DNA of 64,000 nucleotides from Jiella marina (GTDB lineage Bacteria; Pseudomonadota; Alphaproteobacteria; Rhizobiales; Rhizobiaceae). The DNA is taken from contig NZ_JAKQZG010000010.1 of the NCBI RefSeq assembly GCF_024359545.1, positions 124,001 to 188,000 on the forward strand. The letters run 5' to 3'. Within the stretch, counting starts at the first letter, position 1; each line of letters starts with the position of its first letter. The notes below the pieces were generated by a model that saw nothing but the letters and a program-made list of their open reading frames with translations, had not been told where the DNA came from and searched no databases. The translations under genes were made by a program, and so were the position numbers. Of the stretch, positions 1 to 64,000 are shown one piece after another.

Positions 1-2
1 AA

Positions 3-272
3 GGGTCGGAGCGGGCCGCCATTGTCGAGGTGCCGCTCAGCAGGGCCGATATGGCCGCCTATCTGGGAACGACGCTGGAAACGGTGAGCCGATCGATTCA
101 CCGCATCGCGGATCACGGTGCGATCGAGATCATCGACCCCCGCCAGTTCCTGATCAAGGACTGGCCGGCCCTCCTGCGCCTGTCGGGCCGGTCGGATCTG
201 ACGAGCCATCAGTTCCTCGGCCGCTTCTCTGGACATGACGACAACATGCGCACGCTGTCGGAAGCCTGCTGA
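3..272 (+). CDS. Crp/Fnr-family regulator, C-terminal fragment
   Basis: The frame is open from the left edge, so the N-terminal sensor domain lies outside the window. About 89 codons remain, encoding the winged helix-turn-helix of a Crp/Fnr protein: an SRADMAAYLG stretch followed by the recognition helix ETVSRSIHRI. The E..SR pattern in that helix is what FNR and FixK proteins use to read TTGAT half-sites. Ten such palindromes follow in the next 28 kb, which makes this protein the natural candidate for their regulator. Whether it carries an N-terminal iron-sulfur cluster (FNR/FnrN type) or lacks one (FixK type) cannot be seen. Confidence 0.9.
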   Translation, partial: GSERAAIVEVPLSRADMAAYLGTTLETVSRSIHRIADHGAIEIIDPRQFLIKDWPALLRLSGRSDLTSHQFLGRFSGHDDNMRTLSEAC

Positions 273-414
273 CGGTTGGTTTCGCGTTCTGGCCCTTCGG
301 GCTTTGCATCCCGTTCAGGCATGGGCCGAAGCCCATCCCGCAGGTTCTTTGCGTGTCACATTCGTGTCTGCACTGCCGTGGGACATTCCCATGGCGAAGG
401 TCGTCGGCCCGGAT

Positions 415-428
415 TTGATCGGCATCAA
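415..428 (+). promoter_or_regulatory. FNR/FixK-type box upstream of the HlyD-RbbA export operon
   Basis: TTGATCGGCATCAA is a perfect TTGAT-N4-ATCAA palindrome, centred about 160 bp before the HlyD start. It lies in the 308-bp gap between the regulator fragment and the export operon. I see no convincing -10 at the usual distance and no other gene in this gap. Confidence 0.75.
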
Positions 429-580
429 GGACGGCGGGCTGAAAATGGTGCTGTGTCGCGATGCGTCGCCGCCTTCGTTCGAAAGCGCGTCGCTCGTTTC
501 CGAAGCCACACCGCCTGGTGGCTTCGTTCTTTCGAAGCGAATGCGGATCATCGACCGCCTTCAACGGGAACGCCTCTGAG

Positions 581-1651
581 ATGCCGAAGCGAAGGACCCT
601 TCTTATCCTCGCCGTCTTCGCGGTCGCCGCGGGTGCGGGCTATTTCGGCTATCAGCAATATCAGCCGAGCGGGCTGCCGGACGGTTTCGCCACGAGCAAC
701 GGCCGGATCGAGGCTGTCGAGATCGACGTGGCCGCCAAAACGGCGGGGCGTATCGCCGAGATCGTCGTCGGCGAGGGCGACTATATCGAGGCCGGCCAGA
801 AGCTCGCGACCATGGACATCGCCACCTTGCGGGCGCAGTTGCGCGAGGCCGAAGCCAATCTCGAACGGGCGAAGATCGGCGTCGAGACCGCCGAGGCGGA
901 AGTGCGCCAGCAGGAGGCCCAGCGCGACGCGGCCGAGGCGCTGGTGGCCCAGCGACAGGCGGAACTCGGCTCGCTGGAAAAGGATCTTTCCCGCACGAGG
1001 GAGCTCGTCCAGCGTGGCACCACCTCCCAGCAGCAACTCGACCAGAGCACCGCGGCCGTCGAGGGCGGCAAGGCGGCGCTCGGAGCAGCCCGGGCTCAGG
1101 TCGCCGCGGCGGAGGCCGCCATCACCCATGCGCGCTCGAGCGTCGTCGCTGCCCGTTCGCAGATCGCGGCCGCCGAGGCCACGAAGGAACGCATCCAGGC
1201 CGATATCGACGACTCCACCCTGCGTTCGCCGCGCGCCGGTCGAGTGCAATATCGTGTCGCCCAGCCGGGAGAAGTGGTTGGCGCCGGAGGTGCCGTCCTC
1301 AATCTCGTCGACCTGACCGACGTCTTCATGACCTTCTTCCTGCCGACGGACGCGGCGGGCCGCGTCGCGGTCGGCAGCGAGGTGCGGCTGGTGCTCGATG
1401 CGGCCCCGCAATACGTGATCCCCGCCCGCGTCACCTATGTCGCCGATGTTGCGCAGTTCACGCCGAAGACCGTCGAGACCGAGGAGGAGCGGCAGAAGCT
1501 CTCCTTTCGGGTGAAGGCGGGCGTCGATCCGGCCGTGTTGAAGCAATATGTCCGCTACGTGAAGACCGGCCTGCCGGGCGTCGCCTATGTCCGGCTCGAC
1601 GACCGGGCGGCATGGCCGGACGACCTTGCCGTCCGTCTGCCCGATGAGTGA
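581..1651 (+). CDS. HlyD-family periplasmic adaptor (membrane fusion protein)
   Basis: This 356-residue protein has an N-terminal membrane anchor (about residues 5-24), a first lipoyl half-motif around 40-85, and a long Ala/Glu/Gln-rich coiled-coil hairpin to about 215. The second lipoyl half ([19 protein letters not shown]) and a beta-barrel region follow. It should bridge the inner-membrane ABC exporter encoded next to an outer-membrane channel. The ATG at 581 was chosen because the anchor starts directly there. The stop overlaps the next start by 8 bp, so the genes are translationally coupled. The order matches E. coli yhiI-rbbA-yhhJ. Substrate unknown. Confidence 0.9.
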
Positions 1652-4496
1652 CGAAGAGCCGGCGGAGCCGGGCACGGTCGCGCAGATGTCGGGCGTTTCG
1701 CTGGGTTACGGCAAGACGATCGCCCTCGACGACGTCACCCTGGCGTTTCCAGCGGGTCGCCTGATCGGCCTCGTCGGTCCGGACGGCGTCGGCAAGTCCA
1801 GCCTGCTGGCGCTTCTGGCCGGCGCGCGGGCTCTGCAGAAGGGGTCGATCGAGGTGCTTGGCGGCGACATTGCCAGCGCGCGCCATCGTCGGGCTGTCTG
1901 CCCCCGGATCGCCTACATGCCGCAAGGGCTTGGCAAGAACCTCTACCCCTCGCTCTCGGTCGAGGAGAACATCGCCTTCTTCAGCCGCCTGTTCGGCCAG
2001 GGCCCGCAGGAGCGGCGCCGGCGGATCGACCATCTGACCCGGAGCACGGGCCTTTTTCCCTTCAAGGACCGGTCGGCGGGCAAGCTCTCCGGTGGCATGA
2101 AGCAGAAGCTCGGGCTTTGCTGCGCGCTGATCCACGATCCGGACCTTCTGATCCTGGACGAGCCGACCACCGGCGTCGATCCTCTGTCGCGGCGCCAGTT
2201 CTGGGCGCTGATCGACGTGATCCGCCGCGAGCGCCCCGGCATGAGCGTCCTTGTGGCAACGGCCTATATGGAGGAGGCGGCGCGCTTCGACTGGCTGGTC
2301 GCGATGGATGCGGGAAAAGTGCTCGCCACCGGCAGCGCGACCGAGCTTCAGGCGAAGACAGGAACGACATCGCTCGAAGCCGCCTTCGTCGCTTTTCTGC
2401 CGGAGGCGAAACGCGAGGGTTACAGCCCCGTCGTGACCACCCCCTTCGAGCCGCGAGACGGCGGCCCGCCGGCGATCGAGGCCGACGGCCTCACAATGCG
2501 CTTCGGCGATTTCACCGCCGTCGACCATGTGAGCCTCAAGATCGAGCGCGGCGAGATCTTCGGCTTCCTGGGTTCGAACGGCTGCGGCAAGACCACGACC
2601 ATGAAGATGCTGACCGGCCTTCTGCCGGCGAGCGAGGGCGAGGCCCGCCTCTTCGGCCGCCGTGTGGATCCGAAGGATCTGATGATCCGCCGCCGCGTCG
2701 GCTACATGTCCCAGGGCTTCTCGCTCTATGGCGAATTGACGGTGCGCCAGAACCTGTCGCTCCACGCCAATCTCTTTCACATTCCCGAAGGTGAGCTCGA
2801 GGCGCGGGTCGACGAGATGATCGCGCGGTTCGATCTGGCGGACTCGGCCGACGCCTACCCGGAAGCGCTGCCGCTCGGCCGCCGCCAGCGCCTGTCGCTC
2901 GCCGTGGCGCTCATCCATCGGCCGGAGATGCTGATCCTCGACGAACCCACATCGGGCGTCGATCCCGTCGCGCGGGATGGCTTCTGGCGGATTCTGATCG
3001 ACCTTGCCCGCAAGGACGGGGTGACGATCTTTATTTCCACCCACTTCATGAACGAAGCCGAGCGCTGCGATCGCGTTTCGCTGATGCATGCCGGCCGCGT
3101 CCTGGTAACGGCGGACCAGCGGACATTGCCGGCCTCCCGCGGCGTCGCGACGCTGGAGGAAGCCTTCATCGGCTATCTGGAAGCGGCTTCGGGGGAAGCC
3201 GGCGGGGCACCCGAGTCGCTGCTGGACGACCAAGCCGATCGCTTGAGAGTAGCGGCTAAGAGCGACGCTTCGGCGGATCCGAGCGCTTTCGAGCGACTGA
3301 GCGGGCCGGAGGAGGCGCGTCCCTTGATCGAAGGCCACAGCTTTCCGGAAAAACGGCCGAAACCCCGCGCGTTCGATTTCCGTCGCATGCGCAGCTATGC
3401 CCGGCGCGAGGCCCTGGAGCTGCGGCGTGATCCGGTGCGGTTGACGATGGCGCTGATCGGCTGCGCGCTCCTGATGTTCGTGATGGGATACGGCATCAAT
3501 CTCGACGTCCAGAACCTGACATTCGCGGTTCTCGATCGCGATCAGACGACGGTCAGCCGCGACTATACCCTGAACATCGCCGGCTCGGACTATTTCGACG
3601 AAAAGCCGCCGCTCGAAAGCTATCGTGAACTCGATCGCCGCATGCGCGCCGGCGAGATCGGGCTCGCCCTCGAAATCCCGCCGGGCTTTGCGCGCGACAT
3701 CGCCCGCGGAAAGGACGTCGCCGTGGCCGCCTGGATCGACGGCGCGATGCCGAGCCGGGCGGAGACGATCAGCGGCTATGTCCAGGGCATGCATCTCAAC
3801 TGGCTGGCCCGCAAGGCCCGCGAGTCCGGTCAGCCCGATGCCCTGGCGGGGCCCGCCGAGATCGAGATCCGCTATCGCTACAATCCGGATGTGAAGAGCC
3901 TGGTCGCGATGGTGCCGGCCATCATCCCGATGCTTCTGATGATGATCCCGTCCATGCTCGCGGCGCTCAGCGTCGTGCGCGAGAAGGAACTCGGCTCGAT
4001 CGTCAATTTCTACGTCACGCCGACGACGCGGCTCGAATTCCTGATCGGCAAGCAATTGCCCTATGTCGCGATCGCGACGTTCAGTTTCGTGCTTCTTGCG
4101 GTGCTCGCCGTCTTCTTCTTCGCTGTGCCGCTCAAGGGCAGTTTCACGACCCTGCTCGTCGCGGCGATCGTCTACGGGGCCGCCGCGACGGCGATGGGGC
4201 TTCTGATCTCGAGTTTCATGAAGAGCCAGATCGCCGCGATCTTCGGTACCGCGATCCTGACGCTTCTGCCGGCGCAAAGCTTTTCCGGCATGATCGACCC
4301 CGTCTCGTCCCTGGAAGGCTTCGGCCGCGTCGTCGGCGAGATGTACCCGACCACCTATTTCCTCACCATCACGCGCGGCGTGTTTTCCAAGGCGCTCGGA
4401 TTTGGCGATCTTGCCGGACAGTTTCTCCCTCTGATCCTCGCCGTGCCCGTTCTCCTCGGCCTGTCCGCGGCGTTCCTCAAGAAGCAGGAGCGGTGA
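1644..4496 (+). CDS. rbbA: RbbA-like ABC transporter, two ATPase domains fused to a permease
   Basis: A 950-residue fusion. The first ATPase domain has Walker [10 protein letters not shown] near residue 45 and signature [10 protein letters not shown]. The second has GSNGCGKTT near residue 310 and the degenerate signature [10 protein letters not shown]. After a linker, an ABC-2 type permease begins with a membrane segment near residues 600-622, followed by a periplasmic domain and about five more segments from residue 750 on. This is the layout of E. coli RbbA/YhiH, which has been linked to ribosome binding; export with the adjacent HlyD and permease proteins is an equally good reading. The start lies inside the HlyD end. 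Confidence 0.92.
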
Positions 4497-4499
4497 GAC

Positions 4500-5627
4500 A
4501 TGTCGGCAAGCCTCGCCAACATCTTTCATCTCGGCATCAAGGAACTGCGCAGCCTCTGGCGCGATCCGGTTCTGCTGATCTTCGTCCTCTATGCTTTCAG
4601 CCTGGCGATCTATTCGACTGCGACGTCCATTCCGGGAACTCTCAACCGGGCGCCGATCTCGATCGTCGATCACGACCGCTCGCAACTCTCGACACGGATC
4701 CGGGCGGCGTTCTATCCACCGTTTTTCATCGAGCCCGTGCTGATCGACGAAAGCGAGATGGACCGACGGCTCGACGAGGGCCACGATACCTTCGCCCTGG
4801 TCATTCCGCCCGATTTCCAGAAGGACGTCCTCGCCGGGCACCGTCCGAGCGTGCAGTTGAATGTCGACGCGACCCGAATCTCCCAGGCCTTCGCCGGCTC
4901 GGGCTATGTCCAGTCGATCGTCTCGGGCGAGGTGGCGGCGTTTGCGCGGCGCTATCGTGCGGCCGAGGCTCTTCCCGTCGATCTGGCGCTGCGGGCGCGT
5001 TTCAATCCCGCCCTTGATCAATCCTGGTTCGGTGCGGTGGTGGAGGTCATTAACAATGTCACCATGTTCGCGATCATCCTGACCGGGGCCGCGCTGATCC
5101 GCGAGCGCGAGCATGGCACGATCGAGCACCTCCTGGTCATGCCGCTGACACCCTTCGAGATCATGGCCAGCAAGATCTGGTCGATGGGCCTCGTCGTGCT
5201 CGTGGCCTGCGCCTTCTCGATCCTGTTGGTGGTGAGGGAACTGCTCTCGGTTTCGATCGGAGGCTCGATCCCCCTGTTTATCTTCGGCACGATGCTCCAT
5301 CTTTTCGCGGCATCGTCGATGGGGATATTCCTGGCGACCCTCGCCCGCACGATGCCGCAACTCGGTCTGCTCATCATTCTCGTCCTCCTGCCGCTGCAGA
5401 TGCTGTCCGGCGGCATGACGCCCATGGAAAGCATGCCGGAGGCGGTGCGGATCCTGATGTTCGCGGCCCCGACGACACACTTCGTCTCGCTCGGCCAGGC
5501 GATCCTGTTTCGCGGCGCCGGCATCGGCGAGGTCTGGCCGCAACTCGTCGCGATCACGATCATCGGCGCCGTCCTGTTCGCGGCCGCGCTGATGCGCTTC
5601 CGCGCTTCGATCGGCGCGATGGCTTGA
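4500..5627 (+). CDS. ABC-2 family permease (YhhJ-like)
   Basis: A 375-residue inner-membrane protein with an N-terminal membrane segment, a periplasmic domain of about 130 residues, and five C-terminal membrane segments (conserved stretch REREHGTIEHLLVMPL between them). This is the ABC2_membrane_3 layout. It starts 3 bp after the RbbA-like gene and is the last gene of the HlyD-RbbA-permease operon. It probably pairs with the permease half of RbbA to form the pore. Substrate is not evident. Confidence 0.9.
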   Translation: MSASLANIFHLGIKELRSLWRDPVLLIFVLYAFSLAIYSTATSIPGTLNRAPISIVDHDRSQLSTRIRAAFYPPFFIEPVLIDESEMDRRLDEGHDTFALVIPPDFQKDVLAGHRPSVQLNVDATRISQAFAGSGYVQSIVSGEVAAFARRYRAAEALPVDLALRARFNPALDQSWFGAVVEVINNVTMFAIILTGAALIREREHGTIEHLLVMPLTPFEIMASKIWSMGLVVLVACAFSILLVVRELLSVSIGGSIPLFIFGTMLHLFAASSMGIFLATLARTMPQLGLLIILVLLPLQMLSGGMTPMESMPEAVRILMFAAPTTHFVSLGQAILFRGAGIGEVWPQLVAITIIGAVLFAAALMRFRASIGAMA

Positions 5628-5686
5628 GTTTTTGGCCGGAAGGTTCGATGCTGCACTGCAGAAACGGAGATCGGCGGCTCGGGTCT

Positions 5687-5700
5687 TTGACCCGCATCAA
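5687..5700 (+). promoter_or_regulatory. FNR/FixK-type box upstream of the cation P-type ATPase
   Basis: TTGACCCGCATCAA fits TTG(A/C)-N6-(T/G)CAA and is centred about 132 bp before the ATPase start. It is the only notable element in the 198-bp gap after the export operon. Confidence 0.7.
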
Positions 5701-5825
5701 GGCGGCAAGAGCCTCCCGATGCTGATGTCCGATGCCTGTTGGATGGAGGCGGCGACGGGGTGGCGCTCTCGCATATTCTGGCGCAGGCGTGCCCCGCGCC
5801 CCAGCGAATTGACGAGGACCTCAAC

Positions 5826-8564
5826 ATGATCCAGCCGCCCGGCACCCCCACCGGCAAGGCGACCGGATCGTCTCGGGACACCGCCTGGCATGGGCTCGTG
5901 GTCGACGCCGTGATGACCCGGCTCGAAAGCTCCCCCGACGGCCTTTCCAATTCTGAAGCCGAGCGTCGGCTGGCGCTCTTCGGGCCGAACGCGCTGCCCC
6001 AGCCGCCCGCCCGGTCGATCGCCGCGATCATCCTGTCGCAACTGAAGAGCCCGCTGATCTATCTGCTGCTGGCGGCGGCGGCGGTCTCCTTCCTGCTCGG
6101 CGAATATGACGATGCCGGCTTCATCTTCCTCGTGCTGACGATCAACACGGCGGTCGGGGCAACGCAGGAATGGCGGGCCGAGGCGAACACGGCAGCGCTC
6201 CGCTCGGCGATCACCACCGTGGCGCGGGTTCTCCGAAACGGCACCGTGCGGCGCCTGGACTCGCACCAGCTTGTGCCGGGCGACGTCGTGCTCCTCGAAG
6301 GCGGCGACCGGATCCCGGCCGACCTGCGCCTTTTGGAGGCGAACGAGGTCCAAGCCGACGAATCCTCGCTCACCGGCGAGTCTTTGCCCGTAGACAAGGC
6401 CGCCGGCGAAGCCCTGCCGGAGGACACGCCGCTTGCCGAGCGGCTGACCATGCTGCACGCCGGCTCCACATTGCAGCGCGGCCGCGCCCGGGCCCTGGTC
6501 GTGGCGACCGGAAGCCATACGGAACTCGGCGCCATCGCCGGCGCGCTCAAGAGCCCGGCCGCCGCACCGCCACTGACGCGGCGGCTCGACCGGTTCGCGC
6601 GCATGCTCGGCCTGGTCTCGCTCGTTCTCGTCGGCGCCGTCATGGCGCTCCAGCTCAGCCTCGGCGAGTCGCTTTCGGAGACCTTTTTCGTGGCGATTGC
6701 GCTGGCCGTCGCGATCATCCCGGAAGGGCTTCCCGTCGCGGTGACGATCGCGCTCTCGATCGCCACCCGGCGTATGGCGCTGCGCAACGTCATCGTGCGG
6801 CATCTGCCAGCGGTGGAGGGGCTTGGCGCCTGCACGGTGGTGGCCACCGACAAGACCGGGACGCTGACGATGAACCAGCTCACCGCCAAGCGGCTCTGGC
6901 TGCCGGACCATGGTTTCGTCGAGGTCGAGGGGGCGGGCTTCGAGACCAGCGCAAGGCTGCATCAGGAGGGGCAGGGCTTGAGCGATACCGCGCATGGGGC
7001 GGTGCGCTCCCTCGCGCGCTCGGCCGCGCTCTGCAACGACGCCGATTTCGATCCCGATGGGGGCAAGGAAGGTCGCAGCGGCGACGCGGTCGATCTCGCC
7101 TTCCTGGTGCTCGCGCTCAAGACCGGCCTGGATACGGGCGTTCTGCGCAAGACCGCGCGCCGGATTGCCGATCTGCCATTCTCGGCGGAACGCAAATATG
7201 CCGCCAGCCTGCACGATCACGGCGACGGCCATATCCTCCACATCAAGGGATCGGCGGAAGTCATCGTGCCGCTTTGCGACCACGTCGACGGCGAAAACGT
7301 GCTGCAACTGGCCGACGAGATGGCGAGCCGCGGCTACCGGGTCCTCGCGGTGGCGGCGAAACCCGTGGGAGCGGCCGACGATCCGGCGGGCCGCCGGGCG
7401 TTGGACGGAGATCTTCAGGGGCTGATACTGCTCGGCCTCGTCGGCTTCATCGATCCGCTGCGACCCGAGGCGAAACAGGCCGTCGCCGAGTGCCGCCGCG
7501 CGGGCGTGGCGGTGAAGATGATCACCGGCGACCACGCTGCGACCGCCTTCGCCATCGCCCGCGAACTTGGCATCGCCGAAAGGCCGGAGGAGGTCGTCAC
7601 CGGTCGCGAGGTCGCCGCCGACGACAGCGGAAGCAGCGCACGGGTCGCAGGTGCAAGTGTCTTTGCCCGGGTCGAACCGGCCCACAAGGTGCGGATCGTC
7701 GAGGCGCTGAAACGCGCGGGCCATGTGGTCGCCATGACCGGCGACGGGGTCAATGACGCGCCCGCTCTGCATCGCGCCGATCTCGGCGTGGCCATGGGCC
7801 GGGACGGCACGGATGCGGCCCGCGACGCGGCCGACCTCGTTCTCGCCGACGACAATTTCGCCTCGATCGTCGCCGGCATCGAGGAAGGCCGGGCGGCCTA
7901 CGCGAACATCCGCAAGGTCATCTATCTCCTGGTCGCGACGGGGGCGGCGGAAGCCCTGATCTTCCTTCTGGCGCTGGCCACCGGCCTGCCGCTCCCGCTG
8001 ACAGCGGTCCAGCTCCTCTGGCTGAACCTGGTGACCAACGGCGTGCAGGACGTGGCCCTCGCGGCGGAGGGGTCGGAGAAGGGACTCCTCGACCGGCGGC
8101 CCCGGCCGCCGCGGGAACCGGTCTTCGACAGGCTGATGATCCGCGAGACGTTGCTCGCCGGTGCCGTGATGGGGCTCGTCTCGACGGCGGCCTTCGCCTG
8201 GATGATCGCGCAGGGCATGAGCGAGTCCGATGCGCGCAACACGCTGCTGTTCCTGATGGTCGCCTTCATGAACGTGCATGTCTTCAATTGCCGGTCCGAG
8301 ACGCGCTCCACCTTCCGGATCCCGCTCTCGAACAACTGGCCGCTGATGGCGGCGATCGTCGGCGCGCAGGCCGTTCATATCGGTGCCGCCTTTACGCCGG
8401 GTCTGAGCGATGTCCTCGAACTGGAGCCGCTGCCCTGGAGCGAATGGCTGATGCTGATTCCGCTGGCGCTCACCGTCCTCCTCGTCATGGAAGCCGACAA
8501 ATGGCTCCGATCGCGACGGTCGAGCCGTCCCGAAAGGCGCTCCCGTGAGCTTCGGAGCGCCTGA
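5826..8564 (+). CDS. Cation-transporting P-type ATPase, Ca-type (CtpF/PMR1-like)
   Basis: A 912-residue P2-type ATPase. It has an N-terminal cation ATPase domain, the dephosphorylation loop LTGES (near residue 182), TM4 motif PEGLPVA, phosphorylation site DKTGT (D near 342), hinge TGDGVNDAP, and TM6 motif WLNLVTNGVQD. PEGLP and the N..T..G..D pattern of TM6 resemble SERCA/PMR1 calcium pumps, but a different divalent ion is possible. The ATG at 5826 gives the usual family N-terminus. The gene stands alone behind an FNR/FixK-type box. The family member CtpF belongs to the hypoxia regulon of Mycobacterium tuberculosis. Confidence 0.92.
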   Translation: MIQPPGTPTGKATGSSRDTAWHGLVVDAVMTRLESSPDGLSNSEAERRLALFGPNALPQPPARSIAAIILSQLKSPLIYLLLAAAAVSFLLGEYDDAGFIFLVLTINTAVGATQEWRAEANTAALRSAITTVARVLRNGTVRRLDSHQLVPGDVVLLEGGDRIPADLRLLEANEVQADESSLTGESLPVDKAAGEALPEDTPLAERLTMLHAGSTLQRGRARALVVATGSHTELGAIAGALKSPAAAPPLTRRLDRFARMLGLVSLVLVGAVMALQLSLGESLSETFFVAIALAVAIIPEGLPVAVTIALSIATRRMALRNVIVRHLPAVEGLGACTVVATDKTGTLTMNQLTAKRLWLPDHGFVEVEGAGFETSARLHQEGQGLSDTAHGAVRSLARSAALCNDADFDPDGGKEGRSGDAVDLAFLVLALKTGLDTGVLRKTARRIADLPFSAERKYAASLHDHGDGHILHIKGSAEVIVPLCDHVDGENVLQLADEMASRGYRVLAVAAKPVGAADDPAGRRALDGDLQGLILLGLVGFIDPLRPEAKQAVAECRRAGVAVKMITGDHAATAFAIARELGIAERPEEVVTGREVAADDSGSSARVAGASVFARVEPAHKVRIVEALKRAGHVVAMTGDGVNDAPALHRADLGVAMGRDGTDAARDAADLVLADDNFASIVAGIEEGRAAYANIRKVIYLLVATGAAEALIFLLALATGLPLPLTAVQLLWLNLVTNGVQDVALAAEGSEKGLLDRRPRPPREPVFDRLMIRETLLAGAVMGLVSTAAFAWMIAQGMSESDARNTLLFLMVAFMNVHVFNCRSETRSTFRIPLSNNWPLMAAIVGAQAVHIGAAFTPGLSDVLELEPLPWSEWLMLIPLALTVLLVMEADKWLRSRRSSRPERRSRELRSA

Positions 8565-8582
8565 GAGATCGGCGAAATGCCG

Positions 8583-9587
8583 TCAGTCGATGGCAGTCTG
8601 TCGGCCGAGTGGGAGAACCAGGGCCTCGATGCGGTCACGGCCGGCGGCAACGAAGCGGCGCGCAGGGCCGGAGCGTGTCTCCGGCGCCAAGGCGAAACTG
8701 CCCCAGTGAATGCCGATGGCATGGCGCGCCCTGAGATCCTCGGCGATGCGGACCGCCTCTTCGGGGCTGGCATGCTCCTCGCGAACCAGATAATCCGGCT
8801 CGGAGGCGCCGATCGGGACGAGAACGAGATCATAGGGTCCGCGCTGGCGGCCGATCTCGGCAAAGACCGATCCGTACCCGGTATCGCCGATGAAGAGCAC
8901 CCGTCGGTCGCGCGAGCGGATCTCCCAGGAGAAGGCCTTGCCGTCGGGGATGCCCAGAAGGTTGCGCTTGGTCGCATGGATGGCGGGAAGGGCTGTCACC
9001 GTCAGGCTGCCGAGCATGGCATTCTGGCCGAGCTTGAGCGGACCGACGCGCGTGAAGCCGGCATCCCGGCCGTAATGGCCGAGGCCTTCGGGCAGGATGA
9101 TCGTGGCTTGCGGAAATCGCCGCGCGATCGCCCGCAGCGACGGCATGTGCAGGTGATCGTAGTCGCCATGCGAAATCAGAACCGCATCGATCCGCGGCAG
9201 GGAACTCTCGGAAAGCAGCGGTTTGTGGAAGGCGTGGGGCAGCGGGCTCGCCAGATCGACCGGCGTGTCGAGGACCGGATCGGTCAGGATCGAGAGCCCT
9301 GCGATTTCTATCCGGGCGGTCGCATGGCCGTACCAGGTGAGGCGAAGGTCCGACTTTGCGCGCCCCACCCGGGCCTTGCCGTCAAACAGCCTTCTGTCCA
9401 GCCGCTGGTCGGTGTTCAGATAATTGCCGGTCGCGATCGCCAGATGGTGCAGCGGCAATGCGAGCGGCCGAAGCGCCGGCGGAAATGCCCCGCTCTCGGG
9501 GTCATCGCTTCCACGTGTCGCCAGACACCCGGCAAGCGCCAGGATCGTCAGCATCGCCAGAAGAACGGCGGGACCTGCGCTTCGCAT
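8583..9587 (-). CDS. MBL-fold metal-dependent hydrolase, predicted lipoprotein
   Basis: A 334-residue protein beginning with a lipoprotein signal peptide whose lipobox is LALAGC. The start at 9587 was chosen because it places this signal at the N-terminus. The metallo-beta-lactamase fold is shown by the metal motif SHGDYDHLH, a later GDTGYG motif and IHWGSF near the C-terminus. It belongs to the UlaG/RomA/NAPE-PLD-like group; substrate unknown. It converges on the P-type ATPase gene 18 bp away. A paralogue lies at 38555-39541. Confidence 0.88.
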   Translation of the reverse strand: MRSAGPAVLLAMLTILALAGCLATRGSDDPESGAFPPALRPLALPLHHLAIATGNYLNTDQRLDRRLFDGKARVGRAKSDLRLTWYGHATARIEIAGLSILTDPVLDTPVDLASPLPHAFHKPLLSESSLPRIDAVLISHGDYDHLHMPSLRAIARRFPQATIILPEGLGHYGRDAGFTRVGPLKLGQNAMLGSLTVTALPAIHATKRNLLGIPDGKAFSWEIRSRDRRVLFIGDTGYGSVFAEIGRQRGPYDLVLVPIGASEPDYLVREEHASPEEAVRIAEDLRARHAIGIHWGSFALAPETRSGPARRFVAAGRDRIEALVLPLGRQTAID

Positions 9588-9680
9588 CACACTCCCGTCG
9601 TCTTTGCGATATGGCACTCGAAGTGCCGCGTGCTGCCCAAGCGACAACGAAGCACCTCGGCCTTCGCGCCGCAAGCACCG

Positions 9681-9971
9681 TCAGCGACAGCCCTTGCGCC
9701 GTTCCCAGCGCTTGATCGCCTCGACCTGGCGTCGCTCGACCGGCCGCAGCTTCCCATAGGGCGGGAAGCAACCACGCCCGAACGTCCGGATCGCGCGACG
9801 GGATTCGAAGCAATAGCCCGCATCGGCATAGATCGCATTGCGGGCGTACCAGAGTTCGCCACAACTCATCGACCGGTAGCGCTGCGCCATCGCTTCGGAT
9901 CCGCCGAAGGCGAGGATCATCGTCATTGCGGCTGCGCCAAGGCCAAGGATGCGCGTTCTTTTCTCGATCAT
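9681..9971 (-). CDS. Small exported YARHG-domain protein
   Basis: A 96-residue protein with an N-terminal signal peptide ending around SEAMAQ, followed by a YARHG-like core (CGELWYARNAIYADAGYCF). Four cysteines in the mature part could form disulfides. YARHG proteins are extracellular or periplasmic and of unknown function. It is transcribed toward the hydrolase lipoprotein 93 bp downstream. A FNR/FixK-type box and a matching -10 lie just upstream. Confidence 0.82.
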   Translation of the reverse strand: MIEKRTRILGLGAAAMTMILAFGGSEAMAQRYRSMSCGELWYARNAIYADAGYCFESRRAIRTFGRGCFPPYGKLRPVERRQVEAIKRWERRKGCR

Positions 9972-10004
9972 GGCTGAGACCTCCCTGGGTTCATGGAGCC
10001 CGGG

Positions 10005-10045
10005 AGTCTAGCGGCGGCCGCGGTCGGGTGATTGACGAAAATCAA
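10005..10045 (-). promoter_or_regulatory. FNR/FixK-type promoter of the YARHG gene
   Basis: The box TTGACGAAAATCAA is at 10032-10045. On the minus strand a TAGACT -10 hexamer (10005-10010) lies 31 bp from the box centre, predicting a start near 9997 with the box at about -41.5. This is the class II activator spacing. The leader would be about 26 nt. Confidence 0.68.
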
Positions 10046-10229
10046 TTGCGGAAACTTGCAACCTTGCTGATCCGTCATCGCCGAAGGTGTGAGACGGCGA
10101 ACGATCTCACGACGGGACCACCCTCGCGCTTTGCGCCTTCGACGCGAGGTCCGGCGCCGGGGAAAAGGTCCGGAAGTGCCGCCCGATACTCAAGGCATAT
10201 GATATATCGGGCAAGTGATATGGCTTGGC

Positions 10230-11213
10230 TCAGGGCACCAGGACGGCGGCTCCCTGGAAACGCCCGGCGCGCAGGTCGGCCAGCGCGGCATTGGCCGCAC
10301 TCAGGGGATAGACCGTGGTCGTCGTCTTCACCCCCGCCTGCGGAGCGACGGCGAGGAATTCCCTTGCATCCTCGCGGGTCAGGTTCGCCACCGAGACGAT
10401 CGAGCGCTCCTCCCAGAGATCGCGATAGGGAAATTGCGGGATGTCGCTCATGTGGATGCCGCCGCAGACGACCCGACCGCCCTTGCGCACGGCCTTCAGC
10501 GCAGCCGGCACCAGCGCGCCGACGGGGGCGAACAGGATCGTCGCGTCCAGAGGTTTGGGGGGCGCTTCCTCGGATCCGCCCGCCCAGGCGCAGCCGAGCG
10601 AAAGAGCGTGGCGTTGCGCGGCCTCGTCGCCGGGACGGGTGAAGGCGAAAACCTCGCGCTCCTGCCAGACGCAGACCTGGGCGATGATATGGGCGGCCGC
10701 CCCGAAACCATAGAGGCCGATGCGCTTCGCGTCGCCGGCCATCTTCAACGAACGCCAGCCGATCAGACCGGCGCACATCAGGGGCGCGGCGGCGACCGGA
10801 TCGTCGAAATCCGGCATGGCGAAGGCAAAGGCGGCGTCGGCCACGACATGGGTCGCAAAACCGCCGTCGCGGGTGTAGCCGGTGAACAGGGGATGATCGC
10901 AGAGATTCTCGCGACCTTCGACGCAATAGGGGCAGGCCCCGCAGGTGTGGCCGAGCCAGGGCACGCCGACGCGGGTTCCAAGCGTCGGCGCCGACACGCC
11001 TTCGCCCAGCGCTTCGACGATCCCGACGATCTCGTGGCCCGGCACGATCGGCAGGTTCGGATCGGGCAGATCGCCGTCGACCACGTGAAGATCAGTGCGG
11101 CAGACGGCGCAGGCTTCCATGCGGACGAGAATTTCGCCGGGGCCGGGTGTGGGGTCAGGTCGCTCCTCGAACTGCAGCGGCCGACCGATCTCGTGGAGCA
11201 CCATGGCATGCAT
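10230..11213 (-). CDS. Zinc-dependent alcohol dehydrogenase family protein
   Basis: A 327-residue medium-chain dehydrogenase. The N-terminal GroES-like domain holds catalytic-zinc residues (Cys in CAVCRTD, GHE further on) and the structural-zinc loop CGACPYCVEGRENLC. A Rossmann region with LYGFGAAAH follows and should bind NAD(P). It resembles the adh_fam_2 type of zinc alcohol dehydrogenases. The ATG at 11213 starts the conserved domain directly. Given the FNR/FixK-type promoter, a fermentative or redox-balancing role under oxygen limitation is likely. The true alcohol or aldehyde substrate is not known. Confidence 0.9.
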   Translation of the reverse strand: MHAMVLHEIGRPLQFEERPDPTPGPGEILVRMEACAVCRTDLHVVDGDLPDPNLPIVPGHEIVGIVEALGEGVSAPTLGTRVGVPWLGHTCGACPYCVEGRENLCDHPLFTGYTRDGGFATHVVADAAFAFAMPDFDDPVAAAPLMCAGLIGWRSLKMAGDAKRIGLYGFGAAAHIIAQVCVWQEREVFAFTRPGDEAAQRHALSLGCAWAGGSEEAPPKPLDATILFAPVGALVPAALKAVRKGGRVVCGGIHMSDIPQFPYRDLWEERSIVSVANLTREDAREFLAVAPQAGVKTTTTVYPLSAANAALADLRAGRFQGAAVLVP

Positions 11214-11338
11214 GTCGAACCTCGTTTGCAACGAGCAGGCTGGATGGGGTCTCCCCGGTCGAACCGACTTCGGGGCGATTCGTCCCCTGGAGACGCGGGG
11301 TCCTGCGGGCAAGACACGCCGGAAGGGAACCGGGTGTG

Positions 11339-11381
11339 GACAATAATTGGGCCATCCGGGGCGAGATTTGATCCCGATCAA
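11339..11381 (-). promoter_or_regulatory. FNR/FixK-type box between alcohol dehydrogenase and hsp20
   Basis: TTGATCCCGATCAA (11368-11381) is a perfect palindrome almost equidistant from the two divergent starts (161 and 159 bp). On the minus strand a TATTGT -10 (11339-11344) sits 33 bp from the box centre, which fits class II activation of the alcohol dehydrogenase. No comparable -10 was seen toward hsp20. Nothing else stands out in this 320-bp gap. Confidence 0.72.
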
Positions 11382-11533
11382 AGTGGGTCGCTTCGAACGG
11401 GGGCTTGATGGGGTCGTCCTGGCGTTGGGGCGATCCTTCGAACCATCGCCCCGCGTCAAAACATCAACCGACCTGACGTGGCTTCGATCGGGTCAAACGA
11501 TCGCGTCAGGCCATTTTGGACAGGAGATGCATC

Positions 11534-12073
11534 ATGGCCGACAATACCACCCAGCTTCCGGTGAAGACCGAGACCAAAGCGCCTGAAACCAGCGGACCGC
11601 GCGCCTGGTCGCCCTTTGAGAGCCTGCGCGGCGAAATGGACCGGCTGTTCGACATGTTCGGCGGTCGCTCGCGCGGTGCCCTCTCGCGCCCCGGCTTCGA
11701 ATTCGATTTCGGCTTTCCCCGGGACATGATGTTCGGCTCCGGTTCCCCGGCGGTCGACGTCGCGGAAAAGGAAACCGAATACGAGATCACCGCCGAACTC
11801 CCCGGCCTCGACGAGAAGGATGTCGAGGTGAAGATCGCCAATGGCGCGCTGACCATCAAGGGCGAGAAGAAGGCCGAGAAGGAGGAAAAGCAGAAGGACT
11901 ATTATCTGTCCGAGCGGCGCTATGGCTCCTTCGTCAGGTCCTTCGCGCTGCCCAAGGGCGTCGATCAGGACAAGATCGCGGCGCATTTCGCCAAGGGCGT
12001 TCTGACGGTCACCCTGCCCAAGACGCCAGAAGCAAAGGCCGAGGAAAAGACGATCGCGATCAAGGCTGCCTGA
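11534..12073 (+). CDS. Hsp20 family small heat shock protein
   Basis: A 179-residue small heat shock protein. A Phe-rich N-terminal arm (SLRGEMDRLFDMFGG) precedes an alpha-crystallin domain at about residues 70-165 with YEITAELPGLDEKDVEV and the GVLTVTLPK signature; a short C-terminal tail follows. It should hold unfolded proteins as an ATP-independent chaperone. The start is set by an AGGAG ribosome site at 11522. It faces the alcohol dehydrogenase across an FNR/FixK-type box and lies upstream of ftsH. Mycobacterial HspX is a hypoxia-induced member of the same family. Confidence 0.93.
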   Translation: MADNTTQLPVKTETKAPETSGPRAWSPFESLRGEMDRLFDMFGGRSRGALSRPGFEFDFGFPRDMMFGSGSPAVDVAEKETEYEITAELPGLDEKDVEVKIANGALTIKGEKKAEKEEKQKDYYLSERRYGSFVRSFALPKGVDQDKIAAHFAKGVLTVTLPKTPEAKAEEKTIAIKAA

Positions 12074-12092
12074 TCGGGACGTCGCATCGGCC

Positions 12093-12125
12093 GCCGGACG
12101 TCTTTCAGCCCCAATGACGTCCGGC
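12093..12125. terminator. Perfect hairpin between hsp20 and ftsH
   Basis: GCCGGACGTC and GACGTCCGGC form a 10-bp perfect stem around a 13-nt loop. No T-run follows, so it may be a weak terminator, an RNase-stabilising 3' end for hsp20, or a processing site within an hsp20-ftsH transcript. Confidence 0.45.
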
Positions 12126-12177
12126 ACCCCCACACCTGAAACCCGGCGGCCGATTGCCCCGGATCGAGGATAGCGCG

Positions 12178-14049
12178 ATGGCGGAGGATACGTCTTCCAA
12201 CCGCAAGCATGACGTGACCATGTGGTACGTCTTCGCCGCGATGATGGCGATCCTGGCCCTGCAATGGGCCTGGCAGACCTATTCGCAGGTCGAGACGATA
12301 CCCTACAGCCGTTTCGAACAACTCCTCGATCAGGACAAGGTCGCCGAGGTTTCGGTCGGAGACGACCGGATCCAGGGAACGCTGAAGGTCCCGCTGGCGA
12401 GCGGCAAGTCGGAGTTCGTCACGGTTCGTGTCGACCCGGCGATTGCCGAAAAGCTCGCGGCCCACGACGTCACGGCAACGGGCATCGGCTCGGGCGGCTT
12501 CATAGCGACAATCCTGTCCTGGGTGCTGCCGATCTTCGTCTTCTACATGATCTGGGCCTTCGCCTTTCGACGCATGGCGAGCGGACCGGGCCTCGGTGGC
12601 GGTCTGATGTCGATCGGCAAGTCGCGCGCCAAGGTCTATGTGGAGAAGGATACGAAGGTCACCTTTTCCGACGTCGCCGGTGTCGAGGACGCCAAGGCGG
12701 AACTGGCCGAGGTCGTGGCCTTCCTGAAGGATTCCGGCACCTATGGGCGACTGGGCGCGCGCGTGCCGAAGGGCATTCTGCTGGTCGGTCCGCCGGGCAC
12801 CGGCAAGACGTTGCTGGCGCGGGCCGTGGCCGGCGAAGCCGGCGTGCCGTTCTTCTCGATCTCCGGCTCGGAGTTCGTGGAGATGTTCGTCGGTGTCGGG
12901 GCCGCGCGGGTTCGCGACCTTTTCGCCGAAGCACGTAAGGCGGCGCCCGCCATCATCTTCATCGATGAACTCGACGCGCTCGGGCGCAGCCGGGCGGCGG
13001 GCGGCAATCTCGGCGGCTTCGACGAGAAGGAGCAGACCCTGAACCAGCTTCTTGCAGAACTGGACGGTTTCGACCCGTCCGTCGGCGTCATCCTGCTGGC
13101 GGCCACCAACCGGCCGGAGATCCTCGATCCCGCTCTCCTGCGCGCCGGCCGGTTCGACCGGCAGGTGCTCGTCGACCGGCCGGACCAGGCCGGACGGCTG
13201 GCGATCCTGAAGGTTCATGTCAAGAAGATCGTCATCGACGAGACCGTGCAACTGGAAACGGTCGCGGGTCTCACCACCGGCTTCACCGGCGCAGACCTCG
13301 CCAATCTGGTCAACGAGGCAGCCATCGCCGCGACCCGCCGCGATGGCGATGCGGTCACGCTTGCCGATTTCACGGCCGCAATCGAACGCATCGTCGCCGG
13401 CATCGAGAAGAAGAGCCGTATCCTCGGGCCCGCTGAGAGGCGCCGCGTCGCCTATCACGAGATGGGCCACGCGCTGGTGGCGGCGGGTCTTCCCGGGGTC
13501 GATCCCGTCGAGAAGGTCTCGATCGTTCCGCGCGGGGTCGGTGCTCTGGGGTACACCATGCAGCGCCCGACCGAGGATCGCTTCCTGCTCGCGACGAGCG
13601 AACTGAAGAACCGCATCGCCGTCCTGATGGGCGGCCGGGCGGCGGAGGCGCTGATTTTCGACGGCGACGTGTCGACCGGAGCGGCCGACGACCTGCAGCG
13701 CGCCACCGACGTCGCGACCGAGATGGCCGTCAAATACGGCATGAGCGAAACGCTCGGCCAGCGCACCTACAGCCGTACCGTCCAGACCTTTCTCGCCGCG
13801 CCCGCGGACAAATCCTTCGAGGCTTCCGACGAGACCGGACGGGAGATCGACGTCGCGGTTCGCGAGACGATCGAGGAGGCGGCACAGCGGGCGAGAGCCA
13901 TTCTTGTCCGCAAGCGCGCCGATCTCGAGGCCGGGGTCGAGATGCTGTTGCGGCATGAGACGTTGACCGCCGCGGAATTCCCACCGCTGCGCGGCAATAC
14001 GGGATCCCGGAACGAGGAAAGACCCAGGACGACCGTGACGGCCGCCTGA
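12178..14049 (+). CDS. ftsH: FtsH-type ATP-dependent zinc metalloprotease
   Basis: A 623-residue membrane AAA protease. Two N-terminal membrane segments flank a small periplasmic domain. The AAA module has Walker A GPPGTGKT (near residues 204-211), Walker [12 protein letters not shown] and the FtsH second region of homology. The protease site is HEMGH (first His near 428). The start at 12178 follows a GAGGA site. Its position after hsp20 and before a phasin suggests an accessory, stress-linked FtsH rather than the housekeeping copy; that copy would lie outside this window. Confidence 0.95.
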
Positions 14050-14105
14050 GTGCAAGGCAAGACTTCCGTGCCATTCGGGCGCAGAACTTGAGGAGGATAT
14101 CGAGC

Positions 14106-14504
14106 ATGCCAAAGTCTCCGACCACCGCATTCTTTGACGATCTGCCGCAGCCATCCGAACTGGTCTTCATCGACTATCAGGCCTGGCATCTTCCCATGCA
14201 TCTTGCCGCCGGGTTCGCCCAGGGTGCAGCGAGCCTGTTCCTGGCGGGGCTCGACTTCTGGGCCCATCGGCTCACCGAGGACCGGAAGACGCTTCAGGGG
14301 CTGATGGCCTGTTGGGACTTCGAGGCGGCCGAGCGATTGCAGCGCGACTGGCTGGAGACGGCCGTCAGGCATTATGGCGGAGTGAACGAGACGGTCTCGA
14401 ATGTGACGCAACAGGCTACGGGCCGTCTCGCCGAAGACCTCAACGATGTCTGGATGCTGCCGGCTGTCAGTCCTGTAAAGGACGAGGCTTCGCCGAAGAA
14501 ATAG
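14106..14504 (+). CDS. Phasin-like protein
   Basis: A 132-residue, mostly helical protein without signal peptide. Its pattern (FIDYQAWHLPMHLAAGFAQG, then a helix with LQRDWLETAVRHYG) resembles phasin-family proteins that coat polyhydroxyalkanoate granules or act as general chaperone-like helpers. The GAGGAGGAT ribosome site 56 bp after ftsH makes it the third gene of an hsp20-ftsH-phasin cluster. A second phasin lies at 24043-24432. No PHA synthase is present in the window, so granule binding is inferred from family only. Confidence 0.7.
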   Translation: MPKSPTTAFFDDLPQPSELVFIDYQAWHLPMHLAAGFAQGAASLFLAGLDFWAHRLTEDRKTLQGLMACWDFEAAERLQRDWLETAVRHYGGVNETVSNVTQQATGRLAEDLNDVWMLPAVSPVKDEASPKK

Positions 14505-14557
14505 TGCTGGGTCGTTCGACCGGGGCTATGAGAGCCGCCCGACCGGCGCCGTGAGAA

Positions 14558-14579
14558 GAGTGATCCCGAAGGATCACTC
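14558..14579. terminator. Hairpin after the phasin gene
   Basis: GAGTGATCC and GGATCACTC form a 9-bp perfect stem with a CGAA tetraloop in the convergent gap between the phasin and the CMD-family gene. There is no T-run, so termination strength is uncertain. Confidence 0.45.
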
Positions 14580-14670
14580 GTCGGCGCTGGCGAGGACACG
14601 AGGATCTTGGCGCTTCTGGGGCAGGCGCAGGCTTGCGAACCGAGGCGCCCGCCGATTGCCCCCATGTCGA

Positions 14671-15027
14671 TCAGTCTCGGTCCTTGCCTTCGGCAAACTG
14701 CTCCCAGGCAGCCATGGCATGGGCCGAATACATGAGCGACGGCCCACCACCCATATAGACTGCCACGCCGAGCGCTTCCTCGAATTCCGTCTTGGTCGCT
14801 CCAAGCTTGATCAGCGCGTCCGTATGGAAGCCGATGCAACCGTCGCAGCGCGTTGCGATTGCGATGCCGAGCGCGATCAGTTCCTTGGTTTTCCTGTCGA
14901 GTGCGCCGGCGGCCGTCGCGGTCGAGCCGAGCGTCGAGAACGCATGCATCGTATCGGGAATGTCCCGCCGCAAGGTGCGGGTGTGGGATGAGATGTCCCT
15001 GGTGACATCGGGATAATAGGTGCTCAT
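14671..15027 (-). CDS. Carboxymuconolactone decarboxylase/AhpD-family protein
   Basis: A 118-residue CMD-domain protein with the redox motif CDGCIGFH (CxxC plus His), as in AhpD-type alkylhydroperoxidases. This suggests peroxide reduction rather than true decarboxylation. Homologues usually act as oligomers. It diverges from the ATP synthase operon. The nearer of the two FNR/FixK boxes in the shared promoter region is centred 117 bp before its start. Confidence 0.85.
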   Translation of the reverse strand: MSTYYPDVTRDISSHTRTLRRDIPDTMHAFSTLGSTATAAGALDRKTKELIALGIAIATRCDGCIGFHTDALIKLGATKTEFEEALGVAVYMGGGPSLMYSAHAMAAWEQFAEGKDRD

Positions 15028-15137
15028 CGGGTTCTTTCGCTGAAAGGTCGTTCGACAGATGAATGCGGGCCAGAAGCCGACGGCGGGTCCGGTTCTGAGC
15101 GCACCCGCCTTTTGTCGCGTTTGGTGGAGGCTTGGCG

Positions 15138-15151
15138 TTGACCGGGATCAA
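15138..15151 (-). promoter_or_regulatory. FNR/FixK-type box, CMD-proximal
   Basis: TTGACCGGGATCAA lies in the divergent region between the CMD-family gene and atpD. It is the box closer to the CMD gene and is centred 61 bp from its partner. No clear -10 is visible for it. Confidence 0.65.
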
Positions 15152-15198
15152 GTCTGCGGGGAGTCTGGGGCCGATCGCCCTGTCGAGCGGAGCGCGAC

Positions 15199-17211
<2,013 letters not shown>

Positions 17212-17215
<4 letters not shown>

Positions 17216-17538
17216 CCGAAACGCACGAGAGCCCCCGAAACGCTTCGCAGGACAAGCCCACTCACCCCAAACCCGCGGATCGCCTGGCGGAGTCTGTGGA
17301 GATCCGGGCGGAGCGTCATCGCCAGTGGACGGAGAAGGGTGAGCCCGCCATCGCCCATCGCCTCGCGCAGATTGGCGTTCTTGGCTGGATGGTGGTGACG
17401 CCGATGTTGATCGGTCTGTTTGTCGGCCGCTGGCTGGATCAGGCTCTCGGCTCGCGCCTCACCTTCGCCGGCGCGCTCCTAATGGTCGGGACCGGCCTCG
17501 GCGCGTGGTCGGCGTGGAAATGGATGAACCGGACATGA
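17212..17538 (+). CDS. atpQ: N-ATPase membrane protein AtpQ (AtpI/AtpZ-like)
   Basis: A 108-residue protein with a charged N-terminal half and two membrane segments (around GWMVVTPMLIGLFVGRWLD and FAGALLMVGTGLGAWSAW). It corresponds to the AtpI-like subunit of N-ATPase operons, probably helping c-ring assembly or magnesium handling. The family is small and poorly studied. ATGA overlaps link it to both neighbours. Confidence 0.85.
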
Positions 17539-17834
17539 ATCTCTCCCTTGCGCTTCCAGCCTGGCCGCTGGTTCTGGCCCTGCCCTTCTGTCTCCTGAGC
17601 GGCGTCCTCCTGGGCGTCCGGCATTTCGGGGCGCTATGGCGGCAGGCTCAGGCGCTCGCGACCGGCGATCGCCCGAAACGCGCGGCCGGCCTCGCCGTTC
17701 TGCGCTTTCTCGGGCTTGCGGGCAGTCTCGTCGCGGCGAGCCTGTTCGGGGCGCTGCCGCTGCTTGCCCTGGCGTTCGGCGTGCTGATCGGCCGCTCGGT
17801 GGTCATGCGCCGGGTGGAAAGGGCCGCGCCATGA
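17535..17834 (+). CDS. atpR: N-ATPase membrane protein AtpR
   Basis: A 99-residue hydrophobic protein with about three membrane segments and an Arg-rich C-terminus. It sits exactly where N-ATPase operons encode AtpR. That protein has been proposed to interact with the c-ring or its assembly, but its function is not established. The start is set by the ATGA overlap with atpQ; the stop overlaps atpB likewise. Confidence 0.82.
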
Positions 17835-18538
17835 CCGCGCCGCTGACCACCGAGCCGCTCTTCACCTTCGGACCCGTTTCGATCAGCGCGCCCGTGGTCG
17901 TTACATGGGCGCTGATGGCGTTTCTCCTGGCTGGAAGCGTCCTCGCGACGCGGCGCCTTTCGCTGAAGCCCTCGACGCTGCAGGCGGCGCTCGAAATGGT
18001 GGTGGAGACCATCGACGGGCAGATCCGCGACATCATGCAGGCCGAGCCCGGACCCTATCGTGCCTTCATCGGGACGCTCTTCATCTACATTCTGCTTGCC
18101 AACTGGTCGTCGCTGATGCCGGGCGTCGAGCCGCCGACGGCCCATCTCGAGACCGACGCGGCACTGGCGCTGCTCGTCTTCCTCGCCGTCATCCTCTTCG
18201 GCATCCGAGCCAACGGACCGCTCGGATACCTGAAGAGCTTTGCGGCGCCGACCGTCCTGATGATCCCGCTGAATCTCGTCGAGACCATCACGCGCTCGCT
18301 GTCGCTCGTCGTGCGCCTCTTCGGCAACGTGATGAGCGGGGTCTTCGTCATCGGCATCGTCCTGTCGCTGGCCGGCCTCTTCGTGCCGATCCCGCTGATG
18401 GCCCTCGATCTGCTGACCGGGGCGGTCCAGGCCTACATCTTCGCCGTTCTTGCCGCCGTCTTCATCGCCGGCACCATTTCCGAAGGGCGGCCCCATGCCG
18501 CCGAAAATCTCCAGACATCCGAAAGGAAAACGCCATGA
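17831..18538 (+). CDS. atpB: N-type ATP synthase subunit a
   Basis: A 235-residue membrane subunit forming the ion half-channels next to the c-ring. About five membrane segments are visible. The essential arginine of the family sits in [13 protein letters not shown] (R near 162). The start and stop overlap the neighbouring genes by 4 bp. The protein is shorter than E. coli subunit a, as is usual for N-ATPases. Confidence 0.94.
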
Positions 18539-18777
18539 ACTGGCTTGCCTTCGCCAGCATTTTGGGCGCCGCGCTCGCCGTCTCTTTCGGCGCCATCGGC
18601 CCGGCGCTTGCCGAGGGCCGCGCGGTCGCCTCCGCGCTCGATGCCATCGCCCGTCAGCCCGAAGCAGCTTCCACCATCTCGCGCACTCTCTTCGTCGGCC
18701 TCGCCATGATCGAGACGACCGCGATCTATTGTCTGGTGGTCGCGTTGCTTCTCCTCTTCGCCAACCCGTTCGTCTGA
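18535..18777 (+). CDS. atpE: N-type ATP synthase subunit c, double-carboxylate rotor
   Basis: An 80-residue hairpin of two membrane helices joined by the conserved loop ARQPEA. Aligned by eye with the sodium-binding c subunit of Ilyobacter tartaricus, its Gln32 corresponds to E27, Glu65 to E60, Ser66 to T61, Thr67 to T62 and Tyr70 to Y65. Carboxylates in both helices are typical for N-ATPases. This motif was first taken as sodium-specific, but as I recall a Burkholderia N-ATPase ring was later reported to prefer protons, so the ion is open. Confidence 0.94.
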
Positions 18778-18784
18778 GCGTTCG

Positions 18785-19528
18785 ATGACCATCGACTGGT
18801 GGACGCTCGGGTTTCAGACCGTCAACGTCCTGATCCTGATCTGGCTGCTCGGCCGCTTCTTCTTCAAACCGCTCAGCCGGATGATCGCCGAGCGCAAGGA
18901 GGCCGCTGCGGACATGCTGGCCGAAGCCGAGGCTGCGCACCGGAACGCTGAAGAAGCTCTCGAAGGCATCGCGGCGACGCGGGCGGGTTTTGCCGAGGAG
19001 CGCGAGGCGCTTCTTCGCAAGGCGCGAGGAGAGGCCGAGACGCTGCGGCAGGAGATGCTCGAAGCAGCGAAGGCAGAGGCGGAGAAGCGTCTCGCGGCCG
19101 CCGAGACCGAGATCGCTCACAAGGCCGGAGCCGAACGGGCAGCGCTCCAAGCGGAAGCTGCGCGACTTGCCGTGGAGATCGCGCAACGGCTTCTCGCGCG
19201 CCTCCACGGCGCGAAGGCGATGGAGGTTTTTCTCGACGATCTTCTCAAGGCCGTCGCAGCGCTGCCTTCGGCCGAACGCCGGACGATCGCAGCCAATGGC
19301 GCCCATTTCACCGCTGTCAGTTCCGCGCCTCTGGATCAGCAGGAACAGACACGATGCCGCGACCGTCTCGCCGAGATTCTGGGGCGGCAACCCGCGATCG
19401 AATTTCAGAGCGATCCGAGCCTGATCGCGGGGCTCGAACTGAAGGGCGAGCATCTGACCGTCGAGAACAGTTGGCGGGCCGATCTCGAAACCATCCGCAG
19501 GGAACTCGGCCATGAACGAAATCCCTGA
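18785..19528 (+). CDS. atpF: N-type ATP synthase subunit b with delta-like C-terminus
   Basis: A 247-residue protein, far longer than the roughly 156 residues of E. coli subunit b. Residues 11-27 form the membrane anchor. Residues 35-140 are an Ala/Glu/Arg-rich coiled coil typical of the stalk. Residues about 172-243 read like the C-terminus of subunit delta/OSCP, with [11 protein letters not shown] and [10 protein letters not shown]. The operon has no separate atpH, so this protein probably supplies the delta function as well. It overlaps atpA by 17 bp. Confidence 0.9.
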
Positions 19529-21086
19529 CAGGGGAAGCCAGCACGGCGATGAACCGACCTCGCAGGCGCCCGCGGGCGAATGGCTGGAGGGGGCAAGACA
19601 GCGGGTCGCGGGCGCGGTGATCGGGCCGAAGGCGCGGCAGATCGGCCGGGTGGAAGAGGTCGGCGACGGCATCGCCATGGTCTCCGGTCTTGCCGAGGCG
19701 CGGCTCGACGAGCTTCTCGATTTCGGCAACGGTCGCTTCGGCTTCGCCCAGGTACTGGAGGAGGAGAGCGTCGGCTGCGTGCTCCTCGACATGGGCGCCG
19801 GCATTGAAGCGGGCGATCAGGTCGCCGGAACGGGCGACGTCCTGCGCGTGCCGGTGGGGGAGGGGCTTCTGGGCCGGATCGTCGATCCTCTCGGAAGGCC
19901 GCTCGATGGCAAGGGCGAGATCGCTGCTGCCCATCGCGAGCCGATCGAGCGCCCGGCCCCGGAGATCATCGCCCGTGAGGCCGTCACGCAGCCGGTCGAG
20001 ACCGGGACACTCGTCCTCGACACGCTCTTTGCCCTCGGTCGCGGTCAGCGCGAACTGATCATCGGCGATCGCGCCACGGGCAAGAGCACGCTCGCGATCG
20101 ATGCGATCATCGCCCAGAAGACGAGCGACATGATCTCGGTCTATGTCGCGATCGGCCAGAAGAGCGCCAATGTCCGTCGCGCCATCGAGGCCATTCACAC
20201 CCATGGCGCGCCGGAGCGCACGATCGTCGTCGTTGCCGGCCCTTCCGACGCGCCCGGCCTGCAATGGATCGCGCCCTTTGCCGGCATGACGATCGCCGAG
20301 TTCTTCCGCGATCGCGGCCAGCATGCGCTGATCGTGCTCGACGATCTGACGAAGCACGCCGCAACCCACCGCGAAATCGCACTTCTGACCCGCCAGTCGC
20401 CGGGCCGCGAGGCCTATCCCGGTGATGTCTTCTACGTTCATGCCCGGCTTCTGGAGCGCGCCGCCATGCTCTCGAAGGAGAACGGCGGCGGCTCGCTGAC
20501 GGCGCTTCCCATCGCAGAGACCGATGCCGGCAATCTCTCGGCCTATATTCCGACGAACCTGATCTCGATCACCGACGGGCAGATCGTGCTCGACGCCAGG
20601 CTGTTCAATGAAGGGCAGAAACCGGCGGTCGATGTGGGCACCTCCGTCAGTCGTGTCGGCGGCAAGACGCAGGCCAGAGCGTTGCGCGATGCGGCGTCGA
20701 CCATGCGCCTCGACTATGCGCAGTTCCTCGAACTCGAAATGTTCACGCGCTTCGGCGGCCTCTCCGACGCCCGCGTGCGAGCGCGCCTGGCGCGGGGCGC
20801 ACGCATCCGGGCGATACTGAGCCAGCGTCCCGCGCAGCCCTATCGTCTGGCGGAAGAAGTGGCGCTGGTCACGGCGGTTCAGAGCGGCCTCGCCGATTCC
20901 GTACCCCTCGAGGCCTTCCCGGCCTTTGCCGCCGCAATCGGGGAGAGAATGAAGGGCGAGTTGCCGGATGTGGTCCGGCGGATCGAGGACGAGGGCGCAC
21001 TCGACGAGGCGGGGCGCACCGCGCTTGAGGATTGGCTCGGCGGCCTTGCCGGCGAATTCGCAGACACCAAGAAGGTCCGTGGATGA
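19512..21086 (+). CDS. atpA: N-type ATP synthase subunit alpha
   Basis: A 524-residue F1 alpha subunit. The P-loop GDRATGKS lies near residue 185, a variant of the usual [21 protein letters not shown] and other alpha signatures are present. The N-terminus carries a polar extension of about 25 residues before the first beta-barrel. The start lies within the end of atpF and the stop overlaps atpG (ATGA). Confidence 0.95.
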
Positions 21087-21922
21087 GCGAGCGGCTGTCC
21101 GAGATATCCGCCCGGATCGATGGCATCCGTCAGCTCGGCGGGGTGGTGAACGCCATGCGCGGCATTGCCGGGGCGCGCATCCAGCAGGCGCGGGCGGAAC
21201 TGACGGCCGTCGATACCTATTCGGCGATCATCGAACAGGCGCTAGGCCGGGCGCTCGCCCTCATGCCCTCGTCTGCCGCCGGAGAGGGCGCGGCCGCCCG
21301 GGGGGCGACGGCGCTCGTCGTATTTGCCGGCGAACAGGGCTTCGCCGGCGCGTTCTCGGAAAAGGTGCTTGCGGCGATCGCCGGCGAGGACAAGCCGGTG
21401 TTCCTGATCGGAACGCGCGGCGCGACGCTCGCCGCGGAACGCGGGATCATGCCCGGCTGGCAGAGGTCGATGCCCTCCCATTCGGGCGGTGTCCCGAAGC
21501 TCGCAAGCGATGTGGTGGACGCGCTTTACGAGAGGATCGCCCGCGGCGCCGTGCACGGCGTCGAGACCGTCTATGCCGAGGCCGCCAATTCGGGCGAACT
21601 GACGATCCGGCGCAGGCAGCTCTTGCCCCTCGATCGGAAGGCGTTCAGCGTGAAACAGGAGGCGGTGCCGCCCCTCGTCAATCTGGCGCCCGAAGAACTC
21701 GTTTTCGAGATTACGGCGGAATTCCTGACGGCGCGCCTCACGCGGGCTGCCCTTCACGCCTTCGCCGCCGAGAATCAGGCGCGCATGAACGCCATGGCCG
21801 CAGCCCGCCGCGACATCGACCGCCGCCTCGCCGATCTCGAGGCGAGTTTCCGCCGCGTGCGTCAGGAGGCGATCACCGCGGAGATCGTCGAGCTCGCGGC
21901 AGGTTCCGCGGCGGCCCGCTGA
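21083..21922 (+). CDS. atpG: N-type ATP synthase subunit gamma
   Basis: A 279-residue central-shaft subunit. The N-terminal helix ([21 protein letters not shown]) and the C-terminal helix ([19 protein letters not shown]) form the coiled-coil axle, with a Rossmann-like body between them. It is the last gene of the nine-gene operon, which therefore lacks a separate delta gene. Confidence 0.92.
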
Positions 21923-21988
21923 GACGGCCGACTTCCAGTCCCGGCCGGTTCCACCGCAGACTGTCCTGGCTTCCAACGCGCTCCGTGT

Positions 21989-22002
21989 TTGATCTCGCGC
22001 AA
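21989..22002 (+). promoter_or_regulatory. FNR/FixK-type box upstream of the host-attachment-family gene
   Basis: TTGATCTCGCGCAA fits TTG(A/C)-N6-(T/G)CAA and nearly matches the reverse of the box at 23840. It is centred about 77 bp before the gene start. The -10 is weak (TGTCTT near 22025). Confidence 0.6.
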
Positions 22003-22072
22003 GGCGGAATGCGGCCGGCCATGCTGTCTTTCCCGTACCGGCCAACGAATTTGCCGAATCGGAGATGCAAGA

Positions 22073-22477
22073 ATGATCCTGCCCACTGGTGCCGTCGTTG
22101 CCGTTGCGGATGGCACGACCCTGAAGCTCTATCACAACAGGGCGGCCGAGCCCCATATCGAACTCGTCCCCCATGACGATCCGGAGATTGCCGCGAAGAA
22201 CCCGGGATCGGGCACGCGCCATCGCGACAGCTCGGCCAATCCGGATGTCCACCGGGGTGAGGAAGACAAGTTCGCTGCGGGAACCGCCGACTATCTGAAC
22301 CGGATGGTGACCGACGGAAAGATCGACCAGCTGTTCCTGATCGCGGATCCCCGGACGCTGGGCGAACTGCGCCGGCATTTCCACCCGAAGCTTCGCGAAA
22401 AGCTCGTCGGCGAATTGCACAAGGACCTTGTCGCCCATCCGGTCGAGGATATCGTGAAGGCGATCCACCACGCCTGA
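22073..22477 (+). CDS. Host attachment protein family (PF10116-like)
   Basis: A 134-residue cytoplasmic protein with the order typical of the family: VVAVADGTTLKLYHN near the start, a central charged linker, then LFLIADPRTLGELRRHF and a C-terminal LVAHPVEDIVKAI. The family is named after a plant-attachment mutant, but its fold suggests an RNase-H-like or eRF1-like module and its biochemistry is unknown. The ATG at 22073 starts the conserved region. A FNR/FixK-type box precedes it. Confidence 0.85.
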   Translation: MILPTGAVVAVADGTTLKLYHNRAAEPHIELVPHDDPEIAAKNPGSGTRHRDSSANPDVHRGEEDKFAAGTADYLNRMVTDGKIDQLFLIADPRTLGELRRHFHPKLREKLVGELHKDLVAHPVEDIVKAIHHA

Positions 22478-22523
22478 GCGAGGGGATCGTCAATTCCTGC
22501 GGTGAAGCTTGCTGGAGAATGCC

Positions 22524-22835
22524 ATGTTCCGCCTCGGCCTCGCGTTGACTGTCAGCCTCTTGGCGTTCGGCCCCGCTCAGGGGCAGCCCAAGGGCGTTCC
22601 TGCCGAAGGCAAGCGCATCGCCGAGCGCTGGTGCGCCACCTGCCATATCGTCTCGCCGGAACAGGAGAGCGGGAACGCCGACGTCATGACCTTCATGGCC
22701 ATCGCCAGGAAGAATGCCGACGATCTCGGATCGCTGGCGACCTTCCTGGTCGATCCCCATCCGGTGATGGCCGATACCAGCCTGACCCAGCGCGAGATCG
22801 CCGATCTCGTCGCCTATATCGGCAGCCTGCAGTGA
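22524..22835 (+). CDS. Small periplasmic c-type cytochrome
   Basis: A 103-residue protein with a signal peptide (cleavage likely after GPAQG or nearby) and one heme-binding motif CATCH around residue 40. Methionines at HPVMAD and VMTFMAI are candidate axial ligands. It should carry electrons in the periplasm, perhaps to a terminal oxidase. It lies 46 bp after the host-attachment gene, probably in the same transcript, and converges on the universal stress protein. Confidence 0.88.
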   Translation: MFRLGLALTVSLLAFGPAQGQPKGVPAEGKRIAERWCATCHIVSPEQESGNADVMTFMAIARKNADDLGSLATFLVDPHPVMADTSLTQREIADLVAYIGSLQ

Positions 22836-22894
22836 CCCGGGGCGTCCGCTCGGAGGCGTGACCCGCAGCCTTATCGCATTTCAGCAACGCCTCG

Positions 22895-22923
22895 GCCCGG
22901 GTGGCTTCCGAAGCCACCCGGGC
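22895..22923. terminator. Strong bidirectional hairpin between cytochrome c and usp
   Basis: GCCCGGGTGGCTT and AAGCCACCCGGGC form a 13-bp perfect stem with a 3-nt loop, placed exactly between two convergent genes. No T-run follows on either strand, but the stem is very stable and probably insulates the two transcripts. Confidence 0.6.
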
Positions 22924-22929
22924 GAGCGC

Positions 22930-23763
22930 TCAGCGCGCGATGAACAGGGGCAGGGGCGGTTTTTCGATCATCGAGCGGGTGACGCCGCCGAAGAACCGTT
23001 CGCGCAGTCGGGAATGGCCATAGGCCCCCATGACGATCATCTCCGCCGAAACGTCATAGGCATGGTCGCGGATCACGTCAGCCACCGGCTTGCCCGAGCT
23101 TGGCAGACGATCGACCGTCACCTTGGCGCCGTGACGCGCCAGATAGGCGGCGACATCGGCGCCGGGCTCCGGGCCGGCCCCGGCCGTGGTCGTCTGCGGA
23201 TCCACCAGCACGACGCGCACCTCGTCCGCCCCGCCAAGGATTTCCGCCGCCTCGTAGACGGCGCGAGAGGCCTCCGGCGTGGACGACCAGGCGACGACGA
23301 TCCGGCGCGGCCGAAGCGTGGCTTGCGCTCCCTCTGGCAGGAGCAGGACAGGGCGGCGGCTGTCGAAGAGCGCGCCTTCGAGGACGACTTCGGCGATATA
23401 GCGGTCCGAAGCGAGTTCCGGACCGACGAGGACGAGATCGGCGTAGCGAGCCCTGCGTCCCACGGCCTGCGCGATCATCGCGTGCTCGTGATGGGCGGTG
23501 TCGACGTCGGCCGAAACATCGGCCTTGGCGAGGCGCGCTTCGACGCGTTCCATGCGCTCGCGCAACTGCCGCACCTGCTCGCGCTGCTCTTCGAGCCAGT
23601 AGTCGGAACCGACGGCAGCTTCGCCGAGCGGCGGCGGCTGGGTGATCGCGGCGAGGAGGACGGAAAGATGCGCCTTTTCCGCCTCGCAAAGGGATTGGGC
23701 CAGGGTGAGATCGGCGTCGGATTGCTCGAGGCCGGTCACGCTGAGGATGGTCTTGAAGCGCAT
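22930..23763 (-). CDS. Tandem universal stress protein
   Basis: A 277-residue protein made of two UspA-like domains. The C-terminal one ends with the ATP-binding pattern MGAYGHSRLRERFFGGVT. The N-terminal one (VGPELASDRYIAEVVLEG) looks degenerate. Tandem Usps often bind ATP and modulate stress or dormancy responses. It diverges from the second phasin and has its own FNR/FixK-type promoter. Confidence 0.9.
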   Translation of the reverse strand: MRFKTILSVTGLEQSDADLTLAQSLCEAEKAHLSVLLAAITQPPPLGEAAVGSDYWLEEQREQVRQLRERMERVEARLAKADVSADVDTAHHEHAMIAQAVGRRARYADLVLVGPELASDRYIAEVVLEGALFDSRRPVLLLPEGAQATLRPRRIVVAWSSTPEASRAVYEAAEILGGADEVRVVLVDPQTTTAGAGPEPGADVAAYLARHGAKVTVDRLPSSGKPVADVIRDHAYDVSAEMIVMGAYGHSRLRERFFGGVTRSMIEKPPLPLFIAR

Positions 23764-23813
23764 GGGGTGTCTCCGTCGCGCCGGCGGAACGATTCCGCCG
23801 CTGCCGAGCGGAG

Positions 23814-23853
23814 GTTAGACCCGGCGCTCTGCCGAAGTGTTGCGCTAGATCAA
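23814..23853 (-). promoter_or_regulatory. FNR/FixK-type promoter of the universal stress gene
   Basis: The box TTGCGCTAGATCAA is at 23840-23853. On the minus strand a TCTAAC -10 (23814-23819) lies 30 bp from the box centre, giving a start near 23805 and a leader of about 42 nt. This is class II spacing. Confidence 0.68.
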
Positions 23854-23920
23854 ATCCGCCACCCGGGTTTCGCCGGGCGGCATCGCCGCCGACCGACAGC
23901 ATCGTAAGCCAAGAGAAGAT

Positions 23921-23934
23921 TTGATTTTCGTCAA
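23921..23934 (+). promoter_or_regulatory. FNR/FixK-type box upstream of the second phasin
   Basis: TTGATTTTCGTCAA fits the FixK/FNR consensus and is centred 115 bp before the phasin start. It is the second of two boxes in this divergent region, 81 bp from the usp box. A possible -10, GATACA, lies near 23965, slightly farther than ideal. Confidence 0.68.
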
Positions 23935-24042
23935 CGCAGGCACGAGCGCACGGACGCATCCTTGGATACAGGGCGAACCGCTTGCCGTGAGGGCCGGACT
24001 CGTCTGTCGCAGCCCCATGATCCGAGAACAGGGAGAGCAGCA

Positions 24043-24432
24043 ATGGCCGAGGAAAATACCTCGTTTTTCGGTGCGAACGGTCTTGAGAGCGTCACCGCGG
24101 ACAGTCGGCATCGGCTCGCTGGGCTGATCCACATGAATGCCGGTTTCATCGAAGCGGCCGCCCGTTGCGGCACGGAGTGGGCCGACTTCACCCGCAGGCG
24201 ACTGGAACGCGACATGGAGATGTCGCGGAAGCTGGCCGCCTGCCGGGACGTGCCGGAAGCCATCGACGTCTTTCAGAAATTCTATCAGACGGCTTTTTCC
24301 GACTATTCTTCCGAGTTCGGGACATTCTGGAAGAACAGTGCGGACATCGCTTCCGACGCGATGAGCCGGGTGGTTCGCGAAACGGGTGCCATGGCGAACC
24401 GAGAGGGTCCCAAGACGGGTAAATCCTCCTGA
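24043..24432 (+). CDS. Phasin family protein
   Basis: A 129-residue, helix-rich cytoplasmic protein with the phasin pattern: ECGTEW-like helix (CGTEWADFTRRRLERDMEM), a short break at CRDVPEAIDVFQKFYQTAF, and a final amphipathic helix. Phasins coat polyhydroxyalkanoate granules, and some act as general chaperones. The ATG at 24043 follows GGGAGAG. It is controlled from a divergent region shared with the universal stress gene. Confidence 0.82.
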   Translation: MAEENTSFFGANGLESVTADSRHRLAGLIHMNAGFIEAAARCGTEWADFTRRRLERDMEMSRKLAACRDVPEAIDVFQKFYQTAFSDYSSEFGTFWKNSADIASDAMSRVVRETGAMANREGPKTGKSS

Positions 24433-24542
24433 GCAACGACTGCGAGGCCCGTCCGCTGGCCTCGAACCATTGATGTCGGGACGCAGGCGTCGGGATCCTT
24501 GCGGGTCCCCGCCGCGTGTTCCGGCTCGCGAACGGCAATGGG

Positions 24543-24559
24543 TTTAGAATTATTCTAGT
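24543..24559 (+). promoter_or_regulatory. Possible Irr-type iron control element upstream of the P1B ATPase
   Basis: TTTAGAA-TTA-TTCTAGT is an AT-rich interrupted palindrome in otherwise GC-rich DNA. It resembles the TTTAGAA/TTCTAAA half-sites of the rhizobial iron control element bound by Irr, with two mismatches on the right. It lies about 61 bp before the ATPase start. The assignment rests on sequence resemblance only. Confidence 0.45.
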
Positions 24560-24619
24560 CTGTATGGCGTGTTGCGGCTATGGTTGTTCGCCCCAAGGTC
24601 TGGTGGAGCGCCGCGAGCC

Positions 24620-26947
24620 ATGCCGCAAAAAACCGATGAACGAGCCGCACCGGTCTGGCGAGAGGTCGCGGAGCGGGCGTTTCTTCCTGTCCTCTGCATT
24701 CTGGTGGCGATCGGGGGGTTCGGCTGGCTGACCGAGCGGCCCGATCTTGCCGCCGGCGCATGGGCGGTGGCGACAGCTGCCGCCCTGATCGTTCTTGCAG
24801 CCGACATGGTGCGCAGCCTCCGGCGCGGAGATTTCGGCCTCGACGTCATTGCCGCGCTCGCGATGATCGGTGCGCTCTGGCTGGGCGAGTATTTCGCCGG
24901 GGCCGTCATCGCACTGATGTTTTCCGGTGGTCAGGCACTGGAGGCCTATGCCGAGCGGCGGGCGAAGGGCGAACTGACGGCGCTGCTGGCCCGTATGCCC
25001 CGCAAGGCGATGCGCCATGGCGAAACGGGCCTCGAAGAGATCCCGGTCGACGATGTCGAGGCCGGCGATCTGATCCTTGTGCGACAGGGCGAAGTCGTTC
25101 CCGTCGACGGCACGGTATCGGGCGGCGCCGCGACGCTGGACGAATCGGCCCTGACCGGGGAATCGGTTCCCGTCCGCCATTCGGCGGGCGATGAAATCAT
25201 GAGCGGCACGCTCAACGCCGGCGATCCTTTCGATCTCAGGGCATCGAACAAGGCTGCGGCCAGTACCTATGCCGGCATTGTTCGCCTGGTCGAGGAGGCG
25301 CAGGCGGGAAAGGCGCCGAGCACGCGGCTCGCTGCCCGTTTCGCTCTCGCTTTTCTGGCGGTCACGCTCGTCATGGCCGGCGCGGCCTGGTTCCTGTCCG
25401 GCGATCCCACCCGTGCGCTGGCCGTTCTCGTGGTCGCGACGCCATGCCCCCTCATCCTCGCCGTGCCGGTCGCGATCATTGCCGGCGTCTCCCGTACGGC
25501 CCGACAGGGCGTCCTCGTCAAAGGTGGCGGCGTTCTGGAGGCGCTGGCGGGCGTGAAGACGGTGATCTTCGACAAGACAGGCACGGTCACCGACGGCCGG
25601 GCGCGGCTCGTGGATCAGATCGCCCGCCCGGATCTCGACCCCGCGGAGGTCCTGCACCTCGCCGCCTCCCTCGACCAGACCTCGCCCCATGTCCTCGCAA
25701 AGGCCCTGGCGGAGGCGGCGCGCGATCGCGGGCTGACGCTCGCGACTCCTGCCGAAGTTCGGGAAACGCCGGGCGACGGGATCGAAGGAGTGGTGGACGG
25801 GCGTTCCATAATCGTTGGCGGCTGGCGGTATGTGGCCGGCACGCTCACGGGCGAGGACGAGTTCGGACAAGAACTCGCCGGCTGGTCCCGCCGACCGGGT
25901 ACGGTATCGGTCGTGGTCGCACTCGACGGAAAGCTCGCCGGCGCCTTCCTGTTTGCCGACGAGGTGCGGCCGGAGGCGGGAACCGTGCTGAGGCATCTGC
26001 GGGGCGGGGGTGTCGAGCGGATCGTGCTCGCGACCGGCGACCGGGCCGACGTGGCCGACGAGATCGCCGCGTTTCTCGGTGTCGATCGCGTCGTCGCCGG
26101 CATGACGCCGCAGGGAAAGATCGAGCTCGTCGAGGAAGAACGCGCGAACGGCCCGGTCATGATGGTCGGCGACGGGGTGAACGACGCGCCGGCGCTCGCG
26201 GCCGCCGAAGTGGGCGTCGCCATGGGCGCGCGGGGGGCGGCGGCTTCCGCCGAAGCCGCCGACGTGGTGCTTCTTGCCGACCGCCTGGACCGGCTGGCGG
26301 GCGCGATCATCGTCGCCAGGCGTTCGCGACGGATCGCGCTTCAGAGCGTCATGGTGGGGCTCGGCCTCTCCTTCGCCGCGATGGTCGCAGCCGCCTTCGG
26401 CTATCTGACGCCGGTCGAGGGCGCACTGCTTCAGGAAGTGATCGACGTGTTCGCGATCCTCAACGCCTTGCGGGCGCTGGGTGTGCCCATCGGCGAGCTT
26501 CTTTCGGGACAGGGGCTCGCGCCGGCGGATGTCGCCAAGCTCGAGGGCGAGCACCGCGAACTCGAGGAAGTGCTCGATGCGATCGGCACGCTTGCCGCGC
26601 GCGTTCGGTATCTGGAGGCGCCGGAACTGCGCCGCGAACTCGACGCCCTCGATCGTTTGTTGAACGAGCGCCTGCTTCCCCATGAAATGGCCGACGACCG
26701 CGAGATCTATCGCCGACTGCGTTCCGGCCCAGGCATGATCGACGCACTGGCCGGCATGAGCCGCGGCCATATGGAGATCCGCCGCATGATCCAGACCTTG
26801 CGGGGACTGGGCACGGGGCTGGAAGCCCGCGAGCCAACCGAGGCGGAGCGCTATGCGATCGAGCGTCACCTGCACGGGCTCCTGGCGATCACGCGGCTGC
26901 ACTTCGCGCAGGAAGACGAGATCTATCGCGCCCTCGAGGCGGCCTGA
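24620..26947 (+). CDS. P1B-type metal ATPase with C-terminal hemerythrin domain (P1B-5/Nia-like)
   Basis: A 775-residue metal-exporting ATPase with no N-terminal HMA domain. About eight membrane segments are visible. The metal site is TPCP (residues 274-277) in the segment before the phosphorylation site DKTGT (D near 318), with QEVIDVFAILNALR in the last membrane segment; this combination marks the P1B-5 group. Residues about 645-775 form a hemerythrin-like four-helix bundle with His/Glu ligands (HRELEEV, LPHEMADD, GHMEIRRM, HFAQEDEIY). The rhizobial relative Nia responds to nickel and iron. The start at 24620 avoids overlap with the iron-box region. Confidence 0.9.
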   Translation: MPQKTDERAAPVWREVAERAFLPVLCILVAIGGFGWLTERPDLAAGAWAVATAAALIVLAADMVRSLRRGDFGLDVIAALAMIGALWLGEYFAGAVIALMFSGGQALEAYAERRAKGELTALLARMPRKAMRHGETGLEEIPVDDVEAGDLILVRQGEVVPVDGTVSGGAATLDESALTGESVPVRHSAGDEIMSGTLNAGDPFDLRASNKAAASTYAGIVRLVEEAQAGKAPSTRLAARFALAFLAVTLVMAGAAWFLSGDPTRALAVLVVATPCPLILAVPVAIIAGVSRTARQGVLVKGGGVLEALAGVKTVIFDKTGTVTDGRARLVDQIARPDLDPAEVLHLAASLDQTSPHVLAKALAEAARDRGLTLATPAEVRETPGDGIEGVVDGRSIIVGGWRYVAGTLTGEDEFGQELAGWSRRPGTVSVVVALDGKLAGAFLFADEVRPEAGTVLRHLRGGGVERIVLATGDRADVADEIAAFLGVDRVVAGMTPQGKIELVEEERANGPVMMVGDGVNDAPALAAAEVGVAMGARGAAASAEAADVVLLADRLDRLAGAIIVARRSRRIALQSVMVGLGLSFAAMVAAAFGYLTPVEGALLQEVIDVFAILNALRALGVPIGELLSGQGLAPADVAKLEGEHRELEEVLDAIGTLAARVRYLEAPELRRELDALDRLLNERLLPHEMADDREIYRRLRSGPGMIDALAGMSRGHMEIRRMIQTLRGLGTGLEAREPTEAERYAIERHLHGLLAITRLHFAQEDEIYRALEAA

Positions 26948-26961
26948 CGGCGGGTTATTTG

Positions 26962-28005
26962 TCAACGGCGTGTGTGCGACAGCGCGGCCACGTCGGACGC
27001 CTCGATCCACCCATCCGGCGAAAGCGCCTTCGTGATCAGCCCGTATTTGGTCTGCGTGACTTTGAGCTCGCGGTACCAGTGGACGAGATCGCCCCAGGGA
27101 TTGTTGATCTGGGCGAGGCCCGAGATGAACGCGACGATCGTTCCGACCTCGATCGCCCCGATGACGGCATAGTAGCCGCCCACGGCCAGGATCGCGGCGA
27201 CCCCGACATGGTGCATCAGGTTCATCAGGAAGTTCATCGAGTATTTGAGCTTGAAGATCCCCATGTTGATCTGAAAAACCGTCGCGATTTCCGCCCCGAG
27301 CGCTTTCGTCGCGCCTGATAGCGGTTCGGCGATGATGTCGGAACTGAGTGCACGCAGCGTCGCAATCCGTTTCCCGACCCGGCGGTTGATCGCGCTTTGC
27401 ATCAACGGCACGAAGACGAACTGTGGGGACAGGACAAGCAGGGCCACCAGCGCCATGAGCGGTTCGAGATAGGCCAGATAGGCGAAGGTCGAGACGAGGA
27501 TGCCGCCCTTCAGGATCGGCTCCGAAAGACTGACGCCGACAAAATTGCCGATCGGTTCGACCTCGCTGAGGACCAGCGAGACCTCCACGCCCGGGGCGAT
27601 ATGCCGGTTCTTGGGCAAGGCGAGATGCCCGACACGGTCGAGGATGGCGCTCCGCAGCCAGCGGACCGCGTTCTCGCTGACCCGTCCGCGATAGACGTTC
27701 ATGCCGAGCTTCAGAAGACCCAGCGCGATGGCTGTTCCCGCGTAGATCGCGGCGAGGCGGAAGATGGCCTCGAGGTTTCCGCCCTGCGTTGCCTGATTGA
27801 CGATCCGTCGCTGCAATTCGAGCGGTGCCAGATTCACCAGAAAGACGCCGGCCGAAAGGATGACGAGCCAGACCTGCTCGGAGACGCCGCAGCGCCAGAT
27901 CGTGCCGGACAGGGTCGGTGGAAGCGGTCGTTTGCCGCAATCGTCCGGCCGGCTATCAGGCGAACCGCCCTGCGGGATGTCCGTGTCGAGCTTCGTTATC
28001 GTCAT
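26962..28005 (-). CDS. Orphan ABC exporter transmembrane domain protein
   Basis: A 347-residue protein with the six-helix ABC exporter membrane fold (ABC_membrane type): helices around SEQVWLVILSAGVFLVNLAP, IFRLAAIYAGTAIALGLLKL and further on. The sequence ends shortly after the last helix and carries no Walker A, signature or Walker B, and no ATPase gene adjoins it. Either it borrows an ATPase encoded elsewhere or it has another role. It converges on the P1B ATPase 14 bp away and diverges from the HWE kinase. Confidence 0.75.
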   Translation of the reverse strand: MTITKLDTDIPQGGSPDSRPDDCGKRPLPPTLSGTIWRCGVSEQVWLVILSAGVFLVNLAPLELQRRIVNQATQGGNLEAIFRLAAIYAGTAIALGLLKLGMNVYRGRVSENAVRWLRSAILDRVGHLALPKNRHIAPGVEVSLVLSEVEPIGNFVGVSLSEPILKGGILVSTFAYLAYLEPLMALVALLVLSPQFVFVPLMQSAINRRVGKRIATLRALSSDIIAEPLSGATKALGAEIATVFQINMGIFKLKYSMNFLMNLMHHVGVAAILAVGGYYAVIGAIEVGTIVAFISGLAQINNPWGDLVHWYRELKVTQTKYGLITKALSPDGWIEASDVAALSHTRR

Positions 28006-28185
28006 GGCTGAGCCTTCGAGCCCGCTGCTGAGCGCCGTTGGCCTCACGTGCCGCGTTTGACCGCCGGCGCCATGCGGTCCGTGGGTCCTTCCGATCGAAG
28101 AGCTGCTCGGGCATGGCGGACGGAGCCGGGCGATCCGCCTCCTTCGTCGAGCCCGTCACCAAAGCCCGGAGATCGCCGACTTGCC

Positions 28186-28226
28186 TTGACGAATATCAAA
28201 GCGAACGGGCGACGGCAGCGCAGAAT
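28186..28226 (+). promoter_or_regulatory. FNR/FixK-type class II promoter of the HWE kinase
   Basis: The box TTGACGAATATCAA (28186-28199) is followed by a CAGAAT -10 (28221-28226) at class II distance. The transcription start would be near 28234, which decides the start of the gene that follows. The box may also serve the divergent ABC protein, whose start is 187 bp away. Confidence 0.68.
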
Positions 28227-28321
28227 TCGCGATGAATCAAAAGCTTTCCGCCTGCAGCGATCGGGCCAAGGTCAAAGCGTGGCGGAACTTGTACGACAGA
28301 CAAGAAAAGGGCGGCAAGCCA

Positions 28322-29755
28322 ATGGCGGAGTGGGAGACGGGCGTCCCGATCGATCGAGAGAAGAAGGTATGCCGGCAAGCGGCCATGGCGCCCGATCTTC
28401 TGGATATCATCGGCGACGGCGTCGTCAGCACGGACCAATCTGGCCGCATCCTGATCTTCAATCGCGCCGCCGAAGAGATCTTCGGCTTTGCCGCAGAGGA
28501 GGTGCTGGGTCGGCCTGTCGAGGTCTTGATGCCGGATCGCTTTCACGCAGGGCATATCCGGCATGTCCGCACGCTGGCATCGTCCGCCTCCTTCGCAACC
28601 CGCCTGATGGGCCATCGCCGCAGCGTCATGGGACGCCGTCGCAATGGCGAGGAGTTTCCCCTGGAGGCGACGCTTTCCCGATCTGTCCTCGATGGCGCGC
28701 CGATCCTGACGGTCGTCATTCGCGACGTCACCGAACGTCGCCGCCAGGAAGCCGAGCTTGCCGCCAGTCGTCAGGTCCTTGCCGATGCCGAACGGCGGCT
28801 GCGGCTGGCCCTCGAAGCCGGCTCGATGGGGGTCTGGGAATGGCACAGGGCCACCGACAGGCTCGACGCCGATCCGCTTGCGCGCCGCCTGTGGGGGCTG
28901 CCGGAGACGGGTCCGCTTCGCCGCGCCGACCTGGACCATGGTAGCGCCGCCGGACTGGGCACGGCTGTCGATCGCGTGGCAGAGGAGGGCGGCGAAACCG
29001 AACTGGAATTGCAGACCACCCAGGCAGACGGCTCGCGTCGCTGGGTTCTGATCAAGGGCGCGGTGTTCACGCCGGATACCGCCGACGCAGCGACGATCGT
29101 CGGCGTCACCTTCGACGTGACCGAACGCGCAACCGCGGAGGAGCAGCGCCGGCTGATCATCGGCGAACTGGACCACCGCATGAAGAATCTGCTTGCGATG
29201 ATCAATGCGATCATCGCGATGAGCGGCAGCCAGGGCATGTCGTTGCCGGATTACAAGCGCGCCCTGCTGGCTCGGATGGGTGCCCTCTCGCAGACCCACA
29301 ATCTGCTGGTCGCGGGCCACTGGACCGGGACGACGCTTCAGGATCTCATCGCAGGCGAGATGGGGGCCTACGGTTATCCGGAGGGTGATCGGGTCGTCGT
29401 TTCGGGGCCGGATGTCCCGCTTGGCCCGGGCTTGGGGCTCGCCATGGGCCTGGCGCTGCATGAGCTTGCGACGAACGCCGCCAAATATGGCGCCTTGAGC
29501 GCGAGCGGCGGGCGCGTGACGATGGACTGGTCGCTGCGGGCCGGGCGGGGAGAAACCCGGCTGGCCTTCGAATGGCGCGAGAGTGGCGGGCCACCCGTCG
29601 AGCCGCCCACCCGGCGCGGCTTCGGCAGCGTCCTGATCGAGCGGATGATGCGGCTGCGCGGCGCCGAAGTCGCCATCGACTACGCACCGGAAGGGCTCTG
29701 CTGCCGGATCGATCTACCCGTGGGAGACGTCGGCGTCAGATCGGGCGAGACTTGA
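28322..29755 (+). CDS. PAS-domain HWE-family sensor histidine kinase
   Basis: A 477-residue soluble kinase. A first PAS domain (DIIGDGVVSTDQSGRILIFN) and a second PAS/PAC region ending TFDVTERA precede the HWE kinase core: phospho-acceptor LDHRMKNLLAMI, N-box HELATNAAKYG and the W-x-E motif EWRESGG. No response regulator adjoins it. An in-frame ATG at 28232 exists, but the predicted transcription start falls at about 28234, so the ATG at 28322 is preferred; this is an inference. The PAS type resembles FixL-like oxygen or redox sensors, but heme binding is not evident. Confidence 0.85.
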   Translation: MAEWETGVPIDREKKVCRQAAMAPDLLDIIGDGVVSTDQSGRILIFNRAAEEIFGFAAEEVLGRPVEVLMPDRFHAGHIRHVRTLASSASFATRLMGHRRSVMGRRRNGEEFPLEATLSRSVLDGAPILTVVIRDVTERRRQEAELAASRQVLADAERRLRLALEAGSMGVWEWHRATDRLDADPLARRLWGLPETGPLRRADLDHGSAAGLGTAVDRVAEEGGETELELQTTQADGSRRWVLIKGAVFTPDTADAATIVGVTFDVTERATAEEQRRLIIGELDHRMKNLLAMINAIIAMSGSQGMSLPDYKRALLARMGALSQTHNLLVAGHWTGTTLQDLIAGEMGAYGYPEGDRVVVSGPDVPLGPGLGLAMGLALHELATNAAKYGALSASGGRVTMDWSLRAGRGETRLAFEWRESGGPPVEPPTRRGFGSVLIERMMRLRGAEVAIDYAPEGLCCRIDLPVGDVGVRSGET

Positions 29756-29868
29756 TGGCCGCGCTGGGCGCCTCGTCCTCGATAGCGCTGCTCCGGTTTG
29801 CCCGTGAGAGGGCGAGGGCTGACGGCCACCTACCATTCGTTGCGTGAGCCAGCGGATGGCGCCTGTCC

Positions 29869-30303
29869 TCAGAAGTGCTCGCCGATCCGGAAGGGGCCGT
29901 GCCGGGTCGAGGCGGCGACGAGATAGGCGGTGGACCATCCGATCAGGATGAAACCGCCGATGCCTTCCAGAGCCCCGAGGAGTCGCCATTCGGGCGAAAG
30001 CACAAGGTCGCCATAGCCGAGCGTCGAGAAGGTCGTGGTCGAGAAATACAGGGCCTCTTCCAGGTTTCCATGCGCCCCGATCGCGACATAGACGATCGCC
30101 CAGAGCCAGACTTCCAGCGTGTGGGCCCCGAAAAGGCCCAGCACCGTCACCAGCATGGCGATCGTCTGGCCGAAGCCGTGCCTCTGCAGGCGCAACCACC
30201 GGATCAGGTTTCGCATGACCCTTGTGAGAAGGATCAGGCTGATCGTGTGGATCAGCACGGTGAGCGAGATCACGATGGTGCCGAGGCCGAGATTGAGGGC
30301 CAT
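29869..30303 (-). CDS. Two-helix potassium channel family protein
   Basis: A 144-residue membrane protein with an N-terminal segment, a further helix near VLGLFGAHTLEVWLWAIVY, the pore with selectivity filter STLGYGD, and a last helix. This is the Ion_trans_2 layout with no cytoplasmic regulatory domain. GYGD is the potassium filter. It stands alone; its 167-bp upstream gap holds no recognisable operator. Confidence 0.87.
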   Translation of the reverse strand: MALNLGLGTIVISLTVLIHTISLILLTRVMRNLIRWLRLQRHGFGQTIAMLVTVLGLFGAHTLEVWLWAIVYVAIGAHGNLEEALYFSTTTFSTLGYGDLVLSPEWRLLGALEGIGGFILIGWSTAYLVAASTRHGPFRIGEHF

Positions 30304-30470
30304 GCGCCTTTCCCCTGCTACGCCGACTCGGCCGCCGATCCTATGCGGTCGCGTCGATTCGGGACATGGCCTCTTCGCGGCCGGGCTCCTCCCGCTTTAT
30401 CGAAGGGTTGACCGGGCCACGGAAGCCCGGTCCCAAACCACCGCCCAACCGACAATCTTTTCGCGGCAGC

Positions 30471-31814
30471 CTACTCGGCGGCGTCCGGCATCGTGGCCGG
30501 CTCGGGGGCGAATTGCTGTTTTTCCACCGCCATCGGATTGTTGGGGTGAGCGGTCCAATTGCCGTATTCGTCCGGGATCGGCTTTTTGGTGCGCGGGTCG
30601 TAGGCGGCAATCCGCTCCATGGTGATACAGTCCTCGACCGGGCAGACATTGACGCAGAGATTGCAGCCGACGCACTCCTCGTCGATCACCTCGAACTTCC
30701 GCACCCCGTCCACCATGTTGGTGATCGCCTGATGGGAGGTGTCCTCGCAGGCGATATGGCAGCGGCCGCAGGAGATGCATTTGTCCTGGTCGATGCGGGC
30801 CTTGGTGACGTAGTTGAGGTTCAGATACTGCCAGTCGGTGACGTTCGGCGCCGCCCGGCCGCGGAAATCCTCGATCGAGGCGTAGCCCTTCTCGTCCATC
30901 CAGTCGGAGAGGCCCGAGGCCATTTCCTTCACGACCTTGAAGCCATATGTCATCGCCGCCGTGCAGACCTGCACCGTGCCGCAGCCGAGCGCAATGAATT
31001 CCGCCGCATCGCGCCAGGTGGTGATGCCGCCGATACCGGACATCGGAATGCCGACAGTCTCCGGATCGCGGGCGATCTCCGCCACCATGTTGAGCGCGAT
31101 CGGCTTCACCGCCGGGCCGCAATAGCCGCCATGGGAGCCTTTTCCGTCGATGGTCGGCGTGGGGGCGAAATTGTCGAGGTCGATCGACATGATCGAGGAG
31201 ACCGTGTTGATCAGCGAGACGGCGTCCGCTCCGCCCTTCTTCGCCGCGCGGGCGGGGTAGCGGATATCGGTGATGTTCGGCGTGAGCTTGACGATCACCG
31301 GCAGCTTCGAGTGCTCCTTGCACCAGCGGGCGACCATCTCGATATATTCCGGCACCTGGCCGACGGCTGAGCCCATGCCGCGCTCGCTCATCCCGTGCGG
31401 GCAGCCGAAATTGAGCTCGACCCCGTCCGCACCCGTCTGTTCGACGAGGGCCAGGATCTTCTGCCAGGGCGCTTCCTCGCAAGGCACCATGAGGGAGACG
31501 ATCATCGCCCGGTCGGGCCAGTTGCGCTTGACCCGGGCGATTTCCTCGAGATTGGTGTCGAGCGCCCGGTCGGTGATCAGTTCGATATTGTTCAGGCCGA
31601 TCAGGCGGCGGTCCGGCCCATGGATCGCGCCGTAGCGCGGGCCGTTGACGTTGACGATCGGCGGATCCTCGCCGAGTGTCTTCCACACGACCCCGCCCCA
31701 TCCGGCCTCGAAGGCGCGCTGGACGTTGTATTCCTTGTCCGTCGGCGGGGCGGAGGCCAGCCAGAACGGATTGGGTGAGGAAATGCCGAGGAAGCTCGTC
31801 GATAGGTCGGCCAT
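30471..31814 (-). CDS. preA: NAD-dependent dihydropyrimidine dehydrogenase subunit PreA
   Basis: A 447-residue protein with an FMN-binding TIM barrel and the catalytic cysteine in NFGCPHGMSERGMG. Two C-terminal 4Fe-4S motifs follow (CISCGRCHIAC and CVGCNLCVNVC). With PreT it reduces uracil and thymine to dihydropyrimidines, the first step of the reductive breakdown pathway. It is the last gene of preT-methyltransferase-preA, 12 bp after the methyltransferase. No dihydropyrimidinase or beta-ureidopropionase gene is in the window. Confidence 0.95.
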   Translation of the reverse strand: MADLSTSFLGISSPNPFWLASAPPTDKEYNVQRAFEAGWGGVVWKTLGEDPPIVNVNGPRYGAIHGPDRRLIGLNNIELITDRALDTNLEEIARVKRNWPDRAMIVSLMVPCEEAPWQKILALVEQTGADGVELNFGCPHGMSERGMGSAVGQVPEYIEMVARWCKEHSKLPVIVKLTPNITDIRYPARAAKKGGADAVSLINTVSSIMSIDLDNFAPTPTIDGKGSHGGYCGPAVKPIALNMVAEIARDPETVGIPMSGIGGITTWRDAAEFIALGCGTVQVCTAAMTYGFKVVKEMASGLSDWMDEKGYASIEDFRGRAAPNVTDWQYLNLNYVTKARIDQDKCISCGRCHIACEDTSHQAITNMVDGVRKFEVIDEECVGCNLCVNVCPVEDCITMERIAAYDPRTKKPIPDEYGNWTAHPNNPMAVEKQQFAPEPATMPDAAE

Positions 31815-31826
31815 TCGGTCTTGTCC

Positions 31827-32663
31827 TTAGCTTGCTGGTGCCTTGAAGATCATCTGCACGGGCGCGATCATGCCGGCCTTGATGGCTGAGACCATGTTCT
31901 TCACCTTCTCTCCGACCGTTGGACCCATGAGCAGGTGAAGGCCGAGCGGAGCCGGGCCGTTAGCGCTCGCCTGGGCCTGGACACGCTCGAAGAATGCCAG
32001 AGCGACACCGCGCCGGTCGGTTTCGCCAAGCAACTCGAAACCGGCAGAGGACGCGGCGCTGCGATAGGTCTCGGGGGTCGCCAGCGCCGAAAATTCCGGA
32101 GTTTCCGACCAGGGAAGGGGGTAAGCGGGGTCGCCCTGACCAACATGCATGACGTCGTAGACGGCGAACATCCCCTTGGGCGAGAGCACCCGGCGTGTTT
32201 CGGCAAAGAGCGTCGTCTTGTCGGGAATGTTCATGCCCACATGAAACATCGTCGCGAGATCGAAGCAGGCCGATGCAAAGGGCAGCGCGGTGGCGCTGGC
32301 GACGTCGAACCGGACCTTGTCCGAAAGTCCGCAGCGGCGGGTCAATTCGGTCGCGGTGTCGACATAGGCGGGTGTCAGATCGATACCGGTAACCTCGCAT
32401 CGGTAGCGGCTGGCGATGGTTCGAGCCGGACCGCCGATGCCGGAGCCGATATCCAGAACGCGCGTTCGTTGATCGATCGTCAGCTTATCGAGGAGATGGG
32501 CGGTGGCCTCCGCACCGCCGATGTGAAATTCATCCACCGCCTTGAGTTGATCGGATGTCAGGCTCTCGGGATCGATCCCCGCCTGCTCGATGCCTGCAAG
32601 AATACGTGGCAGGAGATCGACGGAAGCATAATGTCGGACGACGCCGTCTTCCTTGAAGGACAT
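31827..32663 (-). CDS. Class I SAM-dependent methyltransferase within the pre operon
   Basis: A 278-residue methyltransferase with motif I LDIGSGIGGPART, acidic ribose ligand in VTGIDLTP, and motif IV region DLATMFHVGMNIPD. It resembles small-molecule methyltransferases of the UbiE/sarcosine type. The ATG at 32663 has a GAGGAGAC site and the family N-terminus (GVVRHYAS); a TTG at 32735 would add 24 residues without a good ribosome site. Its substrate is unknown, and its place between preT and preA is odd for a pyrimidine pathway. Confidence 0.85.
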   Translation of the reverse strand: MSFKEDGVVRHYASVDLLPRILAGIEQAGIDPESLTSDQLKAVDEFHIGGAEATAHLLDKLTIDQRTRVLDIGSGIGGPARTIASRYRCEVTGIDLTPAYVDTATELTRRCGLSDKVRFDVASATALPFASACFDLATMFHVGMNIPDKTTLFAETRRVLSPKGMFAVYDVMHVGQGDPAYPLPWSETPEFSALATPETYRSAASSAGFELLGETDRRGVALAFFERVQAQASANGPAPLGLHLLMGPTVGEKVKNMVSAIKAGMIAPVQMIFKAPAS

Positions 32664-32818
32664 GCCTTTCGTCTCCTCTTGAACGAGCGCCGGAGGCTGT
32701 TCGAGATTTGCTTCCCTGTGGCTGATGACTGTCAAGCAGCTTCAGTTCACCTGATCGTTCGATCGGCTTGCCCGCCGTTCGGCTCCCCGGCGTTCCGCCT
32801 TTTGCTCGACAAGCGCTT

Positions 32819-34195
32819 TCACTCCGCCGCGACCTTCGTCGCGGCCATCAGCGTCGCGTGAATGTCCTCCGCCGCGATCTTGCCGTCCTCCACCGCGACG
32901 ACGGTGAGATCTTCGCCGCCGACGACGCAGTCGCCGCCGGCCCAGACGCCCTCCAGCGAGGTGCGGCGCGCGGCATCGACCTTGATGCGGCCTTTTTCCA
33001 GCGAGATCGAAGCGGCTTCCTCGCTCGTCCCGTCGGCGACGAAGCTCTGGCCGATCGCCTTGAACACCTGGTCGGCCTCGATGGTGACGATCTCGCCGGT
33101 GAGCGTCAGCTTTCCGTCCTGGCTGACGGTCCGTTCCAGCTCGATGCCCATGACATGGCCGTTTTCGGCAAGAATGCGCTTGGGCTGCAGGTTGAAGCGC
33201 AGATGCACTCCGCGTGTCGCGGCCACTTCCTGCTCATAGGCGGACGCGTTCATCGCCTCGCGGCCCCGGCGATAGGCGATCGTCACCTCTTCGGCGCCCA
33301 GCGCCTTGGCCTGCACGCCGGCGTCGATCGCCGTCATGCCGCCGCCGATGACGACCACGCGCCGGCCGACCGGCAGTTCGCTCAGGTCCCGGGTCTGGCG
33401 AAGATCGGCGATCCAGGCGACCGCATCATGGGCGCCGCTCGCGGTCTCGCCCTCCGCGCCAAGGGCGTTCACGCCGGCGAGGCCGAGGCCCAGAAAGACG
33501 GCGTCGTATTCCTTGCGGAGCTCGGCCAGATGAATGTCATGGCCGAGTGCTTTCTTCGTCTCGATGGTGATGCCGCCGATTTTCAGGAGGAACTCCACCT
33601 CCCTCTGGGCGAAATCCTCCGTCGCCTTGTAGGCGGCGATGCCGTATTCGTTCAGCCCGCCGGGTTTTTCCCGGGCCTCGAAGATCGTCACATCGTGACC
33701 CTTCATGGCGAGGCGATGGGCCGCCGAGAGCCCGGCCGGGCCGGCACCGACCACGGCGATCCGCTGACCCGTCGGCGCGGCGCGCTGGAACGGATGCGTC
33801 CCCGCTTCCATCAGCACATCGGTGGCAAAGCGTTGCAGCATGCCGATCTTGACCGGCTGGCCCTCGGCCGTCTCGCGGACGCAGACCTCCTCGCACAGTG
33901 TCTCCGTCGGGCAGACACGCGCGCACATGCCGCCGAGAATGTTCGCCGAGAGTATGGTCTTCGCCGCGCCCTTGGGATTGTGCGCCTGGATCTCGCGGAT
34001 GAAGAGCGGGATATCGATGGCTGTGGGGCAGGCCTGCATGCACGGGGCGTCGTAGCAGAAATAGCAGCGATCCGCCTCGACCAGCGCCTCGTGCGGTTCG
34101 AGCGCCGGATGGAGATCGGAAAAGCCCTGACCGAGTGCCTCTTCGGACAGGCGGCCCGGCCGGATATCGGGTTGGCGCGGTGCAGAATTCGTCAT
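32819..34195 (-). CDS. preT: NAD-dependent dihydropyrimidine dehydrogenase subunit PreT
   Basis: A 458-residue flavoprotein. The N-terminal domain binds iron-sulfur clusters (CYFCYDAPCMQACP and CARVCPTETLCEEVC). An FAD Rossmann motif (VGAGPAGLSAA) and an NAD(P) Rossmann motif (VIGGGMTAIDAG) follow. It passes electrons from NADH to PreA. The ATG at 34195 has a GGGA site 9 bp before it; the ATG three codons upstream is too close. It is the first gene of the pre operon and diverges from the SMP-30 gene. Confidence 0.94.
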   Translation of the reverse strand: MTNSAPRQPDIRPGRLSEEALGQGFSDLHPALEPHEALVEADRCYFCYDAPCMQACPTAIDIPLFIREIQAHNPKGAAKTILSANILGGMCARVCPTETLCEEVCVRETAEGQPVKIGMLQRFATDVLMEAGTHPFQRAAPTGQRIAVVGAGPAGLSAAHRLAMKGHDVTIFEAREKPGGLNEYGIAAYKATEDFAQREVEFLLKIGGITIETKKALGHDIHLAELRKEYDAVFLGLGLAGVNALGAEGETASGAHDAVAWIADLRQTRDLSELPVGRRVVVIGGGMTAIDAGVQAKALGAEEVTIAYRRGREAMNASAYEQEVAATRGVHLRFNLQPKRILAENGHVMGIELERTVSQDGKLTLTGEIVTIEADQVFKAIGQSFVADGTSEEAASISLEKGRIKVDAARRTSLEGVWAGGDCVVGGEDLTVVAVEDGKIAAEDIHATLMAATKVAAE

Positions 34196-34456
34196 CGCGA
34201 TCATTCCCTTTCTTCGCTCAGCCGCAGGCGGCGATCGAAAAGCAGAATGATTCTATTTTTTCAGAAGGTCAAATTTTTTATCGTTTGGACAAATTTATGG
34301 GGCGACGAAGATGGAGGCCGTGCAGTTGTCGCGCCTCGCTGAAGGCGAGTCGCGATGCGGTCTCCCGACAGCCTTCGCCTCTCCGCATGGGAAAGGGACT
34401 TGACCGAAACAGCCGCGAGCGCGTCTGTCGACGAACCAATCAGGGGAGGAGACGAC

Positions 34457-35371
34457 ATGACGACGAACTGCTTCGAGACGCTCGATCCGCGCTTTCAACG
34501 CCTTTTCGTGCCGACGGCGCAACTGGACAGGCTCTACACGGGATGCCGCTGGGCCGAGGGGCCGGCCTATTTTCCCGCCGGACGCTACCTTGTCTGGTCC
34601 GACATCCCGAACGATCGTATGTTGCGGTATGACGAGTGCAGCGGCGCGGTCAGCGTGTTCCGTCAGCCGGCCGGCCACTCCAACGGCAATACGGTGGACC
34701 GCGCCGGGCGGCTGGTCACCTGCGAGCATGGCGGGAGGCGGGTTTCACGCACCGAAGTCGACGGGCGCGTGACGACGATCGCCGACAGCTACGAAGGCAA
34801 GCGGCTCAACAGTCCGAACGACGTCGTGGTGAAATCCGACGGCACGATCTGGTTCACCGATCCGACCTATGGCATCGACACGGATTATGAGGGCCACAAG
34901 GCCGAAAGCGAGCAGGGGGGCAGCTACGTCTTCCGCTATGATCCCCGCGATGACAGCCTCGCGATCGTCGCCGATGATTTCGTCAAGCCGAACGGCCTCG
35001 CCTTTTCGCTCGACGAGCGCACCCTCTACATCGTCGATACCGGCCGTACCCATCAGGAAGACGGGCCGCGCCACATTCGCCGTTTCGCAGTCACCGATGA
35101 CAACACCCTTTCGGGCGGAGAAGTTTTCGCGGAATGCACCTGCGGGCTCTTCGACGGCTTTCGTCTCGACGATGCGGGGCGGATATGGACGAGCGCCGGC
35201 GACGGCGTTCATTGCTACGACCCGGACGGCACGCTGATCGGCAAGATCCTGGTCCCCGAGGTGGTCGCCAATGTCTGCTTCGGCGGGCCGAAGCGGAACT
35301 ACCTCTATATCTGCGGGACCACATCGCTTTACGCCGTCCGGCTGGCGGTCAATGGTGCGAAGACGTTCTGA
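34457..35371 (+). CDS. SMP-30/gluconolactonase/LRE family protein
   Basis: A 304-residue six-bladed beta-propeller lactonase. Expected metal ligands are Glu in RWAEGPAY, Asn in LNSPNDVV and Asp in GFRLDDAGRIW. It should open a sugar lactone such as glucono-1,5-lactone, but other lactones are possible. The start at 34457 follows a GGGGAGGAG ribosome site. The 261-bp gap to preT contains an AT-rich stretch (34250-34300) suggestive of divergent promoters, without a recognisable operator. Confidence 0.88.
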   Translation: MTTNCFETLDPRFQRLFVPTAQLDRLYTGCRWAEGPAYFPAGRYLVWSDIPNDRMLRYDECSGAVSVFRQPAGHSNGNTVDRAGRLVTCEHGGRRVSRTEVDGRVTTIADSYEGKRLNSPNDVVVKSDGTIWFTDPTYGIDTDYEGHKAESEQGGSYVFRYDPRDDSLAIVADDFVKPNGLAFSLDERTLYIVDTGRTHQEDGPRHIRRFAVTDDNTLSGGEVFAECTCGLFDGFRLDDAGRIWTSAGDGVHCYDPDGTLIGKILVPEVVANVCFGGPKRNYLYICGTTSLYAVRLAVNGAKTF

Positions 35372-35591
35372 TCCGCGCGCTGTAGATCGCGCTCGAAACT
35401 CGGAATGGTTGTAGGCGAAATATCCTATATTTTCGTCTTCTGGTTTCGTGTCGACAAGCCGTAGTGCTCGGCCTGGAGATCGACTCGCGTAACGCTATCG
35501 TAATCTTGATCGCTATCGCTCGGCCATCAGTCTTGAAAAATCATGCCGTCGCGCCCACGTAGGAAAATGTTCTCTAAAGGAGCATTAATCC

Positions 35592-36107
35592 ATGGGCGCT
35601 GCGGCGCTTCGCACACTCATTGGCTGTATTTGCTGTCTTGTCATGGCGACGCCCTCCGGGGGCGCGATGGCGGGAGACAAGGGCTATCTGCGCGAGATCG
35701 CCGGTCCCGTGGCGGCCGACGTCGTCAAGGTGCGCGATGGCGATACGGTCGAGGTGGAGGCGCATGTCTGGCCGATGCATTCGGTCCATGTCGCCGTGCG
35801 TCTGCGCGGCATCGACGCGCCGGAAAAGCGCGGCCATTGTGAGGCTGAAAAGGCCGCCGCAGTACGCGCGGCCGCGCGCCTCACCGAACTTGTCGAGGGC
35901 GGCACGGTGCAACTCACCGAGATCGCCGGCGACAAGTACTACGGCCGCGTTCTGGCTCGGCTTTCGGTGCCCGGCCATGACGATCTTGGCGGGACGCTTC
36001 TCAAGGAAGGGCTCGTCGCCCCCTATGAGGGCGGCAAGCGCCGCGACTGGTGCAGCGATCAGGCCCTCCGCAGCGGCCTCGCTATAGGCCAAGCCGATCG
36101 CGGGTAG
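35592..36107 (+). CDS. Exported thermonuclease-family (SNase-like) protein
   Basis: A 171-residue protein with a signal peptide (LIGCICCLVMATPSGGAMAG) and a staphylococcal-nuclease-like OB fold. Key features are VRDGDTVEV, RLRGIDAPEKRG and DKYYGRVLA, which hold the expected Asp, Arg and Glu catalytic region. Many such alphaproteobacterial proteins have partly lost the nuclease site, so activity is not certain. The start follows an AAAGGAG site. Confidence 0.85.
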   Translation: MGAAALRTLIGCICCLVMATPSGGAMAGDKGYLREIAGPVAADVVKVRDGDTVEVEAHVWPMHSVHVAVRLRGIDAPEKRGHCEAEKAAAVRAAARLTELVEGGTVQLTEIAGDKYYGRVLARLSVPGHDDLGGTLLKEGLVAPYEGGKRRDWCSDQALRSGLAIGQADRG

Positions 36108-36116
36108 GCGGCGGGA

Positions 36117-36686
36117 CTACTCCTTTTCCGGCACAGGGACGTTGAACCCGTTCAGCGTGACCGAGACGAGGCAGTAGAGGCCCACCAGATAGATCAGCTC
36201 GCTCGCGCCCTGTTGGCCAAAGGCCTTGACCGCCATGTTGTAGGTCGGCCGGGGGAGGATGCCGCCGCCATTGAGAAGCGCGTAGGCGACGTCATAGGCG
36301 ATTTCTTCCTCGCCCTCGAGGCCGGTGGGCTTCACGCCAGCCACCAGCGTCGAAAGCCGCTCCTCGGTCATGCCCTCCTTCTCGGCGACGGCGACATGGG
36401 CATAGATCTCGTAGGCCGCGTTGAAATGGGCGCCGGTGACCAGGATCGCGATCTGGCGGACATTGTCCGGCAAGGTGGCGTTCATGGACATCGCCTTGGT
36501 CAGGTCCCAGATCGCGGACCCGATGGCCGGTGATTGCAGCCAGGGATTCCACGGACCCATCAGGGCGCCGTCTTCACGCACGGCCTCGAATGCGTTGAAA
36601 TTGCTGGAAATCCCGGCCTTCATATCCTCATAGAGCGGCTTTTGCTCATCGCTGAGATCGGCGGGCTCGATCAGAGGCAGGCGCAT
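36117..36686 (-). CDS. CMD-domain family protein without a CxxC motif
   Basis: A 189-residue all-helical protein of the carboxymuconolactone decarboxylase fold (REIAILVTG-like stretch VRQIAILVTGAHFNAAYEIY). Unlike the copy at 14671-15027 it has no CxxC redox pair; a His near the active helix is retained. It may act as a decarboxylase-like or structural protein. It converges with the nuclease gene 9 bp away and diverges from cfa. Confidence 0.8.
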   Translation of the reverse strand: MRLPLIEPADLSDEQKPLYEDMKAGISSNFNAFEAVREDGALMGPWNPWLQSPAIGSAIWDLTKAMSMNATLPDNVRQIAILVTGAHFNAAYEIYAHVAVAEKEGMTEERLSTLVAGVKPTGLEGEEEIAYDVAYALLNGGGILPRPTYNMAVKAFGQQGASELIYLVGLYCLVSVTLNGFNVPVPEKE

Positions 36687-36892
36687 GGCGGGTGATCCTC
36701 GTCTGGTGGTCGCTTCTGCTGCAATGCAGCAAGGCCTGTCATGGTTGCCTGCCCGCCGGGTTGATTTCCAGAGTGCGTGGGGCGGACGATGTCGAGCCCG
36801 ACCACTTCAGCCGAACCCTCGATTGCGCGTCCTGCCGAAGCTGGATAAGCCTCCCGGCCATCGAGACTTCATTCGAACCCGGAGAGTTGCGG

Positions 36893-38164
36893 ATGGCCCG
36901 CGCCGAGGACAAGCTTGCCGAACTCGTGCGCCATGTGGTCGCCGCCTTCGAGCCGAAGATCGCCGTCCGCCTGTGGAGCGGCGAGCGGCTCGGGCCCGAG
37001 ACCGGTCCGGTGCTTTCGTTGAACGATCCGGCGGCGATCGCCGGGCTCGCGGTTCGCCCGAACATCGCCACCGCCGTCGGTCTCTGGATGTCCAAGGCGA
37101 TCGACATCGAGAACGGCACGATCTTCGACCTGGCGGCGGCCCGGTCCGACATCCGCACCAATCAGGCTCTGAAGCGGATCGACAAATTGAAGATCGCCGG
37201 CGCTCTGCCCGCCCTTTACGGGCTCTCCCGCAAGGCGAGGAGGACCGGTCCGGCTTCCGGCGCGGATGCGACCGCCAGCGGGTCGTCGAAGGCGGCGATC
37301 CAGTTTCACTACGACGTGTCGAACGATTTCTACCGGCTCTTCCTCGACAGCCGCATGCTTTATTCCTGCGGCTATTTCGACGGTTGGCACGAGGACATCG
37401 ACAAGGCGCAATTCGACAAGCTGGACATGATCTGCCGCAAGCTGCGGCTGAAGCAAGGCGAGCGCTTTCTCGACATCGGCTGCGGCTGGGGGGCGCTCCT
37501 CATCCATGCCGCGGAGAATTACGGCGTGACCGGGCAGGGCGTGACACTGAGCCAGGCGCAGTTCGATCTCGCACGCCAGCGCATTGCGGAAAAGGGTCTC
37601 GAAGACCGGATCACCGTCGAGCTCAAGCCTTTCGAGGAGCTGAACGGTCGGTTCGACAAGGTCGCCTCGATCGGCATGTTCGAGCATGTCGGCTGGGACA
37701 AGCACGACACCTACTTCAAGGCGGTGCGCAAACTCCTCGAGCCGGGCGGGCTCTATCTGCATCACGCCATCACCCGGCCGGCGAAAGAAACCGATCAAAA
37801 ATTTCGCAAGGGAACGAAGGAATACCAGGCGATCATTCGCTACATCTTCCCCGGCGCCGAACTCGACCATATCGGCCATTCGGCGCAGTTCCTCGAGAAG
37901 CACCGCTTCGAAGTCCATGATGTGGAGAACTGGCGCGAGCATTACGCCCGCACCTGCCGACTGTGGCACGACCGGCTGCTCGCCCGTTTCGACGACGCGG
38001 CGGCGCTTGCGGGCGAAGAACGCGCCCGACTCTGGCTTCTCTATCTCGCCGGCGTCTCGCTCGGCTTCGAGCGCGGCGGCCTGCTCATCTATCAGACGCT
38101 CGCCTCGAAACGCGCCAAGGGGCCGAGCGGCCTGCCGCCGACGCGGCGGGATCTATATCGCTGA
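36893..38164 (+). CDS. cfa: Cyclopropane-fatty-acyl-phospholipid synthase
   Basis: A 423-residue enzyme that adds a methylene group from S-adenosylmethionine to unsaturated fatty acids in membrane lipids. The lipid-binding N-terminal part is followed by the SAM motif LDIGCGWGALLIHAAENYG and the conserved QFHYDVSNDFYRLFLD and GMFEHVG stretches. Cyclopropane lipids are usually formed in stationary phase or acid stress. The ATG at 36893 follows CGGAGAG. It ends close to the small ORF unit on the other strand. Confidence 0.93.
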   Translation: MARAEDKLAELVRHVVAAFEPKIAVRLWSGERLGPETGPVLSLNDPAAIAGLAVRPNIATAVGLWMSKAIDIENGTIFDLAAARSDIRTNQALKRIDKLKIAGALPALYGLSRKARRTGPASGADATASGSSKAAIQFHYDVSNDFYRLFLDSRMLYSCGYFDGWHEDIDKAQFDKLDMICRKLRLKQGERFLDIGCGWGALLIHAAENYGVTGQGVTLSQAQFDLARQRIAEKGLEDRITVELKPFEELNGRFDKVASIGMFEHVGWDKHDTYFKAVRKLLEPGGLYLHHAITRPAKETDQKFRKGTKEYQAIIRYIFPGAELDHIGHSAQFLEKHRFEVHDVENWREHYARTCRLWHDRLLARFDDAAALAGEERARLWLLYLAGVSLGFERGGLLIYQTLASKRAKGPSGLPPTRRDLYR

Positions 38165-38209
38165 AACCTGAGAATGGACGGGAGGCGAGGGGTATGACCC
38201 CCCCCCGGC

Positions 38210-38246
38210 AAAACCAAAAGGCCGCTTCCCTGTTCAGGAAGCGGCC
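38210..38246 (-). terminator. Rho-independent terminator of the small ORF unit
   Basis: Read on the minus strand, GGCCGCTTCC and GGAAGCGGCC form a 10-bp perfect stem with a 7-nt loop, followed directly by CTTTTGGTTTT. This is the clearest intrinsic terminator in the window. It ends the unit that starts near 38411. Confidence 0.78.
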
Positions 38247-38302
38247 CCGTGATATTCGTCAGCCGGCGGTCGGAGAGACCGCATGCGGACTCAAAGATTC
38301 TG

Positions 38303-38380
38303 TCATGCGAAGCGAAGAGGCTGCTCCCCGCGACCACCCAGAATCACCGATCCAGCCGGCTTCAGACAATCACTCGACAT
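38303..38380 (-). CDS. Putative 25-residue small protein with perfect Shine-Dalgarno
   Basis: The ATG at 38380 is preceded by AAAGGAGGTGATCC, complementary to the whole 14-nt tail of 16S rRNA, with 7 nt between GGAGG and ATG. The 25-codon frame encodes a Gly-rich peptide (begins MSSDCLKPAGS, ends PLRFA) with no membrane segment. A -35/-10 pair upstream (38418-38446) and an intrinsic terminator (38210-38246) frame it as a unit of about 200 nt. I know no family for it; it could be a leader or an sRNA with a coding part. Confidence 0.55.
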   Translation of the reverse strand: MSSDCLKPAGSVILGGRGEQPLRFA

Positions 38381-38417
38381 TGGATCACCTCCTTTCGCTT
38401 CGTTGTACACGAGGAGG

Positions 38418-38446
38418 AGTATGGGGCGGAAAAAGTGGCAGTGCAA
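38418..38446 (-). promoter_or_regulatory. Candidate sigma-70 promoter of the small ORF unit
   Basis: On the minus strand TTGCAC (38441-38446) and CATACT (38418-38423) are 17 bp apart, predicting a start near 38411. A CCTCCT stretch at 38412-38417, complementary to the Shine-Dalgarno core, would lie just upstream of that start. The hexamers are only moderate matches. Confidence 0.4.
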
Positions 38447-38554
38447 GAGGCTGCCAAAATTTTCGTCAGTTTTACACAAGCCTCTTCGTCTGCTGCATTT
38501 CTCGGCAGTCGCGCTCGAGGTGCGGCTTTGTCTCCGCTGGTGCAGCAGGGTCGA

Positions 38555-39541
38555 TCAGAGGGCGACGTCGGCGCTTTCGCCGGGGCGCAAGGGCGCGAAG
38601 GCGGACGGCGCGATGTTCTGCTGGCGCAGAGCCTCTTGCAGCCGCTCCGCCGGCTCTTCGCGCGGTTCGTTGGTGAGCTGGAACGTGCCCCAGTGAATGC
38701 CGAGGGCGCGAGTGGCCCCAAGGTCGCGAAAGATGGCGACGGCCTCGTCGGGATCGACATGCTGCGGCGCCATGAACCAGCGTGGCTCGTAGGCGCCGAT
38801 CGGAAGAAGGGCGAGGTCGGGGGCGCCGTGCGCCTCCCGGATCGCGCGGAAGATCCGGCCGTCGCCATAGCCGGTGTCACCGGCGAAATAGACCTGCAGG
38901 CGGGGCGTCTTGACGATGAAGCCGCACCAGAGCGCCATGCGCGTATCGCGCAGCCTTCGCCGCGACCAGTGATTGGCGGGCACGAGCACGATCGCCTGGC
39001 CATTGCTGAGCTCGACCGTCTCGCCCCAGTCGCGCGCGGCGACATTGAGCCCGGGGATGGCGGGGTAAAGGAGACGATCGTTGCCGAGCGCCGTGACGAT
39101 CTTCGGGCGATCTCGATCGTGAAGCCGCCGCAGGGTCGCGACATCACAATGGTCGTAGTGATTGTGGGAGAGAAGCACGAGGTCGATCGGCGGAAGATCG
39201 GCGAAATGGATGCCGGGTGCCGCAACCCGTTTCGGTCCGGCGAAGGAGAGAGGGCTTGCCCGCTCCGACCAGATCGGATCGGTCAGAATGTTCAGGCCGT
39301 CCAGCTGCAGAAGCACGCTGGCATGGCCTGCCATGGTGACCCGGCCACCGGCGATACGCGGTTCCGGCTTAGCCGGCGTTACAGCGACATGGTCAGGCCA
39401 CTTCGCCGGCTTCGGGCCGAAGCGCCAGCGCAGAAGCTCGCCGATGCCCCGTCGATCGTCCGGTGAACTGCCCGGATTGAAAAAGCGGGTGCCGTCGAAA
39501 TGATCGGACACCGGGCCCGAGTAATAGGGGTTCTTCGCCAT
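38555..39541 (-). CDS. MBL-fold hydrolase (NAPE-PLD/UlaG-like)
   Basis: A 328-residue metallo-beta-lactamase-fold protein with metal motif SHNHYDHCD, GDTGYGDG and the late IHWGTFQL. It resembles N-acyl-phosphatidylethanolamine phospholipase D-like bacterial hydrolases; the substrate is unknown. It is cytoplasmic, with no signal peptide from the start at 39541. It is a paralogue of the lipoprotein at 8583-9587, sharing the IHWG-(S/T)-F block and overall layout. Confidence 0.86.
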   Translation of the reverse strand: MAKNPYYSGPVSDHFDGTRFFNPGSSPDDRRGIGELLRWRFGPKPAKWPDHVAVTPAKPEPRIAGGRVTMAGHASVLLQLDGLNILTDPIWSERASPLSFAGPKRVAAPGIHFADLPPIDLVLLSHNHYDHCDVATLRRLHDRDRPKIVTALGNDRLLYPAIPGLNVAARDWGETVELSNGQAIVLVPANHWSRRRLRDTRMALWCGFIVKTPRLQVYFAGDTGYGDGRIFRAIREAHGAPDLALLPIGAYEPRWFMAPQHVDPDEAVAIFRDLGATRALGIHWGTFQLTNEPREEPAERLQEALRQQNIAPSAFAPLRPGESADVAL

Positions 39542-39699
39542 GATCGCCGTTGCCGGATCTGTCCGCAAGCCGGGACGCGGAAGACCGGATGCACGGCGCG
39601 CGCCAGCTTGCTCCGCGCCGCCGGGACGCAATTGTTCATGCGCCTTGTTCTAGGGCGTGTCGCGAAGGGTTCGACAGCGGGTTACCCGCGGCAAAGACG

Positions 39700-39732
39700 A
39701 GGCTGCCCGATCCCATCGGAATCCGGCAGCCT
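39700..39732 (-). terminator. Possible hairpin after the FMO gene
   Basis: AGGCTGCC and GGCAGCCT form an 8-bp stem with a long loop, just beyond the FMO stop. A T-rich stretch is lacking, so it is only a weak candidate. Confidence 0.3.
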
Positions 39733-39754
39733 GATACCACGCGAAGACAAGGTT

Positions 39755-41581
39755 TCAACGACCCAAATGATGGGTCTCCTGCTTGCCGTAGACCGGCGTC
39801 GGGATGCCCTCCATTCGGGCTTTCAGCTGGAGCGCCAGATAGAGCGAGTAGTGGCGCGACTGGTGGAGATTGCCGCCGTGGAACCACAGATGCTCGATCT
39901 GGGTCGGCTTCCACATGTTGCGCTGTTCGCCCTCCCAGGGGCCAGGGTCCTTGGTCGTGTCGGAGCCGAGACCCCAGACCTTGCCGACTTTGTCGGCGGC
40001 CTCCTGGCCGACGAGGTCGGCCACCCAGCCGTTCATCGAGCCGTAGCCGGTGGCGTAGACGATGAGATCGGCGGGAAGCTCCGAACCGTCCTCGAATTTC
40101 ACGCCGGTTTCGGTGATCTCGCTCACCTGGCCGGCCTTCAGCTTGATCTTGCCGTCGATGATCAGCTGCGAGGCGCCGACGTCGATATAGTAGCCGGAGC
40201 CGCGCCGGAGATATTTCATGAACAGGCCGGAATTGTCCGCACCCCAGTCGAGCTGGAAGCCGGCCTTCTCCAGCCCCTCATAGAAGGCTTTGTCCACCTC
40301 CCTGATCTTGTCATAGATCGGGATCTGGAACTCGTGCATGATCCGATAGGGGATCGAGGCGAAGATCATGTCCGCCTTGTGGGTGGTGATGCCGTTCTTC
40401 AGCGCGCGCTCGGAATAAAGATCGCCGAGGCCGTATTCCATCAGCGGGTCGGAGCGCACGATGTGCGTGGTCGAGCGCTGCACCATGGTGACGTCCGCGC
40501 CCGCTTCCCAGAGGGCGGCCGAGATGTCGTGCGCGGAATTGTTGGAGCCGATGACGACGACCTTCTTGTCCTTGTACGCGTCCGGACCGGGATGCTGCGA
40601 GGAATGGTGCTGTTCACCCTTGAAGCGGTCCATGCCGGGAAAGTTCGGGATGTTGGGCTTGCCCGACATGCCGGTGGCGAAGACCAGTTCCTTGGGGCGC
40701 AGCGTGACTTCCTCGCCATCCCGGTCGACGACCACTTCCCACTCGCCCTTCGCCTCGTCGTAACGGGCGCTCTTGGCGGTGGTCCGCGTCCAGTAGTTGA
40801 GCTCCATCACCCGCGTGTACATTTCCAGCCAGTCGCCGATCTTGTCCTTCGGCGAGAACACGGGCCAGTTCTTGGGGAAATCGATATAGGGCAGGTGGTC
40901 GTACCAGACCGGATCGTGCAGGCAGAGCGACTTGTAGCGCTTGCGCCAGGAATCGCCGGGCCGATCGTTCTTCTCGACGATGATCGTCGGAATGCCGAGC
41001 TGGCGAAGCCGCGCGCCGAGCCCGATGCCGCCCTGGCCGCCGCCGATGATCACCACATAGGGCTGGGTCTCATAGCCAAGGCTTTTCGCCTCCGCCTCGC
41101 GCTTTTCGAGCCAGCTCTGGCGGTTGGCGTCCTGGCCATGCTCGGCGCCCATCGGACGCCGCTCGCCCATCGGCTCTTCGAAGCCCTTGAGTTCCGTCAT
41201 CGCAGTCAGGAACGTCCAGGCCTTGCCGTCCTTCAGCCGGAGCAGTCCTTCGCCGCGCGCCACCTCGGTGTCGAATGTGAACCAGGCGGTGACGATACCG
41301 CCGTCTTCGCTGGGCTCTTCGGATAGTTGGAAATTGCGCGGCTTCACCCCGCCGAGCACGGCGTTCAGCATGTCCGCGACGCCGTCGGGATTCTCCACCG
41401 TCTTGATGTTCCAGGTGAAACTGACGAGGTCGCGCCAGAAGCTCGTCGCGGCGAACATCGAGGCCGCCTTGTCGGCATCACCCGCGGCGAGCGCCGCCTC
41501 GAAATCTGACAGCCACGTTTCGGCCTGCTCACGCGCGGTATTCGCCGGCGCGGCGGCCGGCCGTTCCAAAGTCTCGCTCAT
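39755..41581 (-). CDS. NTF2-like/flavin monooxygenase fusion protein
   Basis: A 608-residue protein. Residues about 15-135 form a SnoaL/NTF2-like domain (AREQAETWLSDFEAALAAGD, SFTWNIKTVENP). Residues 170-600 are a flavin-containing monooxygenase with FAD motif IGGGQGGIGLGARL, second Rossmann motif VVVIGSNNSAHDISAAL and the late ATGYGSMNG motif. It should oxygenate a carbonyl, nitrogen or sulfur compound with NAD(P)H. The NTF2 domain may shape the substrate pocket. Such fusions are known among alphaproteobacteria and actinobacteria. The start is the first ATG before the NTF2 part. Confidence 0.9.
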   Translation of the reverse strand: MSETLERPAAAPANTAREQAETWLSDFEAALAAGDADKAASMFAATSFWRDLVSFTWNIKTVENPDGVADMLNAVLGGVKPRNFQLSEEPSEDGGIVTAWFTFDTEVARGEGLLRLKDGKAWTFLTAMTELKGFEEPMGERRPMGAEHGQDANRQSWLEKREAEAKSLGYETQPYVVIIGGGQGGIGLGARLRQLGIPTIIVEKNDRPGDSWRKRYKSLCLHDPVWYDHLPYIDFPKNWPVFSPKDKIGDWLEMYTRVMELNYWTRTTAKSARYDEAKGEWEVVVDRDGEEVTLRPKELVFATGMSGKPNIPNFPGMDRFKGEQHHSSQHPGPDAYKDKKVVVIGSNNSAHDISAALWEAGADVTMVQRSTTHIVRSDPLMEYGLGDLYSERALKNGITTHKADMIFASIPYRIMHEFQIPIYDKIREVDKAFYEGLEKAGFQLDWGADNSGLFMKYLRRGSGYYIDVGASQLIIDGKIKLKAGQVSEITETGVKFEDGSELPADLIVYATGYGSMNGWVADLVGQEAADKVGKVWGLGSDTTKDPGPWEGEQRNMWKPTQIEHLWFHGGNLHQSRHYSLYLALQLKARMEGIPTPVYGKQETHHLGR

Positions 41582-41761
41582 CCATGTCCTCCCTCGGGCC
41601 GCCTTCTTGCTTCATTGGTCGGCTCCGAATTCAAACATTGTCAGAAGTCGAAAACTTTTGCCAGTCGCGACCGCCGGATGGCGGTCACCATGTCTTGCAG
41701 GGCAGCTTTTCGTAGGGAGATGGCGACTTGGCCAAGGTCACTTAGCGCGCTGGGTGGACGC

Positions 41762-42010
41762 TCAGCGGTCCTCGGGAAAGAAGGCCGGGCCGACAATCCG
41801 AATGCCTTCTGCCGTTCGTCGGATCTCGGAGCGCGCGATCTTCTCCTGTCCGTCCGACCGGTCGGGCCGCGCGGTGGGAATCGGGATATGTTGCAGGCGT
41901 AGTTCCGAGACCTCGTAGGTCTTCGCGTCGTCATTGCTTTGCGCGAGTGTAGGAGCAGTGGTCGCTACGAGAAGCGACAAGCAAGCACCAAATTGAAGAA
42001 AAGTCTTCAT
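41762..42010 (-). CDS. Small predicted secreted protein
   Basis: An 82-residue protein with a signal peptide (FGACLSLLVATTAPTLAQS, cleavage likely after LAQ). The mature part is about 55 residues, charged and without cysteines, ending IRIVGPAFFPEDR. The start at 42010 has a GGAGA site. I do not recognise the family. It lies between the FMO and rlpA genes, all on the same strand. Confidence 0.6.
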   Translation of the reverse strand: MKTFLQFGACLSLLVATTAPTLAQSNDDAKTYEVSELRLQHIPIPTARPDRSDGQEKIARSEIRRTAEGIRIVGPAFFPEDR

Positions 42011-42307
42011 ATCGGGAAATCTCCGAACCGCATCGTCGATGATGGTCATCGATCTGTTGGGATTGAGAATTTCCGGGACGGGAATTGGTTCCCGCCAAAT
42101 CAATTCGGCAGGCGCATGTCAGTCTTGCTTTCTGAAAGCGCTGGTTCGCCTCGGCCCTTGAAAACCGGCGAGACGGGCGCGGCGAAAGCCGCCGGGAAAA
42201 AATCTGAAATATCGGGTGGGAGAGCCACCGCTCACCCATCCCCCTCTTGATGTCGAAACGGCGTGTCGCCGTAGAACCCCCGTTCGAACCCCTCGGGATC
42301 GAGCCTC

Positions 42308-42697
42308 TTAGAGGATGTCGATCTTCACCGGCGCGGTGCCGGAGTGGATCATGCCGATGCGCGAGGCGGCGGCGCGGGACAGGTCGATCACACGGCCACC
42401 ATGGTAAGGACCGCGATCGTTGATGCGAACGACGACGGACTTGCCGTTGCGGCTGTTGGTGACGCGCACCTTGGTGCCGAAGGGAAGCGTCTTGTGAGCC
42501 GCCGTCATGGCGTTCATGTTGAAGCGCTCGCCATTGGCGGTGGTGCGGCCGTGAAAGCGCTTGCCGTAGTAGGAGGCGTTTCCGGAAGCGGCCTGCTTGG
42601 CGCCGGCGAAAGCCTCTGCGGAGACGATCGGTGCGGAGGTGAAAGCCGGGGCGGCGAGCAGAGCGGCCGCGAGGGCGATGGTCTTCGCGATGTTCAT
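42308..42697 (-). CDS. rlpA: RlpA-like septal ring lytic transglycosylase
   Basis: A 129-residue protein with a signal peptide and an RlpA double-psi beta-barrel: [33 protein letters not shown] and [16 protein letters not shown]. The Asp of INDRG and the conserved His are present. RlpA proteins cut naked glycan strands of peptidoglycan. There is no SPOR domain, so this is the short form. The start at 42697 has an AAAGGA site. Confidence 0.9.
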
Positions 42698-43097
42698 CTT
42701 TTTCCTTTGCTGCGTTGCGTGTTCGGCGAGCGGGTCATTCGTCAATCCATGTGTCGAAAGCGTGATCGGAAATCGGCGAGAGAAAGATTTTTTCGAGACG
42801 GCAGGAACTTTTTTACGATTCACTGCATGCGTCTGATCCAAAAGAGAAAATTTAGCTGCGAACTATTCGCTTTGCGACATGGTCGTCGCATATCGGCGTC
42901 TTGGCGGAGGATGCCGATGCGGGTTTCGGACGGCAATTGGCAGGCGCCTGGCAAGGGGCCCGCGAGGGATGCGCGGGCTGGCTCGCATGTCGGCGGGATC
43001 GTGTTTTCCCTTCAGCTTGTTGAGAATCCACGGCGCCTGCGTTTCCGCGGGCTGCATCCTGCGCTATCGATAGGCGAAAACTGGGAGGAAAAACGCA
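42698..43097. other. 400-bp divergent region between rlpA and fadD
   Basis: No gene is supported here. An AT-rich block at about 42780-42880 lies between the two divergent genes and probably holds the rlpA promoter. I see no FadR-like or other recognisable operator. The GGGAGGAAAAA at the right end is the fadD ribosome site. Confidence 0.5.
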
Positions 43098-44765
43098 ATG
43101 GAACGACCTTGGCTGGCGCACTACCCGGAGGGAGTCGACGCCCGTCTTCCCGAAACGTCATACCGCTCGCTCGCCGACATCTTCGAGGAGGCTTTCGCCA
43201 GCTATCGCGATCGACCGGCCTATTTCTTCATGGGCTTGACCATGAGCTTCGGCGAGTTCGACCGCCTGTCGCGGGATTTCGCGGCCTATCTCCAGTCGAT
43301 CGGTTTGAAGAAGGGCGACCGGATCGGGCTGATGATGCCAAATGTCCCGCAATATCCCGTGGCGGTCGCAGGGGCGGCCCGCGCGGGGCTGACGATCGTC
43401 AACACCAACCCTCTCTACACGCCCGGCGAACTCACCCATCAGATGAAGGATTCGGGCGCCCGCGCCATCGTGGTTCTGGAGAACATGGCGGCGACGGTCG
43501 CTGCGGCGCGCGCCAAGACCGATCTCGAGCACGTGATCGTCACCACGATGGGCGACTGCCTTCCCCGACCCAAGCGCTGGATCGTCAATTTCGTCGTGCG
43601 CCGCGTCAAGAAGATGGTGCCCGCCTTCGACCTGCCGGATGCCATTCCGTTTTCCAAGGCCCTGGCGAAGGGCAAGGACCTGAAGCTTGCCCCGGTCACG
43701 GTCGCCCCGGAGGACGCTGCGGTCCTGCAATACACCGGCGGCACGACGGGCGTCTCCAAGGGCGCGATGCTGACCCATGCCAATATCGTGGCGAATGTCC
43801 TGCAATCGGAGATGTGGAACGAACCGGCCCTGCGCCAGCGGGCCGAAGGCGAACAGACGATCACGGTCTGCGCCCTGCCGATCTATCACGTCTTCGGCTT
43901 CACGGTGAACATGATGCTCTCGGTCCGCACCGGCGGTGCCAGCATCCTGATCCCCAATCCGCGCGACATTCCGGCGACTTTGGAGGCGATCAAGGGGTTT
44001 CGCTTCCACTCCTTTCCCGCCGTCAACACGCTGTTCAACGCCATTGCCCGGCATCCCGACGCCAAAACCGTCGACTGGTCGAGCCTGAAGTTGTCCGTCG
44101 GCGGTGGCATGGCGGTTCAGGCCGGCACCGCCGAGCGGTGGAAGGCCCTCACCGGTTGCGCGATCTGCGAGGGCTACGGCCTGACGGAAACCTCGCCCTC
44201 GGCCTGCTGCAATCCGACGAACTCCACCGAGTATACTGGCACGATCGGCGTTCCGATCCCCTCGACCGATCTCGCGATTCTCGACGAGGAAGGCCATCAT
44301 CTGAAGCCGGGCGAGCCGGGGGAAGTGGCGATCCGCGGGCCGCAGGTCATGGCGGGCTACTGGAACCGGCCGAAGGACACCGCCGCGGTCATGGCGGCGG
44401 ACGGCTTCTTCCGGACAGGCGACATCGGGGTGATGGACGAGACCGGCGTCTTCCGGATCGTCGACCGCAAGAAGGACATGATCAACGTCTCGGGCTTCAA
44501 CGTCTATCCGAACGAGGTCGAGGACGTGGTGACGCAGATGCCGGGCGTTCTCGAAGCGGCGGCGATCGCCATTCCCGACGAAAATTCGGGCGAGGCGGTG
44601 AAGCTCTTCGTCGTGCGGGACGGCGAGGAGATTGGCGAAGACGACATCAAGGCCTATTGCCGGGAAAACCTCACCGGCTACAAGCGGCCGCGTGTGATCG
44701 TGTTTCGCGACGAGCTGCCGAAATCGGCCGTCGGCAAGGTTCTCCGGCGCGAATTGCGGGACTGA
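43098..44765 (+). CDS. fadD: Long-chain fatty acid-CoA ligase
   Basis: A 555-residue AMP-forming acyl-CoA synthetase. The ATP motif YTGGTTGVSKGAMLTH, the GYGLTETSPS motif and the fatty-acyl signature region DRKKDMINVSGFNVYPNEVE are in the expected order. The C-terminal lysine lies in KSAVGKVLRREL. It activates fatty acids for beta-oxidation or lipid synthesis. The start follows GGGAGGAAAAA. It converges on phoB; a GC-rich hairpin (44784-44809) lies at the junction. Confidence 0.94.
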   Translation: MERPWLAHYPEGVDARLPETSYRSLADIFEEAFASYRDRPAYFFMGLTMSFGEFDRLSRDFAAYLQSIGLKKGDRIGLMMPNVPQYPVAVAGAARAGLTIVNTNPLYTPGELTHQMKDSGARAIVVLENMAATVAAARAKTDLEHVIVTTMGDCLPRPKRWIVNFVVRRVKKMVPAFDLPDAIPFSKALAKGKDLKLAPVTVAPEDAAVLQYTGGTTGVSKGAMLTHANIVANVLQSEMWNEPALRQRAEGEQTITVCALPIYHVFGFTVNMMLSVRTGGASILIPNPRDIPATLEAIKGFRFHSFPAVNTLFNAIARHPDAKTVDWSSLKLSVGGGMAVQAGTAERWKALTGCAICEGYGLTETSPSACCNPTNSTEYTGTIGVPIPSTDLAILDEEGHHLKPGEPGEVAIRGPQVMAGYWNRPKDTAAVMAADGFFRTGDIGVMDETGVFRIVDRKKDMINVSGFNVYPNEVEDVVTQMPGVLEAAAIAIPDENSGEAVKLFVVRDGEEIGEDDIKAYCRENLTGYKRPRVIVFRDELPKSAVGKVLRRELRD

Positions 44766-44795
44766 GTCTCGTCGGGTGACGGTGGCGGGCGCCGG

Positions 44796-45521
44796 TCAGC
44801 TCGCCCGCCGCTCCTTCGTCACCTTGCCCGTCGAGAACGTCTCGTCCAGTGCGTAGCCGGCGCCGCGGACGGTGCGGATCGGGTCGCGCTCGCGGCCGCG
44901 ATTGATCGCCTTGCGCAGGCGACCGACATGGACGTCGACCGTACGCTCGTCCACATAGATGTCGCGGCCCCAGACCCCGTCGAGAAGCTGCTCGCGGGAA
45001 AAGACCCGGCCGGGCGCCTGCATGAAGAACTCCATCAGGCGGAATTCCGTCGGCCCCAGCTTGATCTCGCGACCGGCGCGGCGGACGCGGTGGGTCTCGC
45101 GATCGAGATCGATGTCACCCGCCGACAGGTGCGTGGCGATCTTCTCCGGCTTGGTGCGCCGAAGCATGGCCCGCACGCGGGCGACGAGTTCCGGCGTGGA
45201 AAAGGGTTTCACCACATAGTCGTCGGCCCCGACAGACAGGCCCCGTACACGCTCGGTCTCTTCGCCGCGGGCCGTCAGCATGATGATCGGCAGCCGCTCG
45301 GACTCCTCTCGCTGGCGCAGCCGGCGGCACAGTTCGACCCCGGAGAGGCCCGGCAGCATCCAGTCGAGGATGAGGAGGTCGGGCAGCTCTTCCTTCAGCC
45401 TGAGATCGGCCTCGTCGCCGCGGGCGATCACGTCGACCGCGTAGCCCTCCGCCTCGAGATTGTAGCGCAGGAGGACGCCGAGGGCCTCTTCATCCTCCAC
45501 GACGGCGATGCGCGCGCTCAT
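44796..45521 (-). CDS. phoB: Phosphate regulon response regulator PhoB
   Basis: A 241-residue OmpR-type regulator. The receiver domain has its phospho-acceptor Asp in LLILDWMLPGLSG. The C-terminal winged helix has RVFSREQLLDGVWG. It activates genes with Pho boxes under phosphate limitation. It is the last gene of the phoR-pstSCAB-phoU-phoB locus and starts 5 bp after phoU. Confidence 0.96.
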   Translation of the reverse strand: MSARIAVVEDEEALGVLLRYNLEAEGYAVDVIARGDEADLRLKEELPDLLILDWMLPGLSGVELCRRLRQREESERLPIIMLTARGEETERVRGLSVGADDYVVKPFSTPELVARVRAMLRRTKPEKIATHLSAGDIDLDRETHRVRRAGREIKLGPTEFRLMEFFMQAPGRVFSREQLLDGVWGRDIYVDERTVDVHVGRLRKAINRGRERDPIRTVRGAGYALDETFSTGKVTKERRAS

Positions 45522-45526
45522 GTTCT

Positions 45527-46267
45527 TCAGTTCTCCATGCTGCCAGGCGGGGCCATCGTGACGTCGGTCTGGGCGATGGACGGCGTCTGGTCGTCCTTCG
45601 GCCGCTCCACCTCCATCTGTTCGCCGGTCTTGATGTAGTAGATGGTCTCGGCGATGTTCGTCGCGTGGTCGCCGATCCGCTCGATGTTCTTGGCCGTGAA
45701 CAGCAGATGCGTACAGGCGGTGATGTTGCGCGGATCTTCCATCATGTAGGTGAGAAGCTCGCGGAAGATCGAGGTGTACATCGCATCGATGCCGTCGTCG
45801 CTGTCGCGCACGGCAAGCGCCCGCTTGTGGTCGCGGGTCCCATAGGCGTCGAGCACTTCCTTGAGCTGCACCAGGGCGAGTTCCGAGAGGTGCTCAATGC
45901 CGCGCACGAGCTGCATCGGCTGGGAATGCTCGTGGACCGCGATCACCCGCTTGGCGATGTTCTTGGCCAGATCCCCGATCCGTTCCAGATCGTTGGAAAT
46001 GCGGATCGCGCCGACGATCTCGCGCAGGTCAATCGCCATGGGCTGACGCTTGGCGATGGTCTTGATGGCGCGCTCGTCGATCTCGCGCTGGGCGGCGTCG
46101 AGAAGGAGGTCGTCGGCCACCACCGACTGGGCCAGCCCCCAGTCGGAGCGCATGAGCGCGTTGACGGCCTGTTCGACCATCCGTTCGGCCTGTCCGCCCA
46201 TCTCGGAGATCCGGCGGACGATGTATCTCAGTTCGTCCTCGTAGGAGGAGACGATATGCTCGGCCAT
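45527..46267 (-). CDS. phoU: Phosphate signalling protein PhoU
   Basis: A 246-residue protein made of two similar three-helix bundles. Conserved stretches are [20 protein letters not shown] and [16 protein letters not shown], which bind metal clusters in the family. It represses PhoR signalling when phosphate is ample and couples it to the Pst transporter. It lies 37 bp after pstB and 5 bp before phoB. Confidence 0.95.
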
Positions 46268-46304
46268 GGGTTCGGCCTCCTTGGTCGTGGTGGCGCCCGC
46301 CGGA

Positions 46305-47117
46305 TCAGCCGAAGCGGCCGGTGATGTAGTCCTGGGTGCGCTTGTCGTCGGGATTGGAGAACATCTTTTCGGTCGGACCGACTTCGGCGAGATCGCCCAG
46401 ATGGAACATGGCCGTGATCTGCGACACGCGGGCGGCCTGCTGCATCGAATGGGTGACGATGACGATGGTGAAGTTCTCCCGCAATTCGTCGATCAACTCT
46501 TCCACGGTCGCGGTCGCGATCGGGTCGAGCGCGGAGCAGGGCTCGTCCATCAGGATGACTTCCGGCGAAACGGCGATCGCCCGGGCGATGCACAGGCGCT
46601 GCTGCTGTCCGCCTGAAAGGCCCGTTCCCGGCTCGTCGAGCCGGTCCTTCACCTCGTTGTAGAGGCCAGCCTTCTTGAGACTCGTGTGAACGATCTCGTC
46701 GAGTTCCTGCTTGTTGCGGGAGAGTCCATGAATCTTCGGGCCGTAGGCGACATTCTCGTAGATCGACTTGGGAAACGGGTTCGGCTTCTGAAACACCATG
46801 CCGACGCGGGCGCGCAGTTCGACCACGTCGATCGCCGGGTCGTAGATGTCCTCGCCGTCCAGGGTGATCTTGCCGCCGACGCTGGCCGAATCGATCGTGT
46901 CGTTCATGCGGTTGAGGCAGCGCAGATAGGTGGACTTGCCACAGCCCGACGGGCCGATCAGGGCCGTCACCTGGCGCTCGGGGATGTCGAGCGTGATCCC
47001 GTTCAGGGCCTGCTTCGACCCGTAGTGGACGGTCACGTCCTGGCTCTTCATCTTGATCGGCTTGGCGCTTTGCACGGCCTGCCCCCTGTTCAACGTCGCT
47101 TGTATGTTTTCCATCAT
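46305..47117 (-). CDS. pstB: Phosphate ABC transporter ATP-binding protein PstB
   Basis: A 270-residue ATPase with Walker [10 protein letters not shown], signature [15 protein letters not shown] and Walker [14 protein letters not shown]. It powers the high-affinity phosphate importer with PstC and PstA. It starts 9 bp after pstA. Confidence 0.96.
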
Positions 47118-47126
47118 AACCGACTC

Positions 47127-48446
47127 CTACCAGCGGCGTTCGAAGCGGCGGCGCAGAAAGATCGCCGTCAGGTTCATGATTGCAAGGAAGGCGAGAAGGA
47201 TGATGATCGCGCCGGATGTCCGCTCGACGAAGGCGCGCTCGGCTTCGTTCGCCCACATGTAGATCTGGACGGGCAGGGCCGTGGCGGGATCCATCGGCGT
47301 CGACGGATAGTCCGCGACGAAGGCGACCATGCCGATCAGGAGCAGCGGAGCCGTCTCGCCGAGCGCCTGGGCGAGCCCGATGATCGTTCCCGTCAGGATG
47401 CCGGGTGCGGCGAGCGGCAGTACGTGGTGGAAGACCGTCTGGGTCTTCGAGGCCCCGACGCCGAGCGCTGCCCAGCGGATCGAGGGCGGAACCGCCCGCA
47501 GTGCCGCGCGCGTCGCGATGATGATCGTCGGCAGTGTCATCAGGGTCAGGACGAGGCCGCCGACCAGTGCGGCCGAGCGCGGCAGGCCGAACCAGTTGAT
47601 GAAGACCGCAAGGCCCAGGAGACCGAAGACGATCGAAGGGACCGCCGCCAGATTGTTGATGTTCACCTCGATCAGATCGGTGAACTTGTTCTTCGGCGCG
47701 AACTCCTCGAGATAGATCGAAGCGGCGACGCCGATCGGCAGCGCAAGCGCGAGCACGATCAGCATCATGTAGAGCGAGCCGATGATCGCAACGCCCACGC
47801 CCGCCGTCTCGGCGCGCGAGGAGGCGCCGAAGGTGAAGAGGCCCGTGTTGAAGCGCTGCTCGATCGCGCCCTGTTCCTGCAGTGTCTCGATGTACTGGAG
47901 CTGCAGATCGCTGATCGGGCGCCGGTTTTCGGGCACCGCGAGGTCGTATTGTCCCTTGAGCGCACTGTCGAGTTCCGAACTCGCATAGAGCCAGACATCC
48001 TGGGTCGTCCCGATGATCGACAGATCGTTCAGGACCATGTCGCGCAGTTCGATGCGCACGCCGTCGGAAATCAGCGCGCCGACTGCCCGCATCGCATCGC
48101 GATCGGAGGTGTCGACGTCGAGAAGCTGGGCAAGGCCTTCGCGCGCGATCTGCGGATAGTTCGCCATCATCAGCTTGGTCTGGCTCTGGTTCGCCTGTTC
48201 CGGCGTGCCCAGGACCTCTTCCGAGAAGGTGATGGGAACCTGGATCTCGGTCTGCCAGAAGGCCGTGTAGCCCTTGGAGAATACGCTCCACAGAAGTGCG
48301 ACGAGGAAGGCGAGGCCAATGGCGATGGCGATGATGCCATAGGCCTTGAACCGGCGTTCGGCCGCGTAGCGCTTCTTGATGCCGATGTCGCGGCGTTCCG
48401 GCCGGGCAGACGTTTCCGCGAGACCGTTGGCGGTCGTGTCGCTCAT
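47127..48446 (-). CDS. pstA: Phosphate ABC transporter permease PstA
   Basis: A 439-residue permease, longer than the roughly 300 residues of E. coli PstA. One N-terminal membrane segment is followed by a periplasmic insertion of about 170 residues. The permease core with the EAA-type loop (SIRWAALGVGASKTQTVFHHV) comes last. Long PstA proteins are common in alphaproteobacteria. The ATG at 48446 overlaps the pstC stop (ATGA). Confidence 0.94.
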   Translation of the reverse strand: MSDTTANGLAETSARPERRDIGIKKRYAAERRFKAYGIIAIAIGLAFLVALLWSVFSKGYTAFWQTEIQVPITFSEEVLGTPEQANQSQTKLMMANYPQIAREGLAQLLDVDTSDRDAMRAVGALISDGVRIELRDMVLNDLSIIGTTQDVWLYASSELDSALKGQYDLAVPENRRPISDLQLQYIETLQEQGAIEQRFNTGLFTFGASSRAETAGVGVAIIGSLYMMLIVLALALPIGVAASIYLEEFAPKNKFTDLIEVNINNLAAVPSIVFGLLGLAVFINWFGLPRSAALVGGLVLTLMTLPTIIIATRAALRAVPPSIRWAALGVGASKTQTVFHHVLPLAAPGILTGTIIGLAQALGETAPLLLIGMVAFVADYPSTPMDPATALPVQIYMWANEAERAFVERTSGAIIILLAFLAIMNLTAIFLRRRFERRW

Positions 48447-49933
48447 TCGTACTGCTCCTTGTATTTGCGCACGATGTAAAGCGCGTAGATGTTGAGGCAG
48501 AGCGTGATGACGAACAGCGTCATGCCGAGGGCGAAGGCGACCAGCGTCTGCGGCGAGTTGAACTCCAGGTCGCCGGTGAGCTGAGCCACGATCTTCACGG
48601 TGATCGTCGTCATGGCGTCGAAGGGGTTGATCGTCAGATTGGCGGCGACGCCGGCCGCCAGCACGACGATCATCGTCTCGCCGATCGCTCGCGAGGCGGT
48701 CAGAAGCAGCGCCGAGACGATGCCCGGCAGCGCGGCCGGCAGGATCACCCGCTTGATCGTCTCCGAGCGCGTGGCGCCGAGGCCGAGCGAGCCGTCCCGC
48801 AGTGAACGCGGGACCGAGGTGATGATGTCGTCCGACAGCGACGAGACGAAGGGGATCAGCATGATCGCCATCACCAGACCGGCGGTGAGCACGCTCTGGG
48901 CTTGGATGAAGCTCGTGTAGTCGCCGGTCACCAGCCCGGAGATCTGCGCCGAAAGATCGCGCAGGAACGGGCCGACGGTGACGAGGGCGAAGAAGCCGTA
49001 GACGATGGTCGGAATGCCCGCCAGCACCTCGAGCAGCGGTTTGACGACCGAGCGTGTCCTGCTGTCGGCATATTCGGCCATGTAGATCGCCGCAAACAGG
49101 CCGATGGGAACGGCGATCAGCATCGCGACGAAGCCGATATAGAGGGTGCCGGCGAGAAGCGGGATGAAGCCGAAGCTGCCAGCCGAGCCTTCCGATCCGG
49201 CGCCGGAGAAGCGCGGATTCCACTCGGTGCCGAAGAAGAACTCCATCGGCGAGATGCGCGAGAAGAAGTCGATCGTCTCGAACAGCATCGAAAACACGAT
49301 GCCGACCGTCGTCATGATGGCGATGGAGGAGGCGGCGATCAGCGCGCCAGTCACGACACGCTCCACGCCATTGCGGGCGCGCAGACGCGGCGCGATGTTG
49401 CGATAGCCCCAGAACGCACCGCCGAGTGCCAGGAGGACGACGACCGCCGTCATCGCCCAGCGGCTGAAGATCTGCATGCCGTTCAGCTGGATCGCCAGCG
49501 GCACCATCCAGTCGGCGCTGGCCGAAGCGATCGGCACGCCGCGCTGGTTCAGAAGCTCGCGAAGCTCGGCGACCGGGGTTGCGTCGGTGATCGTCTCACG
49601 CTCGTCCGCGGGCAGGACGCGCAGGCCGGAACCAAGCGATTCGACAATCCCGTAGGCCAGATCCTCGGTCAGGCTGGTCTCGGCGAGAATTCCTTCGGGA
49701 AAACTGCCCCGGACGTCGCTTGCGATGACGATCGGCGAAACGACCAGCCAGACCATCAGCGCCAGGAGTGCCGGGATCATCGCCCAGCAAGCCACATAGG
49801 ACGCGTGGTAGATCGGACGGGAATGAAGCTGGGCACCATCCTTGGCGGCGAGCGACCGGCTGTAACGATAGGCGAGGAAGGCGCCGGCCAGGCCGATGAC
49901 GAGGACGAGGAAGATGATCGTGAGGGTCGACAC
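48443..49933 (-). CDS. pstC: Phosphate ABC transporter permease PstC
   Basis: A 496-residue permease with an extended N-terminal half containing two membrane segments and a periplasmic region. The transport core has the EAA-type loop (DGSLGLGATRSETIKRVILP). It forms the channel with PstA. It is translationally coupled to pstA; 181 bp separate it from pstS. Confidence 0.95.
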   Translation of the reverse strand: MSTLTIIFLVLVIGLAGAFLAYRYSRSLAAKDGAQLHSRPIYHASYVACWAMIPALLALMVWLVVSPIVIASDVRGSFPEGILAETSLTEDLAYGIVESLGSGLRVLPADERETITDATPVAELRELLNQRGVPIASASADWMVPLAIQLNGMQIFSRWAMTAVVVLLALGGAFWGYRNIAPRLRARNGVERVVTGALIAASSIAIMTTVGIVFSMLFETIDFFSRISPMEFFFGTEWNPRFSGAGSEGSAGSFGFIPLLAGTLYIGFVAMLIAVPIGLFAAIYMAEYADSRTRSVVKPLLEVLAGIPTIVYGFFALVTVGPFLRDLSAQISGLVTGDYTSFIQAQSVLTAGLVMAIMLIPFVSSLSDDIITSVPRSLRDGSLGLGATRSETIKRVILPAALPGIVSALLLTASRAIGETMIVVLAAGVAANLTINPFDAMTTITVKIVAQLTGDLEFNSPQTLVAFALGMTLFVITLCLNIYALYIVRKYKEQYE

Positions 49934-50114
49934 GAGGAAAAACTTTCGCCGCAGAACGGGACTGTGAACAAGGCCGATGCCGTCTGCCGCGTTGCGGAAG
50001 GGGCAGTCGCGGTGTCATGGCCTTGCACGGCGAGTCCGCCGGCCGTCGTGGAACGGCCGGCGGAGGAGAGCTCTGGTTCAGAAACGAGACATTGCTGCTC
50101 GGTTCGAAAGCGGC

Positions 50115-51161
50115 TTACGAGCCGATCGTGACGCCGTTCTCGAAGTTCGAGATCTGCTCGTCGCGCTCTTCGGCCGGCAGCGGCACCAGGCCGTAGTCGA
50201 CGGTCGGCGAACCGTCGCCGGTCATCTGCTCGGACAGGAAGAACTGGACGTATTCCGACAGGCCCGGAACGACGCCGAGATGGGCGCGCTTCACGTAGAA
50301 GAAGAGCGGACGCGAAACCGGATACTCGCCTGTCGCGATGGTCTCGGCCGACGGCGTGACGTCGTTGATGGTCGCGACCTTCAGCTTGTCCTGGTTCTGC
50401 TCGTAGAAGGCCAGGCCGAACACGCCGATCGCCTGCTTGTTGGCGTCGATGCGGGCCAGGGTCTCGGTGTAGTCGCCCGAGATCTCGGAAACGGCACCGC
50501 CGGTGCGAACGGACATGCAAGCTTCTTCAGCCCCGTCCTCGTCCATGCCGGAATCCATGAACGCCTGCATGGCGCCGGAGTCCTCGCAGCCCTGAAGCAG
50601 AAGCTTCTCTTCGAAGACTTCGCGCGTGCCGTGGTTGGAAGCCGGGATGAAGGCAACGATTTCCTGATCCGGGAGCGAAGAGTCGACGTCGCTCCAGCTG
50701 GTGTTCGGATTGTCGACGACATTGCCGTCCTGCGGAACCTGAGCGGCCATCGCCTTGAACACCATTTCCGGCGTCAGAGCGAAGTCGGGACCGGAAGCGT
50801 CCGAAGCGAAGACGATGCCGTCATAGCCGAACTTGACCTCGGAGATCTCGGTCACGCCAGCGTCGGCGCAAGCCTGGATCTCGCTGTCGCGGATGGCACG
50901 CGAGGCGTTGGCGACGTCGATGGTGTCAGGGCCGACGCCCTGGCAGAACTGCTTGAGGCCGGCGGAGGAACCGCCCGACTCGACGACCGGGGTCGGATAG
51001 TCCGGAAAGACTTCGCCGAAGTTCTCGGCGACGATCTGGGCGTAGGGCAGAACGGTGGACGAGCCAGCGACCTGGACCTGCTCGTTGCTCTGGGCCATCG
51101 CGGTGCCGCCGAGCATGGTGGCGGTGCCGAGCGCGAGGCCGGCGAGAAGCGTCTTGTTCAC
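50115..51161 (-). CDS. pstS: Periplasmic phosphate-binding protein PstS
   Basis: A 348-residue protein with a signal peptide ending TAMAQ and a binding fold beginning VQVAGSSTVLPYAQIV. GGSSAGLKQFCQG and SNHGTREVFEE are expected phosphate contacts. The start codon is GTG, supported by a GGGAGA site 11 bp before it. A Pho box lies 105-133 bp upstream. Confidence 0.94.
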   Translation of the reverse strand: MNKTLLAGLALGTATMLGGTAMAQSNEQVQVAGSSTVLPYAQIVAENFGEVFPDYPTPVVESGGSSAGLKQFCQGVGPDTIDVANASRAIRDSEIQACADAGVTEISEVKFGYDGIVFASDASGPDFALTPEMVFKAMAAQVPQDGNVVDNPNTSWSDVDSSLPDQEIVAFIPASNHGTREVFEEKLLLQGCEDSGAMQAFMDSGMDEDGAEEACMSVRTGGAVSEISGDYTETLARIDANKQAIGVFGLAFYEQNQDKLKVATINDVTPSAETIATGEYPVSRPLFFYVKRAHLGVVPGLSEYVQFFLSEQMTGDGSPTVDYGLVPLPAEERDEQISNFENGVTIGS

Positions 51162-51265
51162 GGTGAAAGTCTCCCTGTGGAGTTTTGCGTTCGAACCAGC
51201 TCAGTTGCGCCGCCCGGTGCGGCTGCGGTTCGGGGGAATCCCTAACGACTTCGCAAGAACTCTCT

Positions 51266-51294
51266 ATGACAAAAACATATCGCGTATATGACAG
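51266..51294 (-). promoter_or_regulatory. Pho box upstream of pstS
   Basis: On the minus strand CTGTCAT (51288-51294) and TTGTCAT (51266-51272) are direct repeats 22 bp apart, that is two 11-bp PhoB units with a degenerate middle repeat. They lie between the phoR stop and the pstS start, where PhoB is expected to activate pstS. Confidence 0.7.
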
Positions 51295-51295
51295 T

Positions 51296-52570
51296 TCAAG
51301 CCATTGAATCGAAAGGCAATTTCCGACTTTCGGCCGAATTTGTCTCCTGTCCGCCCGAAACGGGAAACCGGGCCGTGAAGACGGAACCCTGGCCGAGCGT
51401 CGATTCCACGATCAGGCGGCTCTTGTGGCGCAGGAGAATGTTGCGGACGATCGAAAGCCCGAGTCCCGTACCGCGCTTCGACCGGGAATTGCCCACATCG
51501 ATCCGGTAGAATCGCTCGGTCAGTCGCGGCACGTGCTCGGCCGGGATGCCCGGCCCGAAATCGCGAACCGAGGCGTCGATCACCGCCTCGCCGCGTTCGC
51601 TCGCGCGCTTGACGGACAGTTCGATGCGTCCGCCCTCGGGCCCGTATTTGCAGGCGTTCTCGACGAGGTTCGAGAAGACCTGGATCAATTCGTCCTCATC
51701 ACCCTCGACGATCGCGCTCGTCTCCGGCCCCTCGAAGATGAGCGCCACCCCGATCTCCTTGGCCACCGGCTCGATCTGCGAGGCCACCTTGTTCATGACG
51801 GTGACGAGATCTGCCTTGGTGTTCACCGGCACGTGCCGCTTCATCTCGACCCGCGAGAGGGACAGTAGGTCGTCGATCAGCCGCGACATGCGCATCGCCT
51901 GTTCGCGCATGATCGGGAGGAACTGTTCGCGCGCCTTCGGGTCGTCGCGGGCGGGGCCCTGCAGCGTCTCAATGAAGCCGGTCAGGGAGGCGAGTGGGGT
52001 TCTCAGCTCATGAGATGCGTTGGCGACGAAATCGGTGCGCATGCGCTCGACGCGGCGCTCGGCCGTGCGGTCGTGAAACAGGACGAGGAAGAAATGCGGC
52101 TTCTCGCCCTGAAAGGCCGGAATCGGCAGAATCTCCACGCCCCAGTGGCGTTCGACCGGCCGCTTTTCCTCCAGCGTCGCGGAATGGACCATGGCATCGG
52201 CCATGGCCGCCTCGATCGCCGAGAGGAGTTCCGGCGAGCGGAAGCGCAACGAGACGGCGTCGCCCAGCGCCATGTTGCCGAAGGCGATGGCCGAACTGGG
52301 GTTGCGGTAGCGGATCAGCATGTCTCGGTCGACGATCAGCGCGGGTTCTTGAAGCGCCTCGACGGCCGCCTTCATGCCGCGACCCGGCCAGACGGGGTCG
52401 GCAGGAGCGGGGGGCTCGGCCAGTCTCAACCGCTTCTGTCGCGAGGGCCAGTGGACCGTCAGCATCAGAACCATGAAGACCAGGACGCTGCCCGGGGTGG
52501 CCACGGGCCACGCCAGTGCCAGAGCCGTCAGCGATGCGGCCGCAACGATCGTCACCCGTTTTCTGCGCAT
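51296..52570 (-). CDS. phoR: Phosphate regulon sensor kinase PhoR
   Basis: A 424-residue kinase with two N-terminal membrane segments, a PAS domain (VEALQEPALIVDRDMLIRY), the phospho-acceptor His in ANASHELRTPLASL, and ATPase motifs LVENACKYG and KRGTGLGLSIV. It phosphorylates PhoB under phosphate starvation. It is the first gene of the phosphate locus and is followed by the Pho box of pstS. Confidence 0.94.
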   Translation of the reverse strand: MRRKRVTIVAAASLTALALAWPVATPGSVLVFMVLMLTVHWPSRQKRLRLAEPPAPADPVWPGRGMKAAVEALQEPALIVDRDMLIRYRNPSSAIAFGNMALGDAVSLRFRSPELLSAIEAAMADAMVHSATLEEKRPVERHWGVEILPIPAFQGEKPHFFLVLFHDRTAERRVERMRTDFVANASHELRTPLASLTGFIETLQGPARDDPKAREQFLPIMREQAMRMSRLIDDLLSLSRVEMKRHVPVNTKADLVTVMNKVASQIEPVAKEIGVALIFEGPETSAIVEGDEDELIQVFSNLVENACKYGPEGGRIELSVKRASERGEAVIDASVRDFGPGIPAEHVPRLTERFYRIDVGNSRSKRGTGLGLSIVRNILLRHKSRLIVESTLGQGSVFTARFPVSGGQETNSAESRKLPFDSMA

Positions 52571-52662
52571 GGCCTCGTCTGCTTCGCGGTGCTGCTGCGA
52601 ATCGTTGCAGGCCGCTTTACCACCGGAATGTGAAGGATCGGACTCAAGGCCGCCGCGCGTCG

Positions 52663-53739
52663 CTACTGTCCGCTTGCGCCCTCGGCCCGCAACTGCACCC
52701 CGAAGAGGAGAATGTCCTGGCCATTCGCTCCCACCGCGGGATCGATGGCGATCTGCCCGCCGGCCACGGCCTCCGGGGGAAATTGCATCTGGAACAGGAA
52801 ATTTTCTTCCGGCAACGAGGTCGTGAAGCGCTGCCGCCCGCAGACGGTTTCGCCGCCGAAGAGGCAGCGCAGGGCGAATTCTCGCGGCTGGCCATCAGGC
52901 GAGCCGACGATCAGTTCGCCATTGGCCGCCTGCCCCCCGAAGCGACGGGCGATATCGCCCGAGATTGGAAGCTGGACCTCGCCGCCGTCCGCGGGGGCCG
53001 AAATCCGGATCACGGTTCGCTCGCCGGTGCCTTCGGCGAGGGCGATCGTCCCCTCCTCATTGGCCAGTTCGCGAAATTCCTGTGGCGAATAGAGTGCCGT
53101 CCAGCCGCTTTCGGCCGCGACATCGGCGACAGACGCATCCACCCCGCTGCCGCCTTCGCTGATCGCGTCCTCGATCGAAAGCGCGCCCTGTTCGGCCGCC
53201 GGCTCCGCAGCCCGGTCGGGAGCGACCGAGGTGAAGAAGGGCAGTGCGATCCAGACGGCGGCACCGACCAGGAATGCGAGCAGGAGCAGGATCACCGCTG
53301 CGACGAGGGCGCGCCCTCCACGCGATTTCTTGCGCGTCTCCCGTGGGTCCGCTTCGGGCGCGTCTCCTTCATCCGGCGAAGGATCGAACTCGGCAGCCCT
53401 GTCGTCGGCGGCAAGCGTGCCGAGAGCAGGAGGGGCGCTGGTGGCTGAAGAGGGCGGCGAGGGATCGGTTTCGACGGGCACAGGTTCCGTCACGGGCACC
53501 GGCGTCCCGTCGTCGTCGGCGGACGAGGTCGTCCCAGCGAAATCGGCCTCGATGGCCTCGATGGCCGCAATCAGATCCCGTCGGTGGGCGTCGGCCGCAG
53601 CGCTGTCGGTATCGTTGGTCGCTTCGAGCTTGACGAGGGCGCGCTCGGCCGCCTCGTAGATCTGCAATCGAAAGTCGGGGTCTTGCGCATCCCCCTTCTC
53701 CAAGGCGCGCCGCAGACTCTTTTCGATCGCGCTTGCCAA
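52663..53739 (-). CDS. Single-pass membrane protein of unknown function
   Basis: A 358-residue protein not recognised. Residues 1-65 are a helical cytoplasmic region. Residues 70-140 are a Pro/Asp/Glu-rich linker. One membrane segment spans about 143-168. The periplasmic C-terminal domain has two cysteines (LRCLFGGETVCG) that could form a disulfide. The TTG at 53739 is the most likely start because a GAGGGA site precedes it and no in-frame ATG fits. It lies 92 bp upstream of phoR on the same strand, so it may be cotranscribed and phosphate-linked, but nothing shows this. Confidence 0.7.
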   Translation of the reverse strand: MASAIEKSLRRALEKGDAQDPDFRLQIYEAAERALVKLEATNDTDSAAADAHRRDLIAAIEAIEADFAGTTSSADDDGTPVPVTEPVPVETDPSPPSSATSAPPALGTLAADDRAAEFDPSPDEGDAPEADPRETRKKSRGGRALVAAVILLLLAFLVGAAVWIALPFFTSVAPDRAAEPAAEQGALSIEDAISEGGSGVDASVADVAAESGWTALYSPQEFRELANEEGTIALAEGTGERTVIRISAPADGGEVQLPISGDIARRFGGQAANGELIVGSPDGQPREFALRCLFGGETVCGRQRFTTSLPEENFLFQMQFPPEAVAGGQIAIDPAVGANGQDILLFGVQLRAEGASGQ

Positions 53740-53961
53740 GAACCAACGTCCCTCATCGTCACATACGCCGCAAGGCTGCGGCACTCGGACGCAAAGCCAT
53801 GGTTTTCCACTATGTATCAGGCCGCTGTCGGCTTGCAATGGGGCGCCGCAGGGGTGCAGGAAAAGCCGATCGCACAGCCTTGCGGGTTTACGGCGGTCGG
53901 TTGCCGGCCATCTTTCGGCGCTGGCCTTCCTCGAACGACGGATCTGTCCGTGAGCATATTG

Positions 53962-55830
53962 ATGTCCGACCCCCAGGGACCGCCGGTCCCCAACCGCATC
54001 GCGGCCCATGGCGTGATCGGCGACATGAAGACGATCGCTCTGGTCGCACAGGACGGGACGATCGACTTTTTTTCCTATCCCAGCGGGGACGGGCCGACGC
54101 TGTTCGCCGGCCTCCTCGATCCGAACAAGGGCGGCAACTTCGCCTTTCACGTGGTCGACGGCACCCAGGCCTATCGCCAGATCTATCTGCCCGACACCAA
54201 TATCCTGATCAGCCGCTTTCTCGGCGACGACGGCATCGGCGAGATCTGCGACTACATGCCGATCGACGGGTCCGGACGGATCGTCCGGCGCGCCAAGGCG
54301 ATCGTCAACCGCCAGAAATTCGCCTTGAGCGTGTCGCCGCGGCCCGATTATGCCCGGGTCGAGCCAAAGCTGCGCGCGGTCCAGGGCGGGGTCAAGGTCA
54401 CCTGGACCAGCACGGAAGGCAAGGACGAGGCGGTCTATCTCTACGCTTCCTTCCCGCTTTCGATCGAAGGCACCGACATTGTCGGCGATACCGAACTGGA
54501 AGAGGGCGAGAAGTGCTGGGTGGTCCTGTGTCCGGGGTTCGTCGAGAACCTCCCGGTGGTCGATCGCTACGTCTCGCGATCGTTTCACGAGACCCGCGAT
54601 TTCTGGCACAAATGGGTCAACCGCGGCACCTATCCGACCTTCTGGCGCGAACTGGTCGTACGTTCGGCGCTGACCCTGAAACTCCTCACCTCGTCGGAAT
54701 ACGGCTCGATCGCAGCCGCGGCCACCTTCGGTTTGCCGGAGGTCCTGGGCGGCGAGCGCAACTGGGACTATCGCTATTGCTGGGTCCGCGATGCCGCCTT
54801 CACGCTCTATGCCCTGTCGCGGCTCGGCTATTACGACGAAGCGGAAGCCTTCATCCACTTCCTGATGGAGCGCGCGGTCGAGACCGGCGAATCCGGCCTG
54901 CAGATCATGTATCGCATGGATGGCACGAACGAGATGCCCGAATGCGAACTCGACCATCTGGACGGTTATGACGGCTCGAAGCCGGTGCGCATCGGCAATG
55001 CCGCCTATCAGCAGCGCCAGATGGACATTTACGGCGAGTTCCTCGACGCGCTCTACATCTCGACCAAAGCACGCGGCAAGCCGGCCTATTCCGTCTGGAC
55101 GAAGATCTCCCGCCTCATCGACTGGCTGTGCGGCAGTTGGCACCTGCCTGATCGCGGCATCTGGGAAAGCCGCGGCGAGCCGAAGGAGTATCTGTCGTCA
55201 CGGCTGATGTGCTGGGTGGCCTTCGACCGGGCGCTCCGGATCGCCGAAGACCATTCGCTCCCCGCCGACATACTGCGCTGGCGTGCCGAGCGCGACGAGA
55301 TCCAGCGGACCATCCTCGAGGAATACTGGAACCCCGACATCGGCGCCTTCACCCAGTTCAAGGGATCGACCTCTCTGGACGCGGTGGTTCTGTTGATGCC
55401 GCTGGTCAAGTTCATCAACCCGCGCGATCCCATGTGGACCTCCACCCTGAAGGCGGTGCGGTCCCATCTCGTGCGGGACTGCCTGGTCAAGCGCTACATC
55501 AACACGCAAGAGAACGACGACGGGCTCGAAGGCGAAGAAGGGGCCTTCACCATCTGCTCCTTCTGGTATGTCGAGGCGCTGGCCCGCACCGGCTACATTG
55601 CCGAAGCGCGGCTGTTGTTCGAGAAGCTCCATACCTACGGAAACCATCTCGGCCTGTTCGCGGAGGAACTCTCCTCGGCCGGCGATCATCTCGGCAATTT
55701 CCCGCAGGGCCTCACCCATCTTTCGCTGATCTCTGCAGCGATCTGGCTCGATCGATCGTTGAACGGAAACCGGAAGGATCCCGGCTATTTCGAGTTCAAG
55801 ATGATGGAGGACCCCGATGGCATCTTCTGA
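53962..55830 (+). CDS. GH15-family glycoside hydrolase (glucoamylase/trehalase-like)
   Basis: A 622-residue protein with an N-terminal beta domain starting NRIAAHGVIGDMKTIALV and an (alpha/alpha)6 barrel. GH15 marks are GGERNWDYRYCWVRDAAF and the catalytic region around DRGIWESRGEPKEY. It should release glucose from alpha-glucans or trehalose; many cytosolic bacterial members act on trehalose. No signal peptide is seen. The ATG at 53962 is used; a GTG four codons upstream is also possible. It overlaps the next gene by 14 bp. Confidence 0.9.
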   Translation: MSDPQGPPVPNRIAAHGVIGDMKTIALVAQDGTIDFFSYPSGDGPTLFAGLLDPNKGGNFAFHVVDGTQAYRQIYLPDTNILISRFLGDDGIGEICDYMPIDGSGRIVRRAKAIVNRQKFALSVSPRPDYARVEPKLRAVQGGVKVTWTSTEGKDEAVYLYASFPLSIEGTDIVGDTELEEGEKCWVVLCPGFVENLPVVDRYVSRSFHETRDFWHKWVNRGTYPTFWRELVVRSALTLKLLTSSEYGSIAAAATFGLPEVLGGERNWDYRYCWVRDAAFTLYALSRLGYYDEAEAFIHFLMERAVETGESGLQIMYRMDGTNEMPECELDHLDGYDGSKPVRIGNAAYQQRQMDIYGEFLDALYISTKARGKPAYSVWTKISRLIDWLCGSWHLPDRGIWESRGEPKEYLSSRLMCWVAFDRALRIAEDHSLPADILRWRAERDEIQRTILEEYWNPDIGAFTQFKGSTSLDAVVLLMPLVKFINPRDPMWTSTLKAVRSHLVRDCLVKRYINTQENDDGLEGEEGAFTICSFWYVEALARTGYIAEARLLFEKLHTYGNHLGLFAEELSSAGDHLGNFPQGLTHLSLISAAIWLDRSLNGNRKDPGYFEFKMMEDPDGIF

Positions 55831-56626
55831 TTTGATGCGCCTTGACGGCCAGGTCGCCGTCGTGACCGGCGCGTCCTCGGGCATCGGACGCGCCTCGGCG
55901 ATCGCGCTGGCCGAGGCCGGCGCCGACGTTGCCGTGAACTATCGAAGCAAGGACGAGGCGGCGAGGGAGGTCGTCGCGGAAATCGAGAAACGCGGCCGCA
56001 AGGGCGTGGCCATGCAGGCGGACATTTCGAAGGAGGACGACGTGCTCGCCCTCTTCGACGAGGCCGAGGAGACGCTGGGCCTTCCCGACATCGTCATGTC
56101 CAACGCGGGCATCCAGAGGGACGCCGCGATCGCCGATATGAGCTTCGACGACTGGAACGCGGTAATCTCGATCAATCTGGGGGGCGGCTTTCTCGTGGGC
56201 CGCGAAGCGATCCGGCGTTTCCGCAAGAAGGGGCTGCGCGAGTCGGTGAGCCGGTCCGTGGGAAAGCTCGTCTACGATTCCTCGGTGCACCAGCAGATCC
56301 CCTGGGCATTCCGCGCCAACTACGCTGCTGCCAAGGGCGGGATCGATCTGCTGATGCGCTCGCTGGCCCAGGAAGTGGCTCACGAGAAGATCCGGGTGAA
56401 CTCTGTCGCACCGGGCGCCATCGCAACAGCGATCAATGCCGAGGCTCGGGAAGACGACAAGCAGGCGATCCTGGATCTCATCCCCTATGGCCGCATCGGC
56501 GATCCGGAAGACATCGGCCGGGTGGTGGCCTGGCTCGTCTCGGACGCGGCGGACTACATCGTCGGTCAGACGATTTTCGCTGATGGCGGAATGACCCTTT
56601 ACCCGGGCTTCCGCGGCAATGGCTGA
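55817..56626 (+). CDS. SDR-family oxidoreductase, glucose 1-dehydrogenase-like
   Basis: A 269-residue short-chain dehydrogenase with cofactor motif TGASSGIG, NAG in SNAGIQRD, and the catalytic Tyr-Lys in YAAAKGG with Ser in VYDSSVHQ. It resembles Bacillus-type glucose 1-dehydrogenases. The start lies inside the GH15 gene, so the two are translationally coupled: one may release glucose that the other oxidises. A lactonase for the product is encoded at 34457, not in this operon. Confidence 0.88.
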   Translation: MASSDLMRLDGQVAVVTGASSGIGRASAIALAEAGADVAVNYRSKDEAAREVVAEIEKRGRKGVAMQADISKEDDVLALFDEAEETLGLPDIVMSNAGIQRDAAIADMSFDDWNAVISINLGGGFLVGREAIRRFRKKGLRESVSRSVGKLVYDSSVHQQIPWAFRANYAAAKGGIDLLMRSLAQEVAHEKIRVNSVAPGAIATAINAEAREDDKQAILDLIPYGRIGDPEDIGRVVAWLVSDAADYIVGQTIFADGGMTLYPGFRGNG

Positions 56627-56708
56627 CTTTCCGCGCTTCGGCTGTGCGCGCCGCGTCGCGGCTGCTATCTAGCGCTCGAAGAATGACGAGAATCAGGGGA
56701 GCATCGCC

Positions 56709-57506
56709 ATGGCACTTGACGGGCGGGTCGCGATCGTCACCGGGGGCGCAAAGGGAATCGGCTATGCCGTGGCGCGGCGCTTTCTCCATGACGGGGCGAA
56801 GGTCGTCATCGCCGATGCCGACGAGAAGGCGGCCAATGCGGCGGCCTCCGATCTGGGCAATCTCGGCGACGTGATGCCGGTGATCTGCAACGTTGCCCAG
56901 CGGCTCGACGTGCACAACCTCCTCGCCAGCGCGCTCGACCGGTTCGGCGACGTGGACATTCTGGTGAACAATGCCGGTATCGTCCACAAGGCGAACTTCC
57001 TCGACCTCGACGAGGAAGACTTCACCAAGGTTCTCGACATCAATCTCAAGGGCTCCTTTCTCTGCGGCCAGGCGGTGGCGCGTCATCTGGTGGCGAAGGT
57101 GAAGAAGGGCGGCCCGGCCGGCGCCATCGTCAACATGTCGTCGGTCAATGCCGTCTTCGCGATTGCCGATCAGGTCGGTTATTCGGTCTCGAAGGGCGGC
57201 ATCAACCAGCTCACCAAGGTCATGGCCCTGTCGCTGGCGCCGCACGGCATCCGAGTGAACGCGATCGGGCCCGGCTCGATCATGACCGATCTCCTGCGCG
57301 CCGTCGCCGAGGACGAAGAAGCCTCCCGGCGCATCCTGTCGCGCACCCCGCTGGGACGGATCGGCGATCCCAAGGAGATCGCCGCGATCGCGAGTTTCCT
57401 CGCTTCCGACGAGGCGAGCTACATCACCGGCCAGACGATCTATGCCGATGGCGGCCGACTGCCGCTGAACTATACGGTGAATGTGGCGCGCAACGAGGAC
57501 GAGTGA
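56709..57506 (+). CDS. SDR-family oxidoreductase (3-oxoacyl-ACP reductase-like)
   Basis: A 265-residue short-chain dehydrogenase with TGGAKGIG, NNAG in LVNNAGIVHK, catalytic Ser in MSSVNAVF and the YSVSKGG Tyr-Lys pair. Substrate unknown. It lies 82 bp after the previous SDR with its own ribosome site (GGGGAGC) and is probably a separate or loosely coupled gene. Confidence 0.88.
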   Translation: MALDGRVAIVTGGAKGIGYAVARRFLHDGAKVVIADADEKAANAAASDLGNLGDVMPVICNVAQRLDVHNLLASALDRFGDVDILVNNAGIVHKANFLDLDEEDFTKVLDINLKGSFLCGQAVARHLVAKVKKGGPAGAIVNMSSVNAVFAIADQVGYSVSKGGINQLTKVMALSLAPHGIRVNAIGPGSIMTDLLRAVAEDEEASRRILSRTPLGRIGDPKEIAAIASFLASDEASYITGQTIYADGGRLPLNYTVNVARNEDE

Positions 57507-57884
57507 GCCAGCGCAGTTGGCCTCGTCCCACTGAGGCAACGCCGTGATCTTCGGCGAGCCAAAGGGGAGGGCGCCGACCGCTCGACCGTTTGTCAGCGGC
57601 TGGCCGTGATGCCCAGGCACTGATCGCGATCGCCCACCTCGAAGGGTTTATGAGTCTGGCGGTGAAACTCTTTCGCCAGCCCGCGAGTTGCCCACCGACA
57701 GGGCCTTGCGCGGCAAGGCTGCAACCGCTATATCTGTCGAACCCTCCAAGATGAGCGTGGCAACTTTGCCTGCCGTCGCCTGAGGCCGAGACATGCTCCT
57801 CGGCACTGTTTTCCCGTATTTCTCCGAACAATCCTTAGCCGTGGAACCTCCCACGGACCTCAGCTCAAGAGCACCAGCCCCCGA
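57507..57884. other. 378-bp leader region of rho
   Basis: No gene is supported here. The stretch contains several GC-rich hairpins, for example around 57700-57720 (CCTTGCGCGGCAAGG). In other bacteria rho has an autoregulated leader, so this may be an untranslated leader, but nothing here proves it. Confidence 0.45.
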
Positions 57885-59144
57885 ATGAAACTTCAGGACC
57901 TGAAGAACAAGAGCGCACCCGAGCTTATCGCCTTCGCCGAGGAAAACGGCGTCGAGAACGCTTCGGTGCTGCGCAAGCAGGAATTGCTATTTGCGATTTT
58001 GAAGCGCCTCGCCGCCCAGGAAGTCGAGATCATCGGCGAGGGCGTGGTCGAGATCCTGCAGGACGGGTTTGCCTTCCTGCGCTCGCCGGAAGCCAATTAT
58101 CTTCCCGGCCCGGACGACATCTACGTTTCGCCCTCGCAGATCCGCAAATTCCAGCTGAAGACCGGCGATACCGTCGAAGGCCCGATCCGCAGTCCCAAGG
58201 AAGGCGAGCGTTACTTCGCCCTCCTCAAGGTCAACACGATCAATTTCGACGATCCCGAGAAGATCCGCTACAAGAGCCACTTCGACAATCTGACGCCGCT
58301 TTATCCGAACGAGCGTTTCCGGATGGAGCTCGAGGATCCAACCTCGAAGAAGGATCTGTCGGCCCGCGTCATCGATCTCGTCGCCCCGCTCGGCAAGGGC
58401 CAGCGCGGCCTGATCGTCGCTCCGCCGCGCACGGGTAAGACCGTTCTCCTTCAGAACATCGCCCATTCGATCACCGCCAACCACCCCGAATGCTACCTCA
58501 TCGTGCTGCTCATCGACGAGCGGCCCGAGGAAGTGACGGACATGCAGCGCTCGGTGCGCGGCGAGGTGGTGTCTTCCACCTTCGACGAGCCGGCGACGCG
58601 CCACGTTCAGGTGGCTGAGATGGTGATCGAAAAGGCCAAGCGCCTGGTCGAGCACGGCCGCGACGTGGTCATCCTTCTGGACTCCATCACCCGCCTCGGA
58701 CGCGCCTACAACACAACCGTTCCCTCCTCCGGCAAGGTGCTGACCGGCGGTGTCGACGCCAACGCCCTGCAGCGCCCGAAGCGCTTCTTCGGCGCGGCGC
58801 GCAATATCGAGGAAGGCGGCTCGCTGACCATCATCGCAACGGCGCTGATCGATACCGGCTCGCGCATGGACGAGGTGATCTTCGAGGAGTTCAAGGGCAC
58901 CGGCAACTCGGAAATCGTGCTCGACCGCAAGGTCGCCGACAAGCGCACCTTCCCGGCCATGGATATCCTCAAGTCCGGCACCCGCAAGGAAGACCTGCTC
59001 GTGCCGCGTCAGGAGCTTCAGAAGATCTTCGTTCTGCGTCGCATCCTGGCGCCGATGGGCACCACGGACGCGATCGAGTTCCTCAACGACAAACTCAAAC
59101 AGACCAAATCGAACGCCGAGTTCTTCGACTCGATGAATACCTGA
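57885..59144 (+). CDS. rho: Transcription termination factor Rho
   Basis: A 419-residue hexameric RNA helicase. The N-terminal RNA-binding OB fold ([16 protein letters not shown]) is followed by the ATPase with P-loop [12 protein letters not shown], Walker [14 protein letters not shown] and the Q-loop region. Length and sequence are those of the housekeeping factor. It ends at a hairpin at 59154-59179. Confidence 0.97.
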
Positions 59145-59153
59145 TGGCGTCAA

Positions 59154-59179
59154 GCGGGTTCGGCTCTGGCCGAGCCCGC
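59154..59179. terminator. Hairpin between rho and the Sel1 gene
   Basis: GCGGGTTCGGC and GCCGAGCCCGC form an 11-bp stem (one G-U pair) with a TCTG loop in the convergent gap. The downstream sequence has few Ts, so it is a moderate terminator candidate for either strand. Confidence 0.5.
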
Positions 59180-59204
59180 CCTTGCGACCGTTCCGAAGCG
59201 GCCC

Positions 59205-62099
59205 TCATTGAGTGGCCGCCGCGCCTGCGCCATCTTCTCCCAGCGCTGCGAGCCGCGAGCGCGCTTCGGCATCGCCGTTTTCCGCGGCGCGCTGATACCA
59301 TTTGATCGCCTCCGCCCTGTTGCGCGGGATGCCGTCGCCATTCATCAGGAACTCGGCGAACTGCACCTGGCCCGGCGCGTACCCGGCCTCCGCCGACAGA
59401 CGATAGAGGGCTGCCGTCACGACCGGATCGTGAGTGACGCCGAGCCCCTCGCGATAGAGTTCGGCAAGCCCGCTGAGCGCTTCACCATCGCCCTTCGCCG
59501 CTGCCTGCCGTAGCCAGAAGAGGCCCTGCTGATCGTTGCGGTCGACACCTTCGCCTGACTGCAGCATGTGCGCGAGACGCACGGCGGCGCCAGTATGGCC
59601 GGCCTGCGCGGCGCGCTCGTACCATTGGGCGGCTTCCGGGGCGTTGCTCGCCACGCCCTCGCCGGACCGCAGCCGTTGCGCCAGCTGGAACTGCGCCTCG
59701 CTGTCCCCGGCTTCCGCGGCCGCGCGGTAGACGCGCGTCGCCGCTTCCGGGTCGGCCGGTCCGCCCCGGCCCTCGACATAGAGGTCGGCCAGTTGCATCT
59801 GCGCCGGCAGGAGGCCTTGCTCTGAGGCCTTTTCAAGCCAGCCCCGGGCTTCGGCGGCGTCCGCTTCCACGCCGCGGCCATTGAGATAGGCGAGCCCCAG
59901 GCCGTACTGGCCGTAGCGGTCGCCACTATCCGCCGCCTCGCGCAACCATCGTACGCCCTCGGCACGGTCCTGAGCCGTTCCGCGGCCCTGGCTGTAGAGG
60001 ATCGACAGTTGCGTCTGGGCCTGGGTGTTGCCGTTCTCGGCCGCCTTCAGGAACCAGTCGAATGCTTCGCGGTCGTCCTGGCGAACGCCTTCGCCGTTGA
60101 AATGGGCCCAGCCGAGCTCGAGTTGCGATGAGGCATATCCGTTTGCGGCCGCTTTGCGATACCACTGCAGGGCTTCGTCGCGATCCTTGGCGACGCCGCG
60201 GCCGTCATCATACATGCGGGCGAGATTGTCCTGGGCGACGGGTTCGCCCGCCTCCGCCGCCTGGCGGTAGAGCGCGACCGCCCGCGACTCGTCCTGTTCG
60301 ACGCCGAGCCCCTTTGAATAGAGATAGCCGAGATTGACGAGGCTACCGTTGTCGCCCTGTTCGGCGGCTTTCTCGTACCATTGGCGGGCCTGCGCATAAT
60401 CCTGTGCGACGCCAAGACCTTCCTCGTAGAACTTGCCGAGATTGCGCTGCGCGGTGGCATATCCCCCGTCGGCCGCCTTTCGAACCCATTCGATGCCTTT
60501 CGGCGGATTGGGCTGCGTTCCCGTTCCGTAGATGAGCCGGAAGCCATAGCTGTTCTGGGAGTCGAGATCGCCGGCCTCGGCCGCCTTGCGGAACCATTCG
60601 AGGGCTTCCGCATCGTCTCTCGCGACGCCCCGGCCATTTGCCAGGAAACGCGCGAGATTGGCCTGACCATCGACATCACCGGCCTCGGCCGCCTTGCGAA
60701 AATGCGCGATGGCCTCGCCGTCGTCCGGCGTCAGCCCGCCGCGACCATCGGCCGTGAACACGCCGACCATGTTGGCGGCAAAGGCGTTACCGGCTTCGGC
60801 GGCGCGGCGATAGAAGTCCAGCGCCTTTGCGTCGTCCGCCTCAAGCCCGCCGCGGCCGTTCTCGTGGAAATTTCCGACCCACATCAGAGCGTCGGCATCC
60901 CCGGCCTCGGCCGCTTGGCGGAAGAGATCAAGCGCGGCCGCATGGTCCTGTTCGACGCCCGAGCCGTTGGCAAGTCGCCAGCCGAGGTTCACCTGGCCAT
61001 CCACGTCGTCGGCCTCGGCCGCCTGGCGGAAATAGGGGATGGCTGCGGCGGGATCGGGCTCGAGGCCGCCCCGTCCGTCGGCCGTGAACACGCCGACCAT
61101 GTTGGCAGCAAAGGCGTTGCCGGCCTTGGCGGCGCGCCGGTAGTAGTCCAGCGCCGCTGCATCGTCCGCCTCAAGACCGCCGCGGCCGACTTCATGGAAA
61201 TTGCCGATCCACATCAGGGCGCTGGCATCGCCCGCCGACGCCGATTGGCGGAACAGCTCCAACGCCCGGGCCTCGTCGCGTGGCGCGCCGAGGCCTTCCT
61301 GCAGCATGTAGCCGATTTCCAACTGGGCCTCGGCATTTCCCGCGTCGGCGGCCCGCTGAAGCAGGGCGAAACCTCGCTCGGCGTCGGGTTCGAGCCCTCC
61401 CCGACCGTCACGGTGATAGAGACCGACGGCGTAGAGCGCCCAGGGCGTGCCCATTTCGGCGCTCTGCTGGTAGAGCGCCAGCGCTCGTGCTTCATCCTGC
61501 TCGACGCCCTGACCGGTCTCGTACAATTGTCCGAAATCATATTGCGCGGCGGCGTGACCCGCCTGCGCGGCCCGATCGTAAGAGCGCACCGCCTCGTCGA
61601 AACGTTCGGCCGAGCGATAGGCCCGCGCGAGCTGGAAGGCATAGCGCGGATTGTCGGGGTGGGCGGAAACGGCCGCAAGACAGGCGGGAATGGCGCGCTC
61701 GAAGGCCACGGCGTCCGGATCGCGCTCGCCGGTCAGGCCGTCCGGCCGCGCCGCATCGTCGGGGTCGGAGGCTAGCGCGTCGCAGGTGGCGACGGCTTCC
61801 TCGATCGATCCGGCCCAAGCATCGGAGGTGGCCTGGACGCCCGGCTCGGCAACGTCTCCAGCTTGAGGGGCTCCGCCGCCGTCCTCGCCTTGCGGCGGCG
61901 CAGCGTTCGGGGAAGAGGGGGCGGCCAGCGGCGTCGTCTGCGGCGGTGCGTCGGACCCCGCTGCAGCCCAGCCACTTGCGGGTGCAAGGAAGGCAGCGAT
62001 GGCCGAGGCCATGACCAAAGCCTTGATCGGCGCGATGAAAGCCGAGCGTGGGATGGGTTTGCCACCCATCCTCGATGCGGGAGGGATCATCGGCAGCAT
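59205..62099 (-). CDS. Large Sel1-repeat protein
   Basis: A 964-residue protein with an N-terminal signal or membrane anchor (ALVMASAIAAFLAPASGWA) and a Pro/Ala linker. About twenty Sel1-like repeats of 36-37 residues run from about residue 140 to the end (pattern A..GNA.A...G..Y..G.GV..D...A). Sel1 proteins are solenoids that scaffold protein complexes, often in envelope or exopolysaccharide signalling (compare ExoR). A 110-residue block is duplicated in tandem in the middle. The start at 62099 has an AGAAGAG site. Confidence 0.9.
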   Translation of the reverse strand: MLPMIPPASRMGGKPIPRSAFIAPIKALVMASAIAAFLAPASGWAAAGSDAPPQTTPLAAPSSPNAAPPQGEDGGGAPQAGDVAEPGVQATSDAWAGSIEEAVATCDALASDPDDAARPDGLTGERDPDAVAFERAIPACLAAVSAHPDNPRYAFQLARAYRSAERFDEAVRSYDRAAQAGHAAAQYDFGQLYETGQGVEQDEARALALYQQSAEMGTPWALYAVGLYHRDGRGGLEPDAERGFALLQRAADAGNAEAQLEIGYMLQEGLGAPRDEARALELFRQSASAGDASALMWIGNFHEVGRGGLEADDAAALDYYRRAAKAGNAFAANMVGVFTADGRGGLEPDPAAAIPYFRQAAEADDVDGQVNLGWRLANGSGVEQDHAAALDLFRQAAEAGDADALMWVGNFHENGRGGLEADDAKALDFYRRAAEAGNAFAANMVGVFTADGRGGLTPDDGEAIAHFRKAAEAGDVDGQANLARFLANGRGVARDDAEALEWFRKAAEAGDLDSQNSYGFRLIYGTGTQPNPPKGIEWVRKAADGGYATAQRNLGKFYEEGLGVAQDYAQARQWYEKAAEQGDNGSLVNLGYLYSKGLGVEQDESRAVALYRQAAEAGEPVAQDNLARMYDDGRGVAKDRDEALQWYRKAAANGYASSQLELGWAHFNGEGVRQDDREAFDWFLKAAENGNTQAQTQLSILYSQGRGTAQDRAEGVRWLREAADSGDRYGQYGLGLAYLNGRGVEADAAEARGWLEKASEQGLLPAQMQLADLYVEGRGGPADPEAATRVYRAAAEAGDSEAQFQLAQRLRSGEGVASNAPEAAQWYERAAQAGHTGAAVRLAHMLQSGEGVDRNDQQGLFWLRQAAAKGDGEALSGLAELYREGLGVTHDPVVTAALYRLSAEAGYAPGQVQFAEFLMNGDGIPRNRAEAIKWYQRAAENGDAEARSRLAALGEDGAGAAATQ
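60750..61250 (-). repeat. Recent 330-bp tandem duplication within the Sel1 gene
   Basis: The coding blocks starting GTTGGC at 60771 and at 61101 match almost base for base over about 160 bp and are exactly 330 bp apart (110 residues, three Sel1 units). The protein shows the pair as ALMW(I/V)GNFHE, AGNAFAANMVGVFTADGRGG. The near identity at DNA level points to a young duplication or ongoing gene conversion. Confidence 0.8.
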
Positions 62100-62223
62100 G
62101 ACGCGCTCTTCTCTTCTTCCCTATGGGAAGACGATAGCACAAACTCGCGCGGTCACGCCTTGATTTCGTTCACGTTCATGTTTTGCCGAAGAGGCACGGT
62201 CTGCCACGGCGGGGTCGTCTTGG

Positions 62224-62278
62224 AAAAAAAAGGGGGTTCGAAACCGGGCCTGCAGCGCAGGCCGCGCCGCAGGCCCGG
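62224..62278 (-). terminator. Rho-independent terminator of the small exported protein gene
   Basis: On the minus strand CCGGGCCTGC and GCAGGCCCGG form a 10-bp stem with a long GC-rich loop, followed by CCCCCTTTTTTTT (the A-run at 62224-62231). This is a clear terminator downstream of the gene ending at 62285. Confidence 0.7.
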
Positions 62279-62284
62279 CGAAAC

Positions 62285-62491
62285 TCAGCCCTCTTCCTTG
62301 TCGATCGTCACGGGAAGGGTCGGCTCGACCGGAGTCGGCTCAGGAAGCGTGACCTTCTTCTCCGCGGTTTCGAAGGAAGTCATCGGCGCTTCGGCCGTCA
62401 CATCCTTGTTCTTGAAACTGCAGGCCATGGCGCCCGATGTCGCGGCAAGCCCGAGTCCCAGGCTGGCCGTCACTGCGAGAAGCATTCTCAT
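62285..62491 (-). CDS. Small exported protein, function unknown
   Basis: A 68-residue protein with a signal peptide (LLAVTASLGLGLAATSGAMA) and a mature part with one cysteine right after it (ACSFKNKDV) and a Pro/Glu/Thr-rich tail. The start at 62491 has a GGAGA site 7 nt before it; an upstream ATG at 62503 is possible. I do not recognise the family. Its own terminator shows it is expressed as a separate gene. Confidence 0.65.
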   Translation of the reverse strand: MRMLLAVTASLGLGLAATSGAMACSFKNKDVTAEAPMTSFETAEKKVTLPEPTPVEPTLPVTIDKEEG

Positions 62492-62573
62492 GGCATTCTC
62501 CATCGTCTGGTTTCGACCATGACGAGGGTAAGGACGAATGGGCTGGGCGCAAGTCGATGGGGCGAAACCCGAA

Positions 62574-63716
62574 TCACTTCTTGGTGCGTTGCACACTTTC
62601 GTCGCCGGTCTCGCCTTGGGCTGCATCCGCCTGATCGGCCCGGCTGACCGTGTAGCCACGCTCGCGCAGAAGCGCCACGAGGCCCTTCTCTCCCGGCAGA
62701 TGTAGAGCGCCCACGGCAATGAAACTCGCCCCGTCTTCGAGAAAGGGCTGCATGCGTTCGGCCATGCGCAGATTGCGCTCGATCACGACCTTTTCCTCGA
62801 ACCCGTCATAGCCTTCGCCGGCGCCGACCAGCATGCCGCCATTGGGCACCGCCGCTTCGACGGCAGGCAGGATCATGGCCACCTCGCCCTTGAGATACAG
62901 ATCGATCATCGTTTCGAAGACGTCTTCGAGGGCATCGTCGATCTCAAGGACGGCGATGAAGCCGTCCATCTGCTGCTTCAGAGGAATCGAGGCGATGGCG
63001 GATAGCTGCTCCACCGCCGTTTCGAGTCCTTCGACCGGCTTTCCCGCTGCCTCGGCGCGCCTGGCGAGGTCGGCGTCGAGGGCGAGGGCGCCCCCCTCGG
63101 TTCGGGCCTTTTCGCAGGCCGGCATCATGAAGCCGACCGAGAGGAACCAGGGCTGCAATGTCTCGACCGACTGGAGCGGAACACCCTTCTCGCGCAGCGC
63201 CGCCTTCAGCGTCTCTTCCTGTGAGGGATCGAGATAGTCCGACAGGGTCTTGCCGGCCGGAAGCGTGACGAGTTCCGGCGTCTGCCAGATCATGGCGGCG
63301 GATTTCACCGGATCGGTGATGTCGGTCGTCTCGATCACCAGACGGTCGGACGTCGAAAAGGCCGTTTCGGTGGCGGGGGAAAGCTCCAGGACCCGCGGGT
63401 CCGACATGTGCATCGTGCCGAACAGATAGGAGGCCGTCCGGCCGTCGCGTTCGATCCGGAAGAGCCGGCCCTGGCCGTTCGGCACGGCGGCGGCCTTCTC
63501 TCGCGCTTCGTCGAGCTTGCCCTCGGCCTGAAGCGCCGGAACGAGGCTTTCGCCCCGGCAGGCCGGCGTGGCGCCTTCGGCGATGCCGATCCCCGCCAGC
63601 AGCAGGATGAGAAGCACCACCGGCAGCGCCGCCAGCAAGCGCTGGACGATCAGCGCGGCGCGGTCCGAAAGCCCGGCGTGGTCCCAGCGGGTCGCACGGT
63701 CGATCTGGCCGGTCAT
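62574..63716 (-). CDS. TraB/GumN family protein
   Basis: A 380-residue protein with an N-terminal membrane segment (LLAALPVVLLILLLAGIGIA) and a periplasmic TraB/GumN domain. The signature FGTMHMSDPR near its start and the late FIAVGALHLPGEKGLVALLRERGY match the family, whose members may be metalloproteases of the Tiki type. The role here is unknown. The ATG at 63716 has an AGGGGAG site. Confidence 0.85.
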   Translation of the reverse strand: MTGQIDRATRWDHAGLSDRAALIVQRLLAALPVVLLILLLAGIGIAEGATPACRGESLVPALQAEGKLDEAREKAAAVPNGQGRLFRIERDGRTASYLFGTMHMSDPRVLELSPATETAFSTSDRLVIETTDITDPVKSAAMIWQTPELVTLPAGKTLSDYLDPSQEETLKAALREKGVPLQSVETLQPWFLSVGFMMPACEKARTEGGALALDADLARRAEAAGKPVEGLETAVEQLSAIASIPLKQQMDGFIAVLEIDDALEDVFETMIDLYLKGEVAMILPAVEAAVPNGGMLVGAGEGYDGFEEKVVIERNLRMAERMQPFLEDGASFIAVGALHLPGEKGLVALLRERGYTVSRADQADAAQGETGDESVQRTKK

Positions 63717-64000
63717 CCTGACACTCCCCTTGCGCTTGATGCGAGTGGCCGCCAGCATGCACAGCACTTTGCCACCAAATCGTGAAAATGACCGCGAAGG
63801 AATGCCTTGCCTCGCGCAAGGCTCTCAGCGTAGCCGCTCACCATCGTTCCCTTCGAAGGAAACGCCATGAACTGAGTTATTCCTGAACGGCTCATAGAAC
63901 GCTGGAAAGCAGGATCTCTGATAGGGCCCTCCATCGCGACGCAACGCCTACCTGCGGTCCCGCATGTCCATTCTTTCATTTATTTTACGCAGAACGTCTG
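63717..64000. other. Right-edge intergenic stretch
   Basis: I find no supported gene in these 284 bp. Short open frames are present, but none has a ribosome site or family resemblance. The stretch becomes AT-richer toward the edge, as expected of a promoter region. Confidence 0.4.

Follow-up and report, generated by a model that had tools for sequence, protein, structure and literature searches.

A probable Fnr/FixK-type low-oxygen regulon gathered into one island of the Jiella marina genome

Introduction

The DosR regulon of Mycobacterium tuberculosis includes an Hsp20, a universal stress protein (Usp) and a Ca-type P-type ATPase, and also the aeRF1-superfamily protein Rv2629. For the Alphaproteobacteria, an extract of PMC2908626 lists Hsp20, HlyD, an ABC permease and subunit, a cytochrome c and a zinc alcohol dehydrogenase (ADH) in the predicted FixK regulon. 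Microoxia induces Usp, AdhP, Hsp20 and a host attachment protein in Bradyrhizobium diazoefficiens, where all four are flagged as targets of FixK2 (extract of PMC6515984), and the Hsp20 of R. leguminosarum is induced about 50-fold through FnrN. In the case of Burkholderia cenocepacia, a contiguous 50-gene low-oxygen locus, lxa, has already been likened to DosR (extract of PMC6127331), and its mutant leaves fewer viable cells after anoxia (extract of PMC3759415, citing Sass 2013). As described in these extracts, lxa (BCAM0275-0323) contains six Usps, an Hsp20, a cytochrome c and metabolic genes under suspected Crp/Fnr (FixK) control.

Boxes and gene content of the island

The window, meaning the whole 64,000-nt stretch analysed, carries at its left side what is most probably a low-oxygen regulon of the Fnr/FixK type, concentrated in a single chromosomal island, a reading to which we give a probability of about 0.82. 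The features are as follows, in window coordinates.

1..272, plus strand: 3' part of a Crp/Fnr (FnrL/FnrN-type) regulator gene starting at window -510
415..428: strict anaerobox TTGATCGGCATCAA, 160 bp upstream of hlyD; the same-genus genome G397 has the identical box
581..1651, plus: HlyD-family adaptor (Pfam)
1644..4496, plus: RbbA-type ABC protein (NCBIfam RbbA, 1525 bits, cut-off 1050)
4500..5627, plus: ABC-2 permease (Pfam)
5687..5700: strict box upstream of the P2A ATPase gene, not kept by relatives
5760..8564, plus: P2A (Ca-type) P-type ATPase (Pfam, NCBIfam)
8583..9554, minus: MBL-fold hydrolase (Pfam)
10032..10045: strict box
10230..11213, minus: zinc ADH, adh_fam_2 (Pfam, NCBIfam)
11368..11381: strict box in the gap from which adh and hsp20 diverge, about 160 bp from either
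11534..12073, plus: Hsp20 (Pfam)
12178..14049, plus: FtsH protease (Pfam)
14106..14504, plus: 132-aa protein without Pfam match
14671..15027, minus: AhpD-like (CMD) protein (Pfam, NCBIfam)
15138..15151: strict box in the gap separating the AhpD-like gene from atpD
15199..15212: strict box about 103 bp upstream of atpD
15309..21922, plus: N-type ATPase operon atpDC-Q-R-B-E-F-A-G (Pfam)
21989..22002: half-consensus box, 77 bp upstream of baeRF; G397 counterpart
22073..22477, plus: baeRF_family12 / Host_attach protein (Pfam), with a fold predicted to resemble the middle domain of Balon
22524..22835, plus: small cytochrome c (Pfam)
22930..23763, minus: Usp (Pfam)
23840..23853: half-consensus box, 83 bp before usp; G397 counterpart
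23921..23934: strict box between the usp and phasin genes
24043..24432, plus: phasin (Pfam)
24704..26947, plus: P1B ATPase with C-terminal hemerythrin-like domain, P1B-5-like (Pfam)
26962..28005, minus: transmembrane domain of an ABC exporter, lacking an ATPase domain
28186..28199: strict box, 187 bp upstream of the ABC transmembrane gene and 336 bp upstream of the HWE kinase gene
28529..29755, plus: HWE histidine kinase (Pfam), kit membership not supported

An earlier note, made from the sequence alone, placed ten TTG(A/C)-N6-(T/G)CAA palindromes in intergenic gaps between 415 and 28199. The pattern scan agrees, with exactly ten in the window, none at 28200-64000 and none inside a called gene, compared with a mean of 2.32 and a maximum of 6 in dinucleotide shuffles of the window (n = 100). 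Genome-wide, this loose pattern is weakly informative (177 occurrences, against 115 for the reversed control). The strict core, TTGAY-N4-RTCAA (the Fnr/FixK anaerobox), occurs 26 times in the 5.08-Mb genome, and its reversed control twice. Nine of the 26 lie within C2:122062-152199 (window -1938 to 28199), namely eight of the ten palindromes and a ninth 1.9 kb to the left of the window; when 26 sites were placed at random in 20,000 trials, the densest 30.1 kb held at most five, so the clustering is far above background. Elsewhere in the genome, strict boxes precede fixG, a COX1-type oxidase subunit I gene, hemerythrin-hemN, OmpW and two Usps, which were counted for the Fnr/FixK reading as expected targets. 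The boxes at 21989 and 23840 match only the half-consensus (2/10), and their counterparts in G397 stand at nearly equal distances from baeRF and Usp. By the gene calls of this analysis, the nearest start codon to the 10032 box is at least about 480 bp away. No Rfam match was found in the window, and the 40 kb to its left contain one tRNA.

Most of the genes named earlier (Hsp20, FtsH, Usp, Ca-type ATPase, ADH, AhpD-like protein, HWE kinase and a complete N-ATPase operon) are borne out by Pfam, whereas the "phasins" reduce to a single phasin. In addition, the island contains the HlyD-RbbA-permease operon and a second P-type ATPase, neither of which had been named. This P1B ATPase ends in a hemerythrin-like domain (Pfam) with HxE and HxxxxD present and HxxxD replacing HxxxE, the P1B-5 hemerythrin-like motif being H-HxxxE-HxE-HxxxxD (extract of PMC9388753). 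Its closest named match is from Sinorhizobium (62%); a scan of genome contigs for named relatives kept 80 of 116 loci, mostly distant, with Roseomonas (47%) the best. As an island marker this ATPase was rejected, 13 of 20 relatives' regions lacking a strict box, four having one and three at least four.

Recurrence in related genomes

Order-mates carry overlapping gene sets in shuffled order, and in islands chosen by gene content the boxes are enriched 15- to 51-fold in seven of nine genomes, although for G090 and G035 boxes had already been seen around the P1B ATPase relatives before the regions were extended for this count. The exceptions are G187, whose fetched 20 kb contain no strict box, and G212, with only 4.9-fold enrichment. 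The same-genus regions G400, G399, G397 and G349 were selected by box positions; thus, their enrichment is not independent. Four boxes lie within 60 kb of G399 (G399_C4), where no gene clearly belongs to the kit (one MBL match, 24%); the fetched stretch of G349 has one box and no kit gene. The gene grouping noted earlier recurs, mostly box-rich, and the block is not universal among relatives.

Box placement was counted in regions of 15 genomes and one plasmid, weak cross-matches included. A box stands upstream of Usp in 23/24 cases (19 strict), of baeRF in 6/6 (5 strict) and of Hsp20 in 5/5 (3 strict), and ADH and HlyD are boxed in 6/9 and 5/8. Within the same regions, the interior genes are never boxed (RbbA 0/9, permease 0/16, cytochrome c 0/6); the boxes stand before operon heads, not interior genes. 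The Ca-type ATPase is rarely boxed (2/18) and the P1B ATPase mostly lacks a box (boxed in 3/15), and both counts speak against the regulon reading. Neither the HWE kinase, earlier listed with the kit, nor an ion channel turned up in the islands of relatives; the single HWE match (42%) lies in an unboxed region of G230, and kit membership is not supported for either gene.

In Sinorhizobium meliloti, the block of pSymA that surrounds the P1B ATPase Nia shares with the island a Crp/Fnr regulator, Usps, a P2A ATPase, a P1B ATPase (61%) and a flavodoxin-fold oxidoreductase, and has four strict boxes in 42 kb. In these 42 kb, no match to N-ATPase, RbbA, Hsp20 or FtsH was found.

Regulators and competing explanations

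The recognition helix noticed earlier at the left edge belongs to a gene that starts 510 bp left of the window, P0001, which by its sequence is FnrL/FnrN-like. Its cysteines, C5-x2-C8-x7-C16 plus C104, form an N-terminal cluster and a central cysteine, a spacing that presumably agrees with FnrN/FnrL. Against NCBIfam, the FnrL model is the best, with 192.8 bits, below its cut-off of 300, and FixK gives 99.3. Such a cysteine cluster is an oxygen sensor (extract of PMC7888657).

The genome encodes a second FnrL-type regulator, L288 on contig C34, so that P0001 need not be the principal one. That this canonical-looking paralogue controls the boxes, with P0001 accessory or diverged, is a serious possibility, though we do not favour it. 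L288 carries CVSCEARHRGIC together with the Fnr-type helix ETVSR, while P0001 is divergent in score and differs by two residues in its helix context, and the fetched island stretch of G397 gave no FNR match among its kit hits. Against this, P0001 retains ETVSR and the entire cysteine set and sits at the island edge, and Crp/Fnr-type genes also occur within or close to the islands of G050, G105, G248, G265, G035, G400 and pSymA.

It is improbable that a Crp/Fnr regulator of the nitric-oxide type (NnrR/Dnr class) acts on the boxes, which would make this a nitrosative-stress rather than an oxygen island. Regulators of that class have related recognition sequences, and the pSymA block adjoins nosZ, hmpA and ric; however, both ETVSR regulators have the oxygen-sensing type of cysteine cluster, and the genome's other boxed genes (fixG, oxidase, hemN, OmpW) are oxygen-type targets. 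DNR and NnrR are both discussed in the extract of PMC2908626. Finally, clustering without regulatory meaning, by duplicated intergenic sequence or local base composition, is hardly credible: two boxes do lie within a 31-bp repeat of 84% identity, but the stretch has no long repeats, with no long direct repeats found bounding the island, the controls and shuffles fall far lower, and the same genes are boxed in other genomes where interior genes are not.

N-type ATPase operon

The island operon begins with atpD-C and contains AtpQ and AtpR, which identifies it as an N-type ATPase; NCBIfam ranks the alternate F1F0 beta model first, with a score (592.5) under the cut-off of 752. The order atpDC-Q-R-B-E-F-A-G with AtpR and the two carboxylates in subunit c are shared with the N-type ATPases of B. 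pseudomallei and Aphanothece, whereas the island operon sits behind two strict anaeroboxes. A search for AtpR in 397 genomes of the order gave 26 with a match, 25 of them above the cut-off. A strict box within 600 bp before atpD occurs in Jiella marina and G212 and in 0/24 other N-ATPase operons of the order, among which G058 shows a loose match, and for G296 the scan covered just 373 bp before atpD. General Fnr control of N-ATPase operons was rejected on this count. G400, a third boxed case, was reached through the genus-wide box search, which biases its inclusion.

The cellular functions of N-type ATPases are largely unexplored (extract of PMC5376962). A title-level search, largely without subscription journals, recognised no literature joining an N-ATPase with Fnr/FixK control, and an N-type ATPase operon behind putative Fnr/FixK sites (Jiella marina, G212, G400) is apparently new.

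The baeRF12 protein

The "host attachment" protein has 134 aa and one domain. Its predicted model best matches the middle domain of Balon (aeRF1 domain 2) in a re-ranking of Foldseek candidate structures only, and a PDB sequence search gave no meaningful match. Compared with the ribosome-hibernation factors Balon and Rv2629, it is a single domain without either flanking domain, and not a three-domain protein with decoding-site and EF-Tu-binding parts. A boxed "host attachment" protein with a hibernation-factor-like predicted fold is apparently new.

Discussion

The analysis establishes the genes, the boxes, their density and their conservation before operon heads; the binding protein, the oxygen dependence and every physiological role are what we infer. 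When oxygen falls, an FnrL/FnrN-type regulator (the island copy, the C34 paralogue, or both) would bind TTGAY-N4-RTCAA and switch on the operon heads of the HlyD-RbbA-permease exporter, the Ca-type ATPase, ADH and Hsp20-FtsH, and also the AhpD-like protein, the N-ATPase, baeRF-cytochrome c, the Usp and the phasin. Most likely, slow or non-growing cells would thereby stay alive. Hsp20 and FtsH may serve protein repair and ADH redox disposal; the N-ATPase and the Ca-type ATPase, as ATP-driven pumps, may maintain ions and the membrane potential; the phasin may serve a carbon store, and baeRF and RbbA may restrain translation.

The box and regulator class are common to the FixK/FixK2 and FnrN/FnrL regulons, the targets overlap (Hsp20, HlyD-ABC, cytochrome c, Zn-ADH, Usp, host attachment protein), and the oxidase and fixG genes are boxed elsewhere in this genome, as in those regulons. 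In contrast, the island packs its targets into 30 kb and includes an N-ATPase operon, and no FixL/FixJ pair is found among its annotated genes. Compared by description with lxa, which has six Usps and other metabolism, the island is a continuous stretch of genes that has a single Usp along with Hsp20; N-ATPase and RbbA are not among the lxa genes described in the extracts. From DosR, with which it has Hsp20, Usp, the Ca-type P-ATPase and a predicted aeRF1-superfamily protein (Rv2629 in DosR) in common, it differs in regulator, sensor and DNA site, with no common block shown. Pfam gives no response regulator at all for the island genes, and thus no DosR-type one with a DosS/DosT kinase.

The suggested dormancy module of DosR type thus holds as a box cluster with an Fnr-type regulator and stress, proteostasis and energy genes that recurs in relatives, and fails as something undescribed as a unit: the FixK/FnrN regulons and lxa are precedents, so that a DosR-like kit under another oxygen regulator is known in kind. 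The extract of PMC4999443 yielded nothing on such a gene kit.

A more specific energy-and-ribosome conservation programme seems rather unlikely. Fnr would turn on baeRF12, as a minimal Balon-type protector, and RbbA to idle ribosomes, and the N-type ATPase would act as an ATP-driven proton or sodium pump charging the membrane when respiration stops. If true, N-ATPases would acquire a role linked to oxygen that was not met in the literature searched, and the DosR parallel would come to include a tangible common component, a hibernation protein of aeRF1 fold.

Under the low-oxygen regulon reading, survival genes would be repeatedly packed into box-rich islands in this alphaproteobacterial order, as in lxa of Burkholderia. 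The purpose of N-type ATPases becomes a testable question, given three genomes in which an oxygen-type switch precedes such an operon. The same goes for the role of the "host attachment"/baeRF12 proteins, since these are boxed in all island cases and are predicted to fold like a domain of a hibernation factor.

Clustering of the anaeroboxes

The ten matches of the window to the loose pattern TTG(A/C)-N6-(T/G)CAA all lie within 415–28199 (pattern scan), and shuffled copies of the window hold 2.32 on average and 6 at most (100 shuffles). Across the J. marina genome this pattern is noisy (177 sites vs 115 with the reversed control); the strict core, TTGAY-N4-RTCAA, is clean, with 26 sites vs 2. 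Nine of these 26 strict boxes fall between window positions −1938 and 28199 (C2:122062-152199); eight of the nine are also among the ten loose matches of the earlier note. When 26 sites were placed at random 20,000 times, no stretch of the same length held more than 5. Equal frequency genome-wide, which the earlier note had named as refuting its proposed survival island, is therefore not what is seen. All island boxes are intergenic by our own gene calls. The ninth strict box (C2:122062-122075, window −1938, L032) lies between the gene of a flavodoxin-fold oxidoreductase and a second Host_attach/baeRF-type gene; hence, the island begins left of the window.

Gene content and regulators

Pfam and NCBIfam profile matches identify the island genes in the following order:
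Left part: Crp/Fnr regulator; HlyD, RbbA and ABC permease; P2A ATPase; MBL-fold hydrolase; ADH
Middle: Hsp20; FtsH; 132-aa protein without a Pfam match; AhpD-like protein; N-ATPase operon
Next: baeRF_family12 (Host_attach); small cytochrome c; Usp; phasin; P1B ATPase with a hemerythrin tail
Right end: ABC transmembrane domain without an ATPase; HWE kinase; ion channel

RbbA scores over its NCBIfam cut-off. The ABC-exporter transmembrane domain lacking an ATPase domain (26962-28005) is preceded by a strict box, and a 45% relative lies near a P1B ATPase in G023, in a region with four strict boxes. Genes from 30471 onward resemble pyrimidine degradation and unrelated metabolism; directly after the island, 30471-34195 encodes a pair resembling pyrimidine-degradation enzymes, a DHO_dh with 4Fe-4S and a Fer4_20/Pyr_redox protein.

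The island-edge Crp/Fnr regulator, P0001, carries the cysteines C5-x2-C8-x7-C16 and C104 and the recognition helix ETVSR. Its top NCBIfam model is FnrL at 192.8 bits, below the cut-off of 300, followed by FixK at 99.3, and its closest solved-structure relative is FixK2. HTH_Crp_2 matches 16 loci in the genome, 11 over the cut-off; of all 16, a pattern search finds the cysteine cluster together with ETVSR only in P0001 and L288, either of which may act on the boxes. The latter (G000:C34:20482), a second FnrL-type regulator with the CVSCEARHRGIC cluster and the ETVSR helix, shares 36% identity with the island copy.

Islands in related genomes

Searches of 25 genomes for relatives of the P2A ATPase, RbbA and ADH proteins, and for members of the AtpR family, gave the regions, chosen by gene co-location, in which boxes were then counted. 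The remaining genomes, with no such grouping among the matches listed, were left out of the count.

Strict boxes in island regions (region/genome; region length)
J. marina: 9/26; 45 kb
G248: 12/42; 40 kb
G209: 11/35; 40 kb
G105: 10/28; 60 kb
G265: 7/30; 40 kb
G035: 21/70; 100 kb
G090: 5/15; 60 kb
G050: 4/46; 40 kb
G212: 3/41; 71 kb
G187: 0/42; 20 kb

Enrichment over each genome's own background is 15- to 51-fold in seven of the nine other genomes and 4.9-fold in G212; the 20 kb region of G187 holds no strict box. On S. meliloti pSymA (L162), 42 kb hold four strict boxes together with Usps, ADH, the P2A and P1B ATPases and a Crp/Fnr gene. With start positions chosen by hand, the Crp/Fnr genes in the relatives' islands are mostly FixK-like without the cysteine cluster, and G105 has one gene with C-x2-C-x7-C and another without. 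These islands also hold FixJ- and FixL-like, arginine-deiminase-pathway-like and acyl-CoA-ligase-like proteins, named by sequence reading except for the PAS kinase.

In G397, of the same genus, HlyD-RbbA-permease-P2A ATPase-ADH-baeRF-cytochrome c-Usp recur at 69–86% identity, without the Hsp20-FtsH-AhpD-N-ATPase segment in the stretch examined, which ends shortly past Usp. An exact copy of box 415 stands 240 bp before hlyD in G397 (159 bp in J. marina), and both half-consensus boxes have counterparts, one ~79 bp upstream of baeRF and the other 83 bp upstream of Usp. Since G397 has the core genes and matching boxes without the segment, the J. marina island looks, by sequence comparison, like a G397-type core plus an N-ATPase/Hsp20/FtsH segment that was either gained in J. 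marina or lost in G397. Identical paired boxes TTGACAGCTGTCAA, a few hundred bases apart, occur in two same-genus genomes (G397:C15:7810 and 8479; G400:C27:20348 and 20891).

Box placement relative to genes

Placement was surveyed in regions of 15 genomes and one plasmid, with at most three matches per gene per region; the counts include paralogues and weak cross-matches, and a box was counted if ≤350 bp from the extrapolated start.

Genes with a box
Usp: 23/24 (19 strict)
baeRF: 6/6 (5 strict)
Hsp20: 5/5 (3 strict)
ADH: 6/9 (strict)
HlyD: 5/8 (strict)
RbbA: 0/9
Permease: 0/16 (about half of the matches are cross-matches to RbbA's own membrane part)
Cytochrome c: 0/6
P2A ATPase: 2/18 (any box)
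P1B ATPase: 3/15 (any box)

Of the 17 strict boxes outside the island, four fall within called genes, nine lie ≤350 bp from a called start and four have no start that near. For eight of the nine, the neighbours searched are fixG (EAL response regulator opposite), a COX1-type oxidase subunit I (hemerythrin-hemN opposite), a cytochrome c (kinase-like protein opposite), OmpW, a radical SAM/B12 protein, a protein without a Pfam match, and two Usps, one with PhaC opposite at 323 bp. At L147, near G000:C23:62984, a single strict box stands 190 bp from the Usp gene and 323 bp from the divergent PHB synthase gene, a shared box through which PHB may possibly be linked to oxygen. Of these, FixG, cbb3 genes, hemN, OmpW and Usp agree with the FNR core that PMC2908626 predicts.

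N-ATPase operons

AtpR is present in 26 of 397 genomes of the order. Among all 26 N-ATPase operons examined, strict boxes stand upstream of atpD in J. marina (two) and G212 (one), and the other 24 have none before atpD. In G400, of the same genus, a strict box lies ~60 bp before atpD (81% identity), and the operon adjoins P2A ATPase, Usp and HlyD-RbbA-permease. All three boxed operons stand among genes of the island set. Seven of the 24 unboxed stretches also have some match of this type: ADH (64%) and Usp (41%) in G245 and, at 27–39%, Usp in G183, phasin in G060 and G097, Hsp20 in G108 and P-type ATPase in G188 and G064. Furthermore, seven of the 24 (L249-L272) contain strict boxes, one or two each and 10 in total, none before atpD. 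Nearness to boxed genes is therefore not confined to J. marina, G212 and G400; the box in front of atpD is, among the operons examined. In L271 (G245:C4), an N-ATPase operon without its own box lies ~4 kb from a boxed ADH/Usp pair, possibly an intermediate between unregulated and recruited N-ATPase. Subunit c of J. marina shows two carboxylates (alignment by eye), a feature described for N-ATPases in PMC5376962.

Relation to known regulons

The earlier note knew of no description of this gene set as a unit, a claim that does not hold: the regulon type is already known from FixK/FnrN, and a contiguous low-oxygen locus from lxa, which PMC6127331 compares with DosR. A literature search of limited depth found no earlier description of an Fnr-boxed N-ATPase.
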